Shown: piece by piece, positions 1 through 45,615 of the stretch
How the letters are laid out: every line of letters begins with the position of its first letter
Position numbering within the stretch: position 1 is the first letter of the stretch
Virus record (IMG/VR): IMGVR_UViG_3300010354_000152
Coordinates: 1 to 45,615 of that record
From: a virus
Length of the DNA stretch: 45,615 nucleotides
Reading direction: 5' to 3' (one strand)
Notes under the pieces: generated by a model
The model's input: the letters and a program-made list of their open reading frames with translations, nothing else
What the model was told of the DNA's origin: nothing
Database searches by the model: none
Position numbers and translations under genes: made by a program

Positions 1-3000
1 GCTTTTTATGATATGTTCAAAACTTCAAGAGGTTGGGAAACTTTAGCTTCTGGTTTCTTCATGGGTATGTTTGCTGGACCTATGAATAAGTCTGTAGAGA
101 TGTTATCTGTAGGATATGATAAATACTTTAATCCTGAGCAATATGCTGAGTATAAAAGAATAAGAGAAGACTACGGTAAAAGAATAGTGAATACACTATC
201 TAGTGTAGACATGAATGAATTCTTTAACTCTAGAATCTGGAACTATGGTGTTCAAGGTTCTATGAGTGATTTAAGATTATCTGATAGTGAGAAAGTAAGT
301 AGAGATGCTCAAGATCAAGCATTCATAACTCAGATGAACACAGTTCTTGAGAATGACATGATGAATCTTTTTGTAGAAAATCTAGAAGCTTACAAAGGAC
401 TTACTGCTGAAGAATTTGAAGAAGCATTTCCTAATGTACCACAAGGAGAAGGAGCTAAATATATTGCTAAACTAGATGAAACAATTGCTAGAGCAAAAAA
501 TCTAGAGAAGAAATACAACGCTAATAAAGAAAGATTTCCTGATCCCATTAGTGCAAAAGATCTTGAAGGCTTAGATCCATCATCTAAAGAATATCAAAAT
601 GCTATGCTTTTAAATGAAGCATGGAAAGTAGCCAGATATAATAGTATATTCTTTAGTGAAACATTTGAGAATGTTACAAAGAGGATGTCAAGTATACTAG
701 ATTCTGTAGCTTCACAAAAGCTATTAAAGAATGCATCTAGTAATGATATCACAGTATTATTTGATCCTAGGTTACTTGCTAATCAAGCAGATATACTCCG
801 TGATGAGATAGACATGATGTCTAAAACTGAAGGTACTAAACCTAAAGACTTACTAGAAAGAAAACAAAAGCTTGAAGCTCTAGATAATTATGATAAAGCT
901 GTAAATACTTACTTGTCATTTACTATGACAAAAGAAGCTATAGCTGAGAAGTTTATTAACCGTGCTAAGATGCAAGGTAAAGAACTGTCAGATGAGGAGC
1001 TAGATAAACTTGTAGAATCAGAATTAGGTAAGAGAGATGAAGCAAGTCAAATGGAGGCAGCTAAACAATTAGAGATTGCGTACAAAGACTATTTAAGAAC
1101 TCTTGCTGGTCAAACTGGAGACTATGTATTTGATGAACAAATAGATGACTCCTTCATAAAACTAATAGATTACTATAAGCTTAGTGATGAAGCTAAGGTT
1201 ATGAATAAGTATGCTAATCTATTAATGAATCCTGGTGGGTTTCTAGAACAAGTAGAGCAGAACCAGAAATGGATGAGTGACCTCTATAATAATAGAAAAG
1301 AGTACTACCAAGAAATGGTTAAAGAAGCTATGAAAGCAAAGGAGGCAAATGATCTTCTTAACTTCTTAGCATCTAGAAATATATATGTAAGCTTAGATGA
1401 CTTTAATAAATTCTTAGAAACAGGAATTCTACCAGAGGAGTTTTATAATGATACAAACAATACTGTAATAAAAAGATCTAATCCTGAATACATTGAGTTA
1501 GCTAGAGCATTTATAAAGTTTAATGAATTAAACAAACAAGTTATAAAAGCTCAATCTGCTGATGAAACTCTGAGAGAAACTCTTAAGAATCTTGATGAGA
1601 AAATGATGGATGAGATTAATGCTCTTGAAAAGTTTGAAACAAGAGATGAGCTTGGTCCTATACCTATGAAGAAAAAAGGTATAAGGATCTCTGATGTAAT
1701 GGATAATGTAGAAGATGGTCAATATGCTGATCTTATCTACATGGAAGGTACTCAAGAAACTCAGATTACTGTATATAGAGATGGTGATGTACTTAAGTAC
1801 AATGATAAAGAAGGAGAGGAAGTTGATCCTAAACTTAAAACTAGATTTATCTCAGGTGTAAAGTATGAGATAAACATGAAACCAAATGAAGCTGAAGTAG
1901 AAGCTATTAAAGAAAAGTACAAAGCTTTAAAAGAACTTAAGGTAGAAGAGGCCTTAGAAGAAAAAGAAAAAGAACAGTTTGATGAAGAGAAGTTTGTAGA
2001 GATAACTCCTAGTACACCTATTGAACAGTTTCCTGAAAATCTGTATAATGATTTATATCATTTATTCCAAGATTATATTGAAAGAACAAAAATAGATGTT
2101 CAGGAAGATGAGTTTGATGATAGACTAATTAACTTCATAAAAACTAATAGTCTAGCTGCTGAAAAAATAGCTGAGTATAATAAAAATAAAAAGTTAGAAA
2201 TAGCAACTGCTCCAACTGGAGAAGTCATTGTACCTACTATAATGACAAGAGAAGGTGAAGAAGTTTCTGTAGATGAGTTGCCTGAAGAAGAGGTAAGAGC
2301 TTATCTAAATACTTTTATTGCTGAACTAAAAGTTCTGGAATCAAAAGAAAAAATAGAACCAGAAGAGCAGAACAGATTATATCAACTAAAAAGAGTAGTA
2401 GATGATTTACAGAAGTATGTAGATAGTATAGACAAATCTGAGTTTACTGAGAAGCAGCTTGCTACTATTGAAGTACTAGAGCAAATAAAAGAAAAGAATA
2501 AAGAGCTAGTAAGAACTCCTAATGGGTATATAATAGATGATACTCTTCATAGAAGAGTAACTACTGTTATTCAAAATCTAGCATCTAAAGGATATCAGTA
2601 TACAGATATTAGTAAAGTACGTATTGCATTTAACTCTACTATAGGTAAATCTGGACTAACAGAATCTACAGTAAAAGAGTTCATAACAAAACTGAGAGAT
2701 GAAGTACCAAAAGGATTTAGTGAATACACATATACAGAGCTTCAAGATGAATTACTATCTATAGCAAAACAACAAGCAACAACTACACCTACTAAAGACA
2801 TAGATGCTAAAAAAGCTGAAATAAGTGCTGCTCAAAAAGAATTAAAAGCTTTAGATGAAGGTACGCTTGGATTTACATATAAAATACCACTTGGAACAAG
2901 TAGATGGACTAAGAAAGGAGATAAGGTTACTCTTGTAAAATCTCAACGGGATAAGTATAATAGAGGTAAGGAAAGTTTCGAAATAATTTTATCAAATGGT

Positions 3001-5631
3001 AAGAAATCTGGTGCTACTGTAGATTGGAGACAAAGACCTACATCAGGATTCTTAGGTTTAGATGAAATACCTTTTGAAGCAAGGTATTCAGAAGATCCAA
3101 GAGTATTAGTTGAAAAAATAAATAAATTAGTACAAGAACTAGAAGCTTTAGAAAAACCTACTGAAACTATAGAAACTAAGAAAGCTGATATAGAAAAAGA
3201 AATATTAGGTTCTTTTGCCGATACAATTGAAAGAGTTATAAAAGGTAAGGGTCCTAGTAATGGAAGAACTACAAAAACAGAATTAACAAGCAAAGTTAGT
3301 TCTGATGGTCAACTAATGGTTTTTAAACACAAAACTACTTTTACGGATGATGGTAGTACTGTAGGTACTGCAGGACTTTCAATGACTGTTCAAGAATTTA
3401 AAGAACAGTTTTATCCTATGCTTACAGCAGAAGAAATAGAAGATTTTGAAAATGCATTAGAAGCGTATGGGCAAGATAATAAAATATTTTTTAAAGAATT
3501 AAGAGTAGGTACCTCAAAAGCTATGGGTAAATTAAAAGGTCAGCTTAATCTTGATATAATGATAGGTATAGGGAATGACTATGGGTTTACTCTTACTAAG
3601 AGATTAAATGATGCAGAACTAGCTGCTTTAGAAGGAGATGTTAGTAATAAAGTTGAAATAGATAAATTAAATGCTGAAAGAAAAGAGAAGCTAGATCAAG
3701 TAGTTAGAAATCAGGGCTTATCAGGAAAAAATGGAAAAATAACAACAAAAGCACAAGCAGAAGAGCAAAACATTGTAACTGATGTAATGCAAGAAGAGTT
3801 TGATAAAATTAATGCTAAGTATAAAGAAGAACTTGATGCTTTAGAACAAGCACCTGCAAACCAAGTAGATAGAAAACCTGCAGCTAAACCTCAGTTACTT
3901 ACTAAAGATGAATTAAGAAAACTTGTTGAAAATCTAGTACAGGAAAAAACATATGAAGATTCTAGAGTAGCTGGTAACTATGTAGATAAAGCTATTAGAG
4001 ATTTCTTTGCTGGCAGAACTCCTGAGTTTAATGAAAACTATATTACTAAAGAAGCATATGATGCTTTATTTGGTGATCCTGCAGCAGTAGATGCACAAGG
4101 TAATAGAACAAGTGTTGGTTATTTAGAGCAAGCCAAACAAAGACTTCAAGAACAAGGACTGTATCTTTACTCAGAAGGACTTGTATTAAATGATTCTGAT
4201 GCTGCAGTAGCTGGAGAGATTGACCTTATAATGGTTGATAGAGAAGGTAAGGTATATATAGTGGATGTTAAAACAGGGGACTCTAGAAAATGGGGTAACT
4301 TTAATGTACCTAATAATGAGTTCTCCAAGAAAGAAGACTATGAGTTACAACAAACAACTTACTCAAATCTTCTATTTAACATGACCGGACTTGAGTCTTT
4401 AGTATCATTAATGCCTATTGAGATTAGTAAAGACCCAGAAACAGGAAAGATACTTACAGCGTCTGCACCAAAAGCTACAGGATTATTAAAACCTGATTCA
4501 TTCAGAATTCCATTAAGTAAACAAACTAAACCTTCTGTAACTACTAAAACTCTTACTGATGTACAGAAAGCTGAACTTAAAAGTTTAGGATTTACTGATG
4601 CTCAAATAGAACTATTAAAACAACCTGAAGTTGATAAACTACTAGATACTGAATTGAGATCTGATGTAATGATTGAAGATCTTAAGAAGAAGTATAAAAA
4701 TGCAGATCAAGTATTAGGTAAAACAATACAAGAAAGAGTAGATACTATTGTACCTAGAAAAGGTAAAGAAACATCAATTATTCAGACAGGTAGACCTGTA
4801 TCAGATGACACTGTAAAGAAACTAAAAAGACTTGGTTTCACAGATCAAATGATTGGTATAATGAGTGCTGAAGATATTGAGACAGCAAAGAAGATACGTA
4901 ATAAAGCTGATGCTAAATCTTTGATAGACAAGTACACTGAGTTACTACCTAATGAAGGTTCTGAAGGAGATCAAGCACCACCTAAGAATGCTGGTAATGC
5001 AAATCAAGAATCAAAAGAAGATATAGAGTTAAGACAATTTAGAAATGGCATAAGAAAATTCATATCAAAAATGGATCTTATTGCACTAGAAAAGTATGAA
5101 GCTGAGACAGTAGCAGATCTTATTAAGAATAAAAAAATATCTGCTGAATCTGCAATTGTTGCATCAGAAGAAATACAAGCAAGAAAAGAAGAACTTAAAG
5201 CAGGTCAACCATCTGAAGCTACACCAATTACTATTAAAAAAGGTGCTGAGTATATAGTAAAACGTACTATCTTTGAGACAAGAAATCCAAACAATATTTT
5301 TGCATCATCAGATGATACAGTAAGAGTAGTAAGTTCTACTGAAAATAAAGTAGTATTAAAGAATAATACGAACAATCAAAAGACTCTAAGCTTTGAAGAG
5401 TTCAATAAAATGCTTATATTAAAAGAAGACGTAATGCAACCTAGGACTGATATAAAAGAAACCTTAACACCAGATGAATCTTCTTTTGTTGAAGAGTCTA
5501 ATACTGCTGCAATTGATTTACTAGATAATCAAGCAAAAATGGCAGAGCTTCAAAAAGAAGCAGAAGACTCTAAGATAGAAGATTTAGAGGATGATTACTA
5601 TGATATTATTAATGACTGTCCAGTAAAATGA
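1..5631 (+). CDS. Giant virion-type protein, 5'-truncated, with PD-(D/E)XK nuclease domain
   Basis: The frame is open to base 1 (codons GCT TTT TAT GAT precede the ATG at 13) and that ATG has no leader, so the gene very probably starts outside the window. Residue numbers count from base 13. Most of the 1872 residues are charged and helical, with long Lys/Glu-rich coiled-coil-like stretches. At about 1300-1470 lies a RecB/Cas4-like PD-(D/E)XK nuclease domain: GEID (D1404), the DVKTG core (D1418, K1420) and a QxxxY motif (Q1446, Y1450). Two similar helical units with LGFTD follow at about 1517-1560 and 1597-1640. The N-terminal visible part is hydrophobic and aromatic. The TGA stop overlaps the next ATG (ATGA), so translation is coupled to the RNA polymerase protein. 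I infer a virion or ejected protein from its position; the nuclease call rests on motifs. Confidence 0.82.
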   Translation, partial: AFYDMFKTSRGWETLASGFFMGMFAGPMNKSVEMLSVGYDKYFNPEQYAEYKRIREDYGKRIVNTLSSVDMNEFFNSRIWNYGVQGSMSDLRLSDSEKVSRDAQDQAFITQMNTVLENDMMNLFVENLEAYKGLTAEEFEEAFPNVPQGEGAKYIAKLDETIARAKNLEKKYNANKERFPDPISAKDLEGLDPSSKEYQNAMLLNEAWKVARYNSIFFSETFENVTKRMSSILDSVASQKLLKNASSNDITVLFDPRLLANQADILRDEIDMMSKTEGTKPKDLLERKQKLEALDNYDKAVNTYLSFTMTKEAIAEKFINRAKMQGKELSDEELDKLVESELGKRDEASQMEAAKQLEIAYKDYLRTLAGQTGDYVFDEQIDDSFIKLIDYYKLSDEAKVMNKYANLLMNPGGFLEQVEQNQKWMSDLYNNRKEYYQEMVKEAMKAKEANDLLNFLASRNIYVSLDDFNKFLETGILPEEFYNDTNNTVIKRSNPEYIELARAFIKFNELNKQVIKAQSADETLRETLKNLDEKMMDEINALEKFETRDELGPIPMKKKGIRISDVMDNVEDGQYADLIYMEGTQETQITVYRDGDVLKYNDKEGEEVDPKLKTRFISGVKYEINMKPNEAEVEAIKEKYKALKELKVEEALEEKEKEQFDEEKFVEITPSTPIEQFPENLYNDLYHLFQDYIERTKIDVQEDEFDDRLINFIKTNSLAAEKIAEYNKNKKLEIATAPTGEVIVPTIMTREGEEVSVDELPEEEVRAYLNTFIAELKVLESKEKIEPEEQNRLYQLKRVVDDLQKYVDSIDKSEFTEKQLATIEVLEQIKEKNKELVRTPNGYIIDDTLHRRVTTVIQNLASKGYQYTDISKVRIAFNSTIGKSGLTESTVKEFITKLRDEVPKGFSEYTYTELQDELLSIAKQQATTTPTKDIDAKKAEISAAQKELKALDEGTLGFTYKIPLGTSRWTKKGDKVTLVKSQRDKYNRGKESFEIILSNGKKSGATVDWRQRPTSGFLGLDEIPFEARYSEDPRVLVEKINKLVQELEALEKPTETIETKKADIEKEILGSFADTIERVIKGKGPSNGRTTKTELTSKVSSDGQLMVFKHKTTFTDDGSTVGTAGLSMTVQEFKEQFYPMLTAEEIEDFENALEAYGQDNKIFFKELRVGTSKAMGKLKGQLNLDIMIGIGNDYGFTLTKRLNDAELAALEGDVSNKVEIDKLNAERKEKLDQVVRNQGLSGKNGKITTKAQAEEQNIVTDVMQEEFDKINAKYKEELDALEQAPANQVDRKPAAKPQLLTKDELRKLVENLVQEKTYEDSRVAGNYVDKAIRDFFAGRTPEFNENYITKEAYDALFGDPAAVDAQGNRTSVGYLEQAKQRLQEQGLYLYSEGLVLNDSDAAVAGEIDLIMVDREGKVYIVDVKTGDSRKWGNFNVPNNEFSKKEDYELQQTTYSNLLFNMTGLESLVSLMPIEISKDPETGKILTASAPKATGLLKPDSFRIPLSKQTKPSVTTKTLTDVQKAELKSLGFTDAQIELLKQPEVDKLLDTELRSDVMIEDLKKKYKNADQVLGKTIQERVDTIVPRKGKETSIIQTGRPVSDDTVKKLKRLGFTDQMIGIMSAEDIETAKKIRNKADAKSLIDKYTELLPNEGSEGDQAPPKNAGNANQESKEDIELRQFRNGIRKFISKMDLIALEKYEAETVADLIKNKKISAESAIVASEEIQARKEELKAGQPSEATPITIKKGAEYIVKRTIFETRNPNNIFASSDDTVRVVSSTENKVVLKNNTNNQKTLSFEEFNKMLILKEDVMQPRTDIKETLTPDESSFVEESNTAAIDLLDNQAKMAELQKEAEDSKIEDLEDDYYDIINDCPVK

Positions 5632-8600
5632 AAATTACCTGTGCTCTTTCACCCTCTCAATTAGAGAAGCTATATAAACTTGTTTATAAAAATATAATCA
5701 CTGCAGTAGAAAAAGGAGATAAGACATTTGATCCTGAAGCCTATATGCAAGATCTATTTAATAGAACAGCAGAAAGATCTTCAGAAGATAATGCTGCTAA
5801 GTTTATACAACAAGTTCCGTTAATTCTAGCATCAATACAAGCTACTCCTAAAGTATTCAGGAGCGGTATTACTTTCCCTAAAGATTTTGATCTTAGAGAA
5901 TTAGATGCTAGATATACTGATGTTGAAAAAGGTATAGGTGAAATACTAAATGACTTCGGATCTTCTAATAAAGATGACCTTAGACTAAAGTCTTTAACAA
6001 GTGATAGGAACCAATTTGAGCCTGTACAAGGTGAGGATGAAAAACAGGAGATACCATCAGCACCAAGACTTACTTCTTTTAATCCTAATACAGGAACATT
6101 AATAGAGTTTCAACCTACAAAAACTTCAGAGAAAGAAAAAGATGTTTTATTCCAAGAGTCTTTAAATCAAAATAGATCTACTATTTATACTACTATAAAT
6201 AGATTAAGAGATGCTGTAGATCCAACAACTCAACTAGTAACAGATCTAGTATACCAGAATAGAACATTAAAACTAAAAGCTGTACCTCTTGAATCTATTG
6301 ATCCTGATTTGCTTGATACCACAACCTTGAAAGCAATAGAAAGGTCTCAGATAATGAAAGCTAAAAAGCAGACACAAGCTAATGTAGTTCAAACAGATAA
6401 TATTGTTGCGCTTGTAATAATTGATGATAAGACTGGAGAGTATGTAAAGTTTGATGAAACAGGGGACATAACAGAAAATGTAGAAGGTAAAATTGTATAT
6501 CAGTTTCTAAGACCTATTGCTCAAACAGAAGATGGTAAATATGTAGTTACAGATTTCTTTACTAAAGAAAGAAGAATTGCTAAACCAGAAGTAGTTGCAG
6601 AAAGAAGCTACTTTGATGAAATGGGTATTACCAAAGAAGAGTATATTAAACAAGTAGATAAAGAACAGCAAGAAGATTTTAAGAAAATAGAAGAGCTAAG
6701 AAGAAGAGCTTTAGCAGGTGAAGATATAAGACTCTCTATAGTTAATGTTACAGATGGTGTTGCTCCAGGATTAACTGGGATTAGAGTAAACATCAATAGG
6801 ATTAATGAAAATTACTATGGAGATCTTAGTTGGGATAAGATATTTAAAACAGTAGAGATTCTTAAAAAGGAACAAAATGGTGTAGATGAAGGAAGAGCTG
6901 TTGTACAAATTAAAGGAAATAAATATACTTTAGATAGAATTGATATTCCAAAAGATAAATCAAGAGAACTATCCTATGTACTAACTAATCCTAATATACC
7001 ATTTGAAACAAGACTAAGATTCTATCAGCAGTTCTTTGGGGACAAGATGGGAGATACGGTTGTCAGTCATAAGATAGCATATAACCCAGATACAAAAGAG
7101 TTTAAAATCTCTTTATACAAAGAAACTTTTGCTCAAAACAAAAATAGAATAGATCCTAAACCTATAGATATATCTAATGCTGCACTTCTTAAAAGAACAC
7201 CAGAGCAACTAGAGGCATTAAGATTCAATATAGAAAAAAGAATTAATCAGGGTAAATCTTCTGTAGCAGGTACATTCTATGCAGCTAAGATGGGATACTC
7301 ATCTGATTTATTTAAAGGTAAACTACCTTTCTTTACATATAATGTTGATACAGAAGAATTTACTCCTGCAAGTTATGTTGATTTTATAACATCACTTAAT
7401 CCTCAAGTAGATACATCACTTCAAGGAACTGAAAGCTTTAATGCAGCTATAGTATTTAACATGCCTTCAGCTATTGAAAGTATGATTGAAAAAACAAATG
7501 AAGAGCTTGCTAAAGAAAAGACTGATCCTGAACTCAGCGCAAAACAAAATAAGGATGACCTGGTTTCATATCTTAAATCTGTTGGTGATGCTGAGACAGT
7601 AATAGTTAATAGTGTAAATATTACTGAGAATAAAAAAGGTAGCACATTAACATTTGAATCACCATCTAATGGTTCCTTAATTACAGTAGGATTAGACTTT
7701 GAAGCTATTGATAAAAACTTAATTCCTTCTGTCAATGATGTTATAACATTAGGAATGACAACTGTTGAAACAGATGCTATATATGTAGAAGATGTAATTG
7801 AAGTATTTAGTAATGAGAATTCAATTGGATATGTAAGAGAAACAACTACTCCACAGGAAAGATTAGAAAGAGAAACAGTATACAGACAAAGGAAGCAAGA
7901 AATTCTAGCTCAAAGATTAGCTGAAGAAAAAGAAAAGCTGAATCCTACAAATGTTACTCAACCATCTGATACTCCAACAAAAACTGGTAAGAAAACTAAA
8001 ATTGATCCTAACAAGTTTGCTGGACTTAATAGAAGTAATTTACTAGATAATGGAGTTACTGAAGCGCAATTAGCAGCTGCAGAGAAATGGTGGACTACTC
8101 ATCCTATGAATAAAGTAATATCATTAGAACATCTTACTAACATTGTTAATTCAAATGCTTTTGCAAGATTTGCAGTTGCTGCTAAGAATCTTAATGATCC
8201 TACTTTACTAGGTAAGATAAGTCTATTTAAAGGGGGTAGTCTAGTTGATATCTATCATGAATCATGGCATGCTTTCTCACAGTTATATCTAACTAGAGAA
8301 GAAAAGATAAAGCTTTATGAAGAAGTAAGGAGAACAACTCCAAAACTTGCTGATGCTACTTATTTAGAAATAGAAGAAGAGTTAGCAGAAGACTTTAGAT
8401 CTTATGCTAAGAATCAAAGTGTAAAGAAAAATTCACCAGTAAGAAACTCTATATTTAGAATAATACTAAACTTGATAAGAACTCTATTTGGTAAGAAACC
8501 TGCTAGTCAAGAAGCATCAAATAATTTATCTGATAACACTGTTGTAAAAGAGTTATATGATAAACTATTTTTTGCTGGTCAAAATCCTAATCTATTAAAT

Positions 8601-11600
8601 GATTACACTCCTTTAATAGATAATGTCAGATGGGATCTTCTAAACAGAGGACCTCAAAGAGTTGACAATAGAAAAGAACAAGCCTTAAGTAAAGCAGATG
8701 CAGACCTAGCTGTAAGTAGTACAGACTCTATAATGTCAGAATACATAGATGAGATTCATGACATGAGAAAAGATGCTGGTGGTACTAGTTTAAAATCAGG
8801 TAGCATAGCTTTGTTTTCAAGTCAAGTAGGAGAAGATGGTATAACTAATAAAGAAAGACTTTATGAATATGCTAAAGATGCATTTGAAGAGCAGCTTGAT
8901 TATTGGAAAAAGGAGTTAGGAACTATTTCTAAAGCTAAGTTTAATACATTAAAAACTGTAGAGGAGTTAGAGAAAAATGCCATAGGCATTATGAAAAGTG
9001 ATAAAGGTAGAGATAAATACTTTTTTCTAACCTCTCAAGTAGAAAACTTTGAAAACCTCAATCCTGAATTAAGAAGAGGACAGAGAGTAAAAGGTCAAGC
9101 ATACTTTAATATAGATATAGTTGGAGACTTCTATTCTCATAAGAGTATTAAGATAGGTGATGAGCCTGTAGATATTGTACTTGTATCAGATGTAAGAGAT
9201 GCACAGATACAGTATGATAATTATATAAAAGGTGGAGCTCAAGAATTTACTTCTTTTGAACAAAAAGATCAACCTGAATTAACTCCACTTACTCCAGAAA
9301 AACAAGCTATACAAAATAAGGTAAGACTTATTGAAAAGGTATTAGAAAACTGGGGTGATGCAAATACAGGTTTTGTTAAGTACCATATGGAAAACAGTGA
9401 CTTTGATATTGTCAAAGAAACATTTGTTGAAGTAGAATATGATGAAGAAGGTATAGAGCAAGATGAAACAAGCCCTGAAGATGGTAAAGGTTCTGATGAT
9501 ACCTTTAATGATAAGACAGGTAAAATTTCATTAGAGAAACTGGCTAATAAAGAAACTATCTATCTACTTAAAAGCTTATTCAAGATTGATAGGAAGACAG
9601 GTAAAACTATCAAAGACCCACTTGGATTTAAGCAACGTGCTGATTATAGAGAAGTATGGAACTCTGTTGTTAGAGCAATGGGTGGTGAAAAAGATAGAGT
9701 TAAAGCTTATCAAAAACTAAAAGCTGCTGTAGCTCATACTCCTGAGTTACAACAACTTATAGAGAAAAAGTTTCCTGCTCCTGAAGGAATTACAAATCCA
9801 TATGAGTTTAATATAAGTGGATCATTCTGGCAGACTTTTTCTAGACCAAGAGTTCCTTATATACAGCTTACTGCATATATGAATGTAGTTGAAGATCCTT
9901 TTACTGGTCGTCAGAGAATAGGTTCTATAAATACTGAAGTTACTACTGCATCAGTTGAGGTAAGCTCCACTCTTAGAAAGTTTGAGAACAAGTATAAAAC
10001 AGATCTCAATAATAACTTTGTTGTTAGAACAGTTAACAATGAAACTCTTTTAAAAGTACAGGATGTAGTAAAAGAATTTGCTAATAAGAAAACAGCAGAA
10101 CTCAATACTGCTAGCTTATTTAATTTTGCAAGATCAATTGGTTTCTACCTGGATGATTTAATCTCAATAAAGCAAGAGCTTAAAAAGAATAAAGATAAAT
10201 ACGGTTTAGAGTATCTATATGATGTTGTAAAAGAGTTTGGTAAGATAGAAGCTGCTGGTGTAAATGCATCAGAACAACAGTCTAAGAAACTACTAGAGTT
10301 TAAAAGAAATCCTATAAAGGTATTATCTAGTGAGATTCCTGCAGGTATACTTGGTGGACCTTTTACTAACAAGTCAGTAAACATGACTTCTAATGTTAAA
10401 AGATTAGCTGAGTTACAGATTGAACTGGGTGTGGATTCTTCTAACTATTCTGTATTTAGTGCTGATAGAAATAAGGTATTTGAGTTTATTAATGACCACT
10501 CTATAAGTAGAATGGTTGATGCTATGAATTCAGCAGAAAAATTACCTGAGTTATTTACAGGTACTAAGTTCCAGTATATGAACTTCTTAGACTGGAATAA
10601 GAATACCTTTACAAAGAAGTCACAGATAATCAGATCTTTATTTGACTTTACTGATCCAGAGTATGCTAAGAGACAAGGTAGAACTCTTAAATTATTTAAT
10701 GACTCTGGTACTCAAGCTATTATAAATCAGAATGGTAAAACAGAATTCTTTACAGGTACAAATACCACAGCTCAAGATATAAACGGTAAGTTTATTCAAG
10801 AGCTTCACATGTTACTTAAAGGTGGAGTACAAGAGTTTATCAGACATGCCTCAAAGAAAACTGCACAAGGAGTAAAGATTGATGGTGGTATAATAGGTGG
10901 TATAGAAAAGGGAATAGACCCTAATCTATATGTAGATATCAATATGTTTGGACCAGAAGGTAATGGTGTAAACTATGCTTTCAATCAGATAATACTACCT
11001 TATATAACAGTAGAGTTTGATAGAATTCAAAAGTTCAAAGCAAACAAAGAGAAGTACCTAAACTACTTAGGCTATAATACTAGAGTTGGTGGTACTAAAC
11101 AGAATCCTATTTACTCAGGAGAGGTCTTTACTGCATTTGATAATGTCCTTACTAAATCTGTAAAAGAAAAATTATATAATTTACCTCAAGGAACAGATCT
11201 TATTACCTACTTAAAAACTAATCCTAACTTAAGATTAGAGATTCAAAGAGATGTAGAAGCTTACTTTAAACAGCAGACTCTAGAGAATATTGATATGCTT
11301 GAGCAAAACAAGTTTATTGATAAAACTCTTTTTGAGAAAATTGGAATACCTATTCCAGCAAATGAAACAAAAGAACAAAGACTAACAAGAGAAAAAGAAG
11401 GTGAAGCAATTCTTGTTAAAGCTTATACATATAACTCTTGGATTCACAACTTTGAAACAATTCATCTCTTTTATGGTGACATGGCTCAGTTCAATCACAT
11501 AAAAGAAGAATTACATAAAAGGAATACAGGTTCTACATCTGGTGGTATTAAGTTCCTAGCAGATGAGTATGCACAGAGTTTCATTAATGAAAGCTTTAAC

Positions 11601-14600
11601 ATTAATACTTATGGTTCTAAGCTAGCCAAGCAATTAAATAATAAGGCATATAACTCATTCTATTTTGACGGTACACTGAATACAGCAGTAATTCAAGATA
11701 TAGAAAGAAAGTCTAAATACATTGATGAAATAGAGGAAGCTCTTAGAGAAGACTATACTGAAAGTCTTAAAGGCTTTAATTACTCTAAAGCACAAGTCAA
11801 AGAGATTGTGGATAAGAGGATTAAAGAAGAGATGAAAGCATACAAGAAAATGACTGAAGGTGATGGTGCTGGATACATTACTCTTGATGCATATAGGACT
11901 CTTAAGAAGTTATCTAATGAATGGACAGATGATGTTCAAGAAAAGATTTACCAAGATATTATTAATGGTAGACCGGTTAAAGCAAAAGATGTAAAAGAGT
12001 TCTTCCCTGTATATAAGCTGCAGTACTTTGGAAATATAGATACGGGTAAAGATAACCTACCTGTTACAGCAATGCATAAGTTTGCACTTACTCCTTTGAT
12101 ACCAAGTGTATTTAAAGGAACTGAGTTAGAAAAGCTGCATAAAGAAATGCTTAGGAATAACATACAGTATGTAACATTCCAATCTGGTTCTAAAGTATCT
12201 GGTATAACTTCAGACCGTAAAGCAGACAATATCTATAAAGATGATACTAAAAAAGAGTTAAAAGATGTAATGGAGTTTACTCCTAACAGAATCTATGTAG
12301 AGTATCTAAAAGATGTTACCAAGGTAAATAATAAGTATAAAGATACAATCACGTATCCTACTCAGTTAAGAGGGCTTCTTCTTGACGGTATATATAATGA
12401 GGGTGATATAATTGATGAAGTATTTAAAAAGCCTGCTGAAGATTATAAAGGTGCTGTAGACAAATACTCACAGTTACTCAGAATTGAGTTACTTAATGAG
12501 ATTGGCTATTCATATGATGAAAAAACAGGTAAGTACACGGGAAATCTTGGGGACTTCCTTGAAATGGTTCAGAAAGAATTAGATAAAAGAGACATACCTG
12601 AGCAGCTAATTAAGTTCATAGGAGTAAATCTTGATAAGAGTTTGAGGACTGATTTATCTCTACACTTAGAAGCTGATTCAATTGAGAAGATTCTTTTATC
12701 TATAATTCAGAAGAGACTGATTAAGCAGAAGGTAAAAGGAGAAGCCTTTATTCAGATACCTAGCTCTATGACAAATGGAGCATGGGGTAGTAAGTTTGAG
12801 CTTGCTACTGATGATGACATTAAGAAATACATGGGTTCTAATACCCTTCCTTTCTACAAAAGAAATAAAGGAGGAAAGACATCTGCTATGAAAGTAGCAG
12901 TAGCTTTACAAGGTGACTTCCTAAACCTTCTTAAGCTTAAATATAAAGATCAAGTAATAGGGGATATTAATACTCTAAATGAGGCAATTAAGGATGATGA
13001 ATGGTTGAATAAACACAGAGAAGCAGTAACACTTGCTGGTGCGCGTATTCCTATTCAGAACCTTAACTCAATGGAATTTGCAGAGGTCTATCACTTCTTA
13101 GATCCTACTGCAGGTAACATGATTATAGTACCTACAGAGATTGTTGCTAAAGCAGGATCTGACTTTGACGTTGATAAAATCTTCTTTAGCTTACCTCATA
13201 TAGATGTAAAAGGTAACTTCATTAATACAGAGCTTACAAATGAAGAGTTAGAAAAAAAGATTAAGGCTGCTAAGAAGCCTAAAGAAAAGGCTGCAGTAAA
13301 AGCTTTAATCAAAAAACAAAAACAAGCTTTAGAAAATAACTTGATTTCTACAACAAGAGGTATTCTTGAAGTAGATAAAAACTATTCTAACCTTGTAAGA
13401 CCTAATGCTACATATCTAATGCAAGATATGGTAGAGTTCTTAGAAGACTATGTAGTAGACTACAGTAGATATAATACCATGCATGATGAAGGTATAAGAA
13501 TGTTTACTGATAATGATGGAAAACAAAGAAGAGTAATCAGTCCTACTAGAACACTTGAAGCTAAGTATAATTTACAGAAGCATCAGGTGAACATGGTAGG
13601 TAAGGATACACTTGGTATTGTTGCACTTGAGAATAAACAACACCCAATTTGGAAATCCATCATGGCTAAAATGCCAACTTCTTACAAAGAAGCAGTTTGG
13701 GATTATAGTCTTGGTAAGTATGTTGAAATACCTGAGATTGATAAAGAAATGATTCTCAGACTAGACCATAATAAGGTTGGAGATAATATCTCTTTATCTT
13801 CTATGTATTCAAAAGATGGAGATAGAATTTCAGATCTTATATCTCATATGATGAATGGTCTTCTTGATGTTGAAAAAGATCCGTGGGTATTCTTTATCCA
13901 AGCTAACTTAGAACAAATACCTGTAATTAACTACTTGCTTCAAGCTGGAGTACCTAAAAAGCAAGCAATATTCTTTGCAGCTCAACCTGCAGTAAGAGAA
14001 TATGCTAAAGCACAAAGAAGACTTAAGAGTACATTTGCCGCATTTGGAAGTTTAACTCCTGTAAATGAAGCAGTGATTCCTTCACAAGCAGCAAAAGAAG
14101 TATATGAAAAATACTTTGCTAGTTCTGGATTAGGTGAAGCTGCAAGAGATATGCGTCTTCAACAAGTATTTGATAACTTTAAAGACAAGACTGTTATCAT
14201 AAACTATAGCGTACAAGGTAAAGATTTAAAATACAAAGGAACTGTTGCAAAGTTTGAACAAGCTTATAAAAATTATAATCAGAATGATAAAAACAAAAGT
14301 AAAATTTTTATAAGTGATATTAGTGAACCTGAAACTTACAGAATTCTATATCAACCTTCTACAAATCCAACTGCATCAAGTAATATCTATTACAGTTCAA
14401 TGCTTGTTAATGGTAAGAAAGATTTTTCAGAAGAAGAGTTATATGATAATATCAAGAATAACAAGTTTGATCTTGGATCATTCTTACACTTCTTAGAAAT
14501 AGAGCAACAAATCAAAGGTATACAAGCTGCTAAAAGACAAGCTAATCCTGATACCAAACTTGTGAAGACAGCATTCCAAATTAATAAACAAGAAATAGCA

Positions 14601-17600
14601 TACCAAGATGTAGTTGACTCTTCTAAAGTAGATAATGATTTACCAGTTGCTATTAAAGAAAGATCTATACTTAGTTCATTCTATGCAAGTGATTTAACAA
14701 AAGACTTAGTAACTCCTGTATTTCCATTAAGACTAAACCCTGTAATAAATGACTTTATTTCAGATCGGTTAAGGTTTGATAGTCAAAGAATTAAGAAAAA
14801 ATTTGGAGCAGGAGTAGATGGTCAAGAGAAGTTTACATCTAATTATAACAATGGAGTAGTAAACTATATATTCCAAAATTACCTTTCTAACTACATAGAT
14901 GATAAGGGTAAAGCTGTTATTCTTCCTGATGTATATAGAGAGATGACAGTAATCAATGCTCCATTTAAACAAGGAGATAATGAGTACTTCATACATGTAG
15001 ATAAGAATGCTAAAACTATCAACGTAGATCTTGAGGAGCTAAAAGATATTTATGACAATAAGCTTTTCTTAAGGAGTAATAATGAAGAAGGTAGTTATAA
15101 CGAGCTTGGATTATACAGTTTTATTGATGCTAATAACCCATTTGATACATTTGAATCTTTTGTAAGATATACTCTTGAAGAAGCTCATCTTAGAAGTATC
15201 TATACACCTGAGCAATTAAAAGGTGATAAGACATATGGTAGATATGAAAGCATAGTTAAAAAGTCTAAGAAAGAGATTGATCAATCAGAGATAGATGCTA
15301 AAGCATTTAATGCATATATAGCCCAAAGAGCATTAATGAATGTGTATAACCCTAATGCTATAATGAAGACACCTAACTTCTCATACTCTGATCAAATCAT
15401 GAGTGTTATAGAAGATTACCAAGGTACTTCATTACTTGATACGTATCCTGTACTTAATCAACTTGAGATAGCTGAGTTCCCAGCAAAAAGAGGAATAAAG
15501 CTTATTACACTGAAAGATAAAAGTTTAGTAGACGGAGATGTAGCATTTGGTTACTATCAACAACTAAGACAACTTGGTAACATAAATATTAGAAAAGTAA
15601 ATGACCCTGTAGAAAACAAAAGAATAAGTGATCTATTCAAAGTCTTTACTAACATGATGATATATCAACATGGTATAGGTTATAGTCCTTATGGTTTCCC
15701 TAAAGTATTAGATCCAGATCCATTTGTAGAAGTAATGAGAAATGCTTCTGCTAGATTCATGGAAGGTAATCTTAATCTAAGAACATTAAGTAGTATATAT
15801 GTAACTGTAACATCAAATAAACCAGATGAGAAGTACTTTAAAAGTTATGTAGAAAAAGTTGAAGACTTTAACTTTGGTACTTCAGAAATAGATAATAGTT
15901 CTGAGAATCCAGATGAGATTGAAATCAAACCTACTCAAGCTATATCTAGTGTTAAACCTACAATAGATTTATCAAGAGAATGGAAAGGTGATTTAGAGTC
16001 AAGGCCTGTATATACTGCAGAAGGAGTTAATACTATGAGAACCTCTGCTGCTAAACCTAATGAACATTTCGGTAATCCTTTTAGTGAAGCTGGTTATGGA
16101 AATACTATAAAAGTTTCTAGTATTGGTGCAGCTGTTAGAATGTATAAAGATTGGTTATTAAATAATGCTGTAACTGAATCTGAAATTGTAAAAGGAAGTA
16201 TCAAAGACTTGGATAAGTTTGATAATCAAAGAACTTGGATACTTGATCAAATTAATCAAGGTAAACTAGACGGTGCTACTCTATTGTATGCAGGTAAGTT
16301 AGCTACTAGAGGGCAAGGTATGCATCCTACAGCATTAGCAGAAGTAGTTGAACAACTTAGATCTACTACTCAAGCTCCTGTACCTACTACAAATAATCCA
16401 GCAGAATATACTAATCACTCTGGTGGAGCATTAGGTGCTGATAGCATGTTTGATACAATTGGTAGGGAATATGGTCAAACCAATCATAAACATTACTATT
16501 ATGGAAATAAAACTCCTAAAGGAAATATTCTACTAACAGAAGAACAGGTTAAAGAGGGTATAGTTGAAATGAACAAAGCTGCTCAAATATTGGGAAGAAA
16601 ACCTAGTAAACAAAGTACTATTAACCTTCTTGCAAGAAATTGGTTTCAAGTTAAAAATAGTACTCAAATAGTAGCAATTGCCCCTATAGATCAATCAATG
16701 AAATTTGTAGAGGGTGGTACTGGTTGGGCTGTTGCAATGGGTCAAGCTAATAATAAAGAAATAAATGTATTTAATTTAAAAGACAATACATGGTATAAAT
16801 GGAATGGAACAACTTTTATAAAATCCACAGTTCCTGTTTTAGCTAAAAACTTTGCTGGTATTGGTAGCAGACAAGATAATGGTAAAATGACTCCAGCATC
16901 TGTACAAGCTATTAGAGATGTATATGAAAATACATTTAAAGCTACTACTCAACCAGTAGAACCATCTAAAGGTGGTACTATAAGTTCTACTATCTATGAA
17001 CTTAATCCAAATATTACTGAAGAAGAAATTAAAAAGATATATGACAACTATGTTGCTTTAATGAATCTTAGAAGAGAAGGTAAGCAGATAAGTTATGAAA
17101 CTTTCAAAAGCTTACTTGATTCTTATCAGGTATATAAATACAAAGACACATATATATTTGGTCAGTATGATAATAGAAATGCTGTATTTATAACAAGACT
17201 TAACAGTTCTCCAACAAGCAAAGAATTACTTGCTGAAGCTATACCTAATCTTGTAAGTAAAGGTTTAGACTTTATGTCCTTTGTACCAAAAGATTATGCT
17301 GATAAACTTGTAAGAAGTGGGTATACTTCATCTACTAAATCCTATGATTACAATTTTAAGGGAGAAAAGATGAAAAAGTTTGCTGTTGCATCTAACCCTA
17401 TAATATTCCAAAAAGTATTCAATAAAAAGTTTGATGAGTTAACCTCAGAAGAAATAGAAGAATACACTGACTCTATAGATCTAAAGTATAAACCAGTTGA
17501 GATTAATGCAGACTTAATTAGTGAAGCAGGCAATGATCTTTCTAAAATTTTAGAAACTTATCTTAATCAATTTGGTATCCGTGTAGATGACATAAATGTC

Positions 17601-18845
17601 ATTAAAGAAAAAATGGGTATTGATGAAGTAGGTTTTGCAGACTTACTATCTAAGGTAGCATATGTAAAAGATAAAAAAGATTTGCCGCCAATAGCAGGAG
17701 AGTTTATTGCATACATGATGCAGTATAATCCTTTGGTACAGAGCATTATAAATGACCTTATTCAAACAAATGCTATATTAATTCCTAAAGATAGCTACAC
17801 ATTTAATGAGCAAGGTAATAAAGTCTATAACTATAAGTCTTTAGATAAAACTGAATTCTTTAAATACATAGGTAACCTAATATCAGAAGACTTACAAAAT
17901 AAACTTGAGGGTAATTACAACAAGTCCTTGATTCAAAAAATTAAAGATTTGATCAAAACCTTCTTTGATTATATTACAAAAACTCAAGTTGATAGGATTA
18001 ATACTAATATTGGTATTATATCTAATAATATACTTCAGCAAAATAAAAAGATGATCACTGCATCTTTATATAAACCTGGAGCATTTGGTCAACCTACTCA
18101 ACAAGTAGATATAGAAAGTGCTTTAAAGCAAGATGAGTTTGGAGCGTCAATAATATACTCTCTTGCAAAAGAAGGATTTATTCTTACAGGTAGCACAGCT
18201 TTATCTGAGCAAGGTACAATTTTAAGACCTGATGAAAATCCTTTGCATGATATTGACTGGGTAAGTCCTTTTAATAGAAAAGAAACTGAGGAAAAATTCT
18301 TAAGTGTATATCCTGATGCTATTAAAGTAAGAGATATCTATGGTGAAGGTTATATAACTGATAGTTATCTTATTGCACCTGATGGATATTCTATAGCCAA
18401 TTATAAAGCTGATGACTTTAATGGTAAAATAATAATTAACTCATATGATATTGTTGATAAAAATGGTATTGTAGTAGGTACATACAGATTGGAGAAACAA
18501 GAGAACAACAATCAAATGCAGGAAGTTGTTAGGGGAATTGAAGGTAAAGTTATTGACTTCTTTAGTTATGAAAATTATGGTGAGTTTAATAAAGGTGAAG
18601 CATTTCCTTATACTTCTAAACAAGGTACTGTAATTAAGCTTGCAAATTGGAAAGATATATTTAACGCTAAGCTTGCTTGGGCTAGATATAAAGATATCTG
18701 GGACTACAACAGATTTATTCCAAATGAAAACATAGTAAAAATTACAGGTAACCAACCAGGTGCAAGACTATCATCTTATGATAATCAGAATGCACCAGAA
18801 GGACTTCCTCCTATAGACAGAACATCTCCAACATGTGGTGGGTAA
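5628..18845 (+). CDS. 4405-residue multidomain virion RNA polymerase polyprotein of crAss-like type
   Basis: This is a single uninterrupted frame. An HESWH zincin motif is at 877-881, with downstream acidic residues E918 or E921 as a possible third ligand. The RNA polymerase core lies around 2370-2530: a conserved-looking ARIP element is followed by DFDVD, with metal-binding D2512, D2514 and D2516. This matches the DxDxD loop of YonO-like and crAss-like single-chain polymerases with two double-psi beta-barrels. Residues about 3455-3580 resemble DUF4326 (FGNPF and a C-terminal LYAGK helix region). Residues about 3590-3775 resemble a cpYpsA-type SLOG domain (SGGALGAD, then AGIGSR at the end). 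Residues about 4160-4390 look like a nucleotidyltransferase (GST at 4188, D4208xD4210, D4310). Known crAss-like virion RNAPs are ejected and transcribe early genes; that role here is inferred. The start overlaps the upstream stop (ATGA). Confidence 0.93.
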   Translation: MKITCALSPSQLEKLYKLVYKNIITAVEKGDKTFDPEAYMQDLFNRTAERSSEDNAAKFIQQVPLILASIQATPKVFRSGITFPKDFDLRELDARYTDVEKGIGEILNDFGSSNKDDLRLKSLTSDRNQFEPVQGEDEKQEIPSAPRLTSFNPNTGTLIEFQPTKTSEKEKDVLFQESLNQNRSTIYTTINRLRDAVDPTTQLVTDLVYQNRTLKLKAVPLESIDPDLLDTTTLKAIERSQIMKAKKQTQANVVQTDNIVALVIIDDKTGEYVKFDETGDITENVEGKIVYQFLRPIAQTEDGKYVVTDFFTKERRIAKPEVVAERSYFDEMGITKEEYIKQVDKEQQEDFKKIEELRRRALAGEDIRLSIVNVTDGVAPGLTGIRVNINRINENYYGDLSWDKIFKTVEILKKEQNGVDEGRAVVQIKGNKYTLDRIDIPKDKSRELSYVLTNPNIPFETRLRFYQQFFGDKMGDTVVSHKIAYNPDTKEFKISLYKETFAQNKNRIDPKPIDISNAALLKRTPEQLEALRFNIEKRINQGKSSVAGTFYAAKMGYSSDLFKGKLPFFTYNVDTEEFTPASYVDFITSLNPQVDTSLQGTESFNAAIVFNMPSAIESMIEKTNEELAKEKTDPELSAKQNKDDLVSYLKSVGDAETVIVNSVNITENKKGSTLTFESPSNGSLITVGLDFEAIDKNLIPSVNDVITLGMTTVETDAIYVEDVIEVFSNENSIGYVRETTTPQERLERETVYRQRKQEILAQRLAEEKEKLNPTNVTQPSDTPTKTGKKTKIDPNKFAGLNRSNLLDNGVTEAQLAAAEKWWTTHPMNKVISLEHLTNIVNSNAFARFAVAAKNLNDPTLLGKISLFKGGSLVDIYHESWHAFSQLYLTREEKIKLYEEVRRTTPKLADATYLEIEEELAEDFRSYAKNQSVKKNSPVRNSIFRIILNLIRTLFGKKPASQEASNNLSDNTVVKELYDKLFFAGQNPNLLNDYTPLIDNVRWDLLNRGPQRVDNRKEQALSKADADLAVSSTDSIMSEYIDEIHDMRKDAGGTSLKSGSIALFSSQVGEDGITNKERLYEYAKDAFEEQLDYWKKELGTISKAKFNTLKTVEELEKNAIGIMKSDKGRDKYFFLTSQVENFENLNPELRRGQRVKGQAYFNIDIVGDFYSHKSIKIGDEPVDIVLVSDVRDAQIQYDNYIKGGAQEFTSFEQKDQPELTPLTPEKQAIQNKVRLIEKVLENWGDANTGFVKYHMENSDFDIVKETFVEVEYDEEGIEQDETSPEDGKGSDDTFNDKTGKISLEKLANKETIYLLKSLFKIDRKTGKTIKDPLGFKQRADYREVWNSVVRAMGGEKDRVKAYQKLKAAVAHTPELQQLIEKKFPAPEGITNPYEFNISGSFWQTFSRPRVPYIQLTAYMNVVEDPFTGRQRIGSINTEVTTASVEVSSTLRKFENKYKTDLNNNFVVRTVNNETLLKVQDVVKEFANKKTAELNTASLFNFARSIGFYLDDLISIKQELKKNKDKYGLEYLYDVVKEFGKIEAAGVNASEQQSKKLLEFKRNPIKVLSSEIPAGILGGPFTNKSVNMTSNVKRLAELQIELGVDSSNYSVFSADRNKVFEFINDHSISRMVDAMNSAEKLPELFTGTKFQYMNFLDWNKNTFTKKSQIIRSLFDFTDPEYAKRQGRTLKLFNDSGTQAIINQNGKTEFFTGTNTTAQDINGKFIQELHMLLKGGVQEFIRHASKKTAQGVKIDGGIIGGIEKGIDPNLYVDINMFGPEGNGVNYAFNQIILPYITVEFDRIQKFKANKEKYLNYLGYNTRVGGTKQNPIYSGEVFTAFDNVLTKSVKEKLYNLPQGTDLITYLKTNPNLRLEIQRDVEAYFKQQTLENIDMLEQNKFIDKTLFEKIGIPIPANETKEQRLTREKEGEAILVKAYTYNSWIHNFETIHLFYGDMAQFNHIKEELHKRNTGSTSGGIKFLADEYAQSFINESFNINTYGSKLAKQLNNKAYNSFYFDGTLNTAVIQDIERKSKYIDEIEEALREDYTESLKGFNYSKAQVKEIVDKRIKEEMKAYKKMTEGDGAGYITLDAYRTLKKLSNEWTDDVQEKIYQDIINGRPVKAKDVKEFFPVYKLQYFGNIDTGKDNLPVTAMHKFALTPLIPSVFKGTELEKLHKEMLRNNIQYVTFQSGSKVSGITSDRKADNIYKDDTKKELKDVMEFTPNRIYVEYLKDVTKVNNKYKDTITYPTQLRGLLLDGIYNEGDIIDEVFKKPAEDYKGAVDKYSQLLRIELLNEIGYSYDEKTGKYTGNLGDFLEMVQKELDKRDIPEQLIKFIGVNLDKSLRTDLSLHLEADSIEKILLSIIQKRLIKQKVKGEAFIQIPSSMTNGAWGSKFELATDDDIKKYMGSNTLPFYKRNKGGKTSAMKVAVALQGDFLNLLKLKYKDQVIGDINTLNEAIKDDEWLNKHREAVTLAGARIPIQNLNSMEFAEVYHFLDPTAGNMIIVPTEIVAKAGSDFDVDKIFFSLPHIDVKGNFINTELTNEELEKKIKAAKKPKEKAAVKALIKKQKQALENNLISTTRGILEVDKNYSNLVRPNATYLMQDMVEFLEDYVVDYSRYNTMHDEGIRMFTDNDGKQRRVISPTRTLEAKYNLQKHQVNMVGKDTLGIVALENKQHPIWKSIMAKMPTSYKEAVWDYSLGKYVEIPEIDKEMILRLDHNKVGDNISLSSMYSKDGDRISDLISHMMNGLLDVEKDPWVFFIQANLEQIPVINYLLQAGVPKKQAIFFAAQPAVREYAKAQRRLKSTFAAFGSLTPVNEAVIPSQAAKEVYEKYFASSGLGEAARDMRLQQVFDNFKDKTVIINYSVQGKDLKYKGTVAKFEQAYKNYNQNDKNKSKIFISDISEPETYRILYQPSTNPTASSNIYYSSMLVNGKKDFSEEELYDNIKNNKFDLGSFLHFLEIEQQIKGIQAAKRQANPDTKLVKTAFQINKQEIAYQDVVDSSKVDNDLPVAIKERSILSSFYASDLTKDLVTPVFPLRLNPVINDFISDRLRFDSQRIKKKFGAGVDGQEKFTSNYNNGVVNYIFQNYLSNYIDDKGKAVILPDVYREMTVINAPFKQGDNEYFIHVDKNAKTINVDLEELKDIYDNKLFLRSNNEEGSYNELGLYSFIDANNPFDTFESFVRYTLEEAHLRSIYTPEQLKGDKTYGRYESIVKKSKKEIDQSEIDAKAFNAYIAQRALMNVYNPNAIMKTPNFSYSDQIMSVIEDYQGTSLLDTYPVLNQLEIAEFPAKRGIKLITLKDKSLVDGDVAFGYYQQLRQLGNINIRKVNDPVENKRISDLFKVFTNMMIYQHGIGYSPYGFPKVLDPDPFVEVMRNASARFMEGNLNLRTLSSIYVTVTSNKPDEKYFKSYVEKVEDFNFGTSEIDNSSENPDEIEIKPTQAISSVKPTIDLSREWKGDLESRPVYTAEGVNTMRTSAAKPNEHFGNPFSEAGYGNTIKVSSIGAAVRMYKDWLLNNAVTESEIVKGSIKDLDKFDNQRTWILDQINQGKLDGATLLYAGKLATRGQGMHPTALAEVVEQLRSTTQAPVPTTNNPAEYTNHSGGALGADSMFDTIGREYGQTNHKHYYYGNKTPKGNILLTEEQVKEGIVEMNKAAQILGRKPSKQSTINLLARNWFQVKNSTQIVAIAPIDQSMKFVEGGTGWAVAMGQANNKEINVFNLKDNTWYKWNGTTFIKSTVPVLAKNFAGIGSRQDNGKMTPASVQAIRDVYENTFKATTQPVEPSKGGTISSTIYELNPNITEEEIKKIYDNYVALMNLRREGKQISYETFKSLLDSYQVYKYKDTYIFGQYDNRNAVFITRLNSSPTSKELLAEAIPNLVSKGLDFMSFVPKDYADKLVRSGYTSSTKSYDYNFKGEKMKKFAVASNPIIFQKVFNKKFDELTSEEIEEYTDSIDLKYKPVEINADLISEAGNDLSKILETYLNQFGIRVDDINVIKEKMGIDEVGFADLLSKVAYVKDKKDLPPIAGEFIAYMMQYNPLVQSIINDLIQTNAILIPKDSYTFNEQGNKVYNYKSLDKTEFFKYIGNLISEDLQNKLEGNYNKSLIQKIKDLIKTFFDYITKTQVDRINTNIGIISNNILQQNKKMITASLYKPGAFGQPTQQVDIESALKQDEFGASIIYSLAKEGFILTGSTALSEQGTILRPDENPLHDIDWVSPFNRKETEEKFLSVYPDAIKVRDIYGEGYITDSYLIAPDGYSIANYKADDFNGKIIINSYDIVDKNGIVVGTYRLEKQENNNQMQEVVRGIEGKVIDFFSYENYGEFNKGEAFPYTSKQGTVIKLANWKDIFNAKLAWARYKDIWDYNRFIPNENIVKITGNQPGARLSSYDNQNAPEGLPPIDRTSPTCGG

Positions 18846-18875
18846 TTAGTATCTTAGTATCATAATCTTTAAGAA

Positions 18876-21800
18876 ATGCCTTGTAGAATACAAATAGAAG
18901 AACACATAAGGGAAAAAGCAGAATATGCAATGGAACCTTATAGAAGAAGAGATTACATTACAATGAGAATTGCAGCCAGCAATGTAAATAAAAACTTTGG
19001 CTATCCTGTTGTAAAAGTTTCTCAGTGGGAAGCTGATATCTATGAGGTAGATATAAATGTTCCTGAGCCTTTGATTGAAGAGTATTATCAGAATGAGCTT
19101 AGAAAAGAAGAGGCAGAAGCAAGACAGAGTCAAATAGAAGATGCTGCAAGAGCAGGTGAAATATATACTGATAAGTATCTATATGATGACAAAGAACTTG
19201 AGATAAAAGTAAGTAGAGAACAAGGACTAGATGATTATGAACAAATCATGTGGGATCTTAAACAAGATAGAGTAATGCAGGTAGCAAAACTCCTTGGACA
19301 AAGATTTCAAAAAGTATTTGGTATACCGCATGAAGTTATAACTGTAGCTCAAGCAAGAGAGTTATTAAAGAATACAAACGTACCATATACAGGAGGAGCA
19401 TCATTTTATTATGGAGGTATCATATACATAGTAGAAGGTAACATGACTCCAGGTGCAATACTACATGAGTATGCACACCCATTTATTCAAGCAATAGAAA
19501 AAGATAATCCTAAGCTTTTTGAGAGACTCTTCTATAATCTTGCAACATATGATGTTGGTCAACAAATTATTCAAGAAATAGAATCAAAGTATCCTGAGTT
19601 AGAAGGTGATACTCAAAGATTTAAACAAGAAGTAATTGTTACTGCACTTGAAAGAGCTGCAGTAGATAAATTATCTGAGATAGAAAAGAATGATCCAGAG
19701 TTTAGAAATTTTCTTTCACAGTTACTCTATTCAATAAAACAAATTATAAGAAAGCTTGTAGACAAAGTAAACTTAAAAGAGCTTAGTCCAAATACTACAA
19801 TGGATGAGCTTGCTGATATGTTTCTTGATCCACAGTTTGTTATTGAAGCTCCTAAGCTTTCAGAAGATTCCTTTGTATACTTTAAAAAGAACTTAAGTGA
19901 CTTTACTACAGCTCTACAGGACATAAAGTATGATGCACTTATAGACACAATAAACCGGGTACATCAAGAAGTTAAATATGAGATTGCTGCAATTAAAGCA
20001 GCTCCTTTTAGATTAACAAAAGAACTCGCTGGTAAAGATGGTATTAAGTTACTTAGAGGAGTAGAGGGTAGTCTTAGAAACTTTCAAACTTATGAGAAAG
20101 ATCCTTCTAAAGCTGATGTACAAGAAGTAGCTGATGCTATGCTAGATCATACTGAAGAGTTTAATAAGAGAGCCTTAGCTCTTATTAACAGTATGAATGA
20201 GATGGAAGTCTTTGCAGAAAACATTGAGAAGGTTCTTGATGAAATGAAAGACAACAAAGAACATTTTACTTCTGTAGGTATATCTAAGATAATGTACTTC
20301 AAGGACTTTATTGGAAGACAGAGTGAGTTCATAGAGGAGATAAAAGAAATATCAGAACTTAAGAAGACTAATGAGTTTTATAAGAAGTTGAACTCTGTAG
20401 ATAATACTTTACAGAATGCAACAAGACAGATTAAAAGATTACAAAGAGAGTTTGTAACTGACTTCTTTGGTAAGTCTACTAATCTAATGACTACTAATCT
20501 AGAAGAAGGTATCAAAGAAAGAATTACTAAGATATTTAAAGCTGATGGTCTTAGTGATGATATAATTAATGAGTTCTACAACCAAGTAATTAATACTCCA
20601 AATGGTAAAAAGCTTTCAGTTAAAGATGCTAATTACCCACTTAATCCTAAGAGAGCTCAAAGATTAATCAATGATGTAAATGAATACTTTGCTAAAAGAC
20701 TTGGTAAAGAACAGATAGATGATTTCATAGAAGGTAGAAGAGATGACTTAGGTTTCTTTAGTGCTTGGATTACACCCTATGCAAATATCAATGATCCTTT
20801 AGTAGGCTCATTTGCAAGTTTTGTAAAAAGAGAATTGAAGAAAGCAGAGAATAAAAGTTTAAAGCAAGCTAATGATATTGCTCAAAGAACTTTTCAACTA
20901 CTAAAAGATGTAGGCTATAATCCTAATGATACAGGACAGCTAGGAAAGATGCTCTTATTTACAGATAAGGTTGGTACCTTAAATGATAAAGGAGAGTATG
21001 AAGAGTTTGAGGTTAGAAGTTTCATGGACAAGTTTAAAAACTGGAGATATGAAAGAGGAAAACTTCAGCATGAGTTTGATGAAGCTAGAGAATCTAAGGA
21101 TAAAGAAAAAATAAGACAAGCATATGAAGCTCTCATTGAATTTGATGAGAAGTATATGCACAGAAGATATAAGAAGGAATACTATGATCTTCAGAAGATT
21201 TGGAAAGATGGAGCTAGAGTAATTGATCCTTTTACAAAGCAAGAGATTACTGTATCTAAAGAAGAAGCTTTTCAAGCATGGATGGAAAGACAAGCTGCTT
21301 TAGATAAGTTATCAGTTGTAAAAAATGTACACTTCACTGAACTAGAAGATGTAGAAGGATTCTCTATGGCTGATGCAGCTAATGCTGAGTATCAGAGATT
21401 GTTTGATGTGTATAACCCAGACAGTACACGTAAGACTGGTGAAGAATTAAGAAAGACTTTACTTAGAAGATACTATAGAGCTCAGTCTAGAAAGTTCTAT
21501 GACTATCCTGTAAGTATGGATAGAGTGCAGCAAGACTTAGATACGTTTATTCTAAAGCTTGCAGGAGAAGGAATTACATATGAAAATAACAGAGAAAAGT
21601 TTGATGAGAAACTTGAGAAGTTTAAAAAAGTAAACTTTAGAACTGCTTATACAGATAAATATTATACTGATAAAAGAAGAATTCTTTCTGAGATTAGAGC
21701 TATTAACTCTAGAGCAAAAGCTAATCAAGATATTCTAGATAAAAGAGAAGATCTAAGTAAGCAACTATTTGAACTAGTAAATCTAGTACTTGACCAGAAT

Positions 21801-24737
21801 GGACAACCTAATGGTATTGAGTTTACTCCTGATCAAATCAAAAGAATAAAAACTCTAGAAGAAGAGATAGCAGAAATTGATGCTATGTATGATAAGAAGA
21901 GTGGATTAGCATTTGAAGATTTAGACAGATACAGAAAGTATGAGTATAAGCTTGCTAATAACAAGACTCTTACTGAATCAGAAGAAATAGATTATCAAAA
22001 TCTTATACAAGCTAAGAATGAGTTTGGTTTAAGTCCTATTGAAAAAGCTGCTCTAGATGCAAGGTGGAATGAGTATAGAGGTTTAGCTCAAAAACAACCT
22101 ACTGAATATTACTTAGAAGCATTTGAATATGCATTAGGTGGGTTAGATGTTGAAGCTATAACAATAGAGAATGCAGATGAATGGATTAATGGGCCTCAAG
22201 CTATTAAAGCATTATCTGAAAATCCTAAGTTTAAGGATTGGTTCTTGAGAAATCACTATGTAAAAGAGGTGTTTGACAGTTCTATTCCAGGCATGGTTCC
22301 AAAGTATTTTAGAACTGCAGTCTGGAGTGTATCAAGACCTACTTCAGAAGATAGTTATGAGAAAACTATATTAGTACACCCTATTACAGGAGAAGATTTA
22401 GTTATTCCAGGAGTTCCTGCAGGTAAGTATTCATATCAAAAAATAAAAGATGAGTACCTCACAATTCCTAAAGGTGCTGATAAAAAGCAATATGTAGGAA
22501 AAGTTATAGACAACATGGGTAATTTCTTACCAAGAGAATACAACCCTAATGATCCTGACTCTGCATATGATAAAGCTTTTATGAATGAAGAATATGAAGC
22601 TTTAGATAAGAATAGCTCACAGTTTAAACTTCTTGAAGAGATTAAAAAGATATTCTTAGAAATTCAAGAGAATACAACTAACTCAACTAAGCTTTATTTA
22701 GACTTGCCTAGGATGAGGATGATATCTAATTTAGAGTATGTACAATCTGGTCAAGGTAGGGAAGACTTTAGAACTAAGTTAGAGGGAGTCACATCTGTAA
22801 TAAAGGCAATGGCAGGTAGAGATAGAGCTGCTGATGCTGCAGAAGATGGTTTTAATGCTGATGTAGAAAGACAGTATCTAGTAACTACTGATATGCAAGG
22901 TAAACCCCTTAGCAGAATTCCTGTTAGAGGTTTATATAAACTTAAAACAAGTGAAGCTTCACAAGATGTATTAAAAGTATTATATGATTACTTATACTCT
23001 ATAAATGAAAGCTCAGCACTCAGAGAATCAGAACCTTTAGTAAATGCAGTTAGTGATGTATTGAATGATCCAGCTAATGCTATTAAAAGAATGGATGCTA
23101 TTAGTAAGCAAATTAAAAAGGCTACTGGTAAAGTTCAATTTTTACCTAAAGGTAAAGACAATAAAAGAGCTCAAGCTATTGATTACCTTATAGACAAAGT
23201 TTACTATGGTCAAGCAAATGACAGTCTTACTGAAGATAATCCGATGCTTGCTAAATTTAGTAACTTCTTGATGAGAGCTGCAAGTAGATCTTTTATTGCA
23301 TTGGATATACCTTCTGCTCTTAAAAACAGATATGGTATGATTTTCCAAAGCCTTGTTGAAAGTGCTGGTGGAAAGTTTGTTACTCCAATGACATTAGCTA
23401 AAGGTAGAGCAAAGTCATTTACTACAATAGTTGAACTAAGTGGAAAAGGTATTTATGAAAAAGGGCCTAAGAGTTTAGACCTACAAATCATGGAGTACTT
23501 TGATCCTGTAACAGGTAAGACTAAAAAAGATTTTGGTAAATCATCTTCTAGAACTTTCATGAAGGATATGATGGACTTCAGTTTTCTATATGATTTTAGA
23601 AGACTAGCTGAAGTTGAAGCATCTCTACAAGTATTCTGGGGAATGATGTACCATAAAAAGGTAACTCAGATTCAAGCAGATGGTACTGAAAAACAAATAG
23701 ACTATGCTGAAGCATTTGAGTTAGATCCAGACACAAAGCAAATAAAACTTAAGGAAGGTATAGATCCTGAGTTTGCACCTTATGATGTTGATCATACATT
23801 TACAGAAGGAGATACTATGAGTAGTATAGCTAAGAAGTATGGTATTACTGAGGAAGAGTTAGCAGCTAGAATAAGAAGAGATGATCTTTCAAATGTAGAA
23901 CCTGGAACAGTATTAGAAATTGGCAGAAGTACTAAGTTCTTAGATTTCCAACAACAAGTAACTAGTGTAGGTAAGATGCTTAATGGACAGGTAAACTCTT
24001 TAGATAGTCCACAAGCAGATAAGTTTCTACTCTATAGATTTTTTACCTTCTATAAGAAGTTTGCCACAGGTATGTTCTTAAATAGATTCCAGACAGACTT
24101 ATCTAAGGATAATAGATGGGGTCATGTATATAACTGGGATTTAGGAACTACATCAAAAGGTTATTACATCTCAGGATTCCAAGCTATCTATAAGACTTTT
24201 AGAGATTGGGGAGCTTACTATCCTATCATGACAGATGAAGAAAAAATAGCTATTAGAAAGATTGTTACAGAAATTGCTGGAATAATTGTTCTAGGTCTAG
24301 CTATAGGAATGTTGTTTGGATATGATAAAGGAGATGAAGACAGATTTGAAAAAATGAGGTTGCGTAATGAGAAGTATGGAGAACTAGGTGGTAAACTAAG
24401 TAATCACTTGTTGTATCAATTAATGATGGTAAAACAAGAGAATGAAGCCTTTGTACCAATCCTAGGTCTGCCTGAAATGGTTAAGTATGGAGATAAAACA
24501 TCAATTGTATTTGGACCTACTATTAACTTGTACGTTAAAATACTAGGTGACCTATGGAACACAGCAACAGGAAGTCCTAAAGCTTTGTATAAGAATGATG
24601 CGGGACCATATCCTTGGCAAGAAAAAGATAGCTACAAATTATGGAATCACCTATTTGCATTGTATGGTATTAAAGGTAAGACATATGATCCTATCCATGC
24701 AATTAAATCAGCTGAGGCATTCCAGAATCTGAGATAA
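18876..24737 (+). CDS. Giant virion-type protein with zincin motif, LysM repeat and C-terminal membrane segment
   Basis: 1953 residues, starting 30 bases after the polymerase gene without a clear Shine-Dalgarno sequence, as is usual for Bacteroidota phages. An HEYAH motif (H197, E198, H201) follows a GAIL strand, the arrangement of a zincin metallopeptidase active helix. The middle is long, helical and Lys/Glu-rich. A LysM-like unit runs from about H1640 to 1688 (FTEGDTMSSIAKKYGI, then VEPGTVLEI) and would bind peptidoglycan. A strongly hydrophobic stretch at about 1796-1815 can span a membrane. Together these suggest a protein that is ejected with the DNA and works at the cell envelope, but that is inference. 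It is the last gene of the + strand block and is followed by a terminator. The peptidase could be inactive; I could not settle the third zinc ligand. Confidence 0.88.
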   Translation: MPCRIQIEEHIREKAEYAMEPYRRRDYITMRIAASNVNKNFGYPVVKVSQWEADIYEVDINVPEPLIEEYYQNELRKEEAEARQSQIEDAARAGEIYTDKYLYDDKELEIKVSREQGLDDYEQIMWDLKQDRVMQVAKLLGQRFQKVFGIPHEVITVAQARELLKNTNVPYTGGASFYYGGIIYIVEGNMTPGAILHEYAHPFIQAIEKDNPKLFERLFYNLATYDVGQQIIQEIESKYPELEGDTQRFKQEVIVTALERAAVDKLSEIEKNDPEFRNFLSQLLYSIKQIIRKLVDKVNLKELSPNTTMDELADMFLDPQFVIEAPKLSEDSFVYFKKNLSDFTTALQDIKYDALIDTINRVHQEVKYEIAAIKAAPFRLTKELAGKDGIKLLRGVEGSLRNFQTYEKDPSKADVQEVADAMLDHTEEFNKRALALINSMNEMEVFAENIEKVLDEMKDNKEHFTSVGISKIMYFKDFIGRQSEFIEEIKEISELKKTNEFYKKLNSVDNTLQNATRQIKRLQREFVTDFFGKSTNLMTTNLEEGIKERITKIFKADGLSDDIINEFYNQVINTPNGKKLSVKDANYPLNPKRAQRLINDVNEYFAKRLGKEQIDDFIEGRRDDLGFFSAWITPYANINDPLVGSFASFVKRELKKAENKSLKQANDIAQRTFQLLKDVGYNPNDTGQLGKMLLFTDKVGTLNDKGEYEEFEVRSFMDKFKNWRYERGKLQHEFDEARESKDKEKIRQAYEALIEFDEKYMHRRYKKEYYDLQKIWKDGARVIDPFTKQEITVSKEEAFQAWMERQAALDKLSVVKNVHFTELEDVEGFSMADAANAEYQRLFDVYNPDSTRKTGEELRKTLLRRYYRAQSRKFYDYPVSMDRVQQDLDTFILKLAGEGITYENNREKFDEKLEKFKKVNFRTAYTDKYYTDKRRILSEIRAINSRAKANQDILDKREDLSKQLFELVNLVLDQNGQPNGIEFTPDQIKRIKTLEEEIAEIDAMYDKKSGLAFEDLDRYRKYEYKLANNKTLTESEEIDYQNLIQAKNEFGLSPIEKAALDARWNEYRGLAQKQPTEYYLEAFEYALGGLDVEAITIENADEWINGPQAIKALSENPKFKDWFLRNHYVKEVFDSSIPGMVPKYFRTAVWSVSRPTSEDSYEKTILVHPITGEDLVIPGVPAGKYSYQKIKDEYLTIPKGADKKQYVGKVIDNMGNFLPREYNPNDPDSAYDKAFMNEEYEALDKNSSQFKLLEEIKKIFLEIQENTTNSTKLYLDLPRMRMISNLEYVQSGQGREDFRTKLEGVTSVIKAMAGRDRAADAAEDGFNADVERQYLVTTDMQGKPLSRIPVRGLYKLKTSEASQDVLKVLYDYLYSINESSALRESEPLVNAVSDVLNDPANAIKRMDAISKQIKKATGKVQFLPKGKDNKRAQAIDYLIDKVYYGQANDSLTEDNPMLAKFSNFLMRAASRSFIALDIPSALKNRYGMIFQSLVESAGGKFVTPMTLAKGRAKSFTTIVELSGKGIYEKGPKSLDLQIMEYFDPVTGKTKKDFGKSSSRTFMKDMMDFSFLYDFRRLAEVEASLQVFWGMMYHKKVTQIQADGTEKQIDYAEAFELDPDTKQIKLKEGIDPEFAPYDVDHTFTEGDTMSSIAKKYGITEEELAARIRRDDLSNVEPGTVLEIGRSTKFLDFQQQVTSVGKMLNGQVNSLDSPQADKFLLYRFFTFYKKFATGMFLNRFQTDLSKDNRWGHVYNWDLGTTSKGYYISGFQAIYKTFRDWGAYYPIMTDEEKIAIRKIVTEIAGIIVLGLAIGMLFGYDKGDEDRFEKMRLRNEKYGELGGKLSNHLLYQLMMVKQENEAFVPILGLPEMVKYGDKTSIVFGPTINLYVKILGDLWNTATGSPKALYKNDAGPYPWQEKDSYKLWNHLFALYGIKGKTYDPIHAIKSAEAFQNLR

Positions 24738-24747
24738 AAAAAAAAAT

Positions 24748-24780
24748 AGGGGAGCTCAATTAAGAACTCCCCTTTAAATT
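24748..24780. terminator. Bidirectional intrinsic terminator between converging gene blocks
   Basis: The hairpin arms AGGGGAG and CTCCCCT (24748-24754 and 24767-24773) extend by TC/GA pairs around one C-A mismatch and an AATTAA loop. The + strand is followed by TTAAATTTTT. The other side is a run of about eleven A, which is a U-tract for minus-strand transcripts. It lies between the stop of the last + strand giant gene and the end of the minus-strand block, where a two-way terminator is expected. Confidence 0.8.
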
Positions 24781-24805
24781 TTTATTGTTTATAAACTATA
24801 CAAGT

Positions 24806-24979
24806 TTACTCACTAGTAACAAACTTGATTGCTGCTATAAATTTCTCTACATCAGCAATATGCGCTGTGTTGTCACGTTTATCTACTTCATTTTCTCCAC
24901 CTACAGTAAGGTATAATTCATTATCTTCAAAGTCAATAGATACTGTAGTACCATTGCCATCTGTAAAAACTATTGTCAT
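24806..24979 (-). CDS. Small hypothetical protein, 57 residues
   Basis: I do not recognise a family. The protein starts MTIVFTDGNGTTV and reads as a small beta-rich domain followed by a C-terminal helix (IADVEKFIAAI). Its ATG overlaps the TGA of the upstream pyrophosphohydrolase gene as ATGA, which is the coupling used across this block and the main support for it being real. It ends about 30 bases before the bidirectional terminator, so it is the last gene of the minus-strand block. Codon choice (GAT, AAT, GTA, ATA) matches the neighbours. Confidence 0.7.
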   Translation of the reverse strand: MTIVFTDGNGTTVSIDFEDNELYLTVGGENEVDKRDNTAHIADVEKFIAAIKFVTSE

Positions 24980-25353
24980 AAGAATTGTTTTAAGTTTGGT
25001 TTAAAATAATTTGGACCTTTGGTAATCTTACCATCTTCTCTTAGTACAGGTTTACCATCTTCTCCTAGTTTGCTCATGTTACTAGAGTGAATCTCTGCAA
25101 ATACATCTTCTATAATATATTGCATACCGTGTTTAAGTATAGTACCACATAGGATATATAACTTATCTCCTAATGCATCTGCTATATCTACTACAGATTG
25201 TTTTGCACACGCATCTAGGTACTCATCATTCTCTTCAGCCATAAGTGCATGTCTTAACTTTGCTGTACTCCAATGAATTGTTCTTGGAGATTCACCATTG
25301 TCTTGACCAAATGCATTATGAAACTCTTCTACTTTTTCTATTTGATTTTTCAT
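24976..25353 (-). CDS. MazG/HisE-like NTP pyrophosphohydrolase
   Basis: 125 residues of the all-alpha NTP pyrophosphohydrolase fold. These enzymes hydrolyse (d)NTPs or related nucleotides to the monophosphate and pyrophosphate. An EENDE cluster (E40, E41, E44) is followed by D56-I-A-D59 and D63 in DIADALGDKLYIL, the metal-binding helices of the family. The C-terminal part (EDGKPVLREDGKI, then GPNYFKP) is typical of phage and bacterial members that act as single small domains. It probably cleans or adjusts the nucleotide pool during replication; the substrate cannot be told from sequence. It has its own upstream terminator (25372-25402), so it may be transcribed partly apart from the DUF932-like gene, and it is coupled by ATGA to the 57-residue gene downstream. 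Confidence 0.8.
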   Translation of the reverse strand: MKNQIEKVEEFHNAFGQDNGESPRTIHWSTAKLRHALMAEENDEYLDACAKQSVVDIADALGDKLYILCGTILKHGMQYIIEDVFAEIHSSNMSKLGEDGKPVLREDGKITKGPNYFKPNLKQFL

Positions 25354-25361
25354 ACTACGAA

Positions 25362-25402
25362 TTTAAAAAAAAATGGGAGAGACTACAAAAGCCCCTCCCA
25401 TT
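25362..25402 (-). terminator. Intrinsic terminator on the minus strand
   Basis: An 8-bp stem AATGGGAG / CTCCCATT (25372-25379 with 25395-25402) encloses a 15-base loop. Reading the minus strand, the stem is followed by about nine T and then AAATT. This is a textbook intrinsic terminator just after the stop of the DUF932-like gene (stop at 25425) and before the MazG-like gene start at 25353. Confidence 0.8.
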
Positions 25403-25424
25403 ATGCTAACCTAACTGCAAAAAG

Positions 25425-26588
25425 TTATAAGAATAAATTAGACCCATTAGAGTCATCATCATCTTTAAAATCTAAATCAAAGTCAAAGAAATCATCATCA
25501 TCTGTTTCCTCTTCAAGTTTTAACTCATTCTCCATAGTTATATGATCTTCTGGAGATGGAGTAATAGATGCTCCTTCCCAAGCAAATGGTTCTTGTTCTT
25601 CAGCAGTATATAGCTGAGATTCAATAAACTTATTTTCTTCTTCTTGCTTTTCTACCATAGCTTCTTCTAACTGATCCATAAAAGATTCAGTTACAACAGG
25701 AGCCTCAAAGGTATTACCTACAGGATCAGTATAAGTTACTATCTCATCATTTACCATCTCTTCAGCTTCAGCAATCTGATCTAAGATATTAGTCTGACCT
25801 GGAATAGCATATAGAGGATCTAATGGTATACTAAGATCCATAATTGGTTTATCAACAAGAGCAACTGGTGTAGTAAAGTCTATCTCTTCTGTAAGTACAA
25901 AATGTAATACTCTTTGATCTTCCATCCATGTTCTTGGGTGTGACTGTTGTAATGCTAGAGTAACATGGTTGTAGAATGCCCATAGAGTATTCTTACCACC
26001 ATTATAAAAGAAACTTGGTTTAGTTAACTGATTCCTTACAAAGCTAGCTTGCTCAGTAGTAAGTACTTCATATTCAGCAAATAAGATACCTAGTAACTCA
26101 GCTTGTCTTCTATCACTAAGTTGAACATCTTTCATTTCATTCTTAGCATCTACCAGCTGATCATAGTACATCATAGCATTAGTAATCTGAGCTTGCATAC
26201 TAGCAATAGTATCAGCATCAGCAGAACCTGTATGCTTACGATTATAGCTACCCATATCACCAGAAATCATAACAGCACCATTAGCATTAATAAAAGTACC
26301 AACAGCACATTTAAACCTCATTTGTTTGTTATAACTGTTTGCCCATGCAAACATCAAAGACAACTCAGGATCATTAGCATACTCTAGCTTGTATATACCT
26401 TGAGCTATTTGTCCATCATGAGTACATCTGTACTCTTCATCTACAATTGCAAAACCTTGATTAGTAAGTTCTTGGAATGCATAATTAATAATTGATTCAT
26501 GTGAGATAACTGTATAGGTGTCCGCATGATTTGGTAGCGGAACACCTGTGATATAATCTCTTGTTACATTTTTAATTTTTCTTGGCAT
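25425..26588 (-). CDS. DUF932-like phage protein with acidic C-terminal tail
   Basis: 387 residues. The region FKCAVGTFINANGAVMISGD followed by MGSYNRKHTGS, then a long helical part and FYNHVTLALQQSHPRTW, resembles the DUF932 (phage/plasmid-like) family, whose biochemical role is not established. The last 100 residues are low-complexity and acidic, ending in DDDDFFDFDLDF, a DDDD cluster and a hydrophobic NLFL. Tails of this kind resemble protein-binding tails of ssDNA-binding proteins, which is only an analogy. The ATG shares one base with the stop of the DNA polymerase (TAATG), so the two are co-translated. A terminator follows. A role with the replisome is inferred from position. The family assignment is moderate. 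Confidence 0.6.
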   Translation of the reverse strand: MPRKIKNVTRDYITGVPLPNHADTYTVISHESIINYAFQELTNQGFAIVDEEYRCTHDGQIAQGIYKLEYANDPELSLMFAWANSYNKQMRFKCAVGTFINANGAVMISGDMGSYNRKHTGSADADTIASMQAQITNAMMYYDQLVDAKNEMKDVQLSDRRQAELLGILFAEYEVLTTEQASFVRNQLTKPSFFYNGGKNTLWAFYNHVTLALQQSHPRTWMEDQRVLHFVLTEEIDFTTPVALVDKPIMDLSIPLDPLYAIPGQTNILDQIAEAEEMVNDEIVTYTDPVGNTFEAPVVTESFMDQLEEAMVEKQEEENKFIESQLYTAEEQEPFAWEGASITPSPEDHITMENELKLEEETDDDDFFDFDLDFKDDDDSNGSNLFL

Positions 26589-28582
26589 TAGAATAAACTT
26601 AATTGTGATTTACTTGGTTCTAGATTATGTATTTCTTTCATAATCTTTTCATAATAAAATTCATAGTTCAAATCATATTGTCCAATATCTTTCTTGACAT
26701 AATCAATAAAGAGAGTCTGCAGCCATTTACCAGCTACAACTTGAGTAGTTCTCTTATCCAAATAATTATACTTAATAATCTTAGAGCCTTTATTAGATAC
26801 ATAGTACCTAATAGTATTCTGCAGTTTGTTTTTCTTGTACTCTTGATTTACAACATACTCTTCATTAAACTGCCAGTCACCTTTGATTTTCTTACCTGCA
26901 CAGAAATCATAAATGTTTGTCTGATTAGCTAAGAACTCAATAGGATCCTTACCATGAACAAAATAATAAAAGATGCCTTTAGGAATAACTAGAAAGCTTT
27001 TATTCTTATGTAAAGCTAGACCTGTAAACTCAAATCTACCCTTACACTTTACAGCTTGATAGAAGTGTTTACCTTCTGATTCCTGAAATACATAGTGAGG
27101 ATTATCTTTCTTAATACTCTCTAATGTTTCTTTGTCAACTTCTTTAGCTGTGTTTACTGCTATGTAGTTATTCACATCACCAATAATCATTTTATCATAG
27201 GTATCATGCTCTAGTTCAAGATTAGTTATCTGTTCCCACTCTTTACAAATCTCATAGTATTTGTCTTCATACTCTCTTGGAATCATAGTCTCAAGACCAT
27301 CAGTATTCTGCATCAACGGAACAGCACCAGGAATTCTTTCACTTACCATCTCATATAACAATGCTAGACTTAGCTGACCATTAATAGTAATCCTCATAGT
27401 AAACTCAGGATCATATAGAAAGCTATTCTCATCATTACTAAGACCATAGGTAGAATTCAAAATAATCTTGTATACATAATTTCTGACATCTTTCTTACTA
27501 ATCTTTCTTCTCTCATTAAAGAACCATTCATACTGTTCACAGAAATCTTCTTTAGGTAAGTGTGCGGGAGACCATCTATTTCTAATAGCAAGATTAGGAT
27601 AGAAACTTACAACATCTGAAGTCATAATTATCACATCCTTATCTGACTTATAGATACCAGCTTTTCTTGCACCATGAATACCACCCAAACCAAAGTCTGT
27701 CTTAACTCCCTTATACTGAATTGAATATTTAAAACCACCTTTAGTTTGATCCGGGTACACCACTATTTCTCTAAATCTATTGATTAGCTTTTGAAAGGTG
27801 GCAGTTTTAAAATCAAGATAATCTAGAAGAATATCTTTTACATGTATCTCAGTTCTCCTAGTTCTAAGTTGTCTAATCTCATTCTTCTTAAAGCCCATCT
27901 TTTGACTCAAGAAATGAAGAAACAGATCCTTAGAAATCTTAGTTTCTGAAGCACTGAAAAGATTAATGTTATACTCTTCTGTCAGTGTTTTGCGTAATGC
28001 AATCTGACTCTTACTAAGTTGCATAATCTTCTTAGTAGAGTTGACATCATTTTTACAATACCTGATTATATCTTTTATTTGTTCTAGAGTTTTAATCTCA
28101 GTACTATGATGAATAGGCATATCAACAATATTAGGCCAGTCCATTGTGTATTGAATCCACTTCAATGAACTTCTCTTTGCTGCATTATCCCAGTGATTTA
28201 GTTTAAATACATCTACCTGGTTGATTTGTATATCCCAAGGATTAAACTCCAGAAACCTATCTTCATTCTGTCTTTGAATAATATCCTGAGCTTTACTATA
28301 AATCCATCTAGCTACTTCTTCTGGATCCATGTGTACTAGTTGCTCATGACTTCTAAGAATGTATTCAGTTATCTGGCTATCAAAACCTAAACCATTAAAA
28401 CTTACATGCCATTCATCTAGTTCTATATTTCTGATAAGAAATTCTATCAGTTTTTCTGTGTCATTCTGAAGCTTATGTATTACAAAAACTTCTGTATCAT
28501 CTGTTTTAATATCCTGAAACACAGCAATAAAGCAATTGCTCAGAGTTTCATAGTCCATGACGTAATGTGTACGTTGATGCAT
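26588..28582 (-). CDS. Family B DNA polymerase with 3'-5' exonuclease
   Basis: 664 residues. Proofreading motifs come first: D10-Y-E12 (Exo I), a FNGLGFDSQ element (Exo II) and YCKNDV (Exo III). The polymerase palm has motif A as DVVSFYPNLAI with D323, motif B as KIILNSTYG (K372, N376), and motif C as QNTDGLE with D428. Motif C departs from the usual YxDTDS in having N before TD and G after it, as is seen in divergent phage polymerases. A later KCKGRFEF element resembles the KxK-type region that contacts the primer-template. It is the replicative polymerase of the phage by all context. It is shorter than cellular enzymes and lacks obvious extra domains. The stop overlaps the DUF932-like gene by TAATG. 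A hairpin lies 20-60 bases upstream of the start. Confidence 0.95.
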   Translation of the reverse strand: MHQRTHYVMDYETLSNCFIAVFQDIKTDDTEVFVIHKLQNDTEKLIEFLIRNIELDEWHVSFNGLGFDSQITEYILRSHEQLVHMDPEEVARWIYSKAQDIIQRQNEDRFLEFNPWDIQINQVDVFKLNHWDNAAKRSSLKWIQYTMDWPNIVDMPIHHSTEIKTLEQIKDIIRYCKNDVNSTKKIMQLSKSQIALRKTLTEEYNINLFSASETKISKDLFLHFLSQKMGFKKNEIRQLRTRRTEIHVKDILLDYLDFKTATFQKLINRFREIVVYPDQTKGGFKYSIQYKGVKTDFGLGGIHGARKAGIYKSDKDVIIMTSDVVSFYPNLAIRNRWSPAHLPKEDFCEQYEWFFNERRKISKKDVRNYVYKIILNSTYGLSNDENSFLYDPEFTMRITINGQLSLALLYEMVSERIPGAVPLMQNTDGLETMIPREYEDKYYEICKEWEQITNLELEHDTYDKMIIGDVNNYIAVNTAKEVDKETLESIKKDNPHYVFQESEGKHFYQAVKCKGRFEFTGLALHKNKSFLVIPKGIFYYFVHGKDPIEFLANQTNIYDFCAGKKIKGDWQFNEEYVVNQEYKKNKLQNTIRYYVSNKGSKIIKYNYLDKRTTQVVAGKWLQTLFIDYVKKDIGQYDLNYEFYYEKIMKEIHNLEPSKSQLSLF

Positions 28583-28600
28583 AATATACAGTTTTAATTA

Positions 28601-28639
28601 GATAAGAAAGGGAGAACTACCACATAGCTCCCCCTTATC
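28601..28639 (-). promoter_or_regulatory. Imperfect hairpin upstream of the DNA polymerase gene
   Basis: On the minus strand GATAAGGGGGAGCTA pairs with TAGTTCTCCCTTTCTTATC across a TGTGG loop, with G-U pairs and small bulges. It follows the stop of the 124-residue gene (28664) and precedes the polymerase ATG (28582). No strong U-tract follows, so it could be a weak terminator, an attenuator or a processing or stabilising structure. Confidence 0.45.
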
Positions 28640-28663
28640 CTATTTTGACAGAGTAAAAAAAAA

Positions 28664-29038
28664 TTACTTTTTCATAAAAGACTCATAGTCAAACTCCTTG
28701 CAGTTAACACCAAAAGTTGTAACTAGTCCTTTAACAGCTTCTGCATCTTCAAGATAAAATTCTTGAAAAGTTTCAATAGTTCTCCTTTCTTCTTTAACCA
28801 TTCTACCATTTGGTCTCTTGGTTTTAAGAGGAGCTGGATCACCATTGTCATCTAGCTTAGGAAGCATGTGTAATGTTGTCTTAGTAATCCTACTGATAAC
28901 AACAAACACTTTTGTACCTGGATCCCATATGCATTCTACATAAGGACAGTCTAGTGTTAAAGGAATCATTCTAAATGTTTGGTCTTCATTCCAAGAAGAC
29001 TTAACTAGGAGCATATTACCTCCAATGTTTGAACTCAT
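28664..29038 (-). CDS. Conserved-looking hypothetical protein in replication block, 124 residues
   Basis: I do not recognise the family. The sequence is mixed alpha/beta: an N-terminal beta-rich part (MLLVKSSWNEDQTFRMIPLT, then VFVVISRITKTTLH), a basic middle (KTKRPNGRMVKEERRT) and a C-terminal helical part (EDAEAVKGLVTTFGV). There is no signal peptide or membrane segment. It sits between the exonuclease side and the DNA polymerase with only 25 bases before it and a hairpin after it, so it belongs to the same transcription unit. A small accessory role in replication is possible, but nothing in the sequence proves it. Confidence 0.7.
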   Translation of the reverse strand: MSSNIGGNMLLVKSSWNEDQTFRMIPLTLDCPYVECIWDPGTKVFVVISRITKTTLHMLPKLDDNGDPAPLKTKRPNGRMVKEERRTIETFQEFYLEDAEAVKGLVTTFGVNCKEFDYESFMKK

Positions 29039-29063
29039 AATTGTTGGTTTTAATGTTTACAAA

Positions 29064-29630
29064 TTAACCTAGAATTTTTTTGTTTTGCAAATCTTTAATG
29101 TCTACAGTTAGTCTTTCCTTTTCTAGGTCTGGTTTACTACAAAGCTCACCTACGGATCTCAATAAGTCTTCTGGAGCCCCTAAGAGTTCTGCATAAAGAG
29201 TAAAATAGTTTTCTGGAAACATATAACTACTAACGTAGACATATGTACTACTAGTTTTATCAAAATGATCTCTTACTTTACGCCTTACTTGCATGCTCAT
29301 CTGACTATATCTACCATTAATAAACTTCATCCAATCAGATTTCAAATCAGCAAAATCAAATATTACAACTTTTCTACCATCATCAAGTTTGAAGTAATCA
29401 CTTATTCTCTTATGAGCAAGTAATACATTCTTCTCAAACTTGTGATACTCAACATCATTTCTTGATGGGTATACAGTTATAAATTTGGCATCCTCAGGGG
29501 ATACATGACCATCCCAACAAATATAAGTTTGTTCAGGGACAGCCACAGCACCTCTTTTAATTCCAAGGAGCGGATACCATAACACCTTGGATTTTTGAAA
29601 ATAGCTTTTGTAAAGCGCGTCAATTGCCAT
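29064..29630 (-). CDS. Hypothetical protein in replication block, 188 residues
   Basis: No family was recognised. The protein begins MAIDALYKSYFQKSKVL and has a hydrophobic strand (KVVIFDFADL at about residues 88-97), an aromatic-rich stretch (YVYVSSYMFPENYF) and a Lys/Glu-rich C-terminus. It looks soluble. It starts 5 bases after the exonuclease stop and ends 25 bases before the next gene, so it is part of the same operon. Codon choice matches its neighbours. The open frame is well supported by length and tight packing, while function stays unknown. Confidence 0.72.
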   Translation of the reverse strand: MAIDALYKSYFQKSKVLWYPLLGIKRGAVAVPEQTYICWDGHVSPEDAKFITVYPSRNDVEYHKFEKNVLLAHKRISDYFKLDDGRKVVIFDFADLKSDWMKFINGRYSQMSMQVRRKVRDHFDKTSSTYVYVSSYMFPENYFTLYAELLGAPEDLLRSVGELCSKPDLEKERLTVDIKDLQNKKILG

Positions 29631-29635
29631 AAAGC

Positions 29636-30664
29636 TTAGAGTTTTAAATTACCCAATGCAAGCTCATAAGGAAGAGTATAATCTCTACTCTTGTAATGGT
29701 AGTCTAAGACTTCCAATACATGTTTAAAATTATTCTCCCATACTTTCAGAGTTTGTTCTGATACTTGATAAGGATAAATCTGGTTGTATTTATCTACTAC
29801 TATGAATGTGAACACCACTTTCCAATATTCAGCATCAGGTCTGTGCCTAATAAAGTTATTTACAGTCAAGCCTATGTACATCATAGCTTGAATATCATAA
29901 CGATAATAGTCTACAGTTTTTGGGAAATCTTGAATCAGCTTACTGGTTAGCTTGAGATCATTGATAAATATAGTTCTAGAAGATTCTTCTATAACCATAT
30001 TATCAACGATACCTTTAAAACCAAAATCATGTTTTTCTAAATCAGTTTTCAACATGAGTTCATTTAAACAGGACATGGATTCTGCACCACTGGTCCCTAT
30101 CTGGAGTAAAGCTCTTACTCTGTCATCAGCTTTAATAACTCCAACAACTTCTTCTGCTTGCATTTTAACAGCAGAATCTATTACAGTTTTATTTTCTTTA
30201 ACCTTAAGAAAATTAAAATACTCCTTGTTATTATCTGTAAGGATCTTCTCTATTCTCTGAGCATCAGTCTTAAGACTTTGATACAGATTTACAGATAGCA
30301 GATATGTTAGTATCTCATTACTGAAATCTCCAAGATCCAGTGCAGGATTATTCATCTGAAGATAATAAGTATTAAAGATATGATCCAACAATAGTCTATT
30401 ACTATCTGTAGGAATTTTACCAGGGAGCATAATAAACTCCTGATCAAACCTTTCTGGTTCAAGTAACAAACAGTGTGTTGCCCTACCTGCTACCAGGTGG
30501 GCATCAACACTATCTTCTCTTTGTTTAAGTATATAGTGGCTATAGAATAACCTAGGTGAGAATAAAAGCTTATTTATGCTTGAGTAACTAAAATAAAACT
30601 TCTCTTCATAAAACTTCTGAATCTCTTCAGATGAAATCAAAATTGATTGTGTTTGTATTGACAT
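29636..30664 (-). CDS. RecE/RecB-type PD-(D/E)XK exonuclease
   Basis: 342 residues. The N-terminus has the GRATHCLLLEPE element (about 60-71) seen in RecE-like DUF3799 nucleases. The catalytic core is GIVD (D221), then NDLK (D236, K238), then QxxxY (Q259, Y263), as in RecB-family exonucleases. Such enzymes resect double-stranded DNA ends to feed single-strand annealing or recombination. Together with the Sak4-like ATPase and SSB-like protein downstream it would form a phage recombination set. The chosen ATG has an AGGAG seven bases upstream, an unusually clear ribosome binding site for this window, and lies 38 bases inside the end of the previous gene. Confidence 0.85.
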   Translation of the reverse strand: MSIQTQSILISSEEIQKFYEEKFYFSYSSINKLLFSPRLFYSHYILKQREDSVDAHLVAGRATHCLLLEPERFDQEFIMLPGKIPTDSNRLLLDHIFNTYYLQMNNPALDLGDFSNEILTYLLSVNLYQSLKTDAQRIEKILTDNNKEYFNFLKVKENKTVIDSAVKMQAEEVVGVIKADDRVRALLQIGTSGAESMSCLNELMLKTDLEKHDFGFKGIVDNMVIEESSRTIFINDLKLTSKLIQDFPKTVDYYRYDIQAMMYIGLTVNNFIRHRPDAEYWKVVFTFIVVDKYNQIYPYQVSEQTLKVWENNFKHVLEVLDYHYKSRDYTLPYELALGNLKL

Positions 30665-31790
30665 ATTCTTTCTCCTGTATATAATTATCTTTTAGATTTA
30701 CTATTAGTTCTTCTTTCATAAGTTCATCAAGCTCTTCACTTACTGTTACAGCTTTTACTTGAAAATATTTTGAATAAGATCCTGGAATATTATTCTGAAA
30801 TTTATTAAGTAAATGCATTAGATTATCTCTTGTAAGAGCATTCTTAGCTTTAAGAATGTTTACAGAATCATCCATACCAGGCGATAGATTCCTATCAAAT
30901 CCCATATAACTCTTAAGAGCCTTGAAATTTACATGGTTCTTACTAGGTATATCAGACATTCTACTTCCAAAATCATAAAACAAATCTACTAGATAAAGTA
31001 TACTACCTACATAATCACAGTTTGCCATAATCTCCATAGCAACAGTCCAGTTCTCTTTATCAGAACTCATGAACATATCACTAATAGCTTTATGCATATC
31101 AGCATCAATTACTACAGCTTCTGGACCATTAATATAAGGCATAAGAGCTACTTCATTAGTAAGTTGTTTACTAACAATAGCATCATATAAATCCTTATGA
31201 GCATCAGCTACTTTATAAAAAGTTTGTCTGTTTCTAGTTACACCCTCTTGACCATAATAAACTTTAGCAAGACGAAAAGGTAAATTAACTTCTGTGAATA
31301 CTTTAGCAGTAAAGTTATCACCTAAAATTACTACATCTTCTGTATAAAATTCTAGAGCTGTCTTAAGTTTATCATAATAGTAACTATCAATATGGTTACC
31401 TTCTTTACAAGATTCTATAAACTCTGTGAATGATTGAGTGTCACAGGTATGATACCAACTATCATCAAATAGATTAAACCCAGTTTTTCTACCTGTAAAG
31501 ATATGACTTGCTTTATCAGGATCTCTTACTACTTTAATACCATACTGAGAACCTAGATCTTTGAGTTTAACTCTTGGAATTGTAACACCAGGAAGAAAAT
31601 AGAAAGTATCCCCCTTTTGAGGGGAATAACTTTCTAATATATCATTCTGAGTAAAAGACAAATCTCCTATACCATGAAAGCTGCCGGTTATCATATCTAC
31701 AGAAGTTTCAATATAAAACTTCAAACCATTCTCTGGAAAGTTGTCTACATCTGTTAATCTAATTACTAAATAATTTTTCAATGTACTCAT
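30627..31790 (-). CDS. Hypothetical protein between MoxR ATPase and exonuclease, 387 residues
   Basis: I do not recognise a family. The protein is mixed alpha/beta: MSTLKNYLVIRLTDVDN begins with a strand, and later come VVIDADMHKAISDMFM and a helical C-terminus rich in Asn and Glu. No nucleotide-binding loop, zinc motif or membrane segment is visible. It starts 5 bases after the MoxR-type ATPase stop, and its own 3' end overlaps the exonuclease gene by 38 bases. The position directly after the MoxR ATPase makes a substrate or partner of that chaperone pair plausible, but this is inference from order alone. Confidence 0.72.
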   Translation of the reverse strand: MSTLKNYLVIRLTDVDNFPENGLKFYIETSVDMITGSFHGIGDLSFTQNDILESYSPQKGDTFYFLPGVTIPRVKLKDLGSQYGIKVVRDPDKASHIFTGRKTGFNLFDDSWYHTCDTQSFTEFIESCKEGNHIDSYYYDKLKTALEFYTEDVVILGDNFTAKVFTEVNLPFRLAKVYYGQEGVTRNRQTFYKVADAHKDLYDAIVSKQLTNEVALMPYINGPEAVVIDADMHKAISDMFMSSDKENWTVAMEIMANCDYVGSILYLVDLFYDFGSRMSDIPSKNHVNFKALKSYMGFDRNLSPGMDDSVNILKAKNALTRDNLMHLLNKFQNNIPGSYSKYFQVKAVTVSEELDELMKEELIVNLKDNYIQEKEYVNTNTINFDFI

Positions 31791-31795
31791 AACTA

Positions 31796-32971
31796 TTATT
31801 TTACAGCCATTTTAACTACAGCAGGATTCATCATCAACTTAGCCCATTTAGTCTTATTACCATTTACAATCTCCTTGATAATAAAATACTTAAGGTCATC
31901 TGTGAATACATCACATCCTGTAGTAAGTTTAATTACTCTATTTATCATTTGATCACTAACTGCTTTTGTCTCAGAATAAACAAGACAATAGTTAATCATC
32001 CTAGTTGCAATCACACTAGAGATATCTGCTCTAAAGTTACCTCCTTGATTTACAGAAGAGTTAAGAGCTCCTACCACATATGCTTCATTAGGATTTGTCA
32101 TCATATCTTCAGGAGATATAATCTTATCCAAGTTGTTATTAATGAACATAGTAAATAGGCTTGATGTCTCTGAACCTACAGAACCTTCACCAATCATTTG
32201 AACTAATGGAAGCTCATCTTCAAACTTATCTATAGAACTAATAGAGTTGAAGAATGTAGTAATTGCACGAGGATTAACATTAGAGTTAATAACTTCTGGA
32301 TTCATCAATAGGAAGTTAATACATCTACCATCAATACCAGCAGTCTCTGCCCACTTAGCCCAGACCTTCTCATCAAACTTTACCTCAACAGAAATAAATC
32401 TAGTCTTCTGAGCTATATCCAAACTAGTAACATTATAGTCACCATTATCTGGATTAGTAGTTAATACAATATGCCAGTTCTTAGGAAGCTTCCAAGAGAT
32501 ATACTCTTGTCTATCAATCAATTCCATAGTTGCTTGCATGAATCTTTGATCTGCGCGAGTATAATCATCAAGAATCAAGAAGCCACCCTCACCTTTACCT
32601 TGTATCCACTCAGGAGAAGCATGAGACATTCTACTCTGACCACTAGGTCTAAATCCAGCTTTGACATAAGTCTCAAGTAAAGTTTCTTGAATCCATTTCT
32701 TAGCTCCATCTTTGTTCTCAATCTCAAACTCTTTGAATGGAAAACCAACTAAGTCACCCAATTCTTCTATCTGAGATAAATTTAATTTAATGACAGCCAT
32801 ATTCATCTCCTTTGCAAGTTGCATTAGAGAAGAAGTCTTACCAAGACCAGCTTCACCTTCAATATTTACAGCTACAGGTACTTTACCTTTTGTTTGAATA
32901 TGCTGATTATTCTTCACCATGTGTCCCAAGAAGGACTTTAACTCATCAATGTTTAACTTTACTTGACTCAT
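31796..32971 (-). CDS. MoxR-type AAA+ ATPase
   Basis: 391 residues. Walker A is GEAGLGKTS (G39-K45-T46), Walker B is FLILDDY (D135, D136) and sensor 1 is TTNP (N173). A DIAQKTRF segment after it fits the arginine-finger region of MoxR/RavA-type AAA+ proteins. These ATPases remodel or activate partner proteins and are usually encoded next to a VWA-domain protein. That is exactly the case here: the gene overlaps the metallopeptidase-VWA gene by ATGA. In phages the target of such a pair is unknown. It acts in the cytoplasm, with no membrane segment seen. Family call is secure; the cellular job is inferred. Confidence 0.9.
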   Translation of the reverse strand: MSQVKLNIDELKSFLGHMVKNNQHIQTKGKVPVAVNIEGEAGLGKTSSLMQLAKEMNMAVIKLNLSQIEELGDLVGFPFKEFEIENKDGAKKWIQETLLETYVKAGFRPSGQSRMSHASPEWIQGKGEGGFLILDDYTRADQRFMQATMELIDRQEYISWKLPKNWHIVLTTNPDNGDYNVTSLDIAQKTRFISVEVKFDEKVWAKWAETAGIDGRCINFLLMNPEVINSNVNPRAITTFFNSISSIDKFEDELPLVQMIGEGSVGSETSSLFTMFINNNLDKIISPEDMMTNPNEAYVVGALNSSVNQGGNFRADISSVIATRMINYCLVYSETKAVSDQMINRVIKLTTGCDVFTDDLKYFIIKEIVNGNKTKWAKLMMNPAVVKMAVK

Positions 32972-34266
32972 AATTCTAATTTTATAACTTTACCTGGTAA
33001 TTCATCATTCATTTCTGATCTTTCAGACAGTACCCATAATACAGGGGACTTAGGTTTTACAGATGTGTGCCATTCACCATCAGTAAAATAAATTAAGCTT
33101 GTGTACTTCTTAAGGTTTTGATTGTAATACTCAAGGACAGGGTCAAACTCAGTTCCACCTCTACCATTTAGTTTTATCTTATTCTTACCATTATAAGGCT
33201 CTATAGATCTGATAGTTGTATCACATTGTATAATAGTGATATCTACTCCTGTTTTATAAATATGATGTATCTCATTCATAAACTCAAGAACTTCAGCCTC
33301 AGATACAGATGCAGAAGTATCAATACCTAACAACATATGCTGCCTCATCTTTATCTTCAAACCAGGATTCTCAGAATATCTTTTATTCTCTTTTCTCCTA
33401 AGCTTTTTAGTAAAGATCTTTGTACTAACTCCTGTAAATCTTCTTACATAAGCTCTCCAATTAAACTTAGCTTTCTCAATTTGAGCAAGTTCAAGTAGGT
33501 GCTTTTCTACATTACCTGGAACAGAACCTCTTTTCTTAACAGTTTGATCTGCAGCTTCACTAAGAAGTCTATCTAGTTGTTGCTGAACAATCTTCTTCTC
33601 AGCTTCAGATAGATTATCAAAGTCCTCCCATGTACTATGATCAGGCAAACCTTCACCAGAATCCATCTGGTCACAGAGTTGATCATAGTTAGGACATCCT
33701 GAAGTACCATCCTTATCTTTCTTATCCTTGGCCTCTTTAAGCTTATCATAGTAATACCTAGTACCAGCTTTAAGATCAAGATTAAGTTCAGAATAGTCTT
33801 CAATCATAATACCTCTTGGTGGAAGTTTAGACAATTCTACTACAGCTTCTTCTGAAGTTATAGTACCTGCTTCAACCTTATCAGTAATAGACTTCTTAAG
33901 ATTATCATACTGTTCTTTAGTATACTCATCACCAGGAAGATAACCCTTATCAATATATTGATTAATCTCCATGTCCATTGCTATGTTAGCAAGCTTTCTA
34001 TCAGGAAAATTAAAATACATTGATAGATGGAAATTGGAAATATGCAATAACTCATGCTTAAGAATACCAATCCTGTGATTGTCAGACATTCCTTGCCAGA
34101 AGTCTTCATTAATAGTAAGTTGATAGTTAATACCATTCTTACTAACTCCGGCAGTAGGAATCCTGTTATTCCATACTTTATTCAACATGATAAGAAAGAA
34201 CCCATAGAAGGGCTCTTTCCACATCAATTCTTTACTAGCTTTACCTAGTGTATCCTCTTTACTCAT
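32968..34266 (-). CDS. DUF2201-like metallopeptidase and VWA-domain protein
   Basis: 432 residues in two parts. The first has HELLH (H71, E72, H75) after GILK, followed by a NIAMDMEINQYI segment that fits the third-ligand region of the DUF2201/COG3864 putative metallopeptidase domain. The middle is acidic and linker-like. The C-terminal half is a VWA fold with MIDAS residues DTSAS (D316, S318, S320), GGTEFDP (T372, D375) and YFTDGE (D396). It partners with the MoxR-type ATPase encoded next, joined by an ATGA overlap. The pair is known across bacteria and phages as an ATPase plus VWA remodelling system. Whether the HExxH is catalytic cannot be judged from sequence. Confidence 0.88.
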   Translation of the reverse strand: MSKEDTLGKASKELMWKEPFYGFFLIMLNKVWNNRIPTAGVSKNGINYQLTINEDFWQGMSDNHRIGILKHELLHISNFHLSMYFNFPDRKLANIAMDMEINQYIDKGYLPGDEYTKEQYDNLKKSITDKVEAGTITSEEAVVELSKLPPRGIMIEDYSELNLDLKAGTRYYYDKLKEAKDKKDKDGTSGCPNYDQLCDQMDSGEGLPDHSTWEDFDNLSEAEKKIVQQQLDRLLSEAADQTVKKRGSVPGNVEKHLLELAQIEKAKFNWRAYVRRFTGVSTKIFTKKLRRKENKRYSENPGLKIKMRQHMLLGIDTSASVSEAEVLEFMNEIHHIYKTGVDITIIQCDTTIRSIEPYNGKNKIKLNGRGGTEFDPVLEYYNQNLKKYTSLIYFTDGEWHTSVKPKSPVLWVLSERSEMNDELPGKVIKLEL

Positions 34267-34655
34267 TTCTTTAGAGTTAGGTTAAAATCTAAATTCTTTG
34301 TAGGATAACCCATATTATCTAGCATTTGAACAAGTTCTGCTACATGTCTTTCTAGAAATGCAGTTACAGATTCTTTGTCAGCTTTCATTGATATTAAGAC
34401 ACTTAACCCTTTAGCATAAGTAAATGGACTATCAAAATCATAATACTTTGAAAGCTCTTTTGCAGCTTCAGGTGCATTTGATTGCCATTCACTATATGTT
34501 AAACGAGAGTACTTAAATATATAAAGCAACCATCCAAAATCAGAATCTTTGAAATTAAATGCTTCAACTGCTTTATACGCTAAATGTCCATTATCTTCAT
34601 CAGGAGATAAGAACATGTTTATAATGTTATCAGCTTCTTGTCTTGTAATTTTCAT
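34263..34655 (-). CDS. Small hypothetical protein of the MoxR-VWA cluster, 130 residues
   Basis: A mainly helical protein beginning MKITRQEADNIINMFL, with no motif I recognise. It overlaps the VWA gene start by ATGA and shares one base with the stop of the DUF6915-like gene (TGATG), so it is co-translated with both. That placement suggests it is a functional part of the MoxR-VWA cluster. No membrane segment, signal peptide or metal site is apparent. Confidence 0.75.
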   Translation of the reverse strand: MKITRQEADNIINMFLSPDEDNGHLAYKAVEAFNFKDSDFGWLLYIFKYSRLTYSEWQSNAPEAAKELSKYYDFDSPFTYAKGLSVLISMKADKESVTAFLERHVAELVQMLDNMGYPTKNLDFNLTLKK

Positions 34656-35002
34656 CAGTCTTCAATTTTTAAAGTTCTAATCATCCACTCTTCAGGTTTA
34701 CCAGACTTAATAGCCTTAAACCATTCTTTTGCACTAGGAATATATCCAAAGCAATCCTCTTTTACATGCTGTTCACCAATGTATCTAACATAGACATCTT
34801 TACCATCAGAGTTGGTAATTGTCATACCAAATCTTTGTTCACATTCAAATATACCTTCACTGTGATGTCTAAACATTCTATGCTCACTATGACCTATCCA
34901 AGCCTTAGTAGCATCAAACCATTCATGAATTTTAATATAGTCAGTTGCTACACCTCCCCATTTTCTAACAGAGGATCTAGCATGATCCCAAGGATGTGCC
35001 AT
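34655..35002 (-). CDS. DUF6915-like protein
   Basis: 115 residues with a distinctive pattern I associate with DUF6915: HPWDHARSSVRKWGG at the start, then IHEWFDATKAW, a His-rich EHRMFRHHSEGIFECE, ITNSDGK and YIGEQHV. The conserved His, Asp and Glu residues could form a metal or catalytic site, but no activity is established for the family. It is joined to its neighbours by a TAATG overlap upstream and TGATG downstream. Its presence beside the MoxR ATPase and VWA protein suggests it belongs to that system. The family name is from memory and should be treated as moderately sure; the coding call is firm. Confidence 0.8.
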   Translation of the reverse strand: MAHPWDHARSSVRKWGGVATDYIKIHEWFDATKAWIGHSEHRMFRHHSEGIFECEQRFGMTITNSDGKDVYVRYIGEQHVKEDCFGYIPSAKEWFKAIKSGKPEEWMIRTLKIED

Positions 35003-35172
35003 TATATACTATCTAAATAATCTAACATATTACCTCTAGCATCATTAAAGCCGTCTGCTTTAGCATCATCATATAACTCTTCTACTTTTGTTATTATTTC
35101 TTCTTTTAGTTCATCTGTTAATGTTTGAAGATCTAAACCTTCAATCCATTCTGTAAATTCATCTATATTCAT
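35002..35172 (-). CDS. Small acidic hypothetical protein, 56 residues
   Basis: The frame begins MNIDEFTEWIEGLD and ends in LDYLDSI; it is acidic and predicted helical. Its ATG overlaps the stop of the DUF6878-like gene (TAATG) and its TAA overlaps the ATG of the DUF6915-like gene (TAATG). Two perfect couplings at both ends fill exactly the 170-base gap between those genes, which is strong support despite the short length. No family was recognised. Confidence 0.8.
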   Translation of the reverse strand: MNIDEFTEWIEGLDLQTLTDELKEEIITKVEELYDDAKADGFNDARGNMLDYLDSI

Positions 35173-35576
35173 TATTCTGCTGATTTTTGGATTAAGTTAC
35201 CTTCATGAGTATAGTTCTCAAGCTCAATTATTCTAATATTATTATCAATTGAGTATTGTCCTGAAGGAACCATTATAGATACTGTACCGTAACCACCTTC
35301 ATTATTATACCAATCTTCTATGTCTTCAAGAAGTTTCCTATATGTAAAGTCTTCTATTCTAGATTTCAAACCTGAACTTAAAACACAAAGTTCAGGACTA
35401 TCAAAATGTACATTATCTTCTACATCTTCTACAGCATCAATAGGTTTAGTACAGTACTGAATCTCTTCAATTTGACCAGAGTCTCCTGCTCCATCATATC
35501 TTATCAAAATACCTGTAACACCCATACCAGATAATTCTAGCATAAGCTCTGTCATTTCTAATTCTGTCATAATCAT
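35172..35576 (-). CDS. DUF6878-like protein
   Basis: 134 residues. The elements IRYDGAGDSGQIEEI and DWYNNEGGYGTV are the kind of conserved blocks I recall from DUF6878, a small family of unknown function in phages and plasmids. The C-terminus carries a beta-rich stretch. It overlaps the GIY-YIG-like gene upstream by ATGA and the 56-residue gene downstream by TAATG. A second ATG in frame at 35570 is equally possible as the start, but the outer one gives the usual overlap. With the DUF6915-like protein it appears to accompany the MoxR-VWA pair. The family name is moderately sure. Confidence 0.78.
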   Translation of the reverse strand: MIMTELEMTELMLELSGMGVTGILIRYDGAGDSGQIEEIQYCTKPIDAVEDVEDNVHFDSPELCVLSSGLKSRIEDFTYRKLLEDIEDWYNNEGGYGTVSIMVPSGQYSIDNNIRIIELENYTHEGNLIQKSAE

Positions 35577-35995
35577 TTTGTTTTGTAAAACCGTCCTAAT
35601 ATGTTTCCATTTAGGAATTCTTCTTTCTCAAGTACCTCATACAGGAACTGATGTTTTGTTTCTTGATATGTTAACTCTGTAGATGAATAGCATATTCTAA
35701 GCATTTCTCTTTTGATTACTCCTCCTGCTTTTGCAAAGTCTTTAAGTATCTTATTACTACTATAGTACTTCATAAAATTAGGTACAAGCTCTCTCCTGTA
35801 CTTTTTTAGCCTTTTATCTGTAGTCATAGCCAAAGCTTTCTTACCTAATGGTTTTTTAACATTAGCATAGAAGTTCTTTTTACCTATGTACCTTACAGAT
35901 TTACCATCAATAATAGCTGACATCTCATATATAAAACCTACAGCTCCTTCAGGAATAGATAGTTCATCAAATTCCTTTCCTTCATATATCCACAT
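35573..35995 (-). CDS. GIY-YIG-like small phage protein
   Basis: 140 residues. The N-terminal part has GFIYEMS (20-26) and RYIGKKNF (35-42), matching the two-strand GIY-YIG signature of endonucleases. A basic helix (about 46-70, with LGKKALAMTTDKRLKKYRREL) follows where the catalytic Arg is expected. A later acidic residue in the YQETKHQFLYE segment could be the metal ligand. It could act on DNA during replication or host takeover, or be a non-catalytic relative. It overlaps the coiled-coil gene by 14 bases and the DUF6878-like gene by ATGA. The fold call is moderate, the gene call firm. Confidence 0.7.
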   Translation of the reverse strand: MWIYEGKEFDELSIPEGAVGFIYEMSAIIDGKSVRYIGKKNFYANVKKPLGKKALAMTTDKRLKKYRRELVPNFMKYYSSNKILKDFAKAGGVIKREMLRICYSSTELTYQETKHQFLYEVLEKEEFLNGNILGRFYKTK

Positions 35996-36254
35996 TTTCT
36001 TTAAGTTGACTGATTAAGAGTAAATAATCTACTATTTCAAGTTTTAGTTGAGTATTTTCTGACCTTAAATTCATATTGTCTTCTTCTAGAAGTTCATTCT
36101 GTTCTTCAAGCTGAGATTTTTCATCTTCAAGTTCAGTTATTTCAGTTATGTAATCTGTTTTTAGTACTTCAACCTCTTGTTTTAAATCTTTAAAATAATC
36201 ATTAACGTAGTCAAGATGATTTTCAACCTCATTCATTGTTCTTTCTATACTCAT
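35982..36254 (-). CDS. Coiled-coil protein, 90 residues
   Basis: Nearly the whole length forms heptad-like repeats of Leu, Ile and Val with Glu and Lys between (for example LEDEKSQLEEQNELLEEDN), so a dimeric or oligomeric coiled coil is likely. There is no other domain. Its ATG overlaps the TGA of the primase gene (ATGA). Such small coiled coils next to replication genes may act as scaffold or adaptor, but the partner cannot be deduced. Confidence 0.8.
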   Translation of the reverse strand: MSIERTMNEVENHLDYVNDYFKDLKQEVEVLKTDYITEITELEDEKSQLEEQNELLEEDNMNLRSENTQLKLEIVDYLLLISQLKENVDI

Positions 36255-37228
36255 AGTGTTTGTTTTAGTAATGGAAATAACTTATCTCTGACAGCTTCAA
36301 TACCATGTATGTTCACAGAGTCTGATAGATCCTTTTCCATATCTAGTATAATATAATCAATACTATATTTCTGTTTGTACTTTTCCATAGAAGCAATACC
36401 TGCCTCATCATTGTCAAACAAAGTAATAATCTTCTTATACTTAGATCTTAGCATTACCATATCAGATTCTCTTATCATACTATTCTCACTGTCTGGAGCA
36501 ATTGCTTCTATGTTCTTAATACCCAAAACATTAAAACACATTAAGTCCTTTAGTGAAGATGTAATAATCAGATATTCACAATCAGATTTTAGTTGGTCTA
36601 AACCTTGAATATAGTTATTGACCTTTATGAATTTCTTATCAGTATTTTTAGGACAATAGATTTTGTAGAGTGTACCATCATCTTTGAAATAACCATAAGT
36701 AAAGTTGTTATTAAATAGAAAAGATCTGGAGTGACCATCCTCTTCTACCTTCTCCATTGTAAAGAACTTCAAAGGAGATACATTATATCTATCAAGCATC
36801 TTAGAACCAATCTTAAATGCAGACCAATAGGACTGATCAAGATTATTCCAGTGTCTTATCTCAAAATCAACAACCTTGTACTTATCATGTACCTTGTATT
36901 CTCTATTAGTGTTAGTACTACCATTATTTAGATAATTAGTATAATCTTTTCTTATCTTAAACACTGCATTACTAAATGACAGATTATATAATAACATTAC
37001 TAAATCCTTACCATTACCTTGATAACCAGTAGAGAAATCTTTGAATCTATAATCATTAATAGAGTTACTAAAATAGATAAACATTGATGGTGTTTTCTCT
37101 TGCCTAAATACTGAAAATATTTTTATATCTTGTCCAGAAAGACACTCAGTTAGATTAAGATAATACTCAAATATCCAAGCATTTGGAATGTCTTCTAGTT
37201 GATCATATATATTCTTTGTTGATATCAT
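36251..37228 (-). CDS. DnaG-like primase with divergent Toprim site
   Basis: 325 residues. The N-terminal part keeps the shape of the DnaG zinc-binding region (FRQEKTPSMFIYF, then KDFSTGYQGNGKDLV) but lacks the usual zinc-binding Cys/His set. The Toprim domain has LFDNDEAG (D272, D274). The first acidic position is replaced: the canonical EGxxD is SSLKD here (S224, S225, D228). This is likely the phage primase making RNA primers for the DnaB-like helicase and family B polymerase encoded in the same block. The missing Toprim Glu means either a shifted metal site or reduced activity. ATGA coupling to the coiled-coil gene follows. A hairpin lies just upstream of the start. Confidence 0.82.
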   Translation of the reverse strand: MISTKNIYDQLEDIPNAWIFEYYLNLTECLSGQDIKIFSVFRQEKTPSMFIYFSNSINDYRFKDFSTGYQGNGKDLVMLLYNLSFSNAVFKIRKDYTNYLNNGSTNTNREYKVHDKYKVVDFEIRHWNNLDQSYWSAFKIGSKMLDRYNVSPLKFFTMEKVEEDGHSRSFLFNNNFTYGYFKDDGTLYKIYCPKNTDKKFIKVNNYIQGLDQLKSDCEYLIITSSLKDLMCFNVLGIKNIEAIAPDSENSMIRESDMVMLRSKYKKIITLFDNDEAGIASMEKYKQKYSIDYIILDMEKDLSDSVNIHGIEAVRDKLFPLLKQTL

Positions 37229-37240
37229 AGCAAATAAATA

Positions 37241-37279
37241 ATAGAAAAGGGGAAACCATTACTGATCTCCCCCTTCTAT
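37241..37279 (-). promoter_or_regulatory. Hairpin between SSB-like and primase genes, possible terminator
   Basis: On the minus strand ATAGAAGGGGGAGA pairs with TTTCCCCTTTTCTAT by Watson-Crick and G-U pairs around one mismatch, with a CAGTAATGG-type loop. TATTTATTTG follows, a moderate U-rich tract. The G-U pairs favour function in the minus-strand RNA. It lies between the stop at 37289 and the primase ATG at 37228 and resembles the hairpins at 24748, 25372 and 28601. Confidence 0.5.
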
Positions 37280-37288
37280 CCTAATTGC

Positions 37289-37966
37289 TTAGTCTAAAGA
37301 GAAATCAGTAGCTGCTCTTTGTGGAATATTCAAGTCATCATCACCAAATGATCCTACTTCACGAACTTCCATCTTCTTGAGATGCTCCTCCTCATTAAAT
37401 TTGATTACATCACCACCTATAGGAGTAATAGCATAAGATCCTTTAGTTCCTTTTGGTAGCCACATATCATAGTTTGTATATCCATTCTTGCCTTCATATT
37501 CTTTACCAGCAACACAGAATTCTACAAACTTATCTTTGAACGGTGCCTCATTGTTAAAAGCATCAATAAATTCTTCAATTGTATCATGCTTATTATCTTG
37601 AGATAAGAACCAGTCACTTATACCAAGAGTAGAAGTAAGATTCTTCAAGAAGATCATAATAGATCTATCTCTCTGAACTTTTACACCACTCTTTGTTACA
37701 CCATCAGCAAATGCATATTGAGAAGCTTTTATTCTACCAATCTGACCTGCATAGTGACCTTTGCTTTCATCATCTTTGTCAATCATGAAGCCCTCAAAAC
37801 CTTCAATAGGTTCTGTCTCTACATTTAGAATCATATGATATGCACCATCAATAAACTTGAAGTTCTCTAGTATAATACTATTGATCTTCAAAGTATGATT
37901 ACCTGGTGTAATTGTCTTAGGTAGTCCTCCACCACCTTCTGTCAATCCTGTTGTGCTTAAAGCCAT
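37289..37966 (-). CDS. Putative phage single-stranded DNA-binding protein
   Basis: I place the start at the ATG at 37966 (MALSTTGLTEGGG), giving 225 residues. The longer frame from 38038 would overlap the Sak4-like gene by 53 bases and adds a 24-residue basic leader that looks unnatural. The protein has a Gly-rich N-terminus, alternating beta strands (HTLKINSIILENF, YHMILNVETEP) and ends with an acidic stretch (FGDDDLN). This matches the pattern of phage SSB-like OB-fold proteins encoded beside Sak4-type ATPases. No strict signature proves it, so the function is inferred from composition and its place between Sak4-like ATPase and primase. Confidence 0.68.
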   Translation of the reverse strand: MALSTTGLTEGGGGLPKTITPGNHTLKINSIILENFKFIDGAYHMILNVETEPIEGFEGFMIDKDDESKGHYAGQIGRIKASQYAFADGVTKSGVKVQRDRSIMIFLKNLTSTLGISDWFLSQDNKHDTIEEFIDAFNNEAPFKDKFVEFCVAGKEYEGKNGYTNYDMWLPKGTKGSYAITPIGGDVIKFNEEEHLKKMEVREVGSFGDDDLNIPQRAATDFSLD

Positions 37967-37985
37967 TTTAATTTGTTTTAGTTTG

Positions 37986-38735
37986 TTAATCAATAAATAC
38001 TTTGTCCCAGTAAGTTTTATACTCACCGTTCTCATCAATCTCAGAAATCACTATTTCAGCATTACTTAGATGCGCTGGTCTTGCACCACAAGCAATATCA
38101 TCATTAGTTTTAAAACTGAGGATATTCTTATTACCCTTTCTGTAGAGATAACCAATTGCATCTGAATTAGAAGTTGTAATTCTTTTCAGCTTACCAGTTA
38201 AATCTAAATCAAGAGAGTTAAAAGTACCTCCAGCTTTCTCAAGCTGAGTATCCTTTACGTGACCAACAAAGATAACATAAGGAGCCCAAGTCTTGATATA
38301 GTCAATGACTTTTGTAAATGCTTGTCTAGTCCAATAATAACCAGAACCTTCAGGTAAACCTAATATGCTTCCATATTTCTCTTTACCGCCTCCAGGGTTG
38401 AACCAGTTCTTACCCATAGGAGCACGAGAATATAATGCTTCTGCATAAGGAATTACCATCTCTTCTAATGCTGTGATAGTATCAACTGCTACTATCTTAT
38501 AAGGATTACCAGCTTCTTTAATGGCTTGACCCACTTCTCTGATTTCCTCAAAGCTATTAGCTTCTACTTTCATTGCATTAAGATACTTAGAACCACCTTC
38601 TAAATCTAAAATAAGACAGTCAGGTAGCTCAGCTAACAAGCTTGTCTTACCAGTCTTAGGCTTAGAAAAGATAATAAGATTCTTAGGGCTCAAACTTTCT
38701 GGAGCCACTTTTGATGTTGGCAATACAATTCCCAT
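37986..38735 (-). CDS. Sak4-like RecA-fold ATPase (AAA_24)
   Basis: 249 residues with Walker A SKPKTGKTSLL (G29, K30, T31), a LILDLEGGSKYL strand after it and VAVDTIT as Walker B. A VGHVKD element (FVGHV) matches the sensor strand of the family. Phage Sak4-type ATPases are RecA-core proteins that work in single-strand annealing and recombination together with a phage SSB. That fits the SSB-like gene next door and the RecE/RecB-type nuclease further along. The ATG shares a base with the upstream stop (TAATG). Confidence 0.87.
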   Translation of the reverse strand: MGIVLPTSKVAPESLSPKNLIIFSKPKTGKTSLLAELPDCLILDLEGGSKYLNAMKVEANSFEEIREVGQAIKEAGNPYKIVAVDTITALEEMVIPYAEALYSRAPMGKNWFNPGGGKEKYGSILGLPEGSGYYWTRQAFTKVIDYIKTWAPYVIFVGHVKDTQLEKAGGTFNSLDLDLTGKLKRITTSNSDAIGYLYRKGNKNILSFKTNDDIACGARPAHLSNAEIVISEIDENGEYKTYWDKVFID

Positions 38736-39271
38736 TACTTAGATATTAAATCATTCAACCATTTCTTGTTACTAACAGGTTTCTTCAACATGATAGCAGC
38801 AAGATCTCTTACTGTAATTTGACTAAGTGGTGCATCTGAATCTGGATCTATGATTTCATCAAAGTCAGGGAAGACATTTGTTGTCTCCTCTTCCTTCTGA
38901 ATCTCAATCTTGATTAACTCAGATACAGGAATTAAATACCTAACACTAGTTGTACTGTTAGCTGATGGTTCAGTCTTATCATACTCTTCTTCAAAATGAG
39001 GATTATACCTCCATTTGTAGAGAGTTCTGTTTGGATCTTCAGGTTCAAGATCTATACTAGTAAACTCAGTATAAATATCTTTACCTTTTCTCAATTCACT
39101 TTGGAAGAACCCTAAGCACATCTCATTCTTCCCTTTGGGAAAATATGCACACTTTGGTATGAATAATGGGTTTTCTTCTTGAATGATTTTGAATTTCCAA
39201 TCATGATGTTTAATCAGCTCTTCAGTCTTCTCCTGTCTATTGACAGATGTTGATTTTGTTGTAAGACTCAT
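38735..39271 (-). CDS. Hypothetical replication-block protein, 178 residues
   Basis: No family was recognised. The protein starts MSLTTKSTSVNRQEK, has a central region with several aromatic residues (KCAYFPKGKNEMCLGFFQ, with two Cys) and an acidic C-terminal half (FPDFDEIIDPDSD). It lies 3 bases after the DnaB-like helicase gene and overlaps the Sak4-like gene by TAATG. Its tight placement between helicase and recombination ATPase suggests a replisome accessory, which is only inference. Confidence 0.75.
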   Translation of the reverse strand: MSLTTKSTSVNRQEKTEELIKHHDWKFKIIQEENPLFIPKCAYFPKGKNEMCLGFFQSELRKGKDIYTEFTSIDLEPEDPNRTLYKWRYNPHFEEEYDKTEPSANSTTSVRYLIPVSELIKIEIQKEEETTNVFPDFDEIIDPDSDAPLSQITVRDLAAIMLKKPVSNKKWLNDLISK

Positions 39272-39274
39272 AGT

Positions 39275-40288
39275 TTAATTTTTAGTTGATAACCTTCTTT
39301 CTTGTTGCGGAGGTGTTGGCATCTCCACAATCTTCATCTTTTCAAATTCAGCTCTAAAGAAACTTAGTCTAGTATCACCATTCCTACATTTAAGAAAGTG
39401 TAGTACTATAACTCTGTCATCTTCAATCATATACCTATCAGGACCATAGTACCTAATCTTCTGCTTAGCAGGTCTATTGATACCTATAACAGTATCAGCA
39501 TGCTGTAACAGAGCATCAGCCCCAAACAAATCAGATTCAAGTACATAATTACCATACTTACCTTCTTCATTTCTCTCAGGATTGTCTATGTTTCTATTGA
39601 GCTGACTAAGAACTACAAATGAAACAGGAAACATTCTTTTGAGTAATGTAAGAGCTTCACCAAGATTGTTAAGCATATCATGCTTATCTTTCTCATATGG
39701 AGCTTTCTTAAACAACAATGAATGGTCAATAGTAATCAGCACTTTTGTAAAAATCATATTCCCGTCTTGATCATACTTAGCATGTGCAAACATGTAATCC
39801 CTAACAATCTCCTTAAATTCATCTATAGTACAAGGAGTTTCTACTACATCTATTGGATACTGTATTTTTTGCTTTGCATAATCATAACATCTTTGTAAAT
39901 CATCATCACTTAGTTTTCCATCAGCACTACATAAGTACTTATAAGACTTGCCAATTACACTGGAATACTCACGTATTGCAGAAGTTCTAGCTAGCATCTC
40001 AAACTGAAATTGCAGGACTCTAAAATTCTCACCTTGGTTGAGTGGGAAAGATTCCCTTACAATCTGTTCTGCAATTAGTGTTTTACCACTAGCTGGTCTA
40101 CCACCAATAACAGTGAGAGTATTCCACTCTATACCATCTGTAGTAGCATCATTAAACTTTGGCCAAGGAGTTCTTAAACTCTTTATAGAACCACGCATTC
40201 TACCCTGTAGATATTTTAAAGATTCTTGAAATCCTTGTTTTTGGCTAGCCCATTTCCTTTTAGACTTAACCTCACTTTTATTATCCAT
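39275..40288 (-). CDS. DnaB-like replicative helicase (SF4)
   Basis: 337 residues corresponding to the RecA-like C-terminal helicase domain of DnaB, with only a short N-terminal extension. Walker A is GGRPASGKT (62-70). The QFQFEM strand after it is the H1a-like element, LITIDH corresponds to Walker B, VVLSQLNR to the H3 region and a DLFGADALLQHADTV segment to the H4 region. It unwinds DNA ahead of the family B polymerase and would work with the primase encoded downstream. The missing DnaB N-terminal domain is common in phage versions. It follows a small membrane-protein gene by 5 bases. Confidence 0.88.
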   Translation of the reverse strand: MDNKSEVKSKRKWASQKQGFQESLKYLQGRMRGSIKSLRTPWPKFNDATTDGIEWNTLTVIGGRPASGKTLIAEQIVRESFPLNQGENFRVLQFQFEMLARTSAIREYSSVIGKSYKYLCSADGKLSDDDLQRCYDYAKQKIQYPIDVVETPCTIDEFKEIVRDYMFAHAKYDQDGNMIFTKVLITIDHSLLFKKAPYEKDKHDMLNNLGEALTLLKRMFPVSFVVLSQLNRNIDNPERNEEGKYGNYVLESDLFGADALLQHADTVIGINRPAKQKIRYYGPDRYMIEDDRVIVLHFLKCRNGDTRLSFFRAEFEKMKIVEMPTPPQQERRLSTKN

Positions 40289-40293
40289 GAAGT

Positions 40294-40470
40294 CTATTTG
40301 TTTTGTAACTCTTTCTTTACTCCTTGATACATAAAATGTGTCAGAGTAACTATAACCTCTATGAGTAGATACTGCATAAAGTTTATAGGGAGTATAAATT
40401 TATCTACAATAACACAACCAGCTGCAGAGCCAATTATTGCTACTAAGATAAGCTTTAGAGAATTTCTCAT
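40294..40470 (-). CDS. Tiny membrane protein, 58 residues
   Basis: The protein begins MRNSLKLILVAIIGSAAGCVIV and has a second hydrophobic stretch at about 31-49, so two transmembrane helices with a short basic C-terminal tail are likely. It fills the gap between two replication genes: its ATG overlaps the TGA of the gene before (ATGA), and the helicase ATG comes 5 bases after its TAG stop. The coupling makes it real despite its size. It could tether the replisome to the membrane, be a holin-like protein or have a host-takeover role; nothing chooses between these. Confidence 0.75.
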   Translation of the reverse strand: MRNSLKLILVAIIGSAAGCVIVDKFILPINFMQYLLIEVIVTLTHFMYQGVKKELQNK

Positions 40471-41057
40471 ACTACTCTCTCGCTAAAATGTTTTTCCTCA
40501 TAATCATTTCCTCCATTAATATACATATTACAATAATCAGCAAGTTCAGATTCAAATGTTTTCTCAGCAGTGTTTGTTTTACGGATAAAATACTGTGATG
40601 TTCTCATGTATTTGTATCCTTGTCTTTCATAGGTGTCAACATACATTTTAGTAGCTGCAATGATAGTACTCCAATTATAATTATGATGCTCAAAAAACCA
40701 TCTGAAAGCATTCTCAAGATTTTTCTTATCAGCACGCGCATACTTACCACTTGGGAGCTTTAATTTAGGAAAAATTTCTGAATATTCCTCTATCATTTTG
40801 CCAAAATCTTCACCCATTATTTGTGTAGAAGTCTTCTTCTTACTAGTCTTAAAGAACCCATCTACTTCCTTAAGTAGAAACAAGGATTTACCAGTAAGTT
40901 TACCAGTATTCTCATCAATCCATTCTCCTGATAATCTTGCAAATTCTACATTAGATGATATAAGCTTAGGAATAATATTATTCTGCTTACAATGAAGAAA
41001 ATACAGTTGGTTTGGAGTAATGTTATTCTTTATCAGAGTCTCATATATTTCTAACAT
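40467..41057 (-). CDS. Hypothetical protein next to helicase, possible helicase loader
   Basis: 196 residues. The N-terminal half contains a helical region (MLEIYETLIKNNITPNQLYF), and the C-terminal half a helical segment with aromatic residues (FRWFFEHHNYNWSTIIAAT, then YERQGYKYMRTSQYFIRK). Phage replisome organisers and helicase loaders often have this architecture and lie beside the DnaB gene. No P-loop is present, so it is not a DnaC-type ATPase. It starts 2 bases after the UDG stop and overlaps the tiny membrane-protein gene by ATGA. The loader role is inference from position and shape. Confidence 0.72.
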   Translation of the reverse strand: MLEIYETLIKNNITPNQLYFLHCKQNNIIPKLISSNVEFARLSGEWIDENTGKLTGKSLFLLKEVDGFFKTSKKKTSTQIMGEDFGKMIEEYSEIFPKLKLPSGKYARADKKNLENAFRWFFEHHNYNWSTIIAATKMYVDTYERQGYKYMRTSQYFIRKTNTAEKTFESELADYCNMYINGGNDYEEKHFSERVV

Positions 41058-41059
41058 AG

Positions 41060-41773
41060 CTACCAGATTAAATCAAAGTTATACAACTTTTTTACAATAT
41101 CTCTAGCTTCCACAAATACATTCTTGGAATCCCATTGTTCTTGACTATTGTAGCTAGCAGATGCTGGATGCATAACATGAAACTTGTAACAGTTATCATT
41201 AATTGCATCAGCCCATTCTGAAGCTTTCTTACCCATAAATATATAAACCATACCTGGATTATACCATGATAACCAATCTAGAACATAAGCAGTAAATGGT
41301 TGCCAAATAAGATAGTGTTGACCTATTTTACCTACAGAAGTTGTCAAAGCTGTATTTAGCAAGAGTACACCTTGATTAGACCATCTTTTCAAATCAGGAT
41401 CTTGATATGAGGGGAATCCACCATATACAGTTCTTTCTATTTCTTTAAATATATAGTCTAAACTAGGTTGTACTTTACCTGTTTTACTACAGCTAAATGA
41501 AATACCATCAGCAATATCTACTTGTGGGTATGGATCTTGACCTACTATCACAACCTTAAGTTGATCATAGGGACATTCTTCAAATGCTCTAAACCAATCT
41601 TTCATAGGTGGAGTAAATCTCTTACCATCTCTTGACTGTGAAGCTAAAGTAGTTATTATATTCTCAAAGTCTTTACTATATATAAATCCTCTAAGAATTC
41701 TTGCCCAACCAGAGGGTTCTAGTTTAGCTATCATTTTATCTTTTATCTCTTCTATATTCAGTGTGTTAGACAT
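41060..41773 (-). CDS. ung: Uracil-DNA glycosylase, family 1-like
   Basis: 237 residues, matching the usual length. The water-activating motif is GQDPYP (G78 to P83, D80 catalytic), SFS with F93 is the uracil-stacking position, LLLNTALT supplies N140, and HPASAS (H202) is the leucine-loop motif. Family 1 normally reads GQDPYH and HPSPLS, so the two motifs here are altered in the same way that other divergent phage enzymes are. It removes uracil from phage DNA, or might counter uracil-based defence or misincorporation; the loop lacks the usual Leu, so its base-flipping efficiency is uncertain. It is divergent from the lone + strand gene with only 29 bases between the two starts. Confidence 0.87.
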   Translation of the reverse strand: MSNTLNIEEIKDKMIAKLEPSGWARILRGFIYSKDFENIITTLASQSRDGKRFTPPMKDWFRAFEECPYDQLKVVIVGQDPYPQVDIADGISFSCSKTGKVQPSLDYIFKEIERTVYGGFPSYQDPDLKRWSNQGVLLLNTALTTSVGKIGQHYLIWQPFTAYVLDWLSWYNPGMVYIFMGKKASEWADAINDNCYKFHVMHPASASYNSQEQWDSKNVFVEARDIVKKLYNFDLIW

Positions 41774-41802
41774 AAATTTTTATTTTTGTTAAAAAGTGTA
41801 TT
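41774..41802. promoter_or_regulatory. Divergent promoter region between UDG and the + strand gene
   Basis: Only 29 bases separate the two divergent starts, so both promoters must overlap here or lie inside the genes. TATTTTTG (41781-41788) fits the Bacteroidota -7 consensus TAnnTTTG for the + strand gene, whose ATG is at 41803. No clear TTTG -33 box is seen at the expected distance upstream, so the promoter call is weak. Confidence 0.3.
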
Positions 41803-42114
41803 ATGGCAATTAAAGTAAAAGAACTTAAAGATGATGCTCTAATTGATGTTAAAGTCAATAAGAACTATTACATGATGTTAAAGAACTCACTAGCATTTAT
41901 CTTTCAGCATATACCTGGAGGTGATGACAAAACAGAATCTCTAGATAGAATCATGAATGCTAAAGTTGATGAGATGAATCATGCTGAAATAAGTTTTTAT
42001 ACAATTACTTTAATGCTTGCAGAAATTGAAAAGATTGCTAAAGATCAAGAGCTATATGATGAGAAAGAAGTTCTTGAGCCCGGTGATGAAGGTTATGTAG
42101 AACCTACAGAATAA
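41803..42114 (+). CDS. Lone + strand small protein inside the minus-strand block, 103 residues
   Basis: The only + strand gene between 24.8 and 45.6 kb. The protein begins MAIKVKELKDDALIDVKVNKN and is helical and acidic, with a short acidic tail (EPGDEGYVEPTE). I do not recognise a family. It diverges from UDG and converges with the next gene, overlapping it by 11 bases (42104-42114). Codon choice matches the virion block as much as the neighbours. Its opposite orientation suggests different timing, perhaps late expression with the + strand genes, which is inference. Confidence 0.82.
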   Translation: MAIKVKELKDDALIDVKVNKNYYMMLKNSLAFIFQHIPGGDDKTESLDRIMNAKVDEMNHAEISFYTITLMLAEIEKIAKDQELYDEKEVLEPGDEGYVEPTE

Positions 42115-42475
42115 TATTCATTTCTCTCCCCAACTCATTACAGGTCTCAATAGCTGAGCTTATTTCATCAGAACTACAATCAGCAAAGGATTTGTAAAGT
42201 ACTTCATCTTGATCAGTAGTCCACAAACCTGACTTGTCTTTTATAATTATCTTCATTTCATCAAATGAATAACCTAGCTCAGAGGCTAGCATTCTTATAC
42301 ATGCATGCACTTTAGATATCTGAGCATTGTTTGCTTTCTTACCTTTTACAGTTACAAGCATTTCTATCATCTCACCATCTTTAAGACTATCAATAAACAT
42401 TTGATATAAGAGCGCATCTTTCTTATTAGAAAAGCTCATCTTAGTGCCTTTCTTTACCATTAGTCCTGTAAACAT
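42104..42475 (-). CDS. NinB-like or other small phage recombination-type protein, 123 residues
   Basis: The longest frame begins at a TTG at 42511 inside the previous gene; the ATG at 42475 (MFTGLMVKKGTKMSF) lies one base after the preceding TGA and is preferred. The protein has NNAQISKVHACIRMLASEL, a GYSFDEMKIIIKDK helix and an ADCSSDEISSAIETCNELG segment, which recall the helix pattern and Ser/Glu-rich C-terminal part of NinB-type phage proteins that bind ssDNA. That resemblance is weak and from memory. Its 3' end overlaps the convergent + strand gene by 11 bases. Confidence 0.62.
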   Translation of the reverse strand: MFTGLMVKKGTKMSFSNKKDALLYQMFIDSLKDGEMIEMLVTVKGKKANNAQISKVHACIRMLASELGYSFDEMKIIIKDKSGLWTTDQDEVLYKSFADCSSDEISSAIETCNELGREMNIIL

Positions 42476-42476
42476 A

Positions 42477-42731
42477 TCAGTTAGCTTTAGTCCACTTTTT
42501 AAATAGTGCAATGAGAGTTTGTAGATCTTCTAAATCTTTGATAACTATATCAAGATCATAACAGTATACTTTCCAGATACCACCATCTATCTCATCACTT
42601 CCATTAGAGCTAAGAGTTACATGATTATTGAGGTCTAGCTTATAGTAATAGTAATCTGTTTTATCACCACTCTCTTCAGTAGGTACATCAATTCTTTCAA
42701 ACTCTTCTTCTATAATCTCTATTTCTTTCAT
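42477..42731 (-). CDS. Small acidic hypothetical protein, 84 residues
   Basis: The protein begins MKEIEIIEEEFERIDVP, has a run of aromatic residues (DYYYYKLDL) and a beta-then-helix layout ending in LFKKWTKAN. No family was recognised. ATGA coupling to the upstream 76-residue gene and one base to the next ATG place it firmly in the operon. Confidence 0.7.
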   Translation of the reverse strand: MKEIEIIEEEFERIDVPTEESGDKTDYYYYKLDLNNHVTLSSNGSDEIDGGIWKVYCYDLDIVIKDLEDLQTLIALFKKWTKAN

Positions 42732-42958
42732 AGCTCATTTATTTTTTCAATGACATCATCATAGAACTGTCTCATTCTAATACTTCTTCTACCATAGTTT
42801 GTTTGATCATTAGTATAGATATGCTCTTCTCTCAAGAACTCAGCTATACCAACAGCACATGATTTTGAATTCTCATGTGCTGTCTTTGGGTCTATGGTAT
42901 AGAATAATTTGTATGCAAAGTGGTAGAGCTCATCAGCTCTGTCTTCCTCATCTGTCAT
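42728..42958 (-). CDS. Small hypothetical protein, 76 residues
   Basis: A helical, acidic protein beginning MTDEEDRADELYHFAYKLF, with Arg-rich NYGRRSIRMRQFYDD near the end. It overlaps both neighbours by ATGA. No family was recognised, and there is no membrane segment. Confidence 0.7.
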   Translation of the reverse strand: MTDEEDRADELYHFAYKLFYTIDPKTAHENSKSCAVGIAEFLREEHIYTNDQTNYGRRSIRMRQFYDDVIEKINEL

Positions 42959-43398
42959 TTTTTCACAAACTTTTTAATTATATGTACTGGGTATCCAAGT
43001 ATTACATTCATTAACTCAGGAGAAACATTAGGTTTTTTACTGTCATACTCACCATGAGTTTTAATCCTAGATTCTCTAAGTTGCTCAATAGAAAGTAGTG
43101 CCATGTAAATGTTGTCTTGATCCTCAGATGAGAACATAGATCCTAGTGTGTCCCTTTGTTCTTCTGTAACAAGTCCCAAAGATAATAATAAGTTTATTTC
43201 ACAGATTAATATAAAGTCACTTATAGTACCTGCTTTAGCACCATTCATGTAACTCCACCACAAATAATTTGTTGGCTTGTCAGATACAAGAGTCATTTCA
43301 AAATGCTCTTTTACTATCTTCCCTGTAAGTTTACGAAGTTTTTTAAGTATCTCTGCATTAGTTATCCTGGCCAGCAGGCTGTTGTGATGTTTCACCAT
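42955..43398 (-). CDS. Hypothetical protein, 147 residues, start uncertain
   Basis: The longest frame starts at TTG 43419. The first ATG is at 43398 (MVKHHNSLLARITNAE), which still overlaps the upstream gene by 41 bases. No in-frame ATG exists nearer to that gene's stop, so either the long overlap is real or a non-ATG start is used. The protein is mainly helical, with KPTNYLWWSYMNGAKAG and an ISDFILICEINLLLSLGLV hydrophobic helix. No family was recognised. Confidence 0.68.
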   Translation of the reverse strand: MVKHHNSLLARITNAEILKKLRKLTGKIVKEHFEMTLVSDKPTNYLWWSYMNGAKAGTISDFILICEINLLLSLGLVTEEQRDTLGSMFSSEDQDNIYMALLSIEQLRESRIKTHGEYDSKKPNVSPELMNVILGYPVHIIKKFVKK

Positions 43399-43585
43399 CC
43401 CTAGTTTTTTTAGGACCAATAACTAATGCTTCTTGTACAATCTTATCTAAGATTTGAGTGTGTTGAGTAATACTTGTAGCCTCAATGTTCATTTTAGATA
43501 TAGTAGTTAGTATAGCACTCTCTACTTCATTCTCAGGAATAAGTACAATTCTTGTTGTACCATTTAAAATCAAATCTACTTTCAT
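43358..43585 (-). CDS. Small hypothetical protein, 75 residues
   Basis: The protein begins MKVDLILNGTTRIVLIPENE and looks like a small beta-strand pair followed by helix (IQ-type segment ILDKIVQEALVIG) and a polar tail. It is the first gene after the lysin, 59 bases downstream. The 3' end overlaps the following gene by 41 bases. No family was recognised. Confidence 0.68.
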   Translation of the reverse strand: MKVDLILNGTTRIVLIPENEVESAILTTISKMNIEATSITQHTQILDKIVQEALVIGPKKTRDGETSQQPAGQDN

Positions 43586-43644
43586 AGGTTATAATTTAGT
43601 GATTTTCATCATACAAACATGAGACTACTAATATAAAAAGTATC

Positions 43645-44166
43645 TCATTTAAGGTTGTCAGCAATCTTTTTAACTGACACACAATACTTTGGACCTGCTG
43701 CATAACTATCTGCAAGATATGAATAATATTGTTCTTCTGTTTTACACTTAGATAAATAAGTAGCTTGATATAAAGCATAATCAACTATAGATTCTTTCCA
43801 ATTGCTATATACTGCATGACCAAATTGAGTACCTAAGTTATTACTGATACGCAATCTAGCCTCTCTCATACCAAAGAGATTATTATTCTTTTTACAAATC
43901 TTTGATGTGAATGTACCAGACTCTATAATAGCCTGTGCAAGAACAATGTGAGGGAACTTAACATTTAATTCCTTAAGATACTTCATCACATTTTCTTTAT
44001 TCAGTTCCTCTATTTTAGGTTGTACTAACTTATCCTTATATACAGTAACTGTTTCTACTTTTTTAATAACTACTGGTGGTTTTGTTACACTTAAAATTGT
44101 GAATGCTGCAATCATACCACCTACAATAACTACACTTGTTTTAAAACTAATCAGTTGTTTATTCAT
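43645..44166 (-). CDS. Membrane-anchored glucosaminidase-type endolysin
   Basis: The longest frame begins at a TTG at 44199 inside the tRNA; the ATG at 44166 (MNKQLISFK) is chosen, giving 173 residues. A single N-terminal hydrophobic helix at about 11-27 (VVIVGGMIAAFTILSV) has no cleavage-type end and looks like a signal anchor. The catalytic domain matches glucosaminidase (PF01832, GH73-like): LAQAIIESG with E82 as the expected acid, NNNLFGM, then YSNWKESIVDYALYQ. It would cut glycan strands of peptidoglycan. The anchor suggests an SAR-like or membrane-tethered lysin exported by the host Sec system. It is shorter than most family members but keeps the core. Confidence 0.82.
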   Translation of the reverse strand: MNKQLISFKTSVVIVGGMIAAFTILSVTKPPVVIKKVETVTVYKDKLVQPKIEELNKENVMKYLKELNVKFPHIVLAQAIIESGTFTSKICKKNNNLFGMREARLRISNNLGTQFGHAVYSNWKESIVDYALYQATYLSKCKTEEQYYSYLADSYAAGPKYCVSVKKIADNLK

Positions 44167-44190
44167 ATTATTTGATTTTGGGATTAATAG

Positions 44191-44264
44191 TAGTCCCAAT
44201 AGGACTCGAACCTATAACCTACACATTAGAAGTGTGTTGCTCTATCCAATTGAGCTATGGGACT
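44191..44264 (-). tRNA. tRNA-Arg (anticodon UCU)
   Basis: The minus strand folds into a full cloverleaf: acceptor AGTCCCA/TGGGACT, D arm GCTC/GAGC, anticodon stem ACACA/TGTGT with loop CTTCTAA (anticodon TCT), T arm ATAGG/CCTAT with loop TTCGAGT. The discriminator is A and no CCA is encoded. It reads AGA, by far the commonest Arg codon in the genes here. Its first two bases are the last two of the TAG stop of the Myb-like gene. Confidence 0.95.
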
Positions 44265-44589
44265 ATGCTTTGATTTTTATAGTAATGATGGTGTCACCAT
44301 CTTTTGCTACTATAATAGAAGGCTCTGATACTACTATCTCAGCTTCTTTGTCATTAACAAAAATAGTATAATTTTTATTTTGGTGTTCTTTGTTATACTC
44401 ATGATACTTTTGGATGTAATCATTTTCAACATATCTCACCTTGTAATTATACCTACTATGACAGGAATTATAAGTTCTTTGCAATAATGGAGCAGCCTTT
44501 TCACAGGCATCACTTACGTGGTAGCCTTCTTTTAAGAACTTGTCCACTAGATATGCTAACCTTGCTGTTTCTTGCTCTGTCCACCTCAT
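44263..44589 (-). CDS. Myb/SANT-like DNA-binding protein, 108 residues
   Basis: The longest frame begins at a TTG; the ATG at 44589 (MRWTEQETARL) follows an A-rich leader (AAAAAGAAAAAGC) as is usual for this phage. The N-terminal 50 residues match the Myb/SANT-like layout found in RsfA-type regulators: W3 in RWTEQE, three helices, and RTYNSCHSRYNYK as the recognition-helix end. The C-terminal part is beta-rich (YTIFVNDKEAEIVV). It may regulate phage or host promoters. The TAG stop runs into the tRNA 5' end. The family call is moderate. Confidence 0.68.
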   Translation of the reverse strand: MRWTEQETARLAYLVDKFLKEGYHVSDACEKAAPLLQRTYNSCHSRYNYKVRYVENDYIQKYHEYNKEHQNKNYTIFVNDKEAEIVVSEPSIIVAKDGDTIITIKIKA

Positions 44590-44785
44590 GCTTTTTCTTT
44601 TTGCGATTATCAAAATACTCAATTATAAATCCAGTGGCTACAATTATGTTAAGACCAAATGATGTTATAATCTCGTATATATCATGATACACATTTGTAG
44701 TAAGATGCACATGACCTACTACCCAGAAGGGTATGGATAAGTTTTGACTTACCCACACCACCAGGTATTTTAGGAATCTAATCAC
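44510..44785 (-). CDS. Putative small membrane protein, GTG start, holin candidate
   Basis: 91 residues from a GTG that overlaps the upstream TAG stop (GTGATTAG). Two hydrophobic stretches are visible (about 4-27 and 41-57), followed by a strongly basic tail (NRKKKKHEVDRAR and KRRLPRK). This is a holin-like arrangement near the membrane-anchored lysin, which is the only argument for function. It overlaps the Myb-like gene by 80 bases, so the tail may be dual-coded or the frame partly spurious. Confidence 0.5.
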   Translation of the reverse strand: MIRFLKYLVVWVSQNLSIPFWVVGHVHLTTNVYHDIYEIITSFGLNIIVATGFIIEYFDNRKKKKHEVDRARNSKVSISSGQVLKRRLPRK

Positions 44786-45003
44786 CTTCTTCAGGATTTA
44801 TTGGTTTTTGATCAAAATCAGGATATATGTTGTGAAGACCCCTCCTTATTAGATTGGCTTCTCTCATCCATTTCCTTCCTATCTGAGAGTATCTTTTGTC
44901 TCTCAGCTTGTTCAAGATCTCTCTCTTGTCTCCACTGTTCAAAGCTGAAATTCTCAGGTATTTCTCCATATTTATTCATTAGATCTATATAAATCTCCTT
45001 CAT
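44778..45003 (-). CDS. Small protein apparently split by a frameshift
   Basis: Two frames overlap here. One runs from ATG 45003 (MKEIYIDLMNKYGEIPENF) to TGA 44818. The other runs from ATG 44969 to TAG 44778 and ends in HNIYPDFDQKPINPEEGD. Codon use is phage-like in the first frame up to about 44840 and phage-like in the second frame from there on. Removing one base in the CCCC run (44839-44842 on +, GGGG in the gene) would join them into one protein of about 74 residues. This may be a real frameshift, an assembly or sequencing error, or two true overlapping genes. ATG 44979 (ATGAATAA overlap) is another possible start. Confidence 0.5.
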
Positions 45004-45319
45004 TCTTCCCATTCTCTAGGCTTTTTAAAATTAATAATTCTTCTCCAGATAAATCTTCAATCTTGTAATCAGGCATTTCAGAAGGATATTCACCTTCATG
45101 ATAAGGCTCATTCTTGTGCCCAAAGTACACAGGTCTATCAGATTCATTGTGTGAGTACATTACATAAAGAACCTTAGCAACCTCTTCAGGAAGAGGATAT
45201 ACCTCAATAAATTCATTATAAGTTATACCACTCTTTATGAATGTCCTAATAGGTACTAAGGATTTTTTATTGCGTGTAAGGTATCTTAGAGCATTAAGAA
45301 TTTGCCCATGACTATACAT
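44972..45319 (-). CDS. Hypothetical protein, 115 residues
   Basis: The protein begins MYSHGQILNALRYLTRNKKS and has a basic helical start, an acidic C-terminal half with EYPSEMPDYKIEDLSGEEL, and no recognisable motif. It begins 19 bases after the stop of the ClpS-like gene, so it is probably co-transcribed with it. Its stop overlaps or abuts the possible starts of the next small gene. Confidence 0.7.
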   Translation of the reverse strand: MYSHGQILNALRYLTRNKKSLVPIRTFIKSGITYNEFIEVYPLPEEVAKVLYVMYSHNESDRPVYFGHKNEPYHEGEYPSEMPDYKIEDLSGEELLILKSLENGKNEGDLYRSNE

Positions 45320-45338
45320 AAACTAATAATGTTTAAAC

Positions 45339-45590
45339 TTAGAATTCTAAACTTAGATTCTCTATCTCTACAAGGAGACCTTTATCTGATAACTCATTCT
45401 GCATTTCATACATGTCAATAAAGTTACCTGACTTTATTTCACACTTACCTACATTGTGAGTAATTACAGCACATTGCTCAGCTTGCTCCTTTGTATGATC
45501 ACAATAAAGGATCAAACATCTGATTACATGCTGATAAGTATTATCAGAATCATTAATCAGAATAAGTGAATGTGTTTTTTCCAAAACCAT
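45339..45590 (-). CDS. clpS: ClpS-like adaptor protein
   Basis: 83 residues, nearly the size of the ClpS core. The pattern HSLILINDSDNTYQHVI, then DHTKEQAEQCAVITHNVGKC, fits ClpS: ND at 13-14 and T18 fall where the N-degron pocket residues sit, and H45 is at the position of the conserved pocket His. The QAEQCA and GKC elements are especially like Bacteroidota ClpS. The host protein binds proteins with destabilising N-terminal residues and hands them to ClpAP/ClpCP. The phage copy could redirect or block host proteolysis. It is the first gene of the visible operon; upstream sequence is cut by the window end. Confidence 0.83.
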   Translation of the reverse strand: MVLEKTHSLILINDSDNTYQHVIRCLILYCDHTKEQAEQCAVITHNVGKCEIKSGNFIDMYEMQNELSDKGLLVEIENLSLEF

Positions 45591-45615
45591 CTTGTTTAAT
45601 TTAAATTACAAAAAA

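Follow-up and report, generated by a model that had tools for sequence, protein, structure and literature searches.

Exchanged, linker-bounded enzyme modules behind the predicted virion RNA polymerase of a crAss-like phage

Introduction

The window studied here is a whole IMG/VR record of 45,615 bases, and more than half of it is taken up by three giant genes. These are best read as the virion RNA polymerase block of a crAss-like phage in which enzyme modules, joined by linkers and exchanged among phages, are probably carried into the cell on the polymerase chain itself. The polymerase block and the polyvalent proteins were known before; the striking part is an exchanged, linker-bounded zone of enzymes on a two-barrel crAss-type virion RNA polymerase.

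No viruses of the human gut are more abundant than crAss-like phages, which are present in many environmental metagenomes too. Little is known of how they overcome the defences of the host within the first minutes. If the injected polymerase carries exchangeable enzymes, the zone behind it would be a candidate list of counter-defence or host-takeover effectors that can be read between the linkers. The zone also explains misleading GenBank names of virion RNA polymerase (vRNAP) genes (‘exonuclease V’, ‘DprA-like’) and helps to explain the wide size range of crAss-like polymerases. In earlier work large multidomain proteins, some with a PD-(D/E)XK domain, were reported (PMC7886860); a description of linker-bounded module exchange in the crAss-type virion RNA polymerase was not found in open-access papers, to which the search was confined.

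Results and Discussion

Layout and identity of the three giant genes

A first-pass annotation of the window had described three giant genes on one strand within positions 13-24737, and all its coordinates proved right. The plus strand holds open frames of 1876, 4405 and 1953 codons, named P0001 (1..5631), P0002 (5628..18845) and P0003 (18876..24737), the first two joined by an ATGA overlap and the last two separated by a 30-base gap. Given this length and their conservation in dozens of relatives, they are not chance frames. An assembly artefact was ruled out, as the same modules recur in many independent contigs, and so were introns or stop recoding, as the frames are open in the standard code; repeats inside the window were unremarkable. 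The ATG at position 13, where the described block begins, is not the true start of the first gene but lies inside it. In a near relative, G001 (IMGVR_UViG_3300043774_000178, 114,090 bases), whose giant proteins are 80-88% identical to those of the window, the homologue starts earlier: it has 2382 aa, and residue 1 of the window aligns at its residue 564, so that by this alignment the complete P0001 gene would encode about 2440 aa, of which about 560 N-terminal residues are missing at the contig end. What the window contains of this gene, P0001, is thus its 3' part, with an open 5' end.

Sequence comparison supports the identification of the three genes as the virion RNA polymerase and cargo block of a crAss-like phage (Crassvirales). 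Such a block is an already known hallmark of the order and not a discovery (PMC7886860, PMC10136315); the first-pass annotation recognised a real block, but missed both this hallmark and the exchanged zone behind the polymerase. P0002 consists of an N-terminal region, a zincin motif, a two-barrel-type virion RNA polymerase and a C-terminal module zone. Its polymerase core (8805..15848, +; aa ~1060-3407), already proposed as an RNA polymerase from the letters, was identified by a profile of aa 778-3407 with eight relatives, which matched 6VR4, the virion RNA polymerase of phi14:2, with E=1.9e-38; this was its only PDB match, and the catalytic region was covered. Among reference crAss-like phages the core matched phi14:2 gp66, crAss001 gp50 (2e-30), cr118_1 (3e-74), cr108_1, cr109_1 and cr273_1. 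The catalytic motif DFDVD lies at 13161..13175 (+; aa 2512-2516), with G-D-D-D-K invariant in 9/9 relatives. A direct Pfam scan of P0002 returned nothing, and homologues and structure were needed.

P0003 is a homologue of crAss001 gp49 and phi14:2 gp65 (C-terminal profile, E=1e-40 and 2e-25, respectively), and the nuclease segment of P0001 matched crAss001 gp47 (E=3e-22), while its main body gave no match to phi14:2 gp67. With tblastn, whole P0001 and P0003 found almost nothing among the named phages, and profiles of relatives were needed. The region around the P0002 zincin motif matched the end of crAss001 gp47 (2e-6), so gene borders have shifted. The arrangement is that of phi14:2 gp65-gp67 and crAss001 gp47/gp49/gp50, three giant proteins beside the structural genes that converge on an opposed replication block, and homology to these phages was detected for the polymerase core, the P0003 C-terminus and the nuclease domain. 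P0002 differs from its counterparts in ~1060 extra N-terminal residues including the zincin motif, found at the gp47 end in crAss001, and in a module zone of ~1000 residues, which the solved and mass-spectrometry-tested Steigviridae polymerases do not have: the chains of crAss001 gp50 and phi14:2 gp66 end with the polymerase. Another variant is a single ORF of 6385 aa (L095:7374-26528) with a P0002-like start and >3000 aa beyond the polymerase core, which may fuse P0002-like and P0003-like parts.

Mass spectrometry detects crAss001 gp47, gp49 and gp50 in virions, where they were assigned to the capsid cargo zone (PMC10172136), and phi14:2 gp65-gp67 carry an annotation based on mass spectrometry. 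The phi14:2 polymerase was reported both in virions and as active in early transcription, that of crAss001 for its presence in virions (PMC7886860, PMC10172136). Since parts of all three proteins match the virion-detected crAss001 gp47/gp50/gp49 and phi14:2 gp65/gp66, their co-packaging is well supported by homology; ejection is the published model.

Nuclease, zincin motifs and further domains

The nuclease that had been assigned to the first protein is a PD-(D/E)XK domain (EID...DVK) at 3901..4293 (+) of P0001; it matched Pfam PF12705 with E=1.2e-4, just above the cut-off of that family, and a PHROG exonuclease with 6.8e-7, is conserved in 40-45/50 relatives and, as stated above, has its match in crAss001. 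P0001 also contains a variable zone (2739..3873, +) that is replaced in G001: at residues 951-1250 only 0-2/50 relatives align, and both flanks are conserved.

Two HExxH peptidase motifs had been noticed, and in both P0002 and P0003 the motif is conserved together with a downstream glutamate. In P0002 (8256..8393, +; HESWH at aa 877, EEELAED at aa 916) HExxH and the downstream EExLAE are invariant in 9/9 and in 19/19 relatives, and the strict pattern occurs in 46/68 ORFs, some of the others having it partial or differently spaced. An AlphaFold model of P0002 aa 1-1130 (pLDDT 68, poor around the motif) showed no clear resemblance to a known fold, either for the N-terminal region or for the zincin. 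In P0003 (19464..19631, +; HEYAHP at aa 197 with E252) the HExxHP and E252 are kept in 26/26 long-form relatives; this long form has ~1950 aa, and about half of the relatives have a short form of ~1100 aa from which the zincin region is absent.

These motifs bear on the label ‘polyprotein’ that the block had been given. The zincins might cut the long chains inside the capsid or the host and thereby free modules and polymerase to work separately; two conserved HExxH motifs would fit such a role, and zincin processing was proposed for polyvalent proteins (PMC5512222). Against this stand the absence of the P0003 zincin region from the short forms, the P0002 modelling, which did not confirm a zincin fold, and the lack of any evidence of cleavage. 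We regard processing as unlikely, and the label is unsupported.

The LysM domain and membrane segment proposed for P0003 were both recovered. A LysM-like domain (23793..23927, +; PF01476, E=1.1e-5) was found in 24/53 relatives, and a hydrophobic, membrane-like segment, IVTEIAGIIVLGLAIGMLF (24261..24317, +; aa 1796-1814, mean hydropathy 2.38), has an equivalent in 49/53.

The module zone behind the polymerase

From aa 3408 to its end at aa 4405, P0002 forms the C-terminal module zone (15849..18842, +). Of 489 core relatives the best 80 were taken, and coverage was counted in 50-aa blocks over 67 non-redundant ones. Up to aa 3400 mostly 49-67 of these 67 aligned, with one dip to 34; after aa 3400 coverage fell from 54-60 to 24, then 15 and finally 1-6. 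Among relatives the zones behind the polymerase measure 72 to 3240 aa (median 679), and a few of them are cut off by the end of the contig. Pfam searches of 58 zones identified 2OG-Fe(II) oxygenase (15), SF1 helicase (6), NADAR (5), cpYpsA (5) and ART-PolyVal (4) and, more rarely, zeta toxin/kinase (2) and RNase H (1). These enzyme families also match PHROG and exist as single phage genes. Zones of this kind occur in gut phages as well: in cr118_1, a member of the Suoliviridae, a helicase occupies aa 4438-4909 of a 4946-aa RNA polymerase protein annotated as ‘exonuclease V’, and cr109_1 has module B (see below) at aa 4067-4226. In GenBank two gut crAss-like vRNAP genes (L118:11382-26222, L120:5035-18021) are named for their passenger domains, as ‘exonuclease V’ and ‘DprA-like DNA recombination-mediator protein’.

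Three parts of the zone could be delimited in the window. Module A (15928..16370, +; ~135 aa) is 83-85% identical in DNA to L016, L017 and L019 and absent from G001; a likeness to DUF4326 seen by eye was dropped, as no search supported that family. Module B (16366..16955, +) matched PHROG 768 ‘DprA-like’ with E=6.9e-11, and a model of P0002 aa 3425-4405 (Foldseek/VIA), with pLDDT mostly >90 in module B, gave Z 12.2 to 3imk with 142 of 158 residues aligned. On this model module B is predicted to have the fold of a circularly permuted YpsA-like (cpYpsA) SLOG domain, of which we take 3imk to be the type. PF12694 was matched by other zones; searched singly against Pfam, modules A and B returned nothing, module B having no PF12694 match either, and a PDB profile search of A and B together was likewise empty. 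The third part (18117..18689, +; aa ~4164-4354, GSTALS ... DIDW at aa 4188-4211) reached VIA Z 8.3-9.5 to MenT1, MenT3 and TglT and a probability of 0.91 to 4ok0, and is predicted from these models to be a MenT/TglT-like nucleotidyltransferase fold with a GS...DxD motif. The ‘nucleotide-handling’ domains claimed from the letters thus correspond to the modelled SLOG and MenT-like folds, and of the fold matches anticipated for the giant proteins those of module B and the MenT-like domain were obtained, and that of the P0002 zincin was not clear.

The block had also been likened to polyvalent proteins (PMC5512222), and rightly so: its giant chains combine zincin motifs with a Pol-beta-type nucleotidyltransferase and, in relatives, with ART-PolyVal. 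Disparate domains in one chain, by which polyvalent proteins are recognised, are found in P0002 (RNA polymerase, cpYpsA-SLOG, MenT-like nucleotidyltransferase, zincin motif) and, in relatives, as ART-PolyVal, NADAR, helicase and oxygenase. Shared with the polyvalent proteins (Iyer et al. 2017, PMC5512222) are many unrelated enzyme domains per chain delivered with DNA and, as common elements, zincin, Pol-beta nucleotidyltransferase, ADP-ribosyltransferase and fusion to a virion RNA polymerase. The polymerase-bearing members in that survey are N4-like; it makes no mention of crAss, NADAR or SLOG, and its passages considered here report no shared linker DNA. The N4-like virion RNA polymerase resembles P0002 as a giant, ejected polymerase with a zincin-type peptidase and some variable extra domains (PMC5512222), but belongs to an unrelated single-subunit family, and linker-bounded module exchange is not described for it in those passages. 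Polymorphic toxin systems (PMC3482391) are similar in recombining C-terminal effector domains behind a constant delivery part, whereas here the carrier is a phage polymerase and several modules stand in tandem.

Modules and polymerase have separate histories

G001 lacks modules A and B: its match to the window, 82-83% identical in the flanking DNA, is interrupted exactly between 15923 and 16945, and ~20 bases in a T/Q/P-rich linker stand in their place. In six other phages (L016, L017, L019, L020, L045, L070) the DNA match to the window covers only module A, at 74-89% identity, and its borders lie within ~20 bases of one another. Distant phages share closely similar modules: L016 and the window are 20% identical in the core and 88% in A, L017 and the window 40% and 87%, and L028 and L029 22% in the core and 94% in B. 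The opposite pattern was found for L017-L098 (core 83%, A 42%), L060-L070 (core 60%, A 31%) and L084-L097 (core 68%, B 45%). The Spearman correlation of module with core identity was 0.27 for A and -0.12 for B. On the tree of module A the AU test rejected placing L086 (the same contig as L017) together with L098 (p=1.8e-5) and placing the L070 group together (p=3.1e-6), p-values that are optimistic, as the groups were picked from outlying pairs; in the core tree L086 and L098 have support 100, the L070 group (with L103 and L076) only 88. Module order is A-B in the window and B-A in L017/L086, module A is a separate ORF in L029, and a 135-aa module in the P0001 zone of L053 recurs with 74% identity in L044, there in the zone of P0002.

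An ordinary crAss-like polymerase block, whose zone is fast-diverging polymerase sequence and whose modules are remnants of an ancestral tail, would be consistent with giant crAss-like RNA polymerases of up to ~6000 aa and the rapid evolution described for them (PMC10136315, PMC7886860), and with the occurrence of module A in several lineages. It is nevertheless very improbable, because modules are more alike than the polymerase in distant phages and less alike in near ones, co-descent was rejected for module A, module order is permuted, modules stand in other giant ORFs, and the zones hold known enzyme families rather than polymerase sequence. Almost certainly, then, distantly related crAss-like phages have exchanged modules, which have also been gained, lost and put in a new order.

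Linker DNA at the module borders

The peptide TQ[PS]ST[SNG][VI] occurs in 22 copies in the 62,295 aa of the zones and not once in the remaining 299,857 aa of the same ORFs. The commonest form of its DNA, the 21 nt ACTCAAYCWTCTACTAGTGTT, was found in 65 IMG/VR stretches with up to five copies each, and 53/65 of these pieces bear another crAss giant-protein marker. The 21-mer stands in the frame of TQ[PS]STSV at 83/83 sites, and each of the 18 spacings is divisible by 3. Clustered by sequence, the downstream segments form 33 groups, with oxygenases and a cpYpsA+ART pair among them. Cellular genomes, searched with one genome for each of 84,980 species, contained no copy. In a first set, 18/18 TQ[PS]STSV sites share six codons, for which codon usage gives a chance of ~0.009 each; among conserved heptapeptides of the core, used as control, the commonest 21-mer was common to a median of 20% of loci and at most to 50%. 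The linker DNA is therefore conserved across synonymous sites, with codon identity far above the core controls. A chance linker was ruled out by frame, absence from cellular genomes and codon identity; the sites are not independent, and the DNA was copied.

The window does not contain the 21-mer, even when 3 mismatches are allowed. It has diverged versions of the linker, and each of the three borders of modules A and B coincides with an ACTCAA: T/Q/P linker DNA lies at the 5' border of module A (15930..15940, +), between A and B (16365..16375, +) and at the 3' border of B (16944..16954, +). The last ~50 bp of B (16904-16954) match L023 and L076 at 94-96% DNA identity, although the B modules of these two phages are otherwise far more diverged; conserved module ends of this kind may be recombination arms.

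Similar linker DNA at the module borders would allow homologous recombination to join different modules in frame, a mechanism that seems fairly likely. Modules might instead have been joined by illegitimate recombination or copied from standalone phage genes, the linkers being flexible spacers under protein-level selection and their DNA identity a result of codon preference or recent common origin. That such enzyme families occur as single phage genes (PHROG matches), that T/Q/P/S linkers suit unfolding for ejection and that the window's own linkers are diverged all agree with this account; the six codons shared by 18/18 sites, against a median of only 20% for core heptapeptides, and the presence of the same linker beside many unrelated modules do not, and it appears rather doubtful. 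Conserved linker DNA could also have been carried along with the modules and not be the crossover point.

Delivery and possible roles of the modules

By homology, the three proteins would be packaged and ejected with the genome, and the polymerase would start early transcription. Its C-terminal enzyme modules, joined by T/Q/P/S-rich linkers, would enter the cell as part of that polymerase and act within the first minutes, possibly on nucleotides, NAD/ADP-ribose marks, tRNA or DNA, and plausibly, as far as predicted activities go, in counter-defence or host takeover. Flexible linkers of this composition would suit the partial unfolding that was proposed for ejection (PMC10172136). Delivery of the modules in the virion is quite likely by analogy with virion homologues whose chains have no zone (crAss001 gp50, phi14:2 gp66). 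A more far-reaching proposal, to which we give even chances, is that Crassvirales use a standard linker, most often 21 nt encoding TQ(P/S)STSV, as an in-frame recombination adaptor by which early enzymes from a common pool can be attached, in whatever order, to the injected RNA polymerase and other giant proteins, forming a modular counter-defence platform shared by the community.

Lineage and remainder of the window

Giant multidomain transcription proteins with DxDxD that converge on a replication block, a mark of Crassvirales, are present in the window: its opposite strand encodes a primase, DnaB, an AAA ATPase, UDG and a second PD-(D/E)XK nuclease in the same layout as in phi14:2 and crAss001. 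The crAss-like TerL, portal and major capsid protein (MCP) lie outside the fragment, and were identified in G001 (PHROG 6681, 1.7e-61; PHROG 6547, 5.1e-93; PHROG 11589, 3.6e-19), where many of the portal matches are crAss-like phages. The portal nearest to that of G001 (L013:13856-16603) is from the cyanophage Leptolyngbya phage Lbo-JY46 (33.5%) and the next from the epsilon phage csAssE-Sib (28%); identity to the remaining crAss-like phages is only ~23%. The lineage is related to the named crAss-like families and apparently does not belong to any of them. One major capsid gene is split in two between the ends of G001 (L013:17977-19090, L008:2-622), and the contig is therefore probably a circularly permuted complete genome.

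On the minus strand of the window a 664-aa protein (26588-28582), for which Pfam gave no match, shows by eye the motifs of a family B DNA polymerase (DVVSFYPN, KIILNSTYGLSNDE, QNTDGLE). Further along the same strand, neighbouring genes for an AAA ATPase and a VWA/metallopeptidase (DUF2201) form a MoxR-VWA-like pair (31796-34266), and a tRNA-Arg (TCT) gene lies at 44190-44264.

Follow-up and report, generated by a model that had tools for sequence, protein, structure and literature searches.

The window analysed here is a 45.6-kb IMG/VR fragment (all 45,615 nucleotides of record IMGVR_UViG_3300010354_000152), in which one strand carries the genes of giant virion proteins and the opposite strand a replication block (Table 1). 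Within the replication block lies an open reading frame for a protein of 83 residues (MVLEKTHSLILINDSDNTYQHVIRCLILYCDHTKEQAEQCAVITHNVGKCEIKSGNFIDMYEMQNELSDKGLLVEIENLSLEF). Its position had been given exactly, without a strand, by a first-pass annotation of the DNA; it was found on the minus strand.

Table 1. Coordinates of the ClpS gene, its key residues and neighbouring features in the window
Feature	Position	Strand	Remarks
ClpS-core CDS	45339..45590	minus	83 aa; ATG 45590-45588, stop 45341-45339
In-frame TAA upstream of the ATG	45606..45608	minus	five sense codons between; from the sequence; same in L002 and L004
N13-D14	45549..45554	minus	equivalent of E. coli ClpS N34-D35, which binds the N-degron alpha-amino group; by alignment
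H45	45456..45458	minus	equivalent of E. coli H66; by alignment
C-terminal tail, residues 79-83 (LSLEF)	45342..45356	minus	past the end of Bacteroidota ClpS; by alignment; low pLDDT
Replication-module block holding ClpS	39275..45590	minus	with small genes
DnaB-like helicase	39275-40288	minus	replication block
UDG	41060-41773	minus	replication block
tRNA-Arg (TCT)	44190-44264	minus	between the endolysin and small genes downstream of ClpS
Glucosaminidase-type endolysin	43645-44199	minus	N-terminal hydrophobic segment
AAA+ ATPase (phrog_1297) and VWA/putative metallopeptidase (DUF2201, PF09967/PF13203)	31796-34266	minus	MoxR-VWA-like pair in the phage replication block

The protein matched the Pfam-A family ClpS (PF02617) with an E-value of 5e-11 and 42.7 bits, above the curated cut-off of 23 bits, and five further members of its clade scored 41-55 bits. 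When the single window protein was searched against the PDB sequences with phmmer no match was obtained, whereas the profile search did match; a search of PHROGs returned no matching family. ClpS was kept in three relatives from other metagenomes at 89-92% identity, and the dN/dS of the gene was 0.014-0.06 (0.05-0.06 against two relatives), indicating purifying selection. Given these relatives, the low dN/dS and the predicted ClpS fold, the reading frame did not arise by chance. The ORF at 45590-45339 is a genuine, selected ClpS-core gene of a crAss-like phage.

The AF2 model of the window protein had a pLDDT of 90, with low values at the C-terminal tail. Foldseek returned 38 PDB matches with E < 0.001, all of them ClpS chains or ClpS-domain proteins; two rows named 'malarial protein' are the ClpS of 4o2x. 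Superposition with VIA-align gave Z-scores of 13.3-15.4 for ClpS, whereas none for L7/L12 exceeded 10.1, and residue 1 of the model paired with residue 23 of E. coli ClpS.

The closest likeness is to the ClpS of Bacteroidota (PF02617), with which the protein shares the fold, the ND..NTF/Y..V motif, the QAEQCA..H..GKC elements and 42-53% identity; QAEQCA and GKC had been rightly recognised as the Bacteroidota form. In contrast to these host proteins, it is phage-encoded, has no N-terminal extension (NTE), carries Glu for Pro in helix 3 (P62 to E) and ends in an extra C-terminal tail. Compared with E. coli ClpS, the adaptor of ClpAP, the fold (Z 14-15) and the equivalents of N34, D35, H66 and L99 are common to both, the last being L72 in the window, whereas residues 1-22, which are threaded into the ClpA pore, are missing, the T38 position is Asn and helix 3 is shorter. 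This shorter helix 3 is found in the whole Bacteroidota-type group, host and phage, and neither the hosts nor the phages have an equivalent of E. coli K84, so that the Clp N-domain face of E. coli (E79, E82, K84) cannot be equated here.

The Asn-Asp, Thr and His positions of the N-degron pocket had all been described as kept. This held for N13-D14 and H45 but not for the threonine: T18 aligns with E. coli P39, and the T38 position is taken by N17. By alignment, the window ClpS carries the ancestral Asn at the T38 position and the ancestral His at the H66 position. Among the 64 distinct proteins of its clade, the N34 equivalent was Asn in all and the D35 equivalent Asp in 63. The H66 position was His in 43 and Asp in 19 (Bacteroidota: His in 75/77), and the T38 position held Asn (33 proteins), His (23) or Leu (8), compared with Asn in 77/77 for Bacteroidota. 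The pocket is thus preserved in the window and its close relatives, but in part of the wider clade N-degron binding may differ, owing to the exchange of H66 for Asp and of the Asn at T38 for His or Leu. The clade also has a T-H-K signature at its start and a tail of about 7 residues ending like ESNMH/Y, which Bacteroidota ClpS do not have (a median of 12 residues after the L99 column vs 5); the tail of the window protein reads ENLSLEF.

The absence of the NTE had been missed in the first-pass annotation. The first Met of the window ClpS lies 12 residues before Asn-Asp and about 5 residues ahead of the first strand, and the disordered NTE of about 20-25 residues, which enters the unfoldase pore, is absent. 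Because an in-frame TAA stands just upstream of the ATG, no such extension can be encoded there. The same was observed at 115 loci with 64 distinct proteins, in which Met and ND are separated by 11-13 residues where an ATG was found. Alternative upstream starts were ruled out at 93 of the 115 loci by in-frame stops within 20 codons of ND; at L184, L185 and L222 the start position is ambiguous. In Bacteroidota ClpS, at least 24 residues separated Met from ND in 80/80 proteins; for the other phage ClpS the distance was 25 or more with few exceptions. More distant crAss-like ClpS mostly had 24-45 residues, with one pair (L261/L262) having an ATG at 22. Since the NTE was tested for and is absent, we class the protein as a member of the ClpS-domain family and not as a canonical ClpS delivery adaptor. 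The proposal of a ClpS-like adaptor is borne out for fold and family, while the missing NTE argues against canonical delivery.

The origin of the window was assessed with the L004 contig of 114,090 bases from another metagenome, which shows synteny over the full length of the window (80-91% DNA identity) and extends past both of its ends. This 114-kb relative has the terminase and portal of crAss-like families. In the relative G001, TerL belongs to phrog_6681 and the portal to phrog_6547, and most of the matches listed for this TerL were Crassvirales at 23-26% identity; similar scores were obtained for Flavobacterium Fpv phages, in whose taxonomy line the order is missing. A TerL of this type was common to 20 of the 26 contigs checked. 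Judged by gene content and synteny, the window derives from a crAss-like phage (Crassvirales) and covers part of its genome. In the 114-kb relative, an SNF2-type helicase gene lies upstream of ClpS at a distance of 36 nt. One of the relatives of this helicase is phi14:2 g056; since the window ends 25 nt before the ClpS start codon, the helicase lies outside it. The SNF2-type helicase is labelled 'putative HKD family nuclease' in the gut crAss-like records cr106_1, cr112_1 and cr85_1. A profile search detected no ClpS in the fetched stretches of phi14:2, Fpv20, DAC17, Kolpuevirus, cr106_1 and cr1_1 (best E 0.08), and tblastn of INPHARED with three different queries gave no crAss-like ClpS carrier, so no cultured crAss-like carrier was found.

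Two helicase-anchored scans, each restricted to the best 80 of more than 500 matches and hence a sample, gave together with the earlier loci 165 loci, of which 156 had ClpS. As some contigs were counted twice, distinct proteins are a better count than loci. Two of the nine loci without ClpS had only 2-3 kb of downstream sequence. In this sample ClpS is a near-constant companion of the SNF2-type helicase, usually at 0-35 nt and sometimes at 0.5-6 kb. In the helicase tree, which is built from an independent gene so that no N-terminal ClpS columns had to be removed, the NTE-minus genomes were on one side of a single branch (SH-aLRT 95) and all NTE-bearing genomes on the other; one fragment with no ClpS in its short flank fell among the NTE-minus genomes. 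In the ClpS tree, of only 80 columns, the sampled NTE-minus proteins including the window formed one clade in 200/200 bootstrap trees (branch support 87/97). Identity among the NTE-minus proteins falls as low as 33%. The simplest history is that the NTE was apparently lost once, followed by diversification without regain. A single acquisition of ClpS by all crAss-like phages was unsupported, as the NTE-bearing ones are scattered in the 80-column ClpS tree. In a near-identical relative (L005:4336-4443), about 47 codons of ClpS are deleted in frame, which joins NDSDNTY to LSDKGLL; this is either a real variant or an assembly error.

In E. coli, the ClpS core docks on the N-domain of ClpA and binds N-degrons, and ClpA pulls on ClpS via the NTE and takes over the substrate. 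The NTE comprises residues 1-25 ahead of the folded core and was seen by cryo-EM threaded in the ClpA pore; when it was kept out of the pore, ClpS-assisted degradation was inhibited (PMC9663308). E. coli ClpS without its NTE was stabilised in vivo and no longer degraded by ClpAP (PMC12974527). The role of the NTE is also treated in PMC12493166. The probable hosts of the phages studied here are Bacteroidota. Clp_N unfoldases and ClpP occur in six of six Bacteroidota genomes that have ClpS, together with the Leu/Phe-transferase in five; none of these three was found in the four phage records checked.

The lack of the NTE, taken with the mechanism known from E. coli, would mean binding without hand-over, which favours a decoy or competitor over delivery. 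We give about an even chance to the reading that the phage protein is an N-recognin core which binds N-degrons and/or host ClpC, cannot deliver, and acts as a decoy or competitor. Without an NTE, the core would still occupy N-degrons and/or the N-domain of host ClpC or ClpA but would fail to complete the hand-over of the substrate. The protein would then be a stable decoy in competition with host ClpS, which would be suited by the finding that removal of the NTE halts ClpS degradation by ClpAP in E. coli. N-degron proteolysis would be slowed, and phage or host proteins might be spared in the course of infection. It had been left open whether a phage copy would steer the host protease or compete for it; the missing NTE argues against canonical delivery and for competition. 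More tentatively, loss of the pore-threading arm and gain of the conserved C-terminal tail may have converted the host N-degron adaptor, in this clade, into a protein dedicated to inhibiting or re-routing Clp proteolysis. Against a decoy stands that the need for the NTE is established for the ClpA of Proteobacteria, a different unfoldase from the ClpC of Bacteroidota. In addition, N-degron binding may differ in part of the clade, and the conserved tail suggests a gained function or partner, which would be superfluous for a simple decoy.

A working delivery adaptor, which would bring host proteins (e.g. defence proteins) or phage proteins to host ClpCP or ClpAP, is unlikely for the window clade. 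The core and the Asn-Asp site are kept, ClpC and ClpP are present in the hosts and the same role was proposed for jumbo-phage ClpS (PMC7824862), but the clade lacks the very arm whose exclusion from the pore inhibits ClpS-assisted degradation in E. coli (PMC9663308), and an NTE-length N-terminus is kept in every Bacteroidota ClpS examined. The 630-kb phages described below and the crAss-like relatives further away have N-termini of NTE length, so that delivery is plausible for them.

It is rather improbable that the protein is a repurposed peptide-binding domain that acts independently of Clp on phage proteins, such as the product of the adjoining helicase gene. The closeness of the two genes in most genomes agrees with such a partner, as do the clade-specific P62 to E exchange, T-H-K start and ES..H/Y tail and the replacement of His66 by Asp in 19/64 proteins. 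Yet the wider gap of several genomes speaks against strict coupling with the helicase, and the Asn-Asp that binds the alpha-amino group is nearly invariant.

The C-terminal domain of the ribosomal stalk protein L7/L12 is built on the same topology, but mimicry of it is disfavoured as very improbable. These domains came second among the folds (Z about 10), and bL12 is the annotation of some gut crAss-like proteins with such a fold, but the sequence profiles yielded ClpS alone, the Z-scores were clearly higher for ClpS structures (13-15) and the N-degron site is conserved. In BFVD, cr1_1, cr10_1, cr126_1 and cr50_1 have proteins with a ClpS/L12-like fold, annotated as bL12 C-terminal domain or unknown; a phage-ClpS profile gave no match in the fetched stretches of cr1_1. 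A truncated or contaminating host gene at the contig end, as the 25-nt distance from the window end might suggest, is refuted by the presence of this gene, with an identical start, both within the syntenic 114-kb phage contig and on contigs from other metagenomes, by the in-frame stop upstream and by the dN/dS of 0.05.

ClpS had been regarded as foreign to the usual phage gene list. It has in fact been reported in jumbo phages, among them Atu_ph07 gp708 (PMC6102473), and a survey of jumbo phages mentions ClpS in 'several other phages' and proposes that it brings targets to host ClpAP (PMC7824862). Neither ClpS together with crAss-like phages nor a natural ClpS without an NTE was found in the open-licence papers examined, and ClpS is absent from the main text of PMC7162821, a paper on huge phages. 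Phage ClpS itself is known; new is a crAss-like clade of 64 distinct proteins whose ClpS starts at the folded core. This large clade, in which the substrate-binding core is kept and the arm permanently lost, is a natural experiment on the core alone. It suggests that Bacteroidota phages perhaps manipulate N-degron proteolysis in their hosts, a pathway of which the role and natural substrates are poorly known in this phylum.

Phage inhibitors of host proteases are exemplified by T4 PinA, which acts against Lon, and lambda CIII, which acts against FtsH. If the decoy reading holds, these unrelated proteins would be functional parallels, but here a shortened version of the host adaptor itself would be the inhibitor.

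The ClpS of the jumbo phages PA5oct, Atu_ph07 (gp708), GAP32 and Phosso belong to the same family and are likewise phage-encoded, but these phages infect Proteobacteria and have genomes of 280-490 kb, with no NTE loss reported in the literature examined. They are too divergent to be detected by tblastn with the window protein. E. coli ClpS, used as a probe only, matched 22 INPHARED records, with several annotated jumbo phages among them. The uncultured 634-642-kb phages LR756502, LR745206 and LR756504 have a Bacteroidota-type ClpS of 39-44% identity which, unlike that of the window, has an N-terminus of NTE length (26-29 aa before ND); in the flanks of their ClpS no other gene matched the window's relatives.

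A second large phage ClpS family of about 60 loci (L010, L013-L026 and others) has a near-constant NTE, 'MATITKKKTQSK..EILSKPY'. Its carriers are phages with sizes of up to 130-195 kb, which have no further gene in common with the relatives of the window, and at L032:7956-8234 its gene adjoins a terminase gene. A crAss-like subgroup (L268-L284) has a divergent ClpS (EDSKLVLYNDDHNSFDKVIMALMIYC..AAEIAMKVHNEGKAVAKY) with a long N-terminus, in which the QCA element is lost; it is still recognised as ClpS by Pfam (E 4e-15).
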